From contig NC_083526.1 in NCBI RefSeq assembly GCF_032362555.1, positions 4,546,001-4,610,000 of the forward strand: 64,000 bases of DNA, in the 5' to 3' direction. Position 1 is the stretch's first letter. Every line of letters begins with the position of its first letter. Made by a program: the position numbers and the translations under genes. Below are positions 1 to 64,000 of the stretch, in pieces. The DNA is from Amyelois transitella (Eukaryota > Arthropoda > Insecta > Lepidoptera > Pyralidae). The notes under the pieces were generated by a model. The model was not told where the DNA came from. It worked only from the letters and a program-made list of their open reading frames with translations, and searched no databases.

Positions 1-166
1 CACATGCATACTGACAAAAATACATTACAAAAAAAAATACGTAAATACATACAAGATATACATACATAATATACACTATAAATACATATTATTATACATA
101 CATAAAATATATAATTAGGATATATAATTAGGATGACCCATCATTAATCTGCCGAAGAAAGAACCC

Positions 167-260
167 CTTCACAGCATGTTCCCCTCTTTCCCGGAGGGGT
201 AGGCAGAGACTACCTCTTTCCACTTGCCACGATCTCTGCATACTTCCTTCGCAAACCAAA
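167..260 (-). mobile_element. RTE LINE 3'-end fragment
   Basis: Nearly identical to the 3' end of the RTE element at 13976-15453: on the minus strand it encodes the end of the same protein (roughly [20 protein letters not shown]). Truncated on both sides. Confidence 0.75.
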
Positions 261-344
261 TTGTAAAACTAAAATAGTTTAATATTTTTCAGGTTGAAAA
301 TACAAGAAGAATACCAGAGTCACAAATTTCTTCTCTTACATACA

Positions 345-610
345 TACGGTTACGTCTTTATACCTTGCGGGGTAGACAGAGCCAACAGTCTTGAAAGGAC
401 TGAAAGGCCACGAGCTGCTGTATGGCCTAACGGTGTTTAATTTTATAGCTTTATAATGGAATCAAGATTAAATAGTGACAATTAACCCATCGCTTTAAAA
501 ATAATCCTAAGTTTATAAGCCTATTACGACATCCATGGGAAGGTTATGGAGTGGTTCTATTCTTTAAGTGCCGGAGGCCACATGGAAACCACAATCTTTT
601 CCCATATAAT
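345..610 (-). repeat. SINE-1 copy, near full length
   Basis: Shows the family landmarks in reverse order: tail block TTGCGGGGTAGACAGAGCC, the GTCTTGAAAGGACTGAAAGG hairpin-like block, the AGCCCATCGC-like block and the CCATGGGAA block. Diverged. Confidence 0.7.
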
Positions 611-1375
611 ATCTTATCACTATAAATAATGTATACCATAATATACAGTTGAATTCTTAAAACAAAACTTAAACTTGTAAAACTATAACATTTTTATATT
701 TTTCAAGTAAAAAACACAAGAAGAATGCAAGAGAGCTAACAATTTCAATTTCTTTTCAAACATCACATTATGTCCTATAACTGCATAGTGTACTAAATAT
801 AAGGGGTCAAAAATGTGTCGTGAATCAGAGGTCTCTCTGACCTGAGCTCTGGTAAATTGGGGTCAATTATTGAAGCAAATTGAGGTCGTAATTCATGTCA
901 AGCGTAGGTGGGAGCGCAATGATATAATGGCATTTTGCGTCATAAGAAGGACGGAGTGAGGCGGCTTTATACATACGGACGATTTACATAGTTTTATTAG
1001 TGTAGATGATTAGAGCTGTATGTTTGTTAGTATGTTGGTAACAAAATTTGTTTGTACATCTAACGCCATCTGTGTCTAACTGTGTAACTTCCGCTTGTTT
1101 AATAAAAAAGTACTTAGTTCGAGTATGGGATGTCAACGTGTTTTTTTTTTGTAAGCGGTTATGGGCCCAGCACCCTTTCACTGCGCTGAGATAAAGTTTA
1201 TCAATTTTATAACTTACTTTGATTTATCTTCGCAAAAGTAAATTTTTGAATGGCGCGAAAATATTTGTGGCTATCAGCCTATCAGAAAGCGTTGTTGAAT
1301 AGTACAAATGCGACATAGAATAGTGGCCGATTACTTTAAGCTGAATTATGTCCCTACATTACTTTCATTGCTAAT

Positions 1376-1600
1376 CGATACTCTGGCGGTGAGGGAAAAC
1401 ATTGTGAGGAAACCTGTTTATTCAGGCAACAGGATGTCACAACGATCCAATAAGGGTAAGGTTCTCCTGCAATGGCTTTGAAATGCAAATAGGAGTGCCG
1501 ACTAAAAAATCCGCCGTCAGCTATTTATACACGAAGCGACTCCCGTCTGACTTCCGAAACTCTGCAAGGGAAGAGAAGCAGCTGGCACTATGTCTTTTTC
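1376..1600 (+). repeat. SINE-2 copy, rearranged
   Basis: Contains GGTGAGGGAAAACATTGTGA and the CATTCAGGCAAC-like block, followed by an inverted piece with ACACGAAGCGACTCCCGTCT. Two partial copies in opposite directions appear joined. Confidence 0.6.
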
Positions 1601-2396
1601 TACGTTACCAAACAAGAATGGAAGCTGTTTACTAATAATTTATCTATAAATCCCTTTGTTTATTTTCCAAGTAAAATAAATAGTTTCTGTTTCATTAAAT
1701 TTTAATAAAACCCAACAAAACGTGTTTATTTTTTTCTCCTGATTGATACATTGTATAAAGTTCTATCTACAATGAATAAATCACATAAGTTTTTTTATTT
1801 TACCTACTGTGTATGAAAAAAACGTATATGAAAAATTCGATGTGGATAAAAAATATACGTAAAATGTTTATGTAAAGAACATTGATAACATAAAAATGAA
1901 GTTATCGTTATGATAGTAAATACACACAAAGATGCAAAGATATGTATGAGTATTTAAAGATAACTGTGTTACATAATGCTAGCGAATAATAATTAATAAT
2001 TCAAAGCGTAGAATATCTTAGATTGGCTAAAAAAATCTTGGTGTGACGACAAAAAAGATATCAAATTAGAACCTATCTCACTTTCTCGAGAACTTCGCAA
2101 GAGGCGACTGAAGTAGTTAGGTACCTAGTACAACAAACATACATACGAAAACTTTCCTTCCCTTATAAACAGGATTACGGAAATAGGGCACTCTTTATAA
2201 AATAATAAAAAAATAAAAATACGGCGTACCCTGGGCTCCGCCTAAAGGAGGAAGCAACCAGTACAATTGTCAGAAGGATGATAACTTGGCTATGAAACTA
2301 AATAATAAATCATCAATTCAACAGTTACCTCGGTAATCTGAGTTCTAAGCTACATTGATGACGTTGTAATGTTAAGTCGTTCAGTTCAACAATTAC

Positions 2397-4819
2397 CTTG
2401 GTAACCTGAGTCCTGAGCTTCAAAACATCGTTAGGTCCTATCACGCAGCTGGCGAACTTGCTGAAGATCATCGGAACTGGAGGCGGTGTCAGGTTTTGTT
2501 CCTCGCAGTGGTCTTTATAGTTAAGTCCAATGCAAAGCACCTTATCCATGCCTGTTATTGGCGCGGCTAGCGTCACTGATGATAATGGTACCGTTTTCGG
2601 GTTGCTCGATTTTAGTCTGTGAATAAAAAATAACAAAATCATCCTGCTGGCGTCAGACCCAGTTGTATATTATGGAGAATCATGTGATCTGCATATTTCC
2701 ATGATCCTAGAGTAAGTAGGTATGACAAGGGCGACCTTTGTGGTCCTAGCAGGGGAACTTAACCCTTGCTTGGTTCATGATTATACATTCAGTTGCCTGA
2801 TTTTGAGAATTTTGGTTTATTGATGTTATTGGGAACTTCTTGAAAGAAGAATAACAACTTATATGTTTCTTTGATGTATTAAATCCTAAAAAAATATAAC
2901 CAGAAGACCCTACCTAAAGTAAGCAGTGTGCTGCCCATGACCTGCAAATAACTAAGCAAATTTCTTCAACACTGGAGGCAGTTACAAATACATTTTAATA
3001 TTAAGTCCTAACATATGAAATTGGCGTTTGGTAAAGGGGGAACAAAAAGTCAAATTTCTTTTTATATAATATATTTATTTCATGAATGTAAGAACCACTA
3101 TTATCTATGCACTTTTGCCAACTAGGCAAAAGTTAACGAAACACAAAAACATTACACATTAGTAGCTGTAAAAATTTGAATTTGGAATTCCTAACCAAAG
3201 GGGAGAAATTTGTGATTAAAGAGGCCAGTACAAGGAAACACCAATTTCATATACATATATGTAAGGCACTAATACATAATTGCTGTGGCAGATAAGGAAT
3301 ACCAATAAACATTAATTATTCATTCCAAGAAAAACATCTTAAAACAATGAGAGAGAATATTAGTCAGATACCTACTACAAAAAACAATCTTGCATGAATT
3401 CATATAAAAAAATATATTTTTCTTAACTTATATAGAAGATCTCTTTAAAGTTCAAGGATTTTTTAAATAATAGAACTAACAAACAACACTTTTGTTAGAG
3501 AGGAGCATAGTTCATTGTACCTTTGTCAACTAAATACTTCTACCTCTTAATCTGTATTACTTACTGAATAGAGAACCCATAGAAATTAGCATAATTTAGG
3601 ATAACTCTTATGACAAAACCAATAGTGGACATAGATGTGATATAAATAAATATAATTCACTTCACACAAATCAATCATGTAGGTAGTTGCCATATGGGAA
3701 GTCGGAACCTGAAGGTATAAGGAAGGATAAATCGAAAGTTTTAACTTAACAAAGTCGGGAGTCGAAGCTCTGTAGCATCTCTGTGTATGTACTTGTTACA
3801 CAGTGTATTTAGAAGTACCTATGTAGTAGGTAGGTATAAAGATTTTTATTTGGTAAAAAGTATACATGGAGTGTGGGAACATAAATTGACCTAGACATAA
3901 ATGCTGCAATGAATATTTAAACATTCCTTCTGGATTCAGAGGCTAATCCCTAAAGAGTGCTGGATAAAGGCTACTTCGTTCTAAGGCTCATTATTAAGGA
4001 TATAGACGTAACTATATGTATGTATGTTCTTCCTCGTGGATTTAGTCCCGGTTGCATCCTCTCCACTCTGAGGAGGAGCCCGGGGTATGCCTTTGACCAT
4101 GGATCCTGGATTGGGTGGGTCAGGTTTTTACACAAAGCGACTCCCACCTGACCTCCGCAACTTTTGCAAGTAAACCTAACCCATATTAGATCCATGGTTA
4201 CACATTCAGTTCCCTGAATGTACAGGTTTCCTAACGATGTTTTCCCTCACCGTAAGAGCTATATGTTTGTACGGTTAACATGTTCACTGCTGAAATCACA
4301 CTGCCATTATAATTTTACTTTGTAAGTGAAAAAATCATTCCAATTGGTAACTTAATTAGGTAATCCGACAGGGAAACGATTAGATTATTTTTTATACACT
4401 TTAAAGGCATTAAACAAAGGTCTCTTTGGATTTAAGAGGTCTATAATGATAATAACTATATGCTTTAGTTTTTTTAATTGACACCTAAAACGTACCCCGA
4501 AATTGAGCCAAAATGTGACTTACTTTTTCACTTTTTCTAGGGATCCAGTAGACAAAACGCCTAATAGCGTGGTCGGTAAGCTGGAATCTGCTTTATTTAA
4601 ATCCACGACGTTTTCTCCTTCAATATATCCTACTCGCAAGCCACTACCGGAACCTTCCGGCAGATTGTATGTAAATTGTACAAGTTTCATATTATTTTTA
4701 TGTGTTACAGAAAAATATCTAACTGTCCTCGTCCTTAGAGAGTTTATCACTGAATCATTTGTGAAATTGCGATGTTTTAAATAAGCTAAACCACGGTAAA
4801 CCACTCCACTCATTTTCAT
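2397..4819 (-). CDS. FAHD2-like fumarylacetoacetate hydrolase-domain protein, 5' two exons
   Basis: Two coding exons are visible on the minus strand: 4819-4524 (98 codons plus 2 nt) and 2616-2397 (220 nt), joined in phase by a canonical donor GTAAGT and acceptor TTCACAG. Together they give 172 residues. The core starts KLVQFTYNLPEG and carries the family motif CIGLNYKDHCEEQN (tyrosine and histidine near the active site) followed by PMIFSKFASCVIGP, as in FAHD2 proteins, a metal-dependent acylpyruvase/decarboxylase-type family whose substrate is often uncertain. About 30 residues, basic and hydroxyl-rich, precede the core and look like a mitochondrial presequence; an ATG 48 nt further upstream (4867) is also open. 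Family proteins are about 280-310 aa, so about 120-140 residues, including the metal-binding acidic residues, are missing. I see no matching exon down to base 1, so the gene either continues outside the window or is broken. Confidence 0.8.
4028..4265 (-). repeat. SINE-2 copy in FAHD2-like intron
   Basis: Contains in reverse order CCCGGTTGCATCCTCTCCAC, GGATCCTGGATTGGGTGGGT, AAGCGACTCCC and TTTTCCCTCACCGTAAGAGC, the body of the SINE-2 family. Confidence 0.75.
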
Positions 4820-4867
4820 GAAACGATGACAGCAGCGACAGCGACCCAAAGTGATAACAAACGTCAC

Positions 4868-5746
4868 TTTTGATAGAAATTACGTAAACAAAAATATTCT
4901 AGTTACGTAACAACTCGAGTCATTTGATCGATATCAAATCGATATCTTCTAGTTTCTTGAGTAATCGGACTACTATACGTGAAGGTAGATAGTATTAAAC
5001 ATAATCCTTTATCACAAATACTAATCGATTAATCATTATAATTACAGATCAGTGCATTTAATTAAAACTATTTTATTTGTTTAATCTACAGAAATTATAT
5101 ATCCGATTACAATTATCGATTTTTAAATGACCTTTAATCACTAGAGTAAGTAATAGCCACATTTCGCAGCTGCCGTAACACAGCTAGCGGAATGTAGCTA
5201 ATACTAACAGCAAACTCACAAGTACACAATTTGGAACCTATGTTAACTTAATCTATGTAAACCTTTTTTTCAACCTGAGAAAACAGGAACCAGAACCCTC
5301 TAGAAAACATGTTATTACTTCCACAAAGACTGAAGACATGGAGGTCACACTACGCTACCTACATATTTATAGAAACAAAAATCTTTTAAATCATAAAATA
5401 TCCTTCTGAGCAGTGTACAATGTTTTCTACATGTAATGTTACATCTTGCGGCAAATAAAGACTTTTCTTTCTTACATTGCACACACAATGATAGTAATAT
5501 AGAACCGAAAAGTATCGAAGTAATTTTTCTGTGGTGGATATTCTTTGTCGTATAGTCTTGATATATACAATTTGGTATGTCTTGACTGTTGGGTTTGTCT
5601 ATCCCGCAAGGGATATAGACATGATTTTATGTATGTATGTGTATAAATATAGGTAAACCAACATGATAATAACAACCAATATGACAAAAACAAACTTTAT
5701 TCTACATAAATTATAATTATCTTGTTTTAAGGTTGTATTACAGTAA
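4868..5746. other. Intergenic region between FAHD2-like gene and mRpL35
   Basis: AT-rich spacer that must hold the FAHD2-like promoter (right of 4867) and the 3' UTR of mRpL35. A SINE-1 tail fragment is at 5575-5640. No further gene seen. Confidence 0.5.
5575..5640 (+). repeat. SINE-1 3'-tail fragment
   Basis: Holds the tail block CCCGCAAGGGATATAGACAT followed by a TATG repeat; truncated at its left side. Confidence 0.65.
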
Positions 5747-6414
5747 TCAATTCCTTACAATTGGTCGTTTTCTGGTTATGGTGAATTCTTCACGAGTATG
5801 GTATGGCGCATATGGATCATCAACATAATATTTAGGGCGCTTCCAGAACTTTGTAACCATTTTATCTAGTAATGTAGTTTGGGTCGCATTGCAGAATACA
5901 TGATCTTTTAGTCGCCTTCTTTGAGGTGGTGATTTCTTCCATAACCTCTTTTGTCTACCAACTTTGGGCCTTATCCAAGCACCCCAGTGTAATCTGAAGA
6001 AACGTTTTACCACTGCCTTCACAGTTTTCCTCTTGCCTTTTTTGAGACTGAATTTTGTCACAGTTCTCACAGGAATTTTAGTAATATTATCAGAAATAGA
6101 CAATATTTGTTTATTACATAAAAGAGAACCTTTGGCTATGTTCAAGTTGTAGAATGAGGTTGGTGAAGAAATGTTCCTATTTGTAGAGAAATTTTTGAAA
6201 TCATTGCAAATAATCCTGGTTGCATTATAATATGGACTCGAAAGAGGTCGTAAACTTCGGAGAGCTGAAAGAGAAATACATAGGTAGTTAACCTCGAAAC
6301 AAGCTGTCACATCAACATTACACACAAGGAAAAGGACAATCACATATTGGTATTATGTAAAAGTGTTAGACAATATCAAACAAAAATATTACCAAAAATA
6401 GCTGTCCGAAACAT
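5747..6414 (-). CDS. mRpL35: Mitochondrial large-subunit ribosomal protein bL35m
   Basis: Complete two-exon gene: exon 1 is only 22 nt (6414-6393, encoding MFRTAIF plus one base, donor GTAATA) and exon 2 is 6264-5747 (acceptor TTTCTCTTTCAG); total 540 nt, 179 residues, close to the roughly 188 of the human protein. Residues 1-75 are a mitochondrial targeting and linker region poor in acidic residues. From about residue 80 the bL35 domain is clear: KGKRKTVKAVVKRFFRLHWG, then QKRLWKKSPPQRRRLKDHVF, and the C-terminal FWKRPKYYVDDPYAPYH characteristic of animal mitochondrial bL35. It is a component of the mitoribosome 50S-like subunit. An open frame runs upstream of exon 2 in the intron, but the tiny exon gives a better, phase-consistent presequence. 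Divergent neighbour: Mic60-A. Confidence 0.93.
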
Positions 6415-6833
6415 TATACCTAATACAAATTATTCACAAACAGAACCAATAAATGAATGAATTCGGTAAGTTAAAATGACATTTGTAGTGATGCACCATA
6501 GGTAATCATCCTTTTTTATTGAATCATTCCTATCTGTAGATGACAGCAGGGAGCTTCGATAATAATTTTTCTTGAAGTATTCTTCTTGTACAGGTGTATT
6601 TACAATATTTATGAATCATGTTATCAGTAGTATAATTATATATTATATTTATGTCGTTACAGATCACTCGAATTGTCAGACGATTATTTCTGCATTTTAT
6701 CTCGACTTGATTGCGTAGCTCATGCACTAGTCGACAATGGCTCTATCTTTAATCTTTGTTCGCCAATATGCCTCTTTAGTCTCTGATTTTTGACAGCCCA
6801 AGTGGAAATACCGAAAGAGATTCATTCCCGAAA
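6415..6833. promoter_or_regulatory. Shared upstream region of mRpL35 and Mic60-A
   Basis: Only 419 bp separate the two divergent start codons, so both promoters and both 5' UTRs must lie here. I could not assign a TATA box or a specific factor site with confidence; the assignment is from position alone. Confidence 0.6.
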
Positions 6834-9800
6834 ATGTACAAATTTACAAACAGTTTAAACTATGCAAACTTGGTTTTGGTATGTATTTACTTCCCTGTTT
6901 ATATTTACTATATAGTCCCTTCTAATCTGTTACTTATTTGTGTTAAACTTTATACAGGTCTCTTTCAAATCTCATTAGGAGGTTTATGTTTTGCTGGTTT
7001 TATTGACATATTTTCTCGAAATTCATATCTTTAATTACAATATAGAGAAATAAGCGCTTTTTTAAGTTCATCTCTTCATTATTATGTACATAAACCTTTT
7101 ATTGTTGTCCCTTACATAACAATCTTCGGACGTCACTTATCCAAATAACCTACAAATGTTTCAAACATTCACAACCTTCACGTAAAACATCAATGAAAAT
7201 TATGAAATTACAGTTCTTGATTTATTGTTGTTTTGATAATTAAACTGTATAAACACCATTAGCATTATGACTGTTTTATGGTTTACAAGTGATTTAATTT
7301 TATAAAACTTAAAAAATATTTCGAATGACCACAAATTTGTCAGAGCGAAATTCAGTAGGTTCATTATGGATGCATGATATGTTTTAATAACAACTTACAA
7401 ATATTCTACATGGCTTTTAGGTGAGGAAACAGCTTGGCGATGGCTCGTGCGCCGCCCTTGTAGTGATGCGTGCGCCCCGGCGTAATGCCGGCAACGAGAA
7501 ATGTCAGCATCAGGTCCCGGTGCCGCCGAAGTCTAGAAAGCTCTTATGGGGCACAATAAGTGCGGCGGTACTTACGGGCGCAGCTGTCGTCTATGCCAAG
7601 TATGTTTTTTATTTTTGATTTCCATCAATAACCACTTTACCTTTTTTATTGTTGGCCAATATGGACTTAAATAGGTTGTTTCAGTCCAGATTTACAGAGA
7701 CTTTCTAGCACCTCATTTTGGAGATGAATTAATAACAAATAATTGACAATACAGCTTAATAATCTGTGATGGCTTGGTTGTTTGTCTCAGGGCAAAGGTG
7801 AATTCTTCAATAAGAAAGAGGACTTGCCACACAAATGGAATAAGATTTTAATTTTTAATTTTACTTAATGTAATAATTACATACAAAAACAAAATGCTTA
7901 GCTATGTTTGTTTAATCTATATGGCAGTTAGAGAATTTTGTTGATTTAAATATTTGATTTTGATTTAATCATTGAGTTAAACATATTTACAATATTTTTT
8001 CCAGGTCCTCCCCAGATACAAGAAACTGGTTAGAATCGAATGCCCCTTGGGCTAACGACGTCATAGCCGTGGTGTACCAGGAGAACACAACATACTGGAA
8101 GTTTACTGTGGCCCAAGCCAACAAGGCTGTGACAGCAGTCACCAATTTCATGTTTGGCAAGGTAAGGTGCACTATGCCATTATCTGATAGGAACAGCATT
8201 ACTACACTAGAGCATGTGAAGAACCTATATGTCAAATTTCAAAATTCTAGAGCCAGCAGTTTGGGCGGTGTGTTGAAGGTTTGTTCAGTCAGTGTCCTAC
8301 ATACATACATACATACATACATACATACATAAAGACATGTTTATATTACTTGCAAGGTAGGCAAAGCCAACAGTCTTGAAAAGACAAAGTCCACATTCAG
8401 CTGTATGGCTTCATTTGGAATTGAGATTCAAATTGTGACAGTGGTTGGAGTGGATTCTATTCTTAAGTGCTGGAAACCACACAGCACTAACAAAAGTTGT
8501 TCAACATGTTCAGCATGTTCTATTCACATATTAATGTGTAAAAATAAAAAAATAAATCTATTACCTTCAAACAGTCTATGGATTTGTAAAAGTCATGGGC
8601 AACAGTTCGTCTCAATTCCAAAACTCAAATTCAATAGTAAGCCTACCAACTTAATATGGCCTGTGTTGTGATTATGACTGTTGTTTGTTTCTACCTTATA
8701 ACATATAAAGACGTGATATTTGTAAGTAAGCAAGAAAATGTTCAATAAAGGAGCACATTACAAATTAAAAACAGTAGTTCATTTCAAAGGCGGGCTTTCT
8801 ATTCCTAATTGGCATCTGAATTTTGTATGTCCTTATTTATTTATTGTTCTGCCCAAAGATAAGGAATAGATTAAGGTTTTTAATTACATATACTGCATAT
8901 GCAGTCACTGTACAAACTATACTACTATTTGTTGATCATTCTTGTTTCCAGGAAGGTGTCACTCCCATGCAATTTCAAACAAGACCCGAACAGGATTTGG
9001 ACAAGGATGCAGCAGAGGCGTTCAAGAGAAAAGACTACGAATGTATGTAAACTTTGTCCAGAACGGTGTCAGTTTCCTAACGTTAAAATAATTTTAATTT
9101 ATTTCATTCATTCATTTTAATTTGTACATAATCATAGGAGCACATTTCTATCACAACAATCAAACAAGAATTATGTAGATAACATCAATTTGTTTATTAA
9201 TAAAATAACATTCAATCAATTAATTTTAAAGCACAGACAAACTGAAGCCCACTTATACTAAAAAAAGGATAGAAAAGACTGAAAGGCAACATTCTGCTGA
9301 ATGGCTGAATTATCGATTTGAGATTTAAATAGTGGTAGGTTGCTAGCCCATGGCATAAAAAAGTTCTTGTATCCTTATTTATGGTAATTAGTGTATTATT
9401 TAAGTTTGTATGCAGGAATACACATGTTACTAGTTTATCTGTGCTTTATATCATGTTGGCAACATTGCTTCATTGCACTAATAACATAATTATGTCTTAC
9501 CTAACAGTGCCGCCTCCGCCGTTTAAACCTTTGTATGTAGAAGAGCAGAAATATGAGACACCCGAGATTGAAACATCTGGTTAGTCCATTTTTTTTTTAA
9601 ATTTCAGTAGCCCTTCTCTGAATGACGATTATGAATGAGCTGTTTTTGTTTTTGCGAATTAAAAAATTTAAAAATTTTTATTCATTATTTTAGGATCTGT
9701 CATATCGCTTAATAATTGTCATATGAATTTAATCCAAATTATATTATGCAACTAATTTTCTGTGACTTACCATTTCAAAAAGGAATCTTCATTTCTTCAA

Positions 9801-12800
9801 ATGGAACTCAAAAATTAAATTTTATCTGGTTCAAGAAATGATTAAATTTTAGGCAAAAAGTTATGTTGGAGTACGCCCGCGGCACTGCCCGCGCTGCACA
9901 TAAAGTTTCGGATAATTTCCCATCCCGCGGGAATATCGGGAAATCCTCTCTCAGTGCCCCTAGACCAAAATTTGGGTTTTCCATTGATATGTTAGTCAAT
10001 CATTCATTCATAAGGCAGTCAGTCAGTTTCTATAATATCCTATAATAAGATTTTGGAGATTTATGTGGAAATTTTCAGAATAAACTATATTTAAGAGTGA
10101 TCATTATATTATATTAAAATATTTTCAGCTACGCTAATCCAAACTGAGAAGTGCGACCCAGTGGAGCCGCCGGTAATAAAGATCACCAAGGATATGATCG
10201 AATTGGAGCAGGAAATGCATGAGAACACCAAAATAGCCATAGACAATTATAAAGTGGCGACAAAACACTGCGCACAATATAATAAAGCTCTATATGAGGT
10301 AAATATTATTACCTATGTACATACATACACTTAACCACGTCTATATCCCTTGCAGGGTAGACAGAGCCAAAAGACTGAAAGGCTATGTTTAACTGTATGG
10401 CTTAATGTTGAAATTGAGATTTGAATACTGACAAGGCACTAGCCCATCGCCTACAAGAAGAATCCTATGTTTATTAGCTTTCCCTATGTTTTGATTTTTA
10501 AAAACAAAATTAAGTTGGTGAGTGAAATTAATGATAAAAGTTAGCCAGCTTTTATTTAATGGCAAGGAGATAATAAATCAGGTCCTAATTTCAGAATCTG
10601 AGTAACAACTTTGACATTTGCTTATGAATATCAACATAGAACCTGTAATAACGTTATTATCCCTTATGGGGTAGACAGAGCCAACAACAACTTGCACGAA
10701 GTGAGAGACGACGTTCAGCTGTGAATTCCCTGTTGCTAAAAATGGTGCTTTTTGACACCTTGAAAAGTATAACGTTATTATAAATTTTTCAGTTCATGGA
10801 GTCTCCGATCGAGGATTTTGATAAAAAGCTTCTTGGTGTCCTGGCTGGTGCTCAGAATGAGCGGAAACTCGCTTATGCCAAGGCCAGGGAGGGATCTACT
10901 AAGGCCAAGTGTGCATTGGGTAAGACACAATATTTATCTCTTTTTTTTTTGTGGGTTTAATCAGTGTGAATATCTGATAGGCGGATCCCAGACCCGTAGG
11001 AGGCTACAACTCACCCCAGGAGGTTATAACTAGGCATACGCATATATGAAGAGAGAATATAATATATCTATTAAAGAACTTAAGAGATAGAAAGAAAAAA
11101 ATCAAATTTAATCAACAATGCCTTTTTCATATAAATGTACACTTTGAGAAAGGACCATTCCATGGTTGTCGTAAGAGAATGTCTCAATTTTATCATTAAG
11201 CCTATATAAGCTATTAAAAGCTGAATGTGGCCTATCAGTCTTTTGAAGATTGTCTACCCTGCAAGGGATATATAGACGTGATTATATTTATGTATGACCC
11301 AAATTATTTTTATTTAACAAACCTTTCTATCTTTCTATCATTAAGCCAAATAGCTGAACGTGGCCATTCAGTCTTTTCAAGACTGTTGGCTCTGTCTACC
11401 CCGCAAGGGATATAGACGTGACCATATGTATGTATGTTTCTATCTTTCTCAGATACCCTGGACCGCCTGATCAAATCTGGTGTTCAAGCGCCCCCCGAGT
11501 CTATAGCTCAGACATTACGTTACATCAAACAGTTCAGAAACGATTTAGCCAATGCCGAAGAAGCTTACCAAGCGGAGTTCGAGAGGTCTGTCGTTGCTGA
11601 CAAGTATTGGAACAAGGTTAGTTTCAGAAGAGAGTATTTTTTCAGGGATTTTATCTCACCGCCACCACCACGGTAAGGTCCGGTTAAAATGTGTGTGAAA
11701 AAAGGCACATACGTACATTAGTTTGAATACTAACCTATCCTTTTACGGCGAGAAACATCGTGAGGAAACCTGCACATTCAGGCAACTGGATGTGTAACCA
11801 TGATCGATCCGATACGGATAAGGTGCCCCTGCAAAGGTTGGGGAGGTCAGACGGGAGTTGCTTATATGTATATATCGAGCTACAATTATATATACGTCCA
11901 CGGTTTAGATTGAAGAGATCTATATTTGTAAATTGACGCCCGGTGAAAATGCTGCGTAGTGTAGTTTGTTTCGCCGCATCTTCTACACCTGTGTTTTGAA
12001 AGCGTTAGTAATTATAATTAGATTTAAGTGATGTGACGTCAATAAGTGATACCTAGTGTCCAATTTTGAAAATAAATCTATTCTATTCTATAAAATCTTT
12101 AATTTAATTTCTAGGTACAAGCCGCCAGAACGATGTTCAAGGATGAGTTGCAATCGCTGTTCCCAGGCATCGACCTAACCACTAGGAAATTGGACCTGAG
12201 GGGCGACACTGATTTACTTCTGCTGTATGCTCTCAAAAGGGTATGTTACGCACACTTAATAGCAGAGTGACATATTTAGTATTTTTTTTTACTAAGGAAA
12301 AGTGTGAGAAGTTAAAAGAAACGAATTGATTAGTAACTCGTCATTTAATGATTACTAATTTCTGATGATGAAATTCCAATGAAATTAGTAATAATTAAGT
12401 GACTAAGCGCGGATAAGGAAGGACGATGCCACTATGAAAGCCTTTTTATAGCTTATGTGTCAGGGTGCTAGCACATCTATCATAAAATCTTAAGAAGTAT
12501 AAACCTTTTTTATTCGTTACTAGATTAACAATAAAGCATCTTCTATAACGCATATCTTTTATACTTAACAAAATATTGATACATACATATAGTCACGTCT
12601 ATATCCCTTGCGGGGTAGACGGGGCCAACGAAAAAAGACCGAAAGGCCATGTTCAGTTGCTGAAAATAATAGTTCCACTCCATCTCTTTCTTGTCTACAC
12701 ATTACATTTCATGTCTATACTTGAAATATGAAATTGACACTTGAAATTTGGTTTCAGATTCAATATCTGCAAAGCCAGCTAGCTGAATTGGAGACTGTGC

Positions 12801-15800
12801 GAGAGTTGAAGATCAATAGAGCTATTGAATGTGAGTAAAGATAATTTCACGAACGTTTCTTGCTCCTTTAATACATATACGATCTCAACTACAGTCCATT
12901 TAATCTTTGTGAAAGCAGGATGAAATTATAAATTTAATAAGTGTGAGAAAGATAGACAATATATAAGAATTTCTATGTGTGCTTGTTATCTGATTAAGAA
13001 TTATATTTTTGTTCATACATATTATGTAGGTCATAGCTGTATAATCACGGAAAAATTATTACTTCATGTACTGCCGTTTTAATTTCTGGCCGTCTTTTAA
13101 TATTGCTCAGACTTTTGGGTTTAATCCCTTACTAATTATATAAATGCGAAAGTCTGTTTGTCTGTTCCGCTTTCACAGCTAAACCGTTGGACCGATTTGA
13201 ATGAAATTTGGTATGCATATAGTTGCAAACCCACATTCTAATATAGGATAAGGCCTTTTTGGTAATTCCAATGGGAATGAGAGCTCTTTATAATTTTGTG
13301 ATAGAATAAAATTTAAACTTTTCAACTCTTGCAGGTCACGAAGAAAAAGCCATCATAGAAGCAAAAGTAGAAGATATCATCAAGAAAGAGAGACACATAA
13401 AAGAGAATGAATTCCAAAAAAAGGTATGTTTGTATTTTATGCGAGTGTCCACTTATAATATGTGAAGAGTTGAATACCGTTGATTTCCTAAAATTCGAAA
13501 AATCCAGTCTTGTTGGTCCCCTATGTCACATAACGAACCTACATGCCAAGGTTTAGGTCTATTTTACAATCTTAAAAAAAAAACATGCATAGATATATAT
13601 TTATATCTAATATATTTAAACGAGCAATTCTTGTATATATATAATCAGGATCTCGGAAACGGTTCCAACGGTTTTCATGAAAGTTACAGATTAGGGGCTT
13701 CTCGGCTCAAGTAATTGATTTATCAAGGTAATCCTAGGTTCGAGAAAAGCTCGGTTCCCAAGATATATAAACATTTTAAAAACCGCGTTTTAAGAAACTA
13801 TATCAGCGCCATCTTTGGTAGACCGAGCAAAGCTCGGTCAACCGGGTACTTGTATATTTATATTTTACAATTTGTACACAAATCGGACAATAATGTAGGT
13901 GAAAGTTAGAAAGAAATAGATGATAAAGAATTGGTAAATATATATGGTTCAGTTGTAAACGAGATACGTGACATACATACATACATACATACATAAAATC
14001 ACGCCTCTTTCCCGGAGGGGTAGGCAGAGACTACCTCTTTCCACTTGCCACGATCTCTGCATACTTCTTTCGCTTCGTCCACATTCATAACTCTCTTCAT
14101 ACAAGCTCGGCGGTTTCGGGTACTTTTGACCTGACCCTTTACCAGGACGTCCTTAATTTGATCAAGATACGTTCGTCTAGGTCTTCCCACTCCGACCTTT
14201 CCCTCCACACTCTCCTTGTATATCTGCTTAGTCAACCTGCTTTCATTCATCCTCTCCACATGACCGAACCATCTTAACATACCCTTTTCTATTCCTGTAA
14301 CTACATCTTCTTTCACATCACAACATTCCCTTATCACGCTGTTCCTTATCCTGTCACTCAATTTCACACCCATCATACTCCTTAACGCTCTCATTTCCAC
14401 TGCATTTATTCTGCTTTCATGCTTCTTTTGCCATACCCAACTTTCACTCCCATACATTAATGTCGGGACCAACACGCCCCTGTGCACAGCCAGTCGAGCC
14501 TTTTTGGATAGTTTCTGACTGCTCATAAAGGCATGCAAAGCTCCATTCACCATGTTCCCCGCGTTCACTCTCCTTTCAATATCACTATCATACTTGCCAT
14601 CTGATGTAAACTTTGATCCTAGATATACAAACTCTTTCACTTGCTCCACTTTTTCTCCTCCAATCAAAATATTACATGCTGTCATTTCTTTCTCCATTTC
14701 AAAAACCAGTGTTTTAGTTTTACTTACGTTCACTTTCATTCCTTTCTCTTTTAAAGCTTCATGCATACAGTTTACCATCTCCTGTAACTCCTCCGCTGAT
14801 GACGCCAGTATAACCTGATCGTCGGCATAGAGCAGACATTTGACGAGTAACTCATTCATCCTTAATCCACTTTTAGACTCTTTCAAATCTGTCAAACAGC
14901 TATCCATAAATAGGTTGAACAGCCACGGTGACGCAACACATCCTTGCCTAACGCCTTTCTCAATCTTAAACCACTCAGTGTGCGCTCCGTTTATCCTGAC
15001 ACAAGCACTCGAATCCTCATATAAGGATTTCAGTGCTCGTATTAAGAGACTGCTCACCCCATGCATAGAAAGTGCTGACCACAATTCATTCCTCTCAACT
15101 CTGTCATAGGCCTTTTCCAGATCTACGAATGTGCAATAGACTTTTTGACTCTTGGCCAAAAACTTTTCGGCTATGCACCGCAAGGAAAAGACCTGATCAG
15201 TACATCTCATTCCCTTTCGAAATCCCGCTTGAGCATCCCATATTTTGTCATCAGTTTCATTCCTGACTCTATTAATCAATACCTTAGCATACAATTTGCC
15301 GACGACGCTAAGCAGGCTTATACCACGATAATTTTTGCAGTCCAGCTGTGACCCTTTTCCTTTGTAAAGTGGCACGATAACAGCCTTACACCAATCTTTT
15401 GGTACTCGGCCGCTTCTCCAACACAAATTGAAAAGGCAGTACAACTGACTAGCGATACGTGACATAGTATGTTTTACATAAATGTAATCACGCTCATATC
15501 CCTTGCGGGGTAGACAGAGCCAATAATCTTGAATAAATGAAATTCCACGTTGAGCTGTATTAGTTTAATGATGGAATTGAGATTACATAACATTTTAATA
15601 TTCCATTCACAGAGCCTTGAGGTACAAGCCGAGGCAAACAGGAAATTGAAGGAAGAATTGAAAAAGCAGGTCGAGATTCAACAAGAGGTGCTACAAGACA
15701 AACTCAATAGAAAAGAGAAGGAGGTAAGATTAACAGCTCTCTTTCTGACTATTCCCCTTCATACTCTTTACTCTGACAAAAATACATACATATAGTCACG

Positions 15801-18800
15801 TCTATATCCCTTGTGGGGTAGATAGAGCCAACAGTCTTGACAATACTGAAAGACCACGTTCAGGTGTATGGCTTAATCATGTTATTGATATTCAATAGAC
15901 ACATTGTTAGCCCATCGCCTACAAGAGAAATCGCAAGTTTATAAGCCTATTCCTTAGTCGCCATTTACAAGATCCATGGTAAAGATATGGTTACGGTTTC
16001 TATTCTAAAGTGCCGGAAACCACACGGCATTCAACCCTTACGAGTTTTGATTATTTTCAGGTTATGGCCAAATACGCCCGTTCCGTGTCCGAACAAGTTG
16101 AGAAAGAGCGTGTTGTGTTCAAGAAGGAGTTAGCCGCCATGGCGGGGAAACTGAAGGCCATCGAGCAGACTTTGAAACGTGAGCTTTTATATCTCTATAG
16201 CTCTTGCTGACCCGAAAAGGCACCGGTTCGAATCCCGCCTCGGCCATGTAAAAAGGGCTATTTTGAAGTACTGTAATTTGAATATTAACCGATGCTCTTG
16301 TGGTGAGAGAAAACATCTTTAGCAAACCTGCACATTCAGACAACTAGATGTGTAACCATGATCTATCGGGTACCTAACACGGGTTAGGTTTCCCTGCAAA
16401 GGTTGCGGAGGTCAGACGGGAGTCGCTTCGTGTAAAAACCTGACTCACCCAATCCAGGATCCATGGTCAAAGGTATACCATGGGTTCCTTTCAAAACTTT
16501 TGAGGATATAACTGGGACTAAAACTAGGTAGAAGAAGAGATTTTCAGGTGTTACAGGTTAGTCTTAAACCTGTTGGTAGTTTCTTATTTGACGTTGATGA
16601 TTAGAATAGAATAGATTTATTTTCAAAGTTGGATCCAAGGTATCACTTATTGACGTCACATCACTTAAATCTAATTATAACTACTACCGCTTCCAAAGGT
16701 CATATGCAGAAGAAGCGGCGTAACAAACTACACTGCAGCATTTTCACCGAACGTCAATTTACAAATATAGATCTCTTATAGTATGTACCCTTGTTACAGA
16801 GCGCGCGAAGGCGGAAGCGGAAGCCCGCCGCTCGCAGTCGCTGTGGGCGGCGGGCGAGGCGCTGCTGGCCGCCACCCGCAGGCCGCAGCCGCAGGCCAAG
16901 GTGGACAGCGAGCTCAAGGCGCTGGAGGACGCTGGTGAGTGCCCTTGACCCCAAAAAGACGGGGTCTACTACACAAAAAGACGGGGTCTACTGCACAAAA
17001 AGACGGGGTCTACTACCCAAAAAGACGGGGTCTACTACGCAAAAAGACGGGGTCTACTACGCAAAAAGACGGGGTCTACTACACAAAAAGACGGGGTCTA
17101 CTACACAAAAAGACGGGGTCTACTACACAAAAAGTCGGGGTCTACTACGCAAAAAGACGGGGTCTACTACGCAAAAAGACGGGGTCTACTACGCAAAAAG
17201 ACGGGGTCTACTACACAAAAAGACGGGGTCTACTACGCAAAAAGACGGGGTCTACTACACAAAAAGACGGGGTCTACTACGCAAAAAGACGGGGTCTACT
17301 ACACAAAAAGACGGGGTCTACTACACAAAAAGACGGGGTCACTACACAAAAAGACGGGGTCTACTACACAAAAAGACGGGGTCTACTACACAAAAAGACG
17401 GGGTCGTCTACACAAAAAGACGGGGTCTACTACACAAAAAGAGGGGGTCTACTACACAAAAAGACGGGGTCTACTACACAAAAAGACGGGGTCTACTTGG
17501 TGTGTTCTTACACCTACCACTATTACAACTACCACCGTTTCCAAAGCGTGCTACCATGTGTAGAAGATGCGGCGGAACAAACTACACTGCAGCATTTTCA
17601 TCGGACGTCAATTTCCAAATAGTGATAGATCTCTTAAATCTAAGTCGTGGACGAATGCATATTGTCTACATGATACAATGTCTATGTCACCTTGTTAAAA
17701 ATTACAATAAGTATAAATGCGTATCTTATTTACGCAGGCAAAGGCGACAAATTAGTACAAACGGTGCTGAAGGGCATACCGAATGAGGTTCGTGAGAAGG
17801 GAGTGGCCACGGAGAAAGCTCTACGAGACAAATTCGATGTGGTAAGTGACTGCCTTTTACTGATTTAAGAATAGTTTTTTTTTATTTGTACACAGTACGA
17901 ATAACTGCGATTCTCATTTTGATTTGTAAACAACAGCTTTTGTGATGAATTACGGCTTCTTTTTAAAACTTTTAAAAAAAAATTTACAGGAGTTCAAAAA
18001 AAAGTAGCCTACTTTTTACCTTATTGATGATACATGTGATTAATTATATTCACACAAATTTTCACCAGAATTGGTTCAGAAGTTAAGCCGTAAAAGCATA
18101 ACATAATTTCACATTTGTTATGTTAGTATGAAAGCATGGACATTACATAGATTAGTTTTTTTTTAACTATTATTATTGTAAAATGAGACAACGAGACAAT
18201 TTGACGGCCACTGTGGCTCAGCGGTAGTACGCTTGTCTGTGACACCGGAGGTCCCGGGTTCGAATCCCGGTCAAGGCATGATGAGAAAAGAACTTTTTCT
18301 GATTGTCCTGGGTCTTGGATGTTTTATGTTTATCTATATAAGTATTTATTATAAAATATAGTATCGTTGAGTTAGTTAACACAAGTTTCGGACTTACTTC
18401 GAGGCTAACTCAATCAGTGTAATTTGTCCCGTATATATATTGTCCCGTATATATATATTTATATATAATTTCTTTTCAGTTGGAAAAAACAGCAATGAAG
18501 GTAGCCTTAGTCGGTCGCGAGGGGGCCTCTCTGCCTATCTATTTCCTCTCGTGGTTGCAGTCCAAACTTCTCTTCCAGAAGGTAAGACATTGTTTATTTT
18601 CGTTTACAGTATTAACACTTTAATAGAATAGCTCAATCGATTGGGAATCAAATCGTATGAAAACTCAATAAAATAACGACCTTATTACAAGGACATTATT
18701 ACATATATGGTTGACTGGAAGATATCCCTTCATGGGATAAGTCCGCCATTTCAAGTTATTTATTTCTTTTATAACTATGTACTATTTCTTGTAACTGTGT

Positions 18801-19823
18801 TAATTTTTGAATAATAAAGATATTACATACTTACATACATAAGTATTTTTGTCTCAGTTTGCAGAGATCCCTCAAGATGAACTGGACAACCTTCCAGTGG
18901 ATTTTTCCAACTTAGACACCCACGATATCATCCTGAGGGCGAGGTAAGGTTTCAACTATTTCCTCCTTTTGTCATCATCAGATGGACCGTAGGGCTTATT
19001 CGTGAATTTTGATGTTATTTTTCCTTTTTATCTTTTATGTTATCTGCTGTGTTAAAACGAAAGAGAAGAAAGGATTTGATAACCTTTATGAATAAGGGGG
19101 CCGATTCTACCATAATATTTCAGTTTGCTTGGTTTGTGCCGTGTGGTTCCCGGTACCAATACCAAGACCACTCCATTTCTTTCCCATGGATGTTGTAAAA
19201 GGCGACTAAGGGATAGGCTTACAAACTTGGTATTCTTTTTAGGCGATGGGTTGGCAACCTGTCGCTATTTGAATCTCAATTCTATCATTAAGCCAAATAG
19301 CTGAACGTGGCCATTCAGTCTTTTTAAGACTGTTGGTTCTGTCTACCCCGCAAGGGATATAGACGTGACCATATGTATGTATGTTATTGGTTAAAGATAT
19401 GCTTCAACATGTATAATCGTACATCGTTATACTCTTGGTGTATGTTCTGGTCGCTGTTCCTTTTATTTTTAAGGGGAGCCCAGGGTGCGTCTTTGACCAT
19501 ACTTTTTGACTATGATTGGTTATGATTTTTTGATTTTGGACATGGACCATGGATTGTGTGAGTCCGGTCGAGTCGAATTTCAATAACTGTTTCGTATGGA
19601 ATTTTATCCTCGCAAATAACTCCTCTTGTTTACCTCCGTCACCAGGTACCACATGGACCACGGGAACCTGACGTCAGCCGTCCGCTACATGAACCTGCTG
19701 CAGGGCGCCCCGCGGGCGGCGGCCGCCGGCTGGGTGTCCGCGGCCCGGAGGCACCTGGAGGTGCGGCAGGCGGCCGAGGCGGTCATGGCGCACGCTTCGG
19801 TCGCGGCGCTGCTGCACCTCTAG
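6834..19823 (+). CDS. Mitofilin: MICOS complex subunit Mic60 (mitofilin), copy A
   Basis: Complete 18-exon gene, 708 aa. Exons: 6834-6878, 7421-7599, 8005-8161, 8952-9042, 9508-9579, 10129-10298, 10793-10919, 11453-11616, 12115-12240, 12758-12830, 13335-13423, 15613-15723, 16061-16178, 16800-16934, 17738-17841, 18480-18581, 18858-18943, 19646-19823. All introns are GT-AG and every phase agrees. Residues 1-15 (MYKFTNSLNYANLVL) plus the next basic stretch form the presequence; residues about 55-74 (LLWGTISAAVLTGAAVVYA) are the inner-membrane helix; about 190-520 is charged, heptad-rich coiled coil; about 550-708 is the conserved mitofilin domain, ending GNLTSAVRYMNLLQG and RHLEVRQAAEA. Family role: builds crista junctions from the intermembrane-space side of the inner membrane. 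Family length about 740-760 aa. Exon 1 is the least certain, supported by its phase and by an equivalent 15-codon exon in copy B. Introns hold an RTE insertion, many SINEs and a minisatellite; a tandem array begins at the stop codon. Confidence 0.93.
8286..8490 (-). repeat. SINE-1 copy with CATA-repeat tail
   Basis: Begins with a CATA tetranucleotide run (the reversed tail), then GTAGGCAAAGCCAACAGTCT and GAATTGAGATTCAAATTGTG, ending at GTGCTGGAAACCACACAGCA. Lies in Mic60-A intron 3. Confidence 0.7.
9244..9365 (-). repeat. SINE-1 copy, degenerate
   Basis: Retains AAAGACTGAAAGGCAACATT and GGTTGCTAGCCCATGGC landmarks; both ends decayed. Confidence 0.5.
10316..10490 (-). repeat. SINE-1 copy
   Basis: Contains ACGTCTATATCCCTTGCAGG, GGTAGACAGAGCC and CTAGCCCATCGCC. 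In Mic60-A intron 6. Confidence 0.7.
10640..10735 (-). repeat. SINE-1 fragment
   Basis: Retains TATCCCTTATGGGGTAGACA and GAGCCAAC followed by ACGTTCAGCTG; the middle is altered. Confidence 0.5.
11190..11297 (+). repeat. SINE-1 3'-half
   Basis: Landmarks GCTGAATGTGGCCTATCAGT and CCTGCAAGGGATATATAGAC with the TATG tail. Sits about 40 bp before the next copy in the same direction. Confidence 0.65.
11338..11445 (+). repeat. SINE-1 3'-half
   Basis: Landmarks GCTGAACGTGGCCATTCAGT, GACTGTTGGCTCTGTCTACC and the TATG tail. Ends about 8 bp before the acceptor of Mic60-A exon 8. Confidence 0.7.
11735..11872 (+). repeat. SINE-2 copy
   Basis: Contains CGTGAGGAAACCTGCACATT, GGCAACTGGATGTGTAACCA and GCAAAGGTTGGGGAGGTCAG; truncated at the right. 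Confidence 0.7.
11905..12092 (+). repeat. LINE-tail family (LT) copy
   Basis: Reads GTGATGTGACGTCAATAAGT and ends with AAAATAAATCTATTCTATTC, an apparent polyadenylation signal plus TTCTA-repeat tail. Related copies at 16605-16775, 17515-17640 and 63513-63680. Confidence 0.65.
12583..12690 (-). repeat. SINE-1 copy, internally deleted
   Basis: Carries ACGTCTATATCCCTTGCGGG and then jumps to TTCCACTCCATCTCTTTC, which belongs to the other end of the element in the opposite direction. Confidence 0.6.
13128..13260 (+). mobile_element. Helitron-like 5'-end fragment
   Basis: Reads TCCCTTACTAATTATATAAA then GCGAAAGTCTGTTTGTCTGT and TTCCGCTTTCACAGCTAAAC, a very common head sequence of non-autonomous lepidopteran Helitrons beginning with TC. 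No 3' hairpin end found nearby. Confidence 0.55.
13976..15453 (-). mobile_element. RTE-type non-LTR retrotransposon, 5'-truncated
   Basis: A minus-strand open frame of about 480 codons with no stop encodes reverse transcriptase: KAVIVPLYKGKGS, NYRGISLLS, the AGFRKGMRCTDQ finger motif, FVDLEKAYDRV, GVRQGC and the catalytic LLYADDQV (YADD). It continues through the thumb (YLGSKFTSDG) to GHVERM and ends SAYPSGKEA, then a short 3' UTR and TATG-repeat tail. There is no endonuclease domain, so the copy is 5'-truncated. A perfect 13-bp target duplication, GATACGTGACATA, flanks it at 13963-13975 and 15454-15466; the apparent first residues MSRIA of the open frame come from the right-hand duplication, not the element. 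It sits in Mic60-A intron 11 on the antisense strand. The intact frame and perfect duplication point to recent insertion. Confidence 0.92.
15474..15605 (-). repeat. SINE-1 copy
   Basis: Contains ATCCCTTGCGGGGTAGACAG and GAGCTGTATTAGTTTAATGA. Starts within 10 bp of the RTE target duplication. Confidence 0.65.
15778..16032 (-). repeat. SINE-1 copy, near full length
   Basis: Full set of landmarks from ATATAGTCACGTCTATATCC through AGCCCATCGCCTACAAGAGA to GTGCCGGAAACCACACGGCA. In Mic60-A intron 12. Confidence 0.8.
16195..16545 (+). repeat. SINE-2 copy with tRNA-like head
   Basis: Begins with a tRNA B-box, GGTTCGAATCC, within GTTCGAATCCCGCCTCGGCC, then the family body (GTGAGAGAAAACATC, GATGTGTAACCATGATC, AAGGTTGCGGAGGTCAGACG, GGATCCATGGTC) to about 16545. 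The best evidence here that SINE-2 is tRNA-derived. Confidence 0.75.
16605..16775 (-). repeat. LINE-tail family (LT) copy
   Basis: Begins TAGAATAGAATAGATTTATT (the reversed tail) and contains AAACTACACTGCAGCATTTT. Ends about 20 bp before the acceptor of Mic60-A exon 14. Confidence 0.7.
16953..17497. repeat. 22-bp minisatellite, about 25 copies
   Basis: Unit AAAAAGACGGGGTCTACTAC plus AC or GC. Copies are nearly identical; the last base pair alternates AC/GC and a few units have 1-3 nt indels. It begins 18 nt after the splice donor of Mic60-A exon 14 and stops at an LT-family fragment. The unit has no stop in any plus-strand frame, which creates long spurious reading frames. Confidence 0.95.
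17515..17640 (-). repeat. LINE-tail family (LT) fragment
   Basis: Contains GCGGAACAAACTACACTGCA and CATTTTCATCGGACGTCAAT, matching the copies at 16605-16775 and 63513-63680; the tail end is missing where the minisatellite begins. Confidence 0.65.
18203..18445 (+). repeat. SINE-3, tRNA-derived
   Basis: The head has RNA polymerase III promoter boxes: A-box TGGCTCAGCGG and B-box GGTTCGAATCC, about 30 bp apart, in a tRNA-like frame. The body ends TTCGAGGCTAACTCAATCAG and GTCCCGTATATATAT. A tail-only relative is at 34735-34825. In Mic60-A intron 15, sense strand; its end lies about 35 bp before exon 16. Not called as a tRNA gene because the acceptor arm does not close and there is a long 3' body. 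Confidence 0.75.
19135..19385 (+). repeat. SINE-1 copy, near full length
   Basis: Head GTGCCGTGTGGTTCCCGG, middle AGGCGATGGGTTGGCAACCT, then GCTGAACGTGGCCATTCAGT, tail CCCGCAAGGGATATAGACGT and TATG repeats. A good reference copy. Confidence 0.85.
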
Positions 19824-21153
19824 GGCTGGGGGGCGGCACCGCGTGAGGTAATAGAGCGACAGTCGAATCGGTAAGGGGGCACCTTACCGATTCGACTGCT
19901 GCATCTCTAGTGGGCTGGGTGGAGGCACCACGTGAGGTAATAGAGCGTCAGTCGAATCGGTAAGGGGGCACCTTACCGATTCGACTGCTGCATCTTTAGT
20001 GCGCTGTGGGGCATCAGGCACCACGTGAGGTAATAGAGCGACAGTCGAATCGGTAAGGGGGCACCTTACCGATTCGACTGCTGCATCTCTAGTGGGCTGG
20101 GTGGAGGCACCACGTGAGGTAATAGAGCGACAGTCGAATCGGTAAGGGGGCACCTTACCGATTCGACTGCTGCATCTCTAGTGGGCTGGGTGGAGGCACC
20201 ACGTGAGGTAATAGAGCGTCGGTGGTGGAATAGGTAAGGGGGCACCTTACCGATTCGACTGCTGCATCTCTAGTGGGCTGGGTGGAGGCACCACGTGAGG
20301 TAATAGAGCGTCGGTGGTGGAATAGGTAAGGGGGCACCTTACCGATTCGACTGCTGCATCTCTAGTGGGCTGGGTGGAGGCACCACGTGAGGTAATAGAG
20401 CGTCGGTGGTGGAATAGGTAAGGGGGCACCTTACCGATTCGACTGCTGCATCTCTAGTGGGCTGGGTGGAGGCACCACGTGAGGTAATAGAGCGTCGGTG
20501 GTGGAATAGGTAAGGGGGCACCTTACCGATTCGACTGCTGCATCTCTAGTGGGCTGGGTGGAGGCGCCACGTGAGGTAATAGAGCGTCAGTTGAATCGGT
20601 AAATGGCACCTTACCGATTCGACTGCTGCATCTCTAGTGGGCTGGGGGGCGTCAGGCACCACGTGAGGTAATAGAGCGTCAGTCGAATCGGTAAATGGCA
20701 CCTTACCGATTCGACTGCTGCATCTCTAGTGGGCTGGGGGGCGTCAGGCACCACGTGAGGTAATAGAGCGTCAGTCGAATCGGTAAGGGGCACCTTACCG
20801 ATTCGACTGCTGCATCTCTAGTGGGCTGGGGGGCGTCAGGCACCACGTGAGGTAATAGAGCGTCAGTCGAATCGGTAAATGGCACCTTACCGATTCGACT
20901 GCTGCATCTCTAGTGGGCTGGGGGGCGTCAGGCACCACGTGAGGTAATAGAGCGTCAGTCGAATCGGTAAGGGGCACCTTACCGATTCGACTGCTGCATC
21001 TCTAGTGGGCTGGGTGGAGGCGCCACGTGAGGTAATAGAGCGTCGGTGGTCGAATAGGTAAGGGGGCACCTTACCGATTCAACTGCTGCATCTCTAGTGA
21101 GTTGTGAGGCATCAGGCACCACGTGAGGTAATAGAGCGTCGATGGTCGAATCA
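19809..21153. repeat. About 92-bp tandem array starting at the Mic60-A stop codon
   Basis: About 14 units of roughly 92 bp (the spacing of repeated landmarks is 92). The first unit starts inside the coding exon at CTGCTGCACCTCTAG, the last four codons plus stop; later units repeat CTGCTGCATCTCTAG. Most early and several late units contain a 17-bp perfect palindromic arm (CAGTCGAATCGGTAAGG and its complement) with a 5-nt spacer; a block in the middle has a diverged left arm. Each unit has an E-box CACGTG within ACCACGTGAGG. A polyadenylation signal follows at 21277-21282, so the array probably lies in the Mic60-A 3' UTR. Confidence 0.95.
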
Positions 21154-21276
21154 CACGGCACTAAGTAAGTTATACAACATTGTTACGTAATCTGTACGCA
21201 CCTTTAGGCAATTACAGATAGCGACTCCTATCTGAACCTTTTGTACTTAAAAATGTAACTCTTATTTGGTTGTAGT

Positions 21277-21282
21277 AATAAA
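21277..21282 (+). terminator. Candidate polyadenylation signal of Mic60-A
   Basis: First AATAAA after the tandem array, about 1.45 kb past the stop codon. Cleavage site not determined. Confidence 0.4.
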
Positions 21283-23242
21283 ATGAAAATATTTCACTTA
21301 ATTAAGATGGGTTATTTTGTTTCAGGTTGGGAAAAATCACGGACATACATGTATAGCCGAAACGAACTGTGACGCGTTAGTAACGCCTTGATTAGTATAA
21401 TTGATGCTCTTTATTTACACGTTATTTATTGAATATAAATAGATTTTCGGGTGCAAACACGTTATTATAGGTTTACATTAACTAATGACGTCTCAACATT
21501 CACATGACACCAACATGCGGCTTTTCTGATGAGAAGCGGTTACCATCGCCTCCCAAGGTTGGAACGAATAAGCTGAGACGAATTACAACCATTTTATAGT
21601 TTGCTTATAGTTTTGATTCTAACGCTGTTTTTTTTTTATATTGCTTAACCGAGGAAATGATTACGTGTAACGGTTTAGTTATCGTTATAGTGAAATGGTG
21701 CAACCCACATTGTTTTAATTTTTTTTAACTAAATAAAGAGCTTCGATTATATAACGTTATATATTTTAGCCTGTTATGTGGTATTCGACAAGTGTGAGTC
21801 GATTAAAACTATCAATCGATTAACGCCTTCGCTGGTTCGAAAGCAATATGAAATTTCACGCTAAAGGCTTGTGCACAAGAGTTATTTTCCTTTCTGACGA
21901 AACTAAAACCGAATTTATGAAAAAATAATTATTTAATTTTCTTGTTATCTCTATTGCACAGTAATAAAGTGTATTATAAATTACACAGAAATTGGAATCG
22001 TTTATTCCGATTTGTATGATAAAATAGTACATGATTAAAGAAAATAATTTGCAGCTAACTTTACCATAAAGCACAAAAAAGGGAAAAGTTTTAATTTATG
22101 AATATAACGTAACACATTTTTAAAGAGAAAAACGAAAAAGTAATAAAATAAATTTTCTTTTCCTAATTTTTAAACCATTTATTTAGATGAAATGAAATGA
22201 ATTGTTTTGCAATTGTAATAAATTAGATTTTCGTAATTATAGATTTGTCAGAAGAAAAATTACTCTGAATTTGATAAAGGAATCGTTCACATGGGAAATT
22301 GTCTTCTATCGTTATGTTTAAAAAATATACTAACGGTTTTCAAGATTCGAAAGTTTACGTCTGAATGAGCCCTTATAATTTGGGACACGACTACAGTCCT
22401 GTAGTTTATTTTTTGTTATTATGCAAATGTGAACTGTTTGTTACCGCACATAAAGTCCAATTTACTTATAATTTATAGTTAAAGTTAAATTTATTTTGAG
22501 GTTATGTTTTTGGTATTGAATATGTTATTTGTAATATGTTTTTGTTTAAACTTTTAATTCCGTTGTTTAATAAAAAATGAAAAACAGAAATGGTTAAGAA
22601 AAAATAGGAAATGATAAAAATCGCTACGAAATAGTAGAACTTCCAGACACTAGACAATTTAGTTGTTTTTTTTTTAATAATATGCTCGCATTTATCTGGA
22701 TGTTAAATTATAGTGCCAGCGAAACAATACCACGATTCTTAATTTTAGTAATTTATGTAAATATAACAATAAAACGTATGTAATTTAAATTAAAAGATGT
22801 TTTTTATTTCAATGTTTTAGTTTTATTCCTTTACTTATAATAATAAGCTTTGTTTTTTGCCCATATATATTTTTTCGAAGAATGGAAGGTAGTTCAAGTT
22901 TTTACACGAAGCTGCCGTCTGAAGGTCATGGTTATCTATATACCCAAGTTTCCTAATTTTGCTAGATTCTTGTTATGTTTTTCCTCACCACAAGGAAATA
23001 GGTAAGCAATCAAAATAAAGTGCATAGCTCTGTGCGGTATAATTGAACCTGAGTATTACATTTTGTTATACGGGCACTTACTGTTTTACAATTGGCGGTC
23101 TGTATTTATGATGCTGGTTTTTCCATAGTTTTTCATGTTAAATAAAAAAAGAAATCTCCATGACGATCTGTCACAATATGACAAAGAATAATTCAAAAAT
23201 AAGCATGCTAAACAAGTTTGTAAACAGTGAATTCAGAAAAAT
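21283..23242. other. Intergenic region between the Mic60 copies
   Basis: AT-rich DNA with no supported coding exon. Must contain the Mic60-B promoter near its right end. A degenerate SINE-2 piece is at 22890-23000. Confidence 0.5.
22890..23000 (-). repeat. SINE-2 fragment, degenerate
   Basis: Retains TTTTTACACGAAGC and TTTTCCTCACCACAAGG in family order. Confidence 0.45.
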
Positions 23243-26200
23243 ATGTTCAGGATAACAAATTTGGCACTGAACGCCAGAACTATATTGGTGAGTACCTATC
23301 GCATAGTCTAGTAGCAATTAATTATTTACCATACAAATTGACAAATTCAGGTTGCTGATACTGTTATTACCATATCTACCGTAAAATAGCGATATAATTT
23401 GTTTTTCAGGCTTTATTATCGCAGTTCAGATAAATCCATAATGGAAATAGAACCTATAAAATAGTATCAAGCAATGTTCGAAGGCGGTTAAGAATAACAC
23501 TTTATTAGGTTAGGATTTTCAAGGCAAGACTGAATAGGCACTGTTTGAGCTTGTATGCACCTACTAAGGCCTCATCTTGCTTATCACCAGGCAGATTGAT
23601 GTCAAGCTCACTCAAATCTTTAAAAAAAGGGTTGAAAAAACGGGCTAAGATGTCGAACCCTTAGATTTTTGGGCTGTTGTCATAATTAATGTACGCAAAG
23701 TCGTTAATCTAGATTTCCAAAATTGCTTCTTGTAGTCAATGGCAGTCCAGATGGCGATCGTTAAGCCATGTCAAATGCCTTTAGGCGGTCTGAAAAATGT
23801 AACACCAGGGTTGGCCACTTACACGATAAAACATTTATTTATTTATTTACGCCAAAAAAACAACGGTAGTAGTACACCTCTTACAGTATTTGGCAAGGAA
23901 TTCTTATAAGTATAACAAAATAAAATCTGTCAAGATTTTGTTAAGTCTTCATTTCAACTAAAAGGACAAATAATAAGTATACTATGGGTAAGAAACACAT
24001 AAACATAAAGTAACCAAGTTTACTTCCGCAGTACCGCCGTCACCCCATCGAAATCCAAGCAGCCAGCGTCACCCATATTCCCCCTCTCCACAAGAAGTAC
24101 AGCCCAGCTGAGCGCGAGACCTGCCCCCCTCCACCGCCGCCGCCACCTCCCCCTCCTCCCGATCAACGCCTGCTTTGGAGTACGATAGCATTGATGGTAC
24201 TGACTGGAGGATTCGCTGTTTTCGCCCAGTAAGTTTGTTTGTAGATATATCAAAAAAAACTAGCATTACACACTTCCCCTACTACACATACATTCCAGCA
24301 GAACCTACCCCCCTCTGCCGCCGCGGGGTAGACTGAGCCAACCAACAGTCTTGAAAAGACTGAAAGGCCACGATCAGCTGTCCAGCCTATGAGGCGTGCA
24401 CCTACCTGTGCACGGTAGCGGTATGATGATGCACATGCTGCTACGTCGACGCCGGACATAAAAGAAAAAAGTAAACAAATAAGTGCCGTGTGGTTCCCGG
24501 CACCAATACAACAAAGAATAGGACCACTCCATCTCTTTCCCATGGATGTTTGAATCCTATCTTAAAGCCAAATAGCTAAACGTGGCCTATCAGTCTTTAA
24601 AAGACTGTAGGCTCTGTCTACCCCGCAAGGGATATAGACGTGATTATATGTATGTATGTATGTAAACAAATAAAGATAATCTATTTCAGGAAATCGCCAC
24701 AAGTTCGCGATTGGCTATCTCTGAACGCGCCATGGTTTGACGACTTCATAGCTGTTTTGTACCAAGAGAACATGACATACAAGGAGTTTGTGATGAAACT
24801 CATTAATGATGTTAAAAGTGGGAAGAAGGTAGACGATAAGAGGCCGAAGGAGTGCAGTTTGGACGGGAAGCCTGTGGGTTAGTTTAAATTGGTAGATTCT
24901 AGTAATCGTGTACCAGAAGATCTTTTTCTCTGCTCTGCTCTTTAAAAAAAAGTGTTATATTTCTTATGTCTTAATTTATTCTCAGCTACATTTGTTTTAT
25001 CATTTTAGTAACTGTGCCAACAGAAGAAGAGCTGAAAGCCTTGGATTCAGGTAAAATAAAGATATCAATTATGCTACTTGCTATTGCCGGCGATTTCGTG
25101 CACGCGACCTCTATTCCTACCTTTTGAGAATTTCACTACAATAACTTGAATCAGTGTATTTTGAATCAACTGAGGATGCAATACCAAACCGCAAGTCAAG
25201 TTACCTTTCATGGAACTTTATGACTAGGTAAAAGCGGTAATTTTGCTCTGAATTTGGGTAGGTTGATGAGCTTCTGATGAATGGGCAATAGACGTTTCAT
25301 TCTATAGTTGGAAGCCATTAATTCGATAAAAAATAAAACATCGAACATTTATATAGTTTTTTTTTTAAATTATGATGGCAACCAGGTTCTGAAAATGGCG
25401 AGATCTGTGATATAGTCCCGCCCCCCGGGAGCGTGGACATCTGCGACGTGGAAAGATGCCTGAAGGAGTACAGTGAAGCCATCATTCACAACCTCATCAC
25501 TGCTAGAGATGCTTGTGCTTTCTATAATAAGGTAAGCTAATATATGCAAAAAGGATTTAGCCAAGGGTTTGAATGAAAGCGAATTGAAGTGTGGCAAGTT
25601 TCTATACGTCACCGTATTATAACCAAGAGAACTGGCCAGTTCAGAGGAGGTGCCCAAACTAGAGAGTATCGATGACTCTTCAGTGCCTTTTAGTCCTCAA
25701 ACACGCTTTACAGATCGTAGGATACGATTTGGATAACTTCAACAAACGGTCACGATTGGCTTAGTTTTCGCCAGTTCATAAATTGTAAAAAGCAATTAGG
25801 ACTTAGCACTAAAAATGATTCATATACTGAACAGTCAGCCTTTTGACTAAATTATTAAATAGGGCGTAAAAAAAGGATTGAACGCGGATAAACAAAGCAA
25901 GTATAATTTCCTAAATATTGCAGGAAGTGGAAGAAGCAATGAAAGACTTCAGTATAGACTGCCTGGCCAAGCTGAACGAGTATAAGACCGAGAGAGAAGA
26001 TCTTGTGCAGACCTCTTTTGATAATATCGAAGCAACGACAGTCAAACTTGGTTAGAAAATTCACTTCAAAGTGTTTTTTTCTAGCGTTTGTGATAATGAG
26101 GATGCGCATAATGAGGAACCCAGAACTGACTGACTTAGTAAATTACAGGAAGCGACTGCCGTTTGAAGGCAACGACGTCTCTGTGACACAATATTTTCTC

Positions 26201-29200
26201 ATTTCTAGCTTGTTTTAAAATATGGTCCCGTACCAGTCTAATCAGTCTCCCGATTGAGGGCAGCACGGTCCAAAGCCTTCCAGAGATTGGCGTGTGTGCC
26301 AGTCCTGATCATGAACTTCCTCGTTGTTGGTACCCAATTCTGACCCCATCGGTTCAGATCCTGATCCTACAAACCAGGTCCTCAAGTGAAATCTATGTTA
26401 AAATGAAACGTGATGCACTACTACTTACCAAATAAGTGATCTTAATTTTTTGCTTCATCTAAAATTAATTAGATTAAGAATACTCTTGTCCTTTCCCAAA
26501 AACATCTCAAATTTAATCATGATACATTCTTTTAGACCTTCCCATTTCATAACCAACTAAGATTCTCAAGGCTCCAACTCGCAACGTAGAAAGGTACATA
26601 GTTTTAAATGTTTTGTCCAATTTTGTCATGATCTCGTATATCTACAGAGCAAGTCACTCGCTATTTCGAATGCGGGTTGAAAGCCACCAAAGCGGAGAAG
26701 GACTGCACTCAAGTCATTCTAGACGACTTCCGTGATAAGATAAAGATAGCAGACGCAGAGTACCAGTGGCAGAACGATAAGAGTGTGGCTTTGGATGGGC
26801 TTTTGTCGCGGGTATTTACAGTGGTTCTCTATCTATTAGCATAAAATTTTGTGTCATAATTTTACATGGCATACGTTTGTTTAGCCTAATAATTGTTACG
26901 CATAATATTATTTGGCATAACTTTTTAGGCATATTTCTTTAAGCATACACTATTAACATAACCTAACCTAAGAAGTACTCGCCTTATAGCGCATTACACT
27001 ATATCTGCTCCACGCAAAAAATAAATTAGTCTAAACTATATTTATGCCTGTTGAAAAAGTATGCCAAAACCAATTATGCCAAAAAATAGTATGCGTAACT
27101 AAAATAGGACAAAAAAAAATTAGACGAATGAACCGCCACAGAGTTTAAATCTACGTATTAGAACCTAAATTGAATATTGTTGTACTAAATTAAGTGTTTA
27201 TTCCCTTAATCGTGCATAATTATGTGAAGCCTCTTTCAACATAAAAAAGAGATGAAATGATTCTATTCCACCACCACCCACAGTTCTGCCAACCTTCCGG
27301 TTATACGAGTTGAATCATCGGAGCAGTACGCTGCACCCGTGTTTGCTCTCATCTCCAAAATGTCATTACAGCCCCTTTAGTTCTGTATTATTCAATGGTC
27401 CTATAGTGTCGGGAACCACACGGTACTGTATTTACTTCTTCCTCTTGACGCTAGTCCCGGTTACAATATCTATAAAGGAGGAGCCCTTGACCATAATCCC
27501 GGATTTAGTAAGTCAGGTTTTTATATAAAACAATTCCCGTCTTACCTCCTCAACCTTTGAAGTGGGAACTTAACCAATAAATATTCGATCCCGATAAAAC
27601 GACGTGCCGTGTGGTTCCCGGCACCAATACAAAAAAGAATGGGACCACTCCATCTCTTTCCCATGGATGTCGACCAAGGGATAGGCTTATAAAATTGCGA
27701 TCCTATTTTTTAGGCGATGGGCTAGCAACCTGTCACTATTTGGATCTCAATTCCATCATTAAGCCGAGCAGCTGAACGTGGCCATTCAGTCTTTTCGGGA
27801 TTATTAGCTGTGTGCACCCCGTAAGGGATATAGACGTGACTGACTATATGTATGTATGTATAAAACGACACTGGATCACTGTTTAGTGCACCAATTCATA
27901 ATTTCTTTCTTTCCATCGATATTATAACACAGGTGGAAGAGTTTGTGCTCACGTACACCGAGGAGATAGCCACCCTGGTCCCAGGTGTGGACTTCAAATC
28001 TCCAAAACCAGCAGCCAAGATGGTGGGAGATCCAGACATCCTCTTGTTTCACACGTACAGATACGTAAGAAATTTTATGAAGTTTTATTTATTCATGTGT
28101 GGTTCCCGGCACTAATATAAAAAAATAATAGGACCACTCCATCTCTTTCCCATGGATGTCGTAAAAGGCGATTAAGGGATAGGCTTACAAACTTGGGATT
28201 CTTTTTAAGGCGATGGGCTTGCAACCTGTCACTATTTGAATCTCAATTCTATCATTAAGCCAAATAGCTGAACGTGGCCATTCAGTCTTTTCAAGACTGT
28301 TGGCTCTGTTTACCCCGCAGAGGAGCCATATAGACGTGACCATATGTATGTATGTATGTTTTATTCATTCATTTATGTAGGGAGTCAATAAAGAGTGCGC
28401 TGTTATAGAAAGTAGCCCACTCCTGTGAGTTGGCTTGTAAAACCAGAATGTTGGTAGGACGGTGGTGAAATCAGTCCCGTTTACGGTTACGAGAAGTTGT
28501 GACCACGATTCTGCAGTAGGTAAGTTAGGTTTTTATACGAAGCGACTTCCATCTGATTTCCGCTTCAGGGATTCTTTATCAATTATTGGATCATGTTTTT
28601 TTTATTCAATATTGGATAAGGTATTTGTCTTTTATCTTAGTCTTCCATCTCACCTGATGGTAAGTGACGATGAAGACGAAGATGTTACATGCTTATCCCT
28701 AAAAGATATATCCTAAATGAGTAAATCTCTTGGATCTCTCATCTACTTTTGAACCTTTGCGGACATTGCTTGTCATGGTTATACATCCAGTTGCCGGAAT
28801 GTTTTTTCTTACCGCAATCATACGTTAAATGCATGGATAAGTCCCTAATTTATTTATTATTTTAGTTAAAACAACTGGAAGCGGCCATAGCAGAAGGGAA
28901 TGAGCAAATGGAACACAGAGTGGACCGCGGAATGGCAAGTGAGTGACGTGGTCTTGCCTCCACATCTTTGTTTGTTTATTTGTTTGTTTGTTTGTTACTT
29001 TGAACACGCTTATCTCAGGAACTACTGGTTTGAATTGAAAAATTATTTTTGCGTTAAATAGACCATTTATCGAGGAAGACTTTAGGCTATATAACATCAC
29101 GCTGCAACTATAAGGAGCAAAGAAATAATGGGAAATGTAAAAAAAAAACGGGAAACATTATTCATCCTTGAGGGCTTCAATGATGTCCTAAATAATTATA

Positions 29201-32200
29201 CCACGCGGACGAAGTCGCGGGCACAGCTAGTGTATTATATAATATATCCTTTCACACTTATTTTGCGAAGTGTTTTCGAGTAAGCTTTCAAATAGATTAA
29301 ACTAATTTGACTAGCCTCCGCAGCATTCCACGCACGTGGCCGTTTTTATCGAGCGATAAACTATCGCTATTTCGCTTTTTATTATGACGTGAAACGGGAC
29401 CGCGATAGTGTTATGCGCGATAATGGCGGCGTCGCGCGTGCCATACTACGGCGGTTGACGGTTTAGCATAGCGTATTCGATTTGAAAACGAAAATATTTC
29501 TTATATTTAAATATTTATTATTAGGTATACTAATAAGAACATTAGTAGGTATACCTAAGAAATTACAAGGAAATAGTAAGAATTATTATAAGGAAATAGC
29601 ACTTTCGAAGAAAAAAAAACTGTGATATACCTTTAGACCATATTCTTCTTTTATTCTTGAAATCTTTATGGGGGAATAACAGGAGAAAAATATTTGATTA
29701 TTTTTATCAATTTTCTTTTGCTATTTCACAGCATTGCCTGCTGACAATGAAAAGGTGGTTAGAGCGAGAGAAAAGAACGTGGCGGCGGGTGTATATAAAC
29801 TGAGAAAGGAAATGGATAGAGAGTTTGCTAAACGGGTATTTATTATATACAATAACGTCTTTTTCCCGTACGGGGTGGACAGAGCCAACAGGCTTGAAAA
29901 GACTGAAAGGCCAAGTTCAGCTGTATGGCTTTATGATGGAATTGAGATTCAAATCGCTTGCTAGCCCATAACCTAGTTATTTACAAAATAAAGTACTTTT
30001 GGAATGGACTACATCACATTGTGGGAAATAGATTATGCGCGTAATTTTAGTAGCTCAAATACCAGGTCGTGAACTGTCATTTGACGCGACACTTGAGACA
30101 GAGAAAGAATTTAATATCCCGAATTTATTTACGTCTTTTATTCAGCTCTACGACCAGCAGACGGCAAATGCAAAGGCTTTGAAAGATGCGTTAAAAAAGC
30201 AAGCGGATAAGCATGAAGAAACTACTAAAGTAAAACTGGCGCAGAAGGAGAAAGAGGTAAGGCGTGTTGTTTCGACTCTAACAACCTTCCGGGAGTTATG
30301 GGAGCACTCTTTCATGACTCCCTACAAAATCCCTCACCTAACGAGTTTTTAGTGTCCCTACAAAAGTGTAGGGACCCTAAAAACTAGTGATACAGAACTA
30401 ACCTGTTAGTTATGTCTGGGTGAATAAGCCCATATTTTGGACTAAACAGTAACAGTACACACTCGTCCATATCATCAACATTCTTAAACGAATGAATGAA
30501 TAAAAGTTTATTAGCATCACACAAATATGTATGTTACACTAAAGTATTTAGTCAAAGTAAAATTAACAGTTGCCTAAATTGTAACACTAATCCGAAGTCC
30601 ACTCAGCTTGTGTCGGGGCATTTTACAAGACTCCGACGCTGGTCTTTCGGGGACACCGGTCCATCATGACGATTCTGAAATAAGTCCAAGTTCTTTCGTC
30701 ACCTCTGTTACGTGGAGCCCGGGGTTCTATTACCATTATCCTGGTTAAGGCAGGGTTCTACATGAAGCTACTCCCGTCTGATCTCTGCAGCCTTTGCCCA
30801 GGAACCATATTAGATGATGATGACATATCCAACAGTGAGGGAAAACGTGTGGAAACCTGTTCATTCAGGAGATTCCTCACGATGATTTCCCTCACTGTAA
30901 GAGCGTCAGTCTTGGTTATTGTCAAAGTAATTAAGTACCTATTTGAAACACAGAGCTTAGTGACCTTGAACAAAATGGTGGCTGAAAAAGTTGCCTCGGA
31001 GATGAAGAATTTCGCGCTTCAACTCAAAGAAATGGAGAACAAGTTGAAACTTGTCGAAGATAAACTGAGAGGTAAGTTTCATACAGTAGATTTTTTATAT
31101 TCACCATCTTCTTGGTTTTAGTATTTTAAATAGGCAGGATTTTGGCATCATGGTTTTTTAGTCTGGTACTTTAAAGATATCTATCTACACCGAGAAAAAT
31201 CATCTCTAGGTCCATCTTTAGAAATATAAATGAATGCATTTCTAACAAGAACATGGAAACATTAGATGTACGCATATATGAAAATGTTTCCAGAGCGTCT
31301 AAGAGTAGAACGCGAGACGAAAAGGGCTCAAGAGTTATGGATGGCGGGCTCGGCACTCCTGGCTGCGACCAAGAAAGGAGGCCCTGTCGTTAAAGTGGAC
31401 AGAGAGATCAAAGCCATTGAGAGGGCGTCTAGTAAGACCATTGTTTATTTTATTTTATTTGGAAAACATAAATCTTGTACAAAATCTCATTTAGCTACTT
31501 TAGACCATTTACATAGAACACACAAATGGTGTGTGAAAACATCGTCAGGAAACATTCAGGCAATTAATTGGTAAACGGGTAAGGTTCCCCTGCAAAGGTT
31601 GCGGAGTTACGATGTGAGTCGCTTCGTGTAAAAAGCTGGGTCATTCAATCCTGGATGAAGTGAAGAAGGTGCACCCCGGCTCCTCTCCGGTGAGGATGTA
31701 ACCGGAACTAACGACGGGAGAAGAAACATAAAAATATTTTTTTTCCTTATGAGGTAGAGAGTGCATACAGTCTCAAAAGGCTGAAACGCTATGCTCAGCA
31801 GAATGATCAGCTCATCAAAATAATGTTGTCCTATTGTCCAAATCCTAAATAAATTAAATGATTTCACAATCTTACCCGTTAATAATACTGCCCTTTTTTG
31901 AGTTACTAAACCAGCATTCAAAAACATTCATAATTGAATGAATGGTTGGATCAGTTTCCATAAAGTTTGTTAAAAGATGTGGATTGGCAAAGTTTCGGAG
32001 TAGACTGCCACAAAGGGAAGACATTCCGTCAGATCCAACAGAAAGAGTATTTGTATTATTTGATCAGTTGAAATTAAAAAAAAAAACAACTTTATAAAAC
32101 GCAAATGTAACATTTGACAGGTAAAGAAGACAAACTGATGCAAACCGTACTGAAAGCGATACCGCAGTCGGTACGGGAGAACGGACTCGTCCCTGAAAAT

Positions 32201-34348
32201 ATTCTCAAAACTAGATACAAACAAGTAAATACTTTATTCTTATTATCACTCCACCACTACACCTTAAAAATAACCCAGGTAGCCACGACTGATAGACTTT
32301 AATTTTTGGACATGTCTGCTAGGAAAATGCAATGTAATTTCGTATGCAAATTAAACATTGAAATTCGACGAAAATTTAGCTTTTTAGCTGTAGTCTGCCA
32401 GATCGAATCAGGAATGAGGAGATTAGTAGACGAACGAAAGTAACCTACAAAGCAGCTCTGGTCAGAAAACTGTGGTGGCAATGCGCAGCCCACATTACCA
32501 GAAAGCGCAGCGTAGGACGGCCCCCCGCGAGATGATGGACCGATGATCTGGTGATGATGATGATGTGTGAAGTCCGCGGAGAAACGTTGGATGCAGGTCG
32601 CTTCCAACAGAGCGAGGTGGAAGTCATTGGGAGAGGCCTATATTCAGCAGTGGACGTCCTACGGCTGAAGCGATGATGATGAATGAGAAACAGATTCTTG
32701 GTCCTAATACTTTCTCTATTGATGCCGGAAACTACAAGGCACTACTATCAGATATGGTAAATAACATAAATGAAGGTGTTTGTGTCAGATGGAGACGGTG
32801 GCCATGAGGGTGGCGCTGGTGGAGTCGGACGGAGCGCCGCTGCCGGTCTACTTGCTGTCATTCGTGCAGTCTTTATTTCTTTTTATGAAGGTAATCTTGT
32901 ATCACAGTTAAGGTAGCCTTCAAATTGCTCTAAGCTCAATTCTTTCATTAAGCCAAACAGCTGGACATGGCCTATTGGTCTTTTCGAGACTGTTGGCTCT
33001 GTCTAACAGGCAAAGGATATAGACGTGATTATATGTATGTAAAAAATCTGGATCCTTATATGGAACCATTGTCGAGGAACTGTTAGGTAAACTAAAATTG
33101 TTTTCGAGTGAATTTTAAATAAAGGTACATACTGGTAATGGAAAACAAAACATCGTGAGGAAACCTCTACATTCAGGCAATGTGTTATCATGATTCAAAG
33201 GCTCAGATGGCAGTCGCTTCGTGTAAAAACGTGTCTCATCCAATCCAGAGTTCATGGTCAAGGGCGCACCCCGGACTCTCTCCAGAGTAGGGAGGATATA
33301 ACCGGGACTAATGCCAGGAGAAAGAAGTTAATTTTAATGGTTATGTTAATGCGGAAAAAGTTTAAGTGCGCGTATTGTACTTGACGAAATTCAAACAATT
33401 CAGTAACTGATACAATTGAATTAGCATTAAGGAAGTTCCTTTATCTTATTTCAATTGAATTTAACATACAAAGTTCCTTTATCTTATTTCAATTGAATTT
33501 AACATACATACATATAGTTACGACTATATGTTTCTTGCGGGGTAGATAGAGCCAACAGTCTCGAAAAACTGATAGGCAACGTTCAGCTGTTTGGCTTAAG
33601 CCAAATTTTGTCATTAATGATAGAATTGAGGTTTGAAATTATTGACTATTAAAATTATTGAATTAAAAATGTAATTAATTATCATAAAACGTTGGTAGAA
33701 ACCATTTGGTTTGGTTGTTTCAGTTATCCGGAATCCCTCGCGCAGAGATTGAGAAGCCTCCGCCGGAGCCTTCCAAAGATTTGGATACGTTCGATTTGTT
33801 GCAAAGAGCTAGGTACAATTGTCTCAATTTTTTTGGTTAGTCATCCATACTGTAGATATGTATATGAAGACAAATGGAAAATTATGCGTCTACGACATAA
33901 AATTACGAGTAAGTTCTAAATCATTCACGATCTCTGAATACTTTGGTTTTGCATCATCGCCATTTATCATAAGGCGCACCGCTTTAGCCAACTGAACGGA
34001 TTTTACTTGATCTTGAATGACTTGTCGCAATGGGACTGCTGGGACGTAATCGTCCCACAAGGACAGGGTTTTTTTTTAGTAATCTTATAGGGGTTTCTAG
34101 AAGGAAATCTTTGTCATAAATACTAACTAATGTAAGAGTTATATCAGGATTAATGTAAGAGTTATTTCAGGTTTTGGGTAGAACGCGGCAACTTGGCCTT
34201 AGCGTTGCGTTACGTGGACTCCTTGCAGGGCGCGTCCCGGGCGGCCGCCGCGTGGTGGTTCGAGGCCGCTCGGGACCACCTCGAGACGAGGCAGGCGGCC
34301 GAGGCGATAGTCGCGCATGCCGCAGCCCTAGGGCTCCAGAACATTTAG
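23243..34348 (+). CDS. Diverged tandem paralogue of Mic60 (mitofilin), copy B
   Basis: Complete 17-exon gene, 685 aa. Exons: 23243-23287, 24032-24228, 24690-24877, 25009-25050, 25386-25531, 25924-26050, 26648-26811, 27933-28064, 28866-28938, 29732-29835, 30146-30256, 30954-31071, 31294-31431, 32121-32224, 32789-32890, 33724-33812, 34171-34348. Exon 1 encodes exactly 15 residues (MFRITNLALNARTIL), as in copy A; eight further exons have identical lengths (127, 164, 73, 111, 118, 104, 102, 178). Residues about 62-80 are the membrane helix (LLWSTIALMVLTGG), preceded by 12 prolines (about 47-58) absent from copy A. The conserved stretch after the helix (DWLSLNAPWFDDFIAVLYQE) matches A. The C-terminal mitofilin domain is intact (GNLALALRYVDSLQG, DHLETRQAAEAIVAHAA), 32 of 58 residues identical to A in the last exon by hand alignment; the coiled coil is far more diverged. 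No stop or frameshift, so the gene looks functional. A tissue-specialised MICOS role, for example testis, is inference only. Confidence 0.9.
24300..24395 (-). repeat. SINE-1 fragment
   Basis: Retains CCGCGGGGTAGACTGAGCC and GTCTTGAAAAGACTGAAAGG; lies in Mic60-B intron 2, head to head with the next copy. Confidence 0.55.
24480..24665 (+). repeat. SINE-1 copy, internally deleted
   Basis: Head AGTGCCGTGTGGTTCCCGGC, TCTCTTTCCCATGGATGT, then a jump to GCTAAACGTGGCCTATCAGT and a TATG tail. Ends about 25 bp before the acceptor of Mic60-B exon 3. Confidence 0.75.
27440..27590 (-). repeat. SINE-2 copy
   Basis: Contains GACGCTAGTCCCGGTTACAA, GTAAGTCAGGTTTTTATA and TCTTACCTCCTCAACCTTTG, the reversed body. 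Confidence 0.6.
27605..27862 (+). repeat. SINE-1 copy, full length
   Basis: All landmarks from GTGCCGTGTGGTTCCCGGCA through TTTAGGCGATGGGCTAGCAA to the CCCCGTAAGGGATATAGACG tail. In Mic60-B intron 7. Confidence 0.85.
28092..28360 (+). repeat. SINE-1 copy, full length
   Basis: Starts TGTGGTTCCCGGCACTAAT and ends with the TATG tail; the tail block has a small insertion (CCCGCAGAGGAGCCATATAG). In Mic60-B intron 8, which starts only about 30 bp upstream. Confidence 0.8.
28480..28830 (-). repeat. SINE-2-related mosaic
   Basis: Contains GGTTTTTATACGAAGCGACT, ATGGTTATACATCCAGTTGC and TTTCTTACCGCAATC, separated by unrelated DNA. Probably two broken copies. Confidence 0.45.
28966..29230 (+). mobile_element. 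Helitron-like non-autonomous element, 3' part
   Basis: Contains TAGACCATTTATCGAGGAAG, TATATAACATCACGCTGCAA and CTTGAGGGCTTCAATGATG, and ends in a hairpin GCGGACGAAGTCGCGG, then CACAGCTAG before T. A hairpin followed by CTRR next to T is the Helitron 3' signature. Related copy at 52975-53372. In Mic60-B intron 9. Confidence 0.7.
29330..29470. repeat. Dispersed repeat, unclassified
   Basis: GC-rich island in an AT-rich intron with GACGTGAAACGGGACCGCGA and CGATAATGGCGGCGTCGCGC. A related but diverged stretch (TTTTATCGCGCGAAAACTAT; AAACGGCGTCCCGCATGCCA) occurs in a P450 intron at about 40905-41240. Class unknown. Confidence 0.4.
29853..29970 (-). repeat. SINE-1 copy, 3' part
   Basis: Begins 17 nt after the donor of Mic60-B exon 10 with the reversed tail block CGTACGGGGTGGACAGAGCC; contains GAAAAGACTGAAAGGCCAAG. 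Confidence 0.65.
30705..30905 (-). repeat. SINE-2 copy
   Basis: Contains ACATGAAGCTACTCCCGTCT, AGGGAAAACGTGTGGAAACC and TTTCCCTCACTGTAAGAGCG, apparently parts in both orientations. Ends about 50 bp before the acceptor of Mic60-B exon 12. Confidence 0.6.
31565..31720 (+). repeat. SINE-2 copy
   Basis: Contains CCCCTGCAAAGGTTGCGGAG, GTCGCTTCGTGTAAAAAGCT and GGATGTAACCGGAACTAACG in family order. Confidence 0.75.
31721..31815 (-). repeat. SINE-1 fragment
   Basis: Retains TTCCTTATGAGGTAGAGAGT and GTCTCAAAAGGCTGAAACGC. Directly follows a SINE-2 copy. Confidence 0.5.
32400..32690 (+). mobile_element. LINE 3' end with ATG-repeat tail
   Basis: The final frame reads WMQVASNRARWKSLGEAYIQ followed by QWTSYG and a stop, then GATGATGATG. 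This is the common C-terminal end of one lepidopteran LINE lineage. The upstream part is frameshifted, so it is a dead 5'-truncated copy in Mic60-B intron 14. Confidence 0.7.
32925..33042 (+). repeat. SINE-1 3'-half
   Basis: CAGCTGGACATGGCCTATTG, GACTGTTGGCTCTGTCTAAC and the TATG tail; begins about 35 nt after the donor of Mic60-B exon 15. Confidence 0.65.
33135..33335 (+). repeat. SINE-2 copy
   Basis: ACATCGTGAGGAAACCTCTA, GTCGCTTCGTGTAAAAACGT and GGATATAACCGGGACTAATG in family order. Confidence 0.75.
33410..33510 (+). repeat. Short direct repeat, two copies of about 47 bp
   Basis: The block containing AAGTTCCTTTATCTTATTTC and AATTGAATTTAACATACA occurs twice in succession, the second copy perfect, immediately before a SINE-1. 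Consistent with a target duplication or local slippage. Confidence 0.6.
33511..33640 (-). repeat. SINE-1 copy, 3' part
   Basis: ATAGTTACGACTATATGTTT, TTGCGGGGTAGATAGAGCC and CGTTCAGCTGTTTGGCTTAA. Confidence 0.65.
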
Positions 34349-34355
34349 GCTGTTA

Positions 34356-34683
34356 GTGTCAATCTTCAATATCAATCTTTAAAGTTAATCTTCAACAATA
34401 ACATTCAACGTCAATCTTCAACATCAATCTTCAACATCAATCTTTAACATCAATCTTGAACATCAATCTTCAACACCATCTTCAACATCAATCTTCAACA
34501 TCAATCTTCAACATCAATTTTCAACATCAATCTTTAACTCAATCTTTAACATCAATCTTTAACATTAATCTTTAACATCAATCTTTAACATCAATCTTTA
34601 ACATTAATCTTTAACATCAATCTTTAACATCAATTTTCAACACCATCTTCAACATGAATCATTAACGCAATCTTTAACGTCAA
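34356..34683. repeat. 13-bp tandem array directly after the Mic60-B stop
   Basis: About 24 imperfect copies of ATCAATCTTCAAC (with C/T variation, giving TTCAAC and TTTAAC subtypes), starting about 8 nt after the stop codon and ending before an AATAAA at 34723-34728, so it fills most of the predicted 3' UTR. Confidence 0.9.
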
Positions 34684-34722
34684 GTGATGACGCTTCTATA
34701 GGAATATGAATCTAAAATATCA

Positions 34723-34728
34723 AATAAA
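34723..34728 (+). terminator. Candidate polyadenylation signal of Mic60-B
   Basis: AATAAA about 375 nt past the stop, right after the 13-bp array. Confidence 0.5.
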
Positions 34729-34734
34729 GTAACG

Positions 34735-34825
34735 TCGAGTTAGTACAGTAAGTATCTCGTAACACAAGTCTCGAACTTGATTCGAGGCTAACTCAACCTG
34801 TGTTGTTTGTCCCGTATATAAATTT
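34735..34825 (+). repeat. SINE-3 tail fragment
   Basis: GAGTTAGTACAGTAAGT, TTCGAGGCTAACTCAACC and GTCCCGTATATAAAT match the 3' body of SINE-3 at 18203-18445; the tRNA head is missing. Confidence 0.65.
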
Positions 34826-35544
34826 ATTTCTTTCTTTTTCTCTTCGAAATAATATGAGAATAATTATTAATTTCTCACATTTTTGTTACAGAATGAAGTT
34901 TGTAAAATGTTCCGAGGACTAAATCATGTTGCGTTGGATGATGTTGTGTACAATTACAATGTAAATATTTAGTTTTTTTTTAATGAAAATTCTGAAAATG
35001 TTAAAATTTGAAGGTAACTGGTAAAATTAAAGATTGTAAAATGTTATGAATCTCTTTCACTTTTAATATTTAAATCAATGGATTGCCATAGTTTATAATT
35101 AACATTTTTGTGTTGATAACTTAACTAGGTATTTATTATCACGGCTCGTTAGGTCATGATACCGGAATGTCCAGTCAGTTTTTTAAAGTCCCATTTCCCT
35201 GAACTCCATTCCCTGAATGTCCCTTTCTTATTTGAAAACGAAATGTGCTATAAAACTGTGTTGATTAAATCAGAATTGCGCGAAGATTTATGTATCATTG
35301 GCCCATGTTCTGCACGTGCCGTCAAATGTGACTGTTAACGCTTCGCTGAGAATGAGAACAGCATATTATCACGTGATTTTGATGTCTGATTACTATAATT
35401 AATATAAAAGTGTTTAATAAAAAATCAATCCAATCATATCGAAATTACACGAACTAATCCAAATTCCAAACCAAAGAAATTGTTATGTAGCACATTATTA
35501 TAGCCTTTGATTAAATGAAATAAATAAAGCAGTTTAGTAAAAAC

Positions 35545-35700
35545 GTACTTTTATCACGTCTATATCTCTTACGGTGTAGACAGAGCTAACAGTCTTGAAA
35601 AATCTTAGGCCACGGTCACGGTTTGACGATGAAATTGAGATTGAAGCATTGGAATTGAGAATATGGGACTAGTTGCTAGCGTGCCCTAAAAGAATCGCAT
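35545..35700 (-). repeat. SINE-1 copy, diverged
   Basis: ATCACGTCTATATCTCTTAC, GTGTAGACAGAGCTAACAGT and GATGAAATTGAGATTGAAGC. Confidence 0.6.
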
Positions 35701-35709
35701 TAAGTAATT

Positions 35710-35950
35710 AGAATTTTATTACGCCTCTTAACCGGAGGGGTAGGCAGAGACTTTTGTCTTTCTAGTAGCCACGATTCCTGCCTGTCCTTTTGCTTCATCT
35801 ACATTAATCAATGTATTCAGGCAAGTCCGTCGTTTTAGGGAAATTTTGACCTGACCTTTTACCAGAACGTGTCCCCGATTTATTTTTATAGACATGTTTC
35901 TCCCATAAATTTCTGAATGCCCTTTTAGGTCCATGCCGTGTCGTTCTAGC
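35710..35950 (-). mobile_element. RTE LINE 3' end, decayed
   Basis: Minus-strand frame includes VLVKGQVK, INVDEAKGQ and VSAYPSG, collinear with the end of the RTE protein at 13976-15453 but with many substitutions and a deletion. Older than that copy. Confidence 0.75.
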
Positions 35951-37041
35951 ACTTTAGAATAGGATGTATTCTTTAAAAAATACCTGATCTTTTGACCTTT
36001 TAAAGTCGGTTAAAGGCGCGTTCGACTGCTTTCGCGTTTACCCTTGCCTTTGCTAATTGCTTGCGCGCAGTTTCGCGCATTTACAAATAGAGGAAACGAC
36101 GTGGTAGGACGAATGTATTTAGCGGGACCTACTTTTCATTATCCTGTAAAGTGACGAAATTTATCACAACTATAGATTAGGAGCTAGAAGACGCAAGGCA
36201 AAAATATTATAAGTGGTAATTTTTTTTTTATCTTCTTAATACTTAGAAGGACAATCCTCAACGCACAGTTCAAAAAGTTAAGACTTACGATTTAAAATGT
36301 GACACATACCTATAAATCTAGTTTAAATTTATGTTACTTCGTCCTTGGGTACGCCTATGATCGTCTGCAGTAGGATTCGAAACTGTGATTTGAACGTGAA
36401 CGTACAAACTCGGCCACCGACGGTCTATTACACGATAGTCCAGATCTACAAAAGTAAAAAATTCGAGTCGTTCTGTGTGTACACTAACACGGCTAAACAG
36501 CCGGACTGATTAAGATGAAACTTAGTACGACTATAGTTAATTAGTAGGTTACTTTAAAAAAAACATTCACGGCCCATGGCGAAGCCCAGACGGAAAGATA
36601 GTATTATAAAGATTTATTTACGCGGTTCTTGTTTATATTACAAGCCCCTCGACTATCTAACGCCTAATTCGTATTTCCTTAGCTAACAAATCAATGTTTG
36701 GCAACATCCTTACTCGTCCTTCGTGTAAAAGTGTAAACTTGTTTGTTTGTTTAGTGAGCGGAACCATACTGACGTGCTAAACTCATAAAATTAAAATATA
36801 TTTTTTTTTCATAATTAATTCTTGTAAATGGCACAAAAGAAAAAATAATATCATGTGGAAATGTGTGAGACTTAAACTACTTTGAAATATAGAACCGTAT
36901 TTTTTTTATATGTGATTAAAAACAAATCTGGAATTTATGAACCAGCTATATTTATTTTTAAAACGAGTTATTTTTTTTTTGAACAGTGAATCGAATACAT
37001 TCTTTGTCTTCTACTAAGAAGATCAGTGAAAAACTGTGAAA

Positions 37042-40000
37042 ATGATTATGTTAATATTGTTTTGGATGGTATGTGTTGTGTACTCCTACTTCCTGTGGCG
37101 GCAGAGAGCCCAGGACACGGACAATGAGCCACCTATGTTACCCGGGGCTTGGCCTATCGTTGGACACGCACCGCATCTTATTGGTGATAGCAGTCGTAAG
37201 TAATACATTGTACTAAACCGTAAATTTAAACTTTTTTCTTTATTGGATGGCGTTTGAAGGCGTAAATTGATGACCACCCATGACCACAAAAGTGTTTTTC
37301 ACCACAATGTAAAGAAAACATACATACATACGTAGAATCATTATGTTACCATACCTGAGAGGGTAGACCAAATGTAAAAAATATACTTATGAATAAAATA
37401 AGTGCAGTGTTGTTCACGGAACTTAACGATAAGACCACTCCATATCTTTCCTAAGCAAGTGTTAAAAGGCGACTAAGGAAATGGCTAATAAATTTAAATA
37501 ACATCATTAAGTCACACAGTTGAAAGTAGTCTTTCATTTTTGATTCAGATTTATGGAAAGGAGTTACGGACCTGGCCAATCAGAGTTACGAGATCGGAGG
37601 AGTGGTGTCTGCAACCATTGGCCCTCGGACAGTCTACGGTATGAGACATTTTAAAGTCCCTTCTCTTCTAGCGCAGATTGTTTTAAAGTCAATCAGGCTT
37701 AAATATGTACTTTTTGTTATCTATCGCATACAAAGCAAGTATCACTCGTCTTTTTTGAGCTTAAAAGCTGATTTACAAATTACCATTTATTAATGCGGCA
37801 CATGCTGTTTTTGACTCTCCTATAGTTTTATTATAATTCTAATTCACGTTTTGAAAGAAGTCTCTAAACAAAAATAAAATAATGTCTGTCACACAATTTG
37901 ACCAAATTAAAGTAATCAAGATAACATACTTAATAATATATTGTCATAAAAGGCAACCTTTGAATTTGGAGAACTAAGAATTAATCACTTTGAAAATTTT
38001 ATTGCAGTTATAACAGACCCAGATGATTTTCTGACCGTTGCTAATACATGCCTTGAGAAGGATGGTTTCTATGACTTCGCTAAACCGTGGCTCGGCGAAG
38101 GTTTAGTTACTGGAAAACGTAAGATATCATATTGAAATGAAAATGACAAGGCCCTTTTCAACTTGATTGGGAATTTTAAATATTCAAATGTTTTCCTTGA
38201 TTTCAAGGTAAAATTTAAGCCTTATAGAGTTGAGCATCAAATTTCAATCAAATGGGTTAGTGCAAAATGTAAAGTGGCAAGCAGTTATTGTGAGATGTAA
38301 CCTACACGTCTTTTTGGACGTAGAGACTTGTGTAAAGTAAGATCAACAGCTTTATTTAGCTATGATTCGAGAAAGAGGGAGATGAACAGTAAACAGAAAA
38401 TTAATGTGCAAATCTTTCTTGAAACTCTTTTTCTGACAACTTCACCATATTTCTGACATTTATCCTGGATGCGTTCCCTCTAGTCGCACGATCCAGAAAC
38501 AAAATTACGATGTGGACATTTCTATTCACATTTTGATAAAACATGTAGTTTGTAGTTAGCATATAATAAGAATGTTGTAAGCTCACTACAGAAGTGTCTA
38601 TTATATAGTTTCCATATGGAAGCACCATCGCAAACTCCTGAACCCAGCCTTCAGCCAGACAGTCCTGGACGGGTTTCTGCACGTGTTCAACAGGCAGGCT
38701 CGGAGGCTGGTCCATGATTTAGCCGCTCAGGTGGGCAAGGGCCCGTTTGACCACTGGAATTATACGAAGCACAACGCCTTGGAGACTATTTGCTGTGAGT
38801 AAATTGTGATTATTATTATCTTTTCGATGTAGAACGTCTTTTAGATCGGCATGCTCAGTGTTTATTTTATTGAGTTTTTTGGTAGATGTATTTATTATGT
38901 AATGTATTTATTGGAAGAACCCTGCGTTCAATATCTTCTGCGTTCGTTTTGCTCTGATTTTAAGTAGATCGTCTGATAACAGTGTCCAACCCGTTTTGTC
39001 TTATTTTGATGATTGGCTTCGGCTTTGGTGTCTCTTACGTGACGAACTTCTAGCATAATTTTTTTTATACAAATGTATTTTGCTTTAGAGAAATAACTTC
39101 CAGTTTACAGATATCACATGCGTACCTTTAAGTACTTAGTCTTAAAATTTGTTTTTATATTAAGAAAAATAACAAAATAATTGATCAGCAATTGGCACTG
39201 TCTGCTCTTATTACAAACTTCGTTCAACTGCTCTTATTATAAAATTCTCATGAAAAAAGACATTTAAAAATTCCAGTGACAGCCCTGGGTGTAGACTTCG
39301 GAGACCACACTCTCCTGAACAACCAATATGTGGTGGCTGCTGAGGAGATCTTCAAGACCCTGGTGGACCGTTTCCAGCAGTTCTGGCTTCATAGCCCACA
39401 GATCTTCAAGTTCAGTGCCGTCAAGAGGACTCAGGATAGGTGCTTGAAGATTGTGCATAATATGTCGAATACGGTTGGTAGATTCTTATTTCTATCCATC
39501 GGGGTAATATCTATAAACACACAATACCGCTGAAAATGTATCCGAGAACAAATTTATCCGTTTGTTTGAAAATGGCCGTCGTTCACATTCTGCTGCTTAT
39601 TGCAATAAATGAAGATCTATTTTCGAAAGGTAAATAATTTTTAATGGCGGATAAAAGTTCGGACAGTTGATAGTTTCTATCACTCTTTCATGCCTTATCT
39701 TTCATAAGAATATCTACAAATTGCGATCGCGGGCTTCTTCAAAATTTTCTAAACTTCATCGTTTCCATGATAAGCTCCCCTGTGTACAAACGTTATATCT
39801 CTGGTTTTCTATATTTCCGGATAACTAAGGAGGAAGAGAGAGATAAGACATATTCCTTATCAAGCTTAATGATTAGACCAACTTGTTGAAAAAAACGGGG
39901 GTTTTTTTTTCATAAGCTAAATATTTTCATATTATTCAAGGAAAAAAATAATAATATTATACTATTCCCATTTTTATAACCAGGTACTTCAAAGGCGGAA

Positions 40001-42583
40001 GTCGGAGCTGAATGGAAACATTTTGTCTGAGAGAAATACAGGAAAGTTGACAGGTACAGTAAAACACAGATATTAGTCCGATGTATATGAGTGACATTCT
40101 TCGTTGAGTTCAAGTGATGTACAACTAACTTATTATGTCAAAAGCTTGCAGAGTAGGTACCATTTCTTTTTAATTTTAAAGTTAAACAGTTCACAAAAAT
40201 TTAAACTATAAATAGAATTTGCAAGTGGCCAGCATGAATTGATGTTATCTTTCACTAAATCCTTTTTACACTCGATGCTTTAATCATATAGCCTTATGTA
40301 CACAGTAAACATTAAGATCATGCCGCGAGAGGTGATATGGGTAGTGGGCCAACGGCCACTGAAGTAGCAGTAAGTGTATAGTAATAGTAAGTGGGTACTG
40401 AAGATGCGGTAGACCGGAAGAAGTGAAAGAGAGAAGTAGGAAAGCGGACTCCAGATCCTAATGGCAGAGACACCTGTCATTAAGCCTCGGGAAAACTGGG
40501 AACATGCCAGGATGAGAGTGAGAGAAAACATATAGGAATGATAATCACAAGAAACTTTACTACATAGGCTCTGATTGTTTTTAAAGAAATCTCTTCAAGC
40601 AGACCCAGTTGTTTCAGGTCTAAAATTCAAGGCGTTCATGGACCTTCTTCTGGAGCTGTCCATAGAGAAGGGAGTGTTCAATGACAGAGAGATCAGGGAA
40701 CACATAGACACCATGATAGTTGGGGGTCATGACACGTCCGCTAACGTCCTCATGTACACCTTAGTCCTGATTGGCTCGTATCCGGAGGTGCAGAAGAGAA
40801 TATTCGAGGAGTAAGTTTAAATATAGTTCTATCCCTTCCGAGGAAATTTCCTTAAAGAAGGATTAGTCAATTTTAACTTTAGTCCCCGTAGTACGGCATT
40901 CCCGACACCTTTTTTATCGCGCGAAAACTATCCTTATCCCGTTTTACGTTATAATATAAAGATTTAACGTGTGCGAGAGCGATGATTCGGCTCGACCGCC
41001 ACCAAAGGGAAGATCTTCCGCCAGGCTAGGTGTTATGCCTGGGGAACCGCGGCTCCGACGATGTTGTGTCGGAGATTGTATATATGCTCCAATCCGTGAA
41101 ATCTTTGTATACGCGATTTAAGTTCTTCGCTGTATTTGACTTATGGCGTCGCGTGATTTTATTTTTTATTGTTGTGACGTGTGGCGTAGACATGTCGCCA
41201 CAATACGCAATAGTTTTTCACGTGATAAAACGGCGTCCCGCATGCCATGCTAGACATTCAGGTCTATTCATGCTGATGTTAAAGGCTATGTATGACGTAT
41301 GTACCACGGGCGAAATCGTGAATAATAAAATGTAACCTCTTTAGGTTACACGACGTATTCGGCAATTCGGACCGAGACGTGGAGAAACACGACCTGTCCA
41401 AACTGGTGTACCTGGAGGCGGTCCTGAAGGAGAGCATGAGGCTGTACACCATAGTGCCAGTGGTCGCCAGACGGCTGAACTGTAATGTTAAATTGAGTAA
41501 GAGTTTTAACTGCGTACAACCATTTGTAGCTCGGGAATTTTTAATTGTGCTTGGAAAAAAATCTGTTAAGGCCGCTTCTGTACTGTTTTTAATCTATGTG
41601 TTTTGACTTTAGTGCAAAAGAATGTTTTCACTAAGTAATTAGTAATTTTCGATTATAAAGTAGTCTATGTGGCTCCTGGAAATGTTGTGTGACTTTGTGA
41701 TTTCCTCTTTCTATATACATACATACCATCACGCCTGTCTCCCATTGGGGTGACAGAGACTATGAAATTTCCTCTTCCACCTAGCGTTAATCCCGGTTAT
41801 ATCCTAAACTCTCAGATAAGGAGCTCGGGGTATGAATTTTACCCATGATTCTGCATTACCCTATCCAATTTGGTGTTTACAAAAAGCGACCTCCTGTTGG
41901 ATACCAGCTAGCTTTTTAGGAGGACCTTACCATTCTTATTTACTTGACTAATAGTTTCTTATTAATATTAAATGTTTATATTATTATCTAATATTAAAGA
42001 ACTGATACATTAGAGATTGTAGCACAGCAGAGAGATTGAATTGATAAAACTTTTGGTTTTATAAATTTGTCTAAAATAAATATAAGCTAGGGTGTTAAAA
42101 TATTTGGTTATGTGACACAATTAATCTTACTTAATAAATGGTCTTTAAAACATTTTTTTTTTCAGAAAATTACACTCTAGCAGCTGGCAGGACCTGCTTC
42201 ATGTTCCTCTTCGGGATCCACCGGCACCCCATATGGGGTGAGGACGGGGACAAATTCAAGCCTGAGAGGTGGCTCGACCCCGCGACTTTACCTGATAACC
42301 CCAACGCGTTCGCCGGTTTCAGCATAGGCAGGAGAATGTGTATCGGTGAGTTTGTTTATGTAGTTATATTTATTTATACATATTATTTAACGCACAAAGT
42401 TTCCAACATATAAAATCCTTTCCAGGTAAATCCTACGCCTACATGTCAATGAAAACGACTCTTGCGCACGTGATGCGGCATTACAAACTGAGCGGGGATC
42501 ACACGAAACTGCAGCTGAAACTCGACGTGATGCTGAAACCATCTACTGGGTACTTCATCAGCATAGAGAAGAGGAAGTATTGA
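37042..42583 (+). CDS. Cytochrome P450, CYP4 clan (CYP340/CYP341-like)
   Basis: Complete 10-exon gene, 496 aa. Exons: 37042-37195, 37549-37638, 38008-38118, 38609-38794, 39277-39473, 39984-40053, 40618-40810, 41345-41496, 42166-42345, 42426-42583, all GT-AG with consistent phase. Residues 1-17 (MIMLILFWMVCVVYSYF) are the ER-membrane anchor, then proline-rich PPMLPGAWPIVGH. C-helix WKHHR at 122-126; I-helix oxygen-binding GGHDTS at 305-310; ESMR (ExxR) at 362-365; FKPERW at 415-420; heme loop FSIGRRMCIG at 436-445 with the axial cysteine at 443. All catalytic signatures are present, so it should be an active microsomal monooxygenase. The GxHRHP stretch and FSIGRRMCIGKSYAYMSMK resemble lepidopteran CYP340/CYP341 members, but subfamily naming needs alignment. 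Substrate unknown. No tandem P450 neighbour in the window. The start of exon 4 (acceptor TTATATAG) is the weakest junction. Confidence 0.93.
37385..37535 (+). repeat. SINE-1 copy, degenerate, tail missing
   Basis: Retains GACCACTCCATATCTTTCC and AAAAGGCGACTAAGG; ends just before the acceptor of P450 exon 2. Confidence 0.5.
41715..41770 (-). mobile_element. RTE LINE 3'-tail scrap
   Basis: TACATACATACCATCACGCC followed by CCCATTGGGGTGACAGAGAC resembles the reversed RTE 3' UTR. Short and diverged. Confidence 0.4.
41780..41935 (-). repeat. SINE-2 copy
   Basis: CTAGCGTTAATCCCGGTTAT, GGAGCTCGGGGTATGAATTT and AAAAGCGACCTCCTGTTGG, reversed family order. Confidence 0.6.
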
Positions 42584-42685
42584 TAATGTTTGGGCGATTC
42601 AGTGACAGCCCTTATTCTGCGGAAACAGCTAATCGCGTTTTGAAAACAACGATAAGAATCATAGACAAATTATTTATTAGTCATA

Positions 42686-42695
42686 AAATAAAGCG
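42686..42695 (+). terminator. Candidate polyadenylation signal of the P450
   Basis: An AATAAA lies about 105 nt past the stop codon. Cleavage site not determined. Confidence 0.45.
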
Positions 42696-42699
42696 AGAT

Positions 42700-45600
42700 A
42701 CAAGATACATACTCAAGGTAGCACCACGATTAATTTTAATTTGATAATTATTAAGATCTATATAATTAACGTTGTTGTTTTCAAATGCGCTTATACATGT
42801 GTGTGCTGGTATTTATGGGAAAGTAATTATTCTCATTTTTTGGTTGAAACAACGCTAAAATATTTTTATGTGATTCGTGAAGTGAACTACCTTACTCTCA
42901 ATACTTAATTATACTCGTATTAAGTCCTTAGACCATTTTATGTTTATGGAAAGGTAATATTAATTCTTGTAATACAAATAAGAATTATATTTGTATTAAA
43001 ATATCAGCCATTGTGTACTTACTAGTGTATATTTTATAAATAAATAATATGTTTGAATATTTGTTTTTTTCTTTTCGCTATCAACCAGAATTAATTAATT
43101 CTAAGTTCAACAATGTCATACCTACAATTTTACGGGTATATACTCCAAGGTCTGACTACCTAGAACGAAAAGACTCGATCATTTTCTTTACCAGTGGAAA
43201 TTTAGAGATCATCCTAACAAATATAGGTACATGCTAAAATTCTTTCATAAATAATATTTGCATCCCAAATTTTACTATGAAAGTCGAAATAAATTAAAAA
43301 GTAAGTTAAATATAAAAGTACATATAAAGTTTTCAACAAAATTGTGGAAGTTTACATATTATAAAAGATAATGTTACGATTAAGTATATGATTCAACTAT
43401 ACTAATAATTATAATATTCGTTCTGTTAAATTTATTTCTGAATTTTTGTACTGAACTGTATGACAATTTCTGCCAATACAGATTGCAACAGGATAATGAA
43501 TAAAAAAAAATAATATATTCACAATATTTTATTTGTCGAAACACATTCAATAGTAGATATTTTACAGATTTAATTTATTGAAAACTTACTTATTCTCTAC
43601 CGCATCAATATAATCGATTGAGTTATAATGAATTTAAAACAGATGGAAATCAAGATCTTAAAAGTCGTTGAAATAATTCCCAGGAAATTAAAAAGTTTAT
43701 TTAAAATAAAATACGCGGTAGAGAAAACTTCCTTAATGTTTCAGATTATATCTGAAAATTTTGATCAAAATTTATTACAAAATATATTCTTAAGATAAAT
43801 AAGATACTATAAAATGTCATTATTTCGTTTCCAAAAATGTCATTACCAAAACTAAAGTCTCTTAAAATTATAAAAAGTAAAGTTAATAAATACAAATACC
43901 TGCTATCTTCGCCTTAATTATCTAATTAAAGAAATTATAGAAATTCGGCTCGGATTTTGTATCTAATATTTTTTTTAAACCCAATTTGATTTACAAATAA
44001 GAAAATAAATTAATTTATATTTAGTCCAGTGGTTAAGATAAAATTACTTTTTTCAATTTTGTTAATTCTTTAAATAGTGGTTATTTGATAGAAAATTATA
44101 CCAGAAAAGTTAAGGCGAAGTTATACAAATAAACTCATTTTCGATTAAATCTTTCTCGATGCATAAATATATAAATCGTTATTTGAAAAAGTACAGTCAT
44201 TATAATAGTTATACTATGTTAATTATAAGTCTATTTTTCACAACATCTGAAAACTAGGTATTTGAAAGTTTTATTTTCCGTTACAATAGCAATGTCTTGC
44301 ATTAAAACTTAAATATTCGGTGAAAATAAAAAAATAATATATATTATAATAAATATGAGCAATTTATTATTTGTAATACAAAAAGAAATACATACGTATA
44401 TGGCCAGTATATATAAAGTTAATAAGTTTGCCAAAATATAGCAAATTTCATAAATAAAAATATTCATTATTGACGTGTCTTTTGTAACGAAAAACTGTTT
44501 CATCTATATCTATGTATAACAACAGCGAAATTGCACATTTCTTTCCCTTTCACACTCACTGCCCTGAGGCTTATATATTTTTTTTTCGAAATAAATAATA
44601 ATAAAAATGGTACATAATTCCTGTGGTAGGGTCTACACCTACAATCATATTTAAAATACAATAAATAAATAAAGACACGACTTCAAAAAATTGGAAAACA
44701 CACAAAGAATATTACACAGATATTAGGCACTATAATATATTTTTCTCGCAAATAAAGGAGGGTCCTTTTATCCATCATAACATAAAGCATTTCACTTAAC
44801 TAATACGAAAAATAATATGCCAGATTAAAGCATGATAAACTCTTAACACATTGGATCGTTGTACGAAACGTTACGTAATAACTTTGGTTTGTTTTGAATT
44901 AAAGCGTTTTAAACAACAAAGTGGTTTGTGAGTACTTAATTATTAAAATAATTATTTTTTAACAATTTAATATTGCACAGAACAGCTTCATAAGCAAATG
45001 GACGATAACGTCTTAGTAACTGTATTGCATTAAAGATACGACTAGCATCATAATACTCTCAACTTGATGATAAATGTAATAAAATTGCAATAAATTATTA
45101 ATTTAATTGAACGAGGTCGTAATAAACTTATGAAAATCCCTTATTCTTACACTTACAATTTACGGTATTCCCGTACTTAATTTCACAGGCCAAGAGAACG
45201 ATATTCTATTTTAAAAGTAAAGATTTTTCATTATTTTGTTTTTGATATTTTTTATGCAATTAATTTTAATTTAATAAAGAAAATTTTATAGCAAATTTTT
45301 AAAAATTCACAAATATAATTTAAGAAGTAACAATGTAATTTATTCTAACACATTTATGTTATTTTTAATCAAAAAAGAAAGTTACCAAGATCTGCCTAAT
45401 CATAATCAGACTAATTCAGTAAAATTAAAACTACATAAAACCAACCTTAAACTTTAAAGTTTTTCAGAAAAAAATTTTTGTTTTAGACAGATTTCGATAG
45501 TTTTAAAATAGAATCTCGCGAAGTAATACTAGATCACAGTCTATGTAAACAATACGTATAGATAAACATTTAGATATAACTAGTTCACAGGAAACATAGT

Positions 45601-47560
45601 AGGTACCGTCAAAACGACGAAGAGATTAAAATTCTACGTTACATTAGTTTTTCTAAAAATATTTTGACTGAACAAAATTGCGTCTAAATTTAATATATTT
45701 AAAATTATTTTGAAAAAAAAAGAATTAAAAAGAAGAAGATATGGAGACCCCATCTAAAACCGCGAAATAAATTTTTGTTATTTTTACTTATATTTTTTTA
45801 TTTGATTAAATTAATAATTTAAAATAAGGCTACGATTAATTGACTATTTGAAATTAGATAAGTCACATACCATTTAGAATTTCAAATTTACTAAATATTG
45901 CTATTAGCTACATAACAACTACCTTATGAATTTATTGTATAATTATATTAAAATTTTACGGCATCAAATTAATTAAAATTGTTTAAAATTTTAATGAATA
46001 AAAATGTTTTTGATTTAATTAAAATGTTAATAAATGAATTCTTTTCTTTGGTAAGTTTCGCAATTTTGTCCAATCAAACACGAAGAAGTTTCACATCTCA
46101 TATCACTACCTAATACGAAGTATCTAATAGTAGAAATGTACACTGAACGACTAAATACCAAAACGACTTAGGGCTTAAGACGACGAATACTTATGTATTT
46201 TTGAATATATTTCATTAAAAGTCACCCAGTTTGTTTGTTTATATGTAAACTTCTTATCGCATAAAAAAAATTAAATCATACAGTTGTTAATGGAGTCAGT
46301 TAACCAAATAAAAATATTATAATCCCAATTAAAAAAGGCAGCGGTGATGAATAGCACTGAGCATGCGCGATGATAAAATCAATTATTTCATTATGCATTA
46401 TTTGTATAGTTACTTGGAATTCTCAAAAATCATTGGATCATCGTTAAGGCATATGCCTTCTTTCTCTCTCTCAGTATATTATCTGTTATCTTCAGAATTA
46501 GACAGAGAGAGAGGGAAGATAATATGTCTTGTCAACGTAAGTAAGGTTACTTTCAGTCACAGGTACAGGTATCCTGGTGTAACTAGAAGTGGAAGTTCTT
46601 TAGTCACTTCTAACAATATCCAAAAAGTGTCAGGAACCATACTTGCCATGTGGACTTAGCTTAAGTCAAAATATTTCAAATACAAGGAATGCATTATAAA
46701 TATAAAATATTGTAAACATAATCGGTTTTTTAACAGAAGTCCAATACTATCTGACTGATCTTACCCACTTTCTGATAAAAGAATTGGTTATGACTAGAAG
46801 ATCTGTATTATCTAAAATATAGTTTTCTACTGTTTTATTTTCTTTTACACTACATTTGGATTTAGGTAAATGGGTGGTATTCCTATTATTGGTTTAATCC
46901 ACTATGAAATAAAATAAAATAAAAATATTTAGGTAATTATATACATTAACCTCTCAGGTAACTAAATAATAAAAATCTATTTTAAGTCCATAATGAAAAT
47001 CTATTTTGAATCTTCAAAAACGTAGGTATAATATAGATGATAATAACATCAAAGTATACGAACATCGTATTATCAACTAAAAATTTTATGGACGTGACAT
47101 CATATAGTATGTGGCATGGTATGACATGTACTGAAATCTGAACGTATGATGGAAATGTCGTCAATGCCCTCAGTTCCCGCGGATCTGTTGGTCAACTAGT
47201 CGATCGATTTGGACGGCTTCACTCTGTCCAGCTTCTCAGCTCTGTCGGTGCTGTTCTGGCTGTTCCTAGTTCAAAATAATGAAAAACTCTGTTAATTAGT
47301 GATTTGAAACATGTAAGTAAAATAAACATGCGTTATAATTCAACAGAAAATCTGCTAACAAAAAATTAAATTGTCATCCAAAAACTGGAAGTATCCTTCC
47401 ACGAAATTCCCTACGATATGAAGTCAATGAAAAAGGTCCAGCTTTTCCAACAAAATAAGTTCAGACCATGTATATGTTGAGATGCCATCTGAATGAGTTT
47501 CACTTTTTTACTTTCATAGCCACTGCCGTATGAACATCTTTTTTTATCATTTTAGTTATC
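42700..47560. other. AT-rich, repeat-poor intergenic stretch or long Pde6 3' UTR
   Basis: Nearly 5 kb without a supported coding exon and, unlike the rest of the window, without recognisable SINE-1, SINE-2 or RTE copies. It lies downstream of Pde6 on the minus strand; no RNA gene was recognised. An imperfect TC/GA-rich hairpin is at about 46458-46521. Confidence 0.5.
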
Positions 47561-47584
47561 TGACCTCGTTGGCTTTCTGAGGTC

Positions 47585-47810
47585 TCAAGCCAAAGGCAAA
47601 CGAAAGGTTTGTTCTTGTAATTTAGCTTTGTTAGCTAGTATTGTTTCGAGCGCTTCTTGATCACAGCACAAGTAGAGCTTCCCATTATGCTTTGTCTTGG
47701 CCATTTCCACTTTGCTGTGGTTGTTGCTTATCTCTGGAGCCGCTGCCGGCGGCTCCTTCTTTTTCATCATCATCTTCACTATCTATGAGAGTTCCTGGTT
47801 GCTGCAATAG
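47585..47810 (-). pseudogene. Duplicate of the last Pde6 coding exon, probably not used
   Basis: The minus-strand sequence repeats the core of the last Pde6 exon ([10 protein letters not shown], then AKTKHNGKL versus AKTKHKGRL). Here about 24 bp around the CaaX codons are missing or altered, so the frame reads through to LCCDQEALETIL and stops about 25 residues later. An acceptor-like TTCTATTGCAG lies just upstream, but from the phase left by the previous Pde6 exon every entry I tried meets an early stop or the wrong frame. Looks like a tandemly duplicated exon in decay. Confidence 0.55.
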
Positions 47811-48093
47811 AACCTAGGATCTTCTAACTAACTAACCTAAGTAATTTGGCGAGATTGCCGAGAATGGTTGTCTTTTGAACTACGCAATCCTAAAGTAGAA
47901 CAGAACCAATCTAAGGACAGGTTTGCTGTTATTTTTTCTGTAGAATTAGACGAGATTACGCAGAACGACTATCTTCTTTCTTCTTCAACCTAAAAGCTAG
48001 ACAAGAATCAAGCCGCGAATAGATTTGCCGTTGTTTTTTATATATTTAGCTTTACGTCTACCGCTTCTTGTTCACTTACCAGTTGAAACTTCG

Positions 48094-51000
48094 TCACAAC
48101 ATATGGCAGAGCCTCCCTTTATGCTTCGTCTTGGCCGGCTCCGCTGTGCTGTGGTTGTTGCTGATCTCTGGAGCCGCTTCCGTCGGCTTCTTCTCCACTT
48201 CTCTCGCTTCGTCGCGAGTGCTTGGAGCCGCGTAGAGAGATCTGAAGCAAGCTTCGGTTTTACTTTGATTTCATCTGTTGTTGATTTGTAAGATAGGATT
48301 ACTGATGGAAGAAATTTAATGGGGTTAAATATTTTTTGCATAGTAGTATTAATAATAATAATAATAAGGCGTCGGGACGTGACGACCCCATCGCCCCCTG
48401 GGTCACCTTCCCAGTGCAATCAGTCTCCGCAGGGCAGCTTGTGGCGAGCTGTTGGGGAGTAGCGACCCCACGGACCTGAGAGCTCCCAGGGGAGGCCCCT
48501 GTTCCTCGCCTCCGATCTTCCTTCGCCAAGGTCGGAGTGGAAACCGATGAGGGACAGGACCCCTACCTCTGGCTTGCCTTAACCGGCCGGTCAGAGTGGA
48601 GTCGCGAGAGCTATACGCTCGAAGGATGGAAGTGTAAAATGTCCTAACGCCGGGGGTGCCTGACTGGATTACCACGATTTCACGCCCCGCAGTCTCACCT
48701 CTCGACATCCTTAGCCACCCACACCGATGTTGCCCCTTTGTTGCTAATCATGGTGACTGATTTGAGGGGCCCATTTAGTGAGTGGCGAGTCACCACCTGC
48801 CACATAATAGTCACGTATTCATGATTATGGCAGGTGTCCGAACTTCTCCAGCAATAGCCCAGTTTAAATCCATCCAAACGTCAACTCCATAACCCATAAT
48901 CCTTTTCCTTGTTTTGTAATAGCTCCACCTCCTGCCGAGACCTGTTCATGGACATATCGTCTATTGATATGCCCGGGAACGGGTTTTGGCAGGAGAACAA
49001 CATAACATCAACTTCTCCAAAGGGCCTCTACGTGTTGGATTTATATCCCCACGCAAGCCTCTCAAAAATTCGGGGTGTATAGACCCGTGAAATCCAAGTG
49101 GAGAAATATAATAATAATAATAATCGTTTATTTCAGATAAAATCCATATCAAATGTTAGTACAATGTTCTTAAACCTATGTTAGTAGTTTATTTAAGTGG
49201 ATATTGGTCCAGTGTTTAAGTATGGGCCCATCCACCCTGCCAGCAATAACAGTGAGAAGGCTGTTGGAGCTAGCGTCCACCCTCCGCATCAGGGAGGCTA
49301 CCCTCTTCAGTATTACATCTGTCTGTTGTAGTAAGACCTCAAACTGTTAAAAATGGGATAATAATGTTAATTTATTCTGATTTGCACATGTAAAATATAG
49401 TTGTATGAGATAATCGTTTCAAAACTTAGAGTTCCGGATGGTTTTTACATAGTATATCCTGCATGACCAGATCTCTACCTTGATGATGATAAGAGATGCG
49501 TTATGTGTCTGTTACCGATAATTAAAAGGTGTAATTAAGGAGTGTTGCCTCTTTCTCTCAGAAATGGATGCAAAATTGAGGATATCAAAGTTTAGACAAA
49601 GTGCATGAGAAAAATGCCGGATTTCGAAGCTTAGCAGAAGATTGCAACTCAACACGTTAAGAACACACATTTATTTGAATTCTTACCTAGAAAGCTTATT
49701 CCTCGTCGACCTTGATGTCAAGTTAGTGCTCTTTCCCCTTCTCAAGGAGCTGAAGGAATGCTTGATAGGTTTGGCGATCACCATGCTGCTACTCTCAGAC
49801 AGAGGTTTATTGCAGTTGAGGGTAGTCACAGTGAATTCAACGTCTTTTATAGCCTCGTTCAATGCTGTGGAAAAGGAGTTTTAGTTTATATGAATAGAAA
49901 ATAGTATCAGAACTCTAATGAACAAAATGTTCGCTTAGATCAAAGTTAAATTAACTGTTAAACTTCGCGTTTTATCAGTTTCAGTAAGTGTTATTATATG
50001 ATCTTTTAAAGAAGGTTGTTAATTATATGTTAAATTTCAGTTCCCTATATACCAGTAGTTTCGGTTTTGCGTTTGTCTGTCAGAAAGCCAAAAGCGCAAG
50101 AGTGTATCTCTAATTTTTTGGTATTATTAATGCACCCTCCGTCAAAATTCTTGGGCTTGGTTTCCAGTTATTGGTAACTCAAAGGTTACCTATTACTAAT
50201 ATGAGTATATTATTGTTGTGTTTAATTTAATTCTTACCTGTAAATTCCTCTATGGGCTTATCAATAGTGTCATGATCGATCCACGTTAGTCCCATTTCCA
50301 CCTTCTCCGCTAAATCCTGCCATTTCTGTCTATTCTCCATGGTTCCAGTGTACAGTGGTAGGATCCAGGGGAAGGTGTCAGATAAAACCTTGTACAGTGG
50401 CCGGCAGATCGTGTCGATGAAGTTCACTTGCATTTGTGGTAACTCGTCTTTTTTCTCCCTGGAAGTGAAAATGTAAGTGTTGGAGACGATTCCGTCATGC
50501 TCCTGTTGTTTAACCCGCTTAATTTGATGCAAATTGTTTCGCAGAGCCAGGAGTGAGCCCATGATTAGCCCACTAGGTTTCATGTATTCAGTATCACCTA
50601 TCAGACCTGGGACGCCCTATTCTAATCTGGGACTGGGATCTTGGTTTTTGCATAAGGTAAAATTTATACTCGTAAGATAGTCTCTCCTTACGACATCTAT
50701 ACAAGACTGAGTTGATCTAATGCCTAAGTGCGGAAATCACTGTATATATACTAGAGAATAATAAAATTATAAAAATGCTATCTTTCTCATCTTTGCATGG
50801 CCTCGGCCTCAATTACTTTCGTCACAATCTGGGTTGTACTACCAAAAATTTTGTTTTTGCTACTCAAATATAAGTAGGCAGTTTAGCAACTTTTAATTAG
50901 ACCACTTTTAGAAAAAAGAGTCCATTCGGATGACGTTCGACAGGTAGTTTAAGATCTGCGGTTCATTTTCACCGGCCGAAGTGCCTAAGACATAAATAGC

Positions 51001-54000
51001 AAGACATTTCTGTCCCCTTATTGCCCAGCAGCTTCTTACCTATCCATCATCGCAATGGGTTGTTGGTTCAGCTGCAGCTTCTCCAGGTCTCCCTGGTCGA
51101 AGAACTCGTCTGCCACCAGTTTGGCCACTTTATGCTGGATCTCCCACGGCTTGGCGATCGCCGACACGTCGCATGCTGTCATCATCATGCCGCATAGCAC
51201 TGGAAGAAAATTTATTCAGTTTATTTATTAATTCATTCATTTATTTATTATTTATTTATTTTACACACCACAGTGTGCGAATATTAATAGTATGACAACC
51301 AAAGATTACAATACAAGTTTTAACTTGATTTTGTATCACAATTTTTAGTCGTCATAGTATTAATATGTGTATATGTACTATTTGTTGGTGTGTCATGTAA
51401 TAACATATTTTAGTATAGAGTGCTCTTTATTTCATTTAATCCATTAAGTCGCCAAAAGATATTTCATCGATTGGTAAGAGAGGGCTGGGTCGAAAACTTT
51501 GGATAAATGGAAATTTGATAAATATTCGAAGAAAGAGTGACTTAGAATTAGTATACACGTAAAGAAGGATTTTAATAGATACTAGAGAAAGCTGCTGTCT
51601 GTAGGTATATTTCTGCTGTAACTACGGAAAACTTACATTCCTTCTTCTCCGAGCTCTGCCAATCAAATTCGCCATTGTCGACGAGTTTGATGAAGTTATC
51701 CTTCTTCTTGAAGTACATGGCCAAGTCAGTCGACAGTATGGCTGTTTCAACTACCCGCATAACTGTTTTGTAGTCACAAGGGGAAAGCGCCTGAAAATGA
51801 AAAAAGAAATTCTCGATATTATAAATATATATATTTTTTAAAGTTATATAATATCACTGAAAAATAACAAGAACCGTATATTTATAAACTTCCTAGGAAA
51901 TTTATAAACTTTCGTAGGATTCTAAACGAGAGATGAAGGAACACGTGACTTATTCAACCAGTCAGAGCGCAAATGTCGTTTAGTTGTTGCTCATTACTTG
52001 TATTTTACGCGTGAGTTCGGTAAATTTGTTAATTTGCGAATATGTGGACGTAAGATAATAAATACGACTCTCGTTTAGACTATTACGAGAAGTTTATAAA
52101 TTTGCTGTTCTTATTATTTTCCGGTGACATTTATAATTAATTTAAAATACCTACTACTACGGATAATGTTATGAGTTTGAACATTGTATTCTAAGAAACA
52201 ATATTATAAAATTTTTAATTTAAAAGGAATTTTAGAATACTTTCAAAAATAATTATGTCCTCTTATTATAAATTAACTCCAAAATGAAATGCAAGAAATA
52301 AATAGATTTTTTTATAACTTTATCTACTGTGAACCCTTATTTTATAAAAGTTTGTCCAGTAAAAAGGTAAATTGTAACAAATAATCAACATAGTCACCTG
52401 GAATATATTATTACTTTCGCTGTTCAATATCATAACGCACTGGTCAAAATGGTGGTGTTCCATCGTCGAAGTCGTATACAAAATCGCCAGAGGACTTTCC
52501 GTTTTCGTCTGAAAAGCATTATTCGTCCCTCTATGGTCCAAATCGTGGCATAAACAAGCAACTAACAGACCAAGGATTTCTAAGTCTGACATTAGTTTCT
52601 CCATTTTCCCCGTTTTCAACATGGCGAACATGGTCTGAGCTACGTTTAGAGCGTGGCGCCAGTTGTGGTATTTCACTGGACGATAGTTCTTCTTCACGCT
52701 TAGTATCCATCTGCATAATACCTGGAATTTGTAGATTTTTGAATAAGTCAAATTCAGCAAATTTACATTCTTCACTGTACCAACAATGTTTTACTAAGCT
52801 TTTATAAGTAAATTGTATGCTTGAAACCGACCCGTTTATACTTGACCCGTTATGAGAACTGAATGCAATAGTCTCGTCTTCAAGAGCAGATTTTGGATAA
52901 AAATCCATACATATAATAAAACAGTAACTGAACTTGTGTCTGTACATTAAAGATATTTAAGAAAAAAATTATAGGGGGTCTTTTTAGGGTCAATAGTTTG
53001 TTAGTGTTTGTACGCGCATCACGCAATATCTACCGAACGGATCTGAACGAAATTCGGCACAGATATAGTTAGTAACCTGGATTAGAATATAGGATACTTT
53101 TTATCCTGAAATTCTGTCCCAAGGGGATGAAATACGGGGTGCAAGTTTGCATGGAACTTCGTAATTTTTTTGTTATAATTGAATATTTTTTTATGCGTTG
53201 TATAGGCCATTTATCGAGGACGGCTTTATGCTATATAACATTACGCTGCAACTATAAGAAGCAAAGAAATAATGCAAAATGTGAAAAAAACGGGGAAAAT
53301 TATTCATCCTTGAGGGCTTCAATGATGCCCAAAATAACTGTTCCACGCGGACGAAGTTGCGGGCACAGCTAGTAATCAATAAGAGACTGAAATAACTTAC
53401 ATCGTAGGGTATGTGGAATTTCTCGACGAGATTACATTGAAGGAACATTCTCAAAGTCGCCCGACAAGTATCTTCATCTGACAGTTCCAAATCTGGAAGA
53501 AATAGATTTTAATAACATATTTTACTTAGGAAAGTCAGCATTTGTATGACGGAAAAATATATCTTGAATTTTATATCACTAGGTACATGTTTGACACAAT
53601 TTTTATAATTGACTTATACAATTAATGATTTCGCTCTTTAGTAATCTATACATTAGCATATAGTTATAGCATTCTTACAAGATTCATTGGAAAAGGGAAA
53701 AAAGAGTTCCACTTATTTAAAACATGACCGAGATTAAAGACCTTCAACAAAGGGCATAAATTTAAATTTGATGAAATCTGCAGATCTCTTTCTCCTGATT
53801 TAATCTCAATTGCATCCTTACCACTCTGGATAGGAGCCCGGGGTATACCTTAGACCATGGATCCTGGATTGGGTGTGTTAGGTTTTTACACCCCCGCAAC
53901 CTTTTGTAAACCGGACCCATATTGGATCGATCATGGTTGCACATTCAGGCAACTGGATTTGCCTGAATTTGCAGGGTTCCTCACGATATTTTCCTTCACT

Positions 54001-57000
54001 GTTAGCTCATGGATGGATCCTGCAGATCATCAAATTATTATTCAAATGACATAGACAAATCATAAACTTACCATGGAATTGAAAGCTGTATAGATTGTAG
54101 GTCTCAGCTGAGGGTATGACGTCACGGCTCAGTTTCTCAGTGTCCTCCGCCGAGGCCGTGGCGTGGTATGAGAGACACTCTAATGCCACCTAAATTATGT
54201 GAATAAAAATAGGTTAAATTTGAGCGAGGAAATGGCAAGAACTATTTCATAACTCATCAGAGTCGTTTCATTAATACAGGTAGAGCAGTGCCTCATTTAT
54301 GATCGTTCTTATTTATATTTGTTTCGAATCTGTTTACACCAAAAGCAAAACTATGAGGAAACGCCGGTGAAATGAAAATACCACGACCACATTATAATAC
54401 ATTATTAAATATCTTTATTTAGGAACAAATAATTAGTTGTCATAGGCGTTCGATGCCCGACGCTACGCTAGCCAAACTGTGAAACCCCTTTAAAAATTTA
54501 AGCGGTTATTATAAAAATAAACAAAAAGTACTTGCCTTCTGTTTGGCCATCAGCTTGCAAGCGTTCTCATACATCTGCGTGTTGTGGATGCCGAGGCCGC
54601 AGAAGATGGCGAACGCTTCGAATATAGATACGTCGCCCTCTGTGAACTGGGAGCCGTTTTCCTGCAACAATTGATTATGATCCTATTAATTAAAAACTTA
54701 TTTGCTATTACCTGAAAATAAAATCCTACCTCATTCTATTATTATAAGTCCCGAAGCATCACATGTAGTGTTCAGACAATTTCATCTAGAAACATTGCCA
54801 TGTGTGAGGTTTAAATTTCTATTTGTGTTAACCTCAGGTAAATTTTGATAGGTGTCAATTCTGACTGGTAATTAGCATTTAATCATCGAACCCCTCGAAC
54901 TACTGGAATTATGTGATCGGAATCGAAAGTATAAAAACATTGCTTATCGGTAAATTCATTACAATACCATCTAGTGGAAATCGGTGGAACTACTCGTACA
55001 ACGAGATCAGTACATAATTATAGTTGCGTGTCCACTCCTAAAAAGTTCAGAGAAATTACATATATTACGCTGTGGATAGAAAAAATTAGTTACCTAGTAA
55101 TAATAGAATACCTTATTAATAAGCTGAGCTACGCCAATAACATCTTTATTAGCATTGACAATTGGCATACACAGCATTGTCCTAACGTTGACAGCATCAT
55201 CGTTGACAGGGTCATCGCTCTCCATGTTGTTCTCTCTTCTCCACTCGTCTACGTCGGATATGTTCAACGCTTTGTTGGATTGGGCCACCTGAAATAATTT
55301 TTGTAATTTGTCAAATTACTGCTCTAACTATATCATCTTTGCATGTTGCCAATTGCATCCTCAGTTGTTATATTTAGGTGTTGCTTCCGACATACTTCCG
55401 TCCACTTATCCCTTTTTTAAACCCGGATAATGCATTTCAAAAACGGAGGGAAAAAAGCTTTGCAATGATAAAATGCCCGAACGAATGCCGGTATCTGCTA
55501 AGAAGTGAAGATATATTGCAGCTAACAAAGACTTATAATTGCGAATAAGAGGATTTCCATTTTGTCCAAAACTGAAACTTATAAAAAGAGATAACATACA
55601 TAGTCTGGATTATAGACCTTACCTTCAATGCAATAGATGCTAAAGTTGACTTAATATCGTGTCGAGGCGTGAGCGTGGTCTTCGATTGCTTAGCCCCAAG
55701 TTCGAAGAGTGTGTTGAAGCGAGTAGGGGCTGGTGGTGGTAATGCTGGTATTGTTGACGTGTTCGTTCCCGGTCGCTGAAGAATGCGTTCCAGGTGACTC
55801 TGAAATTTAGTCGTATATGAAGTTTAGTTTACTACTCAAATTTTGGGTTACAATTGCTCTGATCAGAAATCGGATCTTATTCCTAATTCTATGGTATACT
55901 TCGACACTTTACTATAGCTGGAAAATTATAGTAAATGAAAAATAGTTAATGTTGAGCAAATATGGTCAACCACTTCATCGTAAACTTTTCTTTCAAATTA
56001 CCGATTCGCAATGATCCGTATCCAAAATGAAGACTGCACACCGATCACATTTCAACAGCTCTCTAGCTTCGGTCATGATCTTCGTGACCAGGCATTCCAG
56101 ATTGCTCTGCTCCTCAAATATACTCCTAGCTAGTGCCAGTAGGATCTGGTTCCTCTTGTATTCGAGTACGGAGGATTCGAATAACTGCGCGTTTTGGATA
56201 CCGATGCCGCAGAAAGTGAGGTACCGTCGGAACACTTCCACGTCGTGTGGGGAGAATTCTTTTGAACCTTTAAATATAAATGGAATAAATGAATTAATGA
56301 AAAGTGAAGTAGGAAAAACAATTACAACTGTTGATGTGGATACCGTTGAAGGCAAGGGGTTAGCTCAAAAAATAACTAAGACCGACACAATTTGGACAAT
56401 CAAAAATAACCGATTACCGGTAGCTGGCTAGAGAGAATTGACGGATAACGGGGCATGCAATAATGTAGAGGTGTATATTTGCTAATGGATAATTCTATAT
56501 TCTGGAATTTATTTACCACATTACAAGAAAATAGTAGGTACTCAGTATTTACCGTCAGTCTTATTAATGATCTGCGCCACGCCAACAACATCACCCTCGT
56601 AGTTACATATCGGCATGCATAGTATGAGTTCCGTTTTGTATCCTGTTCGTGCGTCAATCTCTTTATTGAACCTGAAAAAGATTAAAGCTCGCTTTAATAT
56701 GATTTGAAGATCAGAATAATAAGTTTAAGTCTATAGAAGTGGTGAGTACTGGTAAACGTGTCGTAGCACCTGATGGTAGTCATCACAATCATTCGAGATA
56801 ATGGTTTCATATTGAATTTCAATTCTGAGTTTTCTGACATTTCACAGCTTTAGTGCGAAACTTTGCAAGACGACGATAAGTTCCTATAGTTTCAAATAAG
56901 CTATATGGCATTTCTGTTGTATTTTTCCCAATTTCTGAGAACCTCTATTCTCAGAAATTGGTTTGGTTTAGTAAAAAATACTGAACCAAAGGGTCACTAA

Positions 57001-60000
57001 AGATTTTTTAAGGAGCCAATAATAGTGCGCTATAAGAGAGCAGCACACTCCTTCGATGATTCGGCTCATATGAGGGAAGGTTGGTAAAACCATGTGGTGA
57101 AACCGGTGGTGGGATAGTCTTATACTATCGATACCGATTTATGTGTCAGCAAGACAACCAACCAGCCTTTGAACCAGGGTCAGTTCACACCAAGACCAGT
57201 AAAAACATACACATTCGTCACTGAATTTACCCTAAACCGACTTTCACTTCTCCACAACATTACATTCAATAGCAAAGTTGCTGTTGTAGCAAAAAAATAC
57301 ATCACATTTCTGCTAATAAGTCTCACCTTTCATCGGCATATGCGTTTTTGATGTTAATAGGATTCTTCGTCTGTGCAGCCAACCCAGCCACTCCGCGACC
57401 AAAAGGGATCTTTATCTCTTGTGAACGAGCCGTTTTCAATGCCTCATTCAGTTCTGAAAAAAAAAGAAAAGAAACGTTCATTTTTGAAACAATACGCAAG
57501 GGCTTGCGTATGTTACATACTTAGACCGGGGCTTCGTCACCGTGAAATTTATTCAAATACTCTTCCATCGACATTAATATAGGAATAATAATGATAAGTT
57601 TCGTAGTAATCGTAAGATAATCTGGTTGTATTGTATTTCGTATGATTATGTTAATTATTAAGTATGTTAATTATCCGAGTTGAAGTATAAGCTACTTTAT
57701 TTATGTAAATTCCTACTACAGCAAAGTCCGTTATGGCTCATGACTACGACCCTAGAGTTGATAAGTTAGGTTTTTACACGAAGCAATTCCCGTCAGACCT
57801 CATTAATATTATATATAAATACGTAATAATTACGTATCTACGTTGCTAAACGTGGTATTTCAGTTCTGAAAAAAAAACTGAAAGGCTACGTTCAGCTGTA
57901 TAGCTTTTTGATTGAATTGATATTATAAAAATAAATACTAAGTTCTTCTGCTTATAAGTTCTGTCTACTAATAAAAAACTGAAAATATGTGTCAAAAACA
58001 GTAGTGCGAAAAAGATTCAAAACGAACTGTTTAAGGTGTAATATATTGTAACTGTTACGGTCTAAGTTATATTGCATGGAGTAATGGTTTAATGTATGCC
58101 TTTTAGCCTAGAACCTAAGTTTCTCATTTACGATTCTATAGTACCATATAGAACCACATATCTTCTATTTTGCCTAAACACATTATAAAAATAAAAGTTG
58201 CCTTATTTCGCTACAAAACTGCGCAAACTGATTTTAATGATCTGAGGAAAAGTTTGTGACTTGGATTGTTTGTTTGTTTGCAACGGCTTATCTTCGGAAT
58301 ACTGAACTTATCATGATAATTCTTTCATCGTTGATAGGTTAAATCTGCGGGATAGTTATAGACTAATCCTTTTACTATTTTCGAGCCTTGGCTTTGTCTA
58401 CCCCGCGAGGTATAAATATGTGATTATATGTACGTTTATAGGATATGAAGGAAAGGTAAGTAGTTAGTACCATGTAAATGCAAGTATCTCCTTATTTGCC
58501 TTCCAAGTAGCAGCACCTATAAATAAAACTTGCCTTATTTCGCTAGAAAACTGCGCAAACAGATTTAGCGTTTCCTCATGGACGTCTATCTTTACAAACA
58601 CGCCCTCGCAACAGGGGGAACGCAAACACGGCGAAAATAGGAAGCCACATAAATCTATGCTTTGCAAACTACGTCGATTTATGATACCGTTTTACAGAGT
58701 AATAACAGGGGAGTGCGTAGATCATTACATCGCCGTTTTATTGATGCGGCTAAGTACGATGGAGCGTAAACAAATATTGGTACATCTATTTGTTTCGGAA
58801 CTCCGGTGGCCAAGCATAGTATACCTTTATTTTTCTTCTTGGCGAGTCAAGTCTAGTGGATCATTTGGTAAAGACCAGTCTCTTTATACACGAACAAGAC
58901 AATGATTTTATCTTTTTATCATTTCGGTTAACCTCTAGGGTAGAGAGGGAGGGAGTTTAAGACATATACATTATAAACGTTCACAAATTGATGCTGTGTA
59001 TGTCGCTATAAATACAGCATTAGCAGACGCTTCATAATGATCTTTCAGTGTGTCGGTGTGAGGACTTATAAGGCATGATAGTAGGTACGACATAGTCTAG
59101 GAACAACTCATGACAGGAAGACCATTTCTGAGCTGAGGTCCACGCCCGAACAATGTTTTCTTTGAAGCTGTAAAGGTAACCCTTAAATTGTCTTATATTA
59201 TTCCAAATTAAGATTGGCACATTAATGTATAACAGGAGTCAAGTATCTTTTGTAAAAATGATAATGTCTTTAATAAACAACTTTCGGCTGTTAAAATAAG
59301 TTTACAGTCAGTTGAAAATATATTTTGCAATAAGAACGCTATTATATGAGTTATGAATGTGGACGAAGCGAAAGAAGTATGCAGAGATCGTGGCAAGTGG
59401 AAAGAGGTAGTCTCTGCCTACCCCTCCGGGAAAGAGGCGTGATTTTATGTATGTATGTATGTAGAACGCTATGACGATAAACAGAAAAAAGAAGGTAATA
59501 CCATTAAAATATGCTAAAAGTAAATTAAAACATCGACACCTGCCTATGTCATTAGGTTTACTGGGTTTGGCTTTTAATTAGAGCAATTAAATATTTTTGC
59601 GTGACGTTTCGATTACCTTTAAAGGCTCTATACACGTTGCGATTTATCAATGCAACCTACTTTGAATGGAACTGTACAACTAAAGAATATTATTCCCAAG
59701 CAATTTTAAAACGGATAATTATTTTAGAGCCCTTTTTCTCTTTCTTCTGGCGCCTTCGGGAATTTTCGAAATTTGGTATCGAATGTGGCCGAAAGGCTCC
59801 TAGCTAATTAGCCCCGTTACATCCTCATCCCTCAAGGGAAAATCTCTTTGCGCCTTTGACTAGAATTCTGGAATAAGTCATGTTATTACATGACGCGACT
59901 CCTCCTTCGTTCTACCTCCGCAACATTTGCAGGGAAATCTAACCCTATTGGCCCATGGTGAAACATCTAGTTGCCTGAATGATGAGGTCGCTGCGACTTG

Positions 60001-61761
60001 TGTCAGAAGTGAATAGAAGCCTTAATTAGTCACACGACACGCCCCGACACGTCAATAGGTAGGTGCTGTTTAAGGTCGACACCCACGGGAACTTTTGTGT
60101 ACCCACTTTCTGGAACTAAGTTTTGACGTCATTTTTGTTACTAAGTAGGTATTTACAGGGTTTAATTTTTTAACAGATTTAGTTTTTGTACTAGAAATCT
60201 GACAAGGTTGCTGAGGTCAGAAGGGAGACGTTTGGTGTAAATTAGTAGGTACCTGTCTTATTCATTCTAGGATCGTGAACATGGGAGGCCAGGAGGAACC
60301 TTTACAGAGAGAGAAAGACATGAAGACTAAAGTGGCACTAACGTCAAGACACTAGGTACAGTCTACCGCACAATAAGTTACCCTACATGTAACTTATGAT
60401 GCGGTGATAGAGGCGAATTTGCAGTTAATATGCTGTTAACTGCAGTCGGCGTCATAGGAAGCATAGTGAAGTTTTGAGGGAAAAATTCGAGAAATTAACA
60501 CGGGAACAGGATTTTGTGCAGGGGTATTTTAATAATTGTACATACCATCAGAATAAAAGTCTAACAAAAACGTGACTTAAATTATCACAATCAAAACACA
60601 ATGGCGCTTCCAAAACGCAATCATAATTCATTATCATAATTCAATCATTGTCCAAGATTTCATGACTTATTCAATGTTTGTTGGCGACGGCTATATCGTA
60701 ATGTTTTTATTCAATCATCCATTCAATTGCTGACACAATATGTCATCAAACGGATGGTTAATGATGGCCACACGCGATTTCCATTTAAATTTATTTACTG
60801 GTTTTAGTTAGGGATTCGCTTCCGTGAGAATTTCCAAAAAAAAATTATCTAAAACTTTTTCTCCATCTAATTCGACATGATACATTTTCATGCTTGGAAT
60901 CGAATGAATTTATAATTTCGGTACCTAAAGTTTTAAGGGAATCGAAAGTTCCTTATGTTTTGTATAAACTGTGACCCCCAAAACCGACAGGCCTGCATGA
61001 ACAAATACAGATGTGGAATGAAGCGAAAGAAGAATGTAAGGATGGTGGCAAGTGAAAAGATGTAGATCTGCTTTATCCTCCGGGAAACATTTGAGGGATT
61101 TGGAAGACGTGATGTATGTAATCTTCTCTGACCTCAAAACAAATTATTACCATACATACCACCAGAATGCCTTATAGTTAAGAGATAGTAAAAAATGCAG
61201 TTATCAAATTAACGTTTATGAGTAAGTTTCAACTATACATAGACTTAATTGATAATGATTAATTTGGCAAATTTCGATTTTGTGTGTCTACTGTCGGTAG
61301 ATACAATTTCGATACTATAACCTCTATGGTAAGTTTTTGATGTGGCGGCTATTGATTTCATGCCCCTCGATGTCATTAACTAGATTCATGTAGTATTCAC
61401 ATAGTTCACCTGTCTTTTCAAGACTGTTGGCTCTGCCTACCTCGTAACGTAAAATCTTGCTGATGGAATTGAAATTCAAAAAGTAACAGGTTACTAGTCC
61501 ATCGTCTACGAGATTAAAGTCTTAGTTTATTAGCCTTTGCTTTAGTCGCTATTTACTACGCCGATTGATTCCCTGCACTTTACAATAGAACTACTCTATA
61601 TCTTATAAATGGATAAAGTCGTAATCATATGTAATGTATGTACCTGTATGTCGGGTGACGTCGAAGAGTTTAGCCTGCAGGTATCTGTGGGGTGGCATCC
61701 CTTTTGCGAGGAACAGGCTCCCTCTGTCGGCAGATGTGAGCGTGCAGACATTCACCAGGAT
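48094..61761 (-). CDS. Pde6: cGMP phosphodiesterase with two GAF domains and CaaX box, 5'-incomplete
   Basis: Fifteen coding exons on the minus strand: 61761-61644, 57453-57327, 56671-56553, 56267-56002, 55799-55623, 55288-55112, 54661-54536, 54189-54072, 53492-53401, 52721-52398, 51790-51637, 51199-51040, 50458-50238, 49864-49687, 48241-48094; 834 residues, all in phase. Visible residues 1-130 belong to GAF-A ([23 protein letters not shown]); 150-380 to the linker and GAF-B ([26 protein letters not shown]). The catalytic domain spans about 410-730, with metal ligands in YHNWRH (His459) and [10 protein letters not shown] (499-503), [21 protein letters not shown] and the nucleotide-binding glutamine in MQVNFID. 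It ends [12 protein letters not shown], a CaaX box ending in leucine, which predicts geranylgeranylation and membrane attachment as in photoreceptor PDE6. The whole protein most resembles insect Pde6, a cGMP hydrolase. The donor after exon 54661-54536 is GC rather than GT. N-terminal exons lie beyond the right edge. Confidence 0.92.
48343..49105 (-). mobile_element. LINE-like 3' fragment with TTA-repeat tail
   Basis: GC-rich insert in the last Pde6 intron whose minus strand ends GGGTCGTCACGTCCCGACGC and then TTATTATTATTATTA. It shows no long intact frame. Its right-hand (5') end lies directly against the ATT-repeat tail of the element at 49106-49370. Class not recognised. Confidence 0.5.
49106..49370 (-). 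mobile_element. LINE or other retroelement 3' end with ATT-repeat tail
   Basis: Minus-strand frame reads [20 protein letters not shown], then [20 protein letters not shown] and a stop about 10 residues later, followed by an AATAAA and an ATT repeat. Could also be a captured host 3' exon; the polyadenylation signal next to a simple-repeat tail favours a retroelement end. Confidence 0.5.
52975..53372 (+). mobile_element. Helitron-like non-autonomous element
   Basis: Contains TACCGAACGGATCTGAACGA, GGCCATTTATCGAGGACGGC, TATATAACATTACGCTGCAA and CTTGAGGGCTTCAATGATGC, ending GCGGACGAAGTTGCGGGCAC then AGCTAG before T. Longer than the copy at 28966-29230. Its CTAG end lies 26 bp from the donor of Pde6 exon 53492-53401. 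Confidence 0.7.
53785..54008 (-). repeat. SINE-2 copy
   Basis: CTCCTGATTTAATCTCAATTG, ACCATGGATCCTGGATTGGG, CAACCTTTTGTAAACC, CATGGTTGCACATTCAGGCA and TTTTCCTTCACTGTTAGCTC in reversed family order. Confidence 0.7.
57735..57805 (-). repeat. SINE-2 fragment
   Basis: GGTTTTTACACGAAGCAATT and CCCGTCAGACCTC only. Confidence 0.5.
58380..58440 (+). repeat. SINE-1 tail fragment
   Basis: TTGGCTTTGTCTACCCCGCG followed by a degraded tail. Confidence 0.45.
59343..59462 (+). mobile_element. RTE LINE 3' end with target duplication
   Basis: Plus-strand frame [20 protein letters not shown] then AYPSGKEA and stop, identical in protein to the end of the RTE at 13976-15453, followed by the TATG tail. Flanked by a 10-bp direct repeat AGAACGCTAT at 59333-59342 and 59463-59472. 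A severely 5'-truncated but young insertion in a Pde6 intron. Confidence 0.88.
59800..59990 (-). repeat. SINE-2 copy, diverged
   Basis: TTAGCCCCGTTACATCCTCA, CATGACGCGACTCCTCC, CCGCAACATTTGCAGGGAAA and ATCTAGTTGCCTGAATG. Confidence 0.55.
60195..60345 (+). repeat. SINE-2 fragment
   Basis: AAGGTTGCTGAGGTCAGAAG and ATTCTAGGATCGTGAACATG in family order. Confidence 0.45.
61005..61125 (+). mobile_element. RTE LINE 3' end, decayed
   Basis: ATGAAGCGAAAGAAGAATGT, GGTGGCAAGTGAAAAGATGT and CCTCCGGGAAACATT follow the RTE 3' end but with frameshifts and substitutions. Confidence 0.6.
61405..61600. repeat. Two SINE-1 pieces in opposite orientation
   Basis: CTTTTCAAGACTGTTGGCTC (plus) is followed by ATGGAATTGAAATTCAAAAAG and GCCTTTGCTTTAGTCGCTAT (minus). 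Probably an inversion junction or two insertions. Confidence 0.5.
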
Positions 61762-63024
61762 CTGAAGAGAATTTAGATTTGATCAAAATATATCATCTAA
61801 CCCAAGTTTATACTTCCGATTAGACTGACTGACATATCAACGCGCAACCCAAATCGCTGGATTTAAAATCCCTATGTGGCCAAGGGGAGGATAACCCGAA
61901 ATTCTCGCGGGAACGAAAATTTATGGGATTTTTACTCTAATTATATATATTTGAGTTCTTATATAAATACGAGTAAGTGCCTATGTATATATGTTTTGTA
62001 ACGACATACCTCTCTTTTATAATATGATAGATAAAGGAAACAATAAGATAACTGTACCTCCTTTGGGCATCAAAATAAGTTGTTTTCAAGATAGCAACCT
62101 TGACGTTTTGTATTATAAAAAAATAAATAAGTTTAATAGACAACATGCCGCCCACCAAAAGAACTTAAGGTCCTTTTTCTAACCCAATAGCAAGTATTAC
62201 TTATACAAACGAAAAATAGGTATGTAAGTTTTAAGGTTAGGTAGGCATTGTGTTTATAAAATTGTCAGTTACCTCGTTCGATCAAATTAACATAGTACGT
62301 CTATGCCTACCTCGCCTTTTTATGTAAATACTGAAAAAGATAAATGGTAAATTATTCTAAGTAGGTAATATTTGGATCCAACACGAAAATACGTCTACAA
62401 ACATACATATATTTGGCGGCAACGCCCCAAATGGGGCTTATCATTTCGTACATAATATTATGTCATTTGTAACATGGCTGAGATGGTAACTTGCCTTCGC
62501 GTGTAGTTATCCAGTTCCTTAAGTAACAAAATAAAATACAGTGTAAACATTTATCACGTCTTCAATTTATTAAATTTGCTACAATTTTAATTGAGTTACA
62601 GAATACGAACAAGGCTCCGCGCGCTTAGTAAAAAAAATCTCTTGAATTATGGTTCCCGTGGGAATTTCCAAGAATTCCTTCTCTACATAAAAAAAACATT
62701 CATCTAAAATATTTAACCTCTGATCCCAGCGGTTTGGGGTGAGCGTTGATAAAAATATGTTATTTACACATATAAACTCATTACTCTATTTATTAAAACA
62801 AAACTGCATCATAATACGTTGTGTAGTTTTAAAGATCCAAGCATACATACATACAGACATCATACATAGGAACAGACGCGCAAAGCGACTTTGTATTATA
62901 CTATGAAGTGATAGTGATACAATATAACTTTAAAACAGGGAAAGAGGATTATTATATTTTTCCCATATTACACTTACCAAGTTTTGAAAGAACCCTGTTT
63001 CTATTTTTTGACAAGATAATGAAC

Positions 63025-63110
63025 TAGCTAAACGTGGCCATTCAGTCTTTTCAAGACTGTTGGCTCTGTCTACCCCGCAAGGGATATAGACGTGACGATA
63101 TGTATGTAAT
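63025..63110 (+). repeat. SINE-1 3'-half
   Basis: GCTAAACGTGGCCATTCAGT, CCCGCAAGGGATATAGACGT and a short tail. Confidence 0.65.
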
Positions 63111-63512
63111 GTACTAGGTAATGTAGGTTTATGTCTTATGAAAAAATTAAAAAAAAATCTGTGCACGAGTCCAATTCTGTCACAACAGATTACTTAGAAT
63201 TTATTTTTAATTTTATTATGTAATTGTTATCTTGCATGCTTCTAAACCACCCATTGTATTAAGTAACGTCTGTTTCCTCTTTATTTTACTTTGCCATCTA
63301 AAAGTTAGACGTACAACGAGTAAATGAAATACACAGTACCGCAGTGAAACTTCAGCGCCAACTATTACTTTAGTTGTAGGTATTATTGTTTCGGTCGTAG
63401 TATATTGTAGGTCATGTATAATACCAGTCTATATCTCCAATAATATTAAGTAAATATTTTGACAGTTATTATTTTGAGCATCCATACTAGCCTAGGCAGC
63501 AAAGAAAAAACA

Positions 63513-63680
63513 TAGAATAGAATAGATTTATTTTCAAAATTGGATACAAGGTATCACTTATTGACGTCACATCACTTATATCTACTATCGCTTCCAAAGC
63601 GCATGTGCAGAAGAAGTAGCGGAACAAACTACACTGCAGCATTTTCATCGAACATCAATTTACAAATATATGTACGCATA
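63513..63680 (-). repeat. LINE-tail family (LT) copy
   Basis: Starts AGAATAGAATAGATTTATTT and contains TATTGACGTCACATCACTTA and AACAAACTACACTGCAGCAT. Confidence 0.7.
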
Positions 63681-63724
63681 TATTATGTAGTATGTTACAT
63701 AGTATGTGCCAGTTGCTTCTTTGT

Positions 63725-63925
63725 CTAGATTCTAAGTGGGTGGGGAAAGGCTATTATTACATTGGGGTTCTTCCTTTAGGCGATGATCTAGTAAGCAGTC
63801 ACTATATGAATCTCAATTCCATCAATAAGCCATACAGCTGAACGTAGCCTTCCAATCTTTTTGAGATTGTTGGCTCTGTCTATTACGCAAGGAATAAAAC
63901 GTGATTATATCTATGTATGTATGCA
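63725..63925 (+). repeat. SINE-1 copy, diverged
   Basis: TTTAGGCGATGATCTAGTAA, CAGCTGAACGTAGCCTTCCA, GATTGTTGGCTCTGTCTATT and a TATG tail. Confidence 0.65.
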
Positions 63926-64000
63926 TCTGGATACACTTAGAATAAAGGTTCTGTTTCCTAGAACATAAGGTTCATAATTATTCTGATCTATTCTTAGCAA

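Follow-up and report, generated by a model that had tools for sequence, protein, structure and literature searches.

The 64,000-nucleotide stretch of the Amyelois transitella genome analysed here (the window) carries two complete Mic60 genes, arranged head to tail. Mic60 is the protein that gives the inner mitochondrial folds their shape; the human mitofilin gene is named IMMT. Judged by sequence, both copies are Mic60, and their origin in one old tandem duplication is well supported. We consider it likely (probability of about 0.6) that both are working Mic60s derived from this duplication, and that the downstream copy B has been kept by selection, most likely in an alternative MICOS of particular cells. 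The housekeeping role of an ordinary Mic60 probably falls to the upstream copy A.

Gene structure and domain content

Copy A extends over 6834–19823 (+ strand, 18 exons, 708 residues) and copy B over 23243–34348 (+ strand, 17 exons, 685 residues), with a gap of about 3.4 kb between them (Table 1). The exon models, which represent predicted splicing, were assembled manually and verified with a script. As modelled, all 17 introns of A and all 16 introns of B have GT–AG ends, and neither copy contains an internal stop. The initial annotation had claimed two complete tandem genes, which was borne out by the intact frames and by Pfam Mitofilin scores above the cut-off in both copies. Its start at 6834, its end at 34348 and its first exons of 15 codons were exact, as were the nine equal exon lengths (45, 127, 164, 73, 111, 118, 104, 102 and 178 nt) and the four further exons differing by multiples of three (126/132, 89/104, 135/138 and 86/89, i.e., 6, 15, 3 and 3 nt), so that every length difference among the 13 matched exons is a multiple of three. 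Thirteen of the 16 B introns fall in the same alignment column and phase as their counterparts in A. The remaining three agree in phase and are displaced by 1, 4 and 6 columns in a poorly aligned linker. The proposal of a common exon architecture stands for the nine equal and four near-equal exons, but it had omitted the different exon numbers (18 versus 17) and the shifted introns of the 5′ part, where A exons 2–6 (179, 157, 91, 72 and 170 nt) face B exons 2–5 (197, 188, 42 and 146 nt).

Table 1. Coordinates of the Mic60 exons, of examples of the dispersed repeat, and of related loci elsewhere in the genome (positions refer to the window unless a locus is named)
Feature	Position	Strand
A exon 1 (start codon, putative N-terminal presequence)	6834..6878	+
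A exon 2 (membrane helix LLWGTISAAVLTGAAVVYA)	7421..7599	+
A exon 3	8005..8161	+
A exon 4	8952..9042	+
A exon 5	9508..9579	+
A exon 6	10129..10298	+
A exon 7	10793..10919	+
A exon 8	11453..11616	+
A exon 9	12115..12240	+
A exon 10	12758..12830	+
A exon 11	13335..13423	+
A exon 12	15613..15723	+
A exon 13	16061..16178	+
A exon 14	16800..16934	+
A exon 15 (start of region before mitofilin core)	17738..17841	+
A exon 16	18480..18581	+
A exon 17	18858..18943	+
A exon 18 (mitofilin core, stop codon)	19646..19823	+
B exon 1	23243..23287	+
B exon 2 (12 consecutive prolines followed by membrane helix LLWSTIALMVLTGGFAVFA)	24032..24228	+
B exon 3	24690..24877	+
B exon 4	25009..25050	+
B exon 5	25386..25531	+
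B exon 6	25924..26050	+
B exon 7	26648..26811	+
B exon 8	27933..28064	+
B exon 9	28866..28938	+
B exon 10	29732..29835	+
B exon 11	30146..30256	+
B exon 12	30954..31071	+
B exon 13	31294..31431	+
B exon 14	32121..32224	+
B exon 15	32789..32890	+
B exon 16	33724..33812	+
B exon 17 (mitofilin core, stop codon)	34171..34348	+
Repeat of about 250 bases (examples)	19141-19384, 28097-28355, 27604-27859	
Diverged second Mic10, intact, two coding exons	locus L004, 620-1674 (contig C19)	
Two Mic19-like genes	loci L013 and L019 (contig C2, about 4.8 Mb apart)	

The Pfam Mitofilin profile (PF09731, cut-off 27.4 bits) matched nearly in full length. A fitted it better overall (315.1 bits, residues 53–701, profile positions 4–614) than B (200.2 bits, residues 63–678, profile positions 9–614). 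The C-terminal fragments scored 182.2 (A) and 141.1 (B) bits, in agreement with the earlier description of an intact mitofilin domain in both, and the coiled-coil fragments scored 64.1 (A) and 34.9 (B) bits. Searched alone, the N-terminal fragment of A remained below the cut-off (15.3 bits), and that of B had no match listed. The mitofilin cores also matched the solved Mic60–Mic19 fusion 7pv1 (E = 2.1e-6 for A and 0.0028 for B).

The membrane helix that had been placed in exon 2 coincides with the top 19-residue hydropathy window of each protein (A 56–74, mean 1.70; B 62–80, mean 1.95). Past residue 110, the best window reached 1.07 in A and 1.62 in B; the latter lies in the C-terminal part and makes a ‘single’ membrane span less clear for B. 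By composition count only, the first 35 residues hold 5 K+R and 1 D+E in A, and 4 K+R and 1 D+E in B. For the central coiled coil, a home-made measure of heptad contrast was reached by 9 of 500 shuffles for A and by 30 of 500 for B. In the helix preceding the mitofilin core, the best 18-residue moment, also a home-made measure, was 0.508 in A (97th percentile of its own protein) and 0.359 in B (76th), and an earlier fixed window over the same region stood at the 72nd and 21st percentiles, respectively. By eye, both copies have a basic–aromatic pair (KF, RY), which may correspond to Chaetomium R572–F573. When the last exon was modelled by itself, a single long helix resulted, and the mean confidence of the five models varied widely (91.6 down to 63.0).

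Both genes are immediately followed by tandem repeats, with a 92-base satellite (14.6 copies, 19809–21140) at A and a 13-base array (34359–34683) directly after the stop codon of B. The satellite begins inside the last codons of A. Its unit carries CTGCTGCAYCTYTAG, which is the final four codons and stop of A, with 15 occurrences between 19809 and 21083; the 3′ end of A itself may have been the source from which the array expanded. Intron 14 of A contains a 22-base minisatellite (24.9 copies, 16952–17497). A reverse transcriptase domain (142 bits) occurs in a 521-residue open frame of intron 11 of A (13999–15564, − strand); on visual comparison, L013 contains a nearly identical-looking frame next to a Mic19-like gene. 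The introns of the two genes also contain, many times and in both orientations, a repeat of about 250 bases that is dispersed whole or in parts, together with some other repeats. Upstream, a ribosomal protein L35 frame (5750–6352, − strand, 56 bits) stands head to head with A, about 480 bases separating the open frame from the start of A, and a shared promoter is possible. Beyond it lies a fragment of a fumarylacetoacetate hydrolase domain (2328–2669, − strand, 27.4 bits, cut-off 23.9). On the far side of the pair, exons of a cyclic nucleotide phosphodiesterase were recognized (50230–56364, − strand; PDEase_I, 137 and 28.8 bits), accompanied by a GAF match that narrowly missed its cut-off.

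Divergence of the copies and past constraint on B

The similarity of the two proteins is far beyond chance (blastp E = 1.8e-103), with 242 identical residues at 670 aligned positions (36%). Identity is distributed unevenly, amounting to 34% (68/200) in the N-terminal part encoded by B exons 1–5, 26% (70/269) in the coiled coil (B exons 6–12), and 52% (104/201) in the C-terminal third (B exons 13–17). The count of 32 of 58 identical residues given earlier for the last exon was reproduced, and the much lower likeness of the coiled coil was confirmed. The coiled coil and the linker may have drifted, and both copies probably still bind Mic19 and the membrane, the stretch predicted to do so being the best conserved.

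The raw proportions of silent and replacement differences were pS = 0.73 and pN = 0.45; a proper dN/dS estimate requires intermediate sequences because the silent sites are near saturation. In the C-terminal third, pS was 0.70 and pN 0.31, the value of pS elsewhere being 0.75. Gene conversion is an unlikely source of the similarity in the C-terminal third, because the silent sites of this region are nearly as diverged as those elsewhere. In the mitofilin core, 24 residues of A and 23 of B were identical to Chaetomium Mic60 over 69 columns; in 5 of the columns the identity is confined to A, and in 4 to B. This relative-rate comparison has low power; the two copies being about equally far from Chaetomium Mic60, it gave no sign of a faster B in the core. 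Noncoding comparison of the loci by blastn returned one last-exon match. The other matches, taken together, resemble repeats dispersed among the introns, many of them oppositely oriented. The shared introns, intact frames and Mitofilin scores support well the old tandem duplication with both copies kept that the initial annotation had put forward.

Neutral evolution was simulated from A down to 70, 55 and 35% identity, which yielded at least 3, 9 and 8 stops, respectively (300 runs each); B has none. Since every neutral run at 35% identity had at least 8 stops, B is no old pseudogene, and for its past this reading is ruled out by the simulation and the intact frames. We infer from the coding sequence that B was under selection through most of its history.

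A Mitofilin profile search of the assembly (327 Mb, 33 contigs) pointed only to the last exons of A and B. All 48 of its 48 candidates were scored, and only A and B emerged, each through its last exon alone; because the search works exon by exon, a third copy that has diverged strongly could have escaped it. Scanning viral contigs with the last exon gave 81 pattern matches, none of which was confirmed.

Other MICOS genes in the genome

Two intact Mic10 genes were found, one on contig C4 (63.4 bits) and one on contig C19 (44.8 bits), with a cut-off of 24.1. By hand reading, each has two coding exons with the intron at a matching place, and 27 of 77 aligned residues are identical. An exon search for further Mic10 genes, carried to E = 5, returned only these two.

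The CHCH profile matched at five places in the genome, one of which was judged to be of Mic19 type. The exon of this type found a second gene at C2:1.66 Mb (42% identical, E = 0.0018), which reads as a three-exon protein starting MGGSQSTRK; Mic19 likewise starts with MG. The gene at C2:6.43 Mb has a similar-looking first exon with an unsettled junction. Exons 2–3 of the two genes encode 39 identical residues out of 99 (E = 2e-21). In both, the first CX9C motif is interrupted by the last intron, at an identical position. Against CHCH and DUF1690, which we take to be the fungal Mic19 family, the assembled proteins gave weak matches, all below the cut-off. The name Mic19 is based on the layout of the genes and on these weak matches. 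The dedicated MIC19_MIC25 profile found neither gene at the exon level, which we regard as a false negative because the CHCH and exon searches found two such genes.

Mic13 is represented by one clear gene on contig C8 (92.8 bits, cut-off 26.6). A second candidate, on contig C17 (L007, exon AGILVGAVYFTYTQGVWGD), is doubtful; it scored 23.1 bits, below that cut-off, and was missed by the Mic13 exon search. For Mic26/27, the ApoO profile gave no match at the exon level, and it matched in no control either.

By sequence, second copies thus appear to be present for Mic60 and Mic10, and for Mic19 less surely by name. Of the control families, LETM1 and Tim44, each profile produced four matches, which fall at two loci; on this evidence, second copies are not special to MICOS. 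Both domains have two animal genes each (LETM1/LETMD1 and Tim44/mL45), and the controls do not settle a general duplication for this reason. The second copies may reflect general duplication of mitochondrial genes, or families that have two members. The specialised MICOS proposed in the initial annotation gains indirect support from the diverged second Mic10 and the Mic19-like genes, but the controls at two loci each weigh on the other side.

Possible roles of copy B and comparison with known systems

In Chaetomium, an amphipathic helix located between the coiled coil and the mitofilin domain enables Mic60 to shape the membrane, whereas Mic19 is bound, by its CHCH domain, to the mitofilin domain (PMC5460017). 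By the mechanism that we propose, A and B would each be imported into mitochondria, cross the inner membrane once near the N terminus, dimerise through the coiled coil and contact the membrane by the helix before the C-terminal domain. Their mitofilin domains would bind Mic19 and thereby pin crista junctions. Copy B would act in an alternative MICOS, which we think most likely because Mic10 and the Mic19-like gene are each present twice in the genome. The first candidate site would be the male germ line; there, in insects, mitochondria are rebuilt into long derivatives.

A further-reaching reading, which we put forward only tentatively, assumes two parallel MICOS: a housekeeping one and a diverged alternative that shapes the sperm mitochondrial derivatives and perhaps differs between the two sperm types of moths. 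The former would comprise Mic60-A, the Mic10 of C4, the Mic19 of C2:1.66 Mb and the Mic13 of C8, and the latter Mic60-B, the Mic10 of C19, the Mic19-like protein of C2:6.43 Mb and perhaps the Mic13-like one of C17; this pairing of partners shares the tentative standing of the whole. Use of B in the testis, which the initial annotation had also suggested, would be reasonable given that Drosophila has testis-enriched MICOS genes (PMC11012351). Among the Drosophila genes, 6 of the 11 predicted for MICOS are testis-enriched, with Mitofilin outside the six, and the source calls their role in spermatogenesis unstudied (PMC11012351). Germline knockdown of mitofilin in the fly is described as causing strong infertility (PMC10249743). 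In moths, other sperm genes, Ccdc63 among them, have been duplicated, and the copies have become specialised for different sperm types; the main text of the study mentions neither MICOS nor Mic60 (PMC11288676). On the opposing side, a Lepidoptera sperm proteome study, the main text of which contains neither ‘mitofilin’ nor ‘MICOS’, reports no widespread role for duplication in the divergence from Drosophila (PMC5712127). In Spodoptera, a Mic60 gene, the copy being unspecified, is listed among those repressed in adult heads (PMC10702092).

It is rather unlikely, in our view, that B is a working Mic60 serving only as a second broad isoform, for dosage or partial redundancy, with no distinct MICOS. 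The retention of the membrane helix and mitofilin domain in both copies would fit such a role, as would the absence of a clearly faster copy in the mitofilin core (5 A-only versus 4 B-only of 69 columns), the single clear Mic13 gene and the example of C. elegans, which keeps two Mitofilin genes whose double deletion is worse than either single one (PMC10394014). However, the coiled coils are only 26% identical (70/269), and second Mic10 and Mic19-like genes exist, both of which argue against this reading.

A dying or recently silenced gene, with lesions yet to gather, would be in line with the lower Pfam score of B, its slightly weaker splice donors (mean 6.06 of 8 consensus positions versus 6.59 in A, p = 0.054) and its poorer pyrimidine tracts before the acceptors (0.57 versus 0.64). 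We regard this as quite improbable in view of 17 exons with no stop and no frame loss, 13 matched exons that differ in length only by multiples of three, and silent change exceeding replacement change even near saturation. It is similarly improbable that B kept the fold and took up another job, for example tethering membranes in the mitochondrial derivatives of sperm. The divergent linker, the polyproline run of exon 2, the poorly kept coiled coil and the weaker amphipathic helix of B could point that way, but its C-terminal third is the best-kept part (104/201) and scores 141 bits as Mitofilin.

If the preferred reading of B in an alternative MICOS is true, this animal would have a spare crista-junction machine owning its Mic60, Mic10 and Mic19. 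Swaps between the copies could then be used to find the regions of Mic60 that determine the shape of cristae, and the pair would offer a handle on how MICOS shapes insect sperm mitochondria. If B is instead a broad duplicate, the pair would be a natural test of which Mic60 regions may change freely.

Among the open-licence papers listed by our literature searches, we saw none describing a Mic60 duplication in Lepidoptera or in any other insect. The description of Mic60 as usually single-copy, made in the initial annotation, needs qualifying, as C. elegans has two Mitofilin genes (PMC10394014). Deletion of either one cut a ligand signal there, and hardly any of the signal was left when both were deleted (PMC10394014). 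Like A and B, the immt-1/immt-2 pair shows an animal retaining an additional Mic60 gene (PMC10394014), probably of independent origin; the passages on the immt genes in PMC5423972 and PMC8277142 contain nothing on how they arose.

The N-terminal helix and C-terminal domain of the Mic60/mitofilin family (PF09731; Drosophila Mitofilin) are present in A and B, together with a middle part that looks coiled-coil-like, and both cover nearly the whole profile. The Drosophila source names one Mitofilin (PMC11012351), in contrast with the two diverged tandem genes described here. Its testis MICOS genes resemble our second Mic10 and Mic19-like genes in being extra subunit genes of an insect, although the place of Mitofilin off the testis-enriched list counts against the testis analogy (PMC11012351). 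Two mitofilin-domain paralogs in one organism are likewise described in Trypanosoma, where TbMIC34 and TbMIC40 are soluble and split from the membrane part, whereas A and B are whole (PMC12989075 for the trypanosome proteins).
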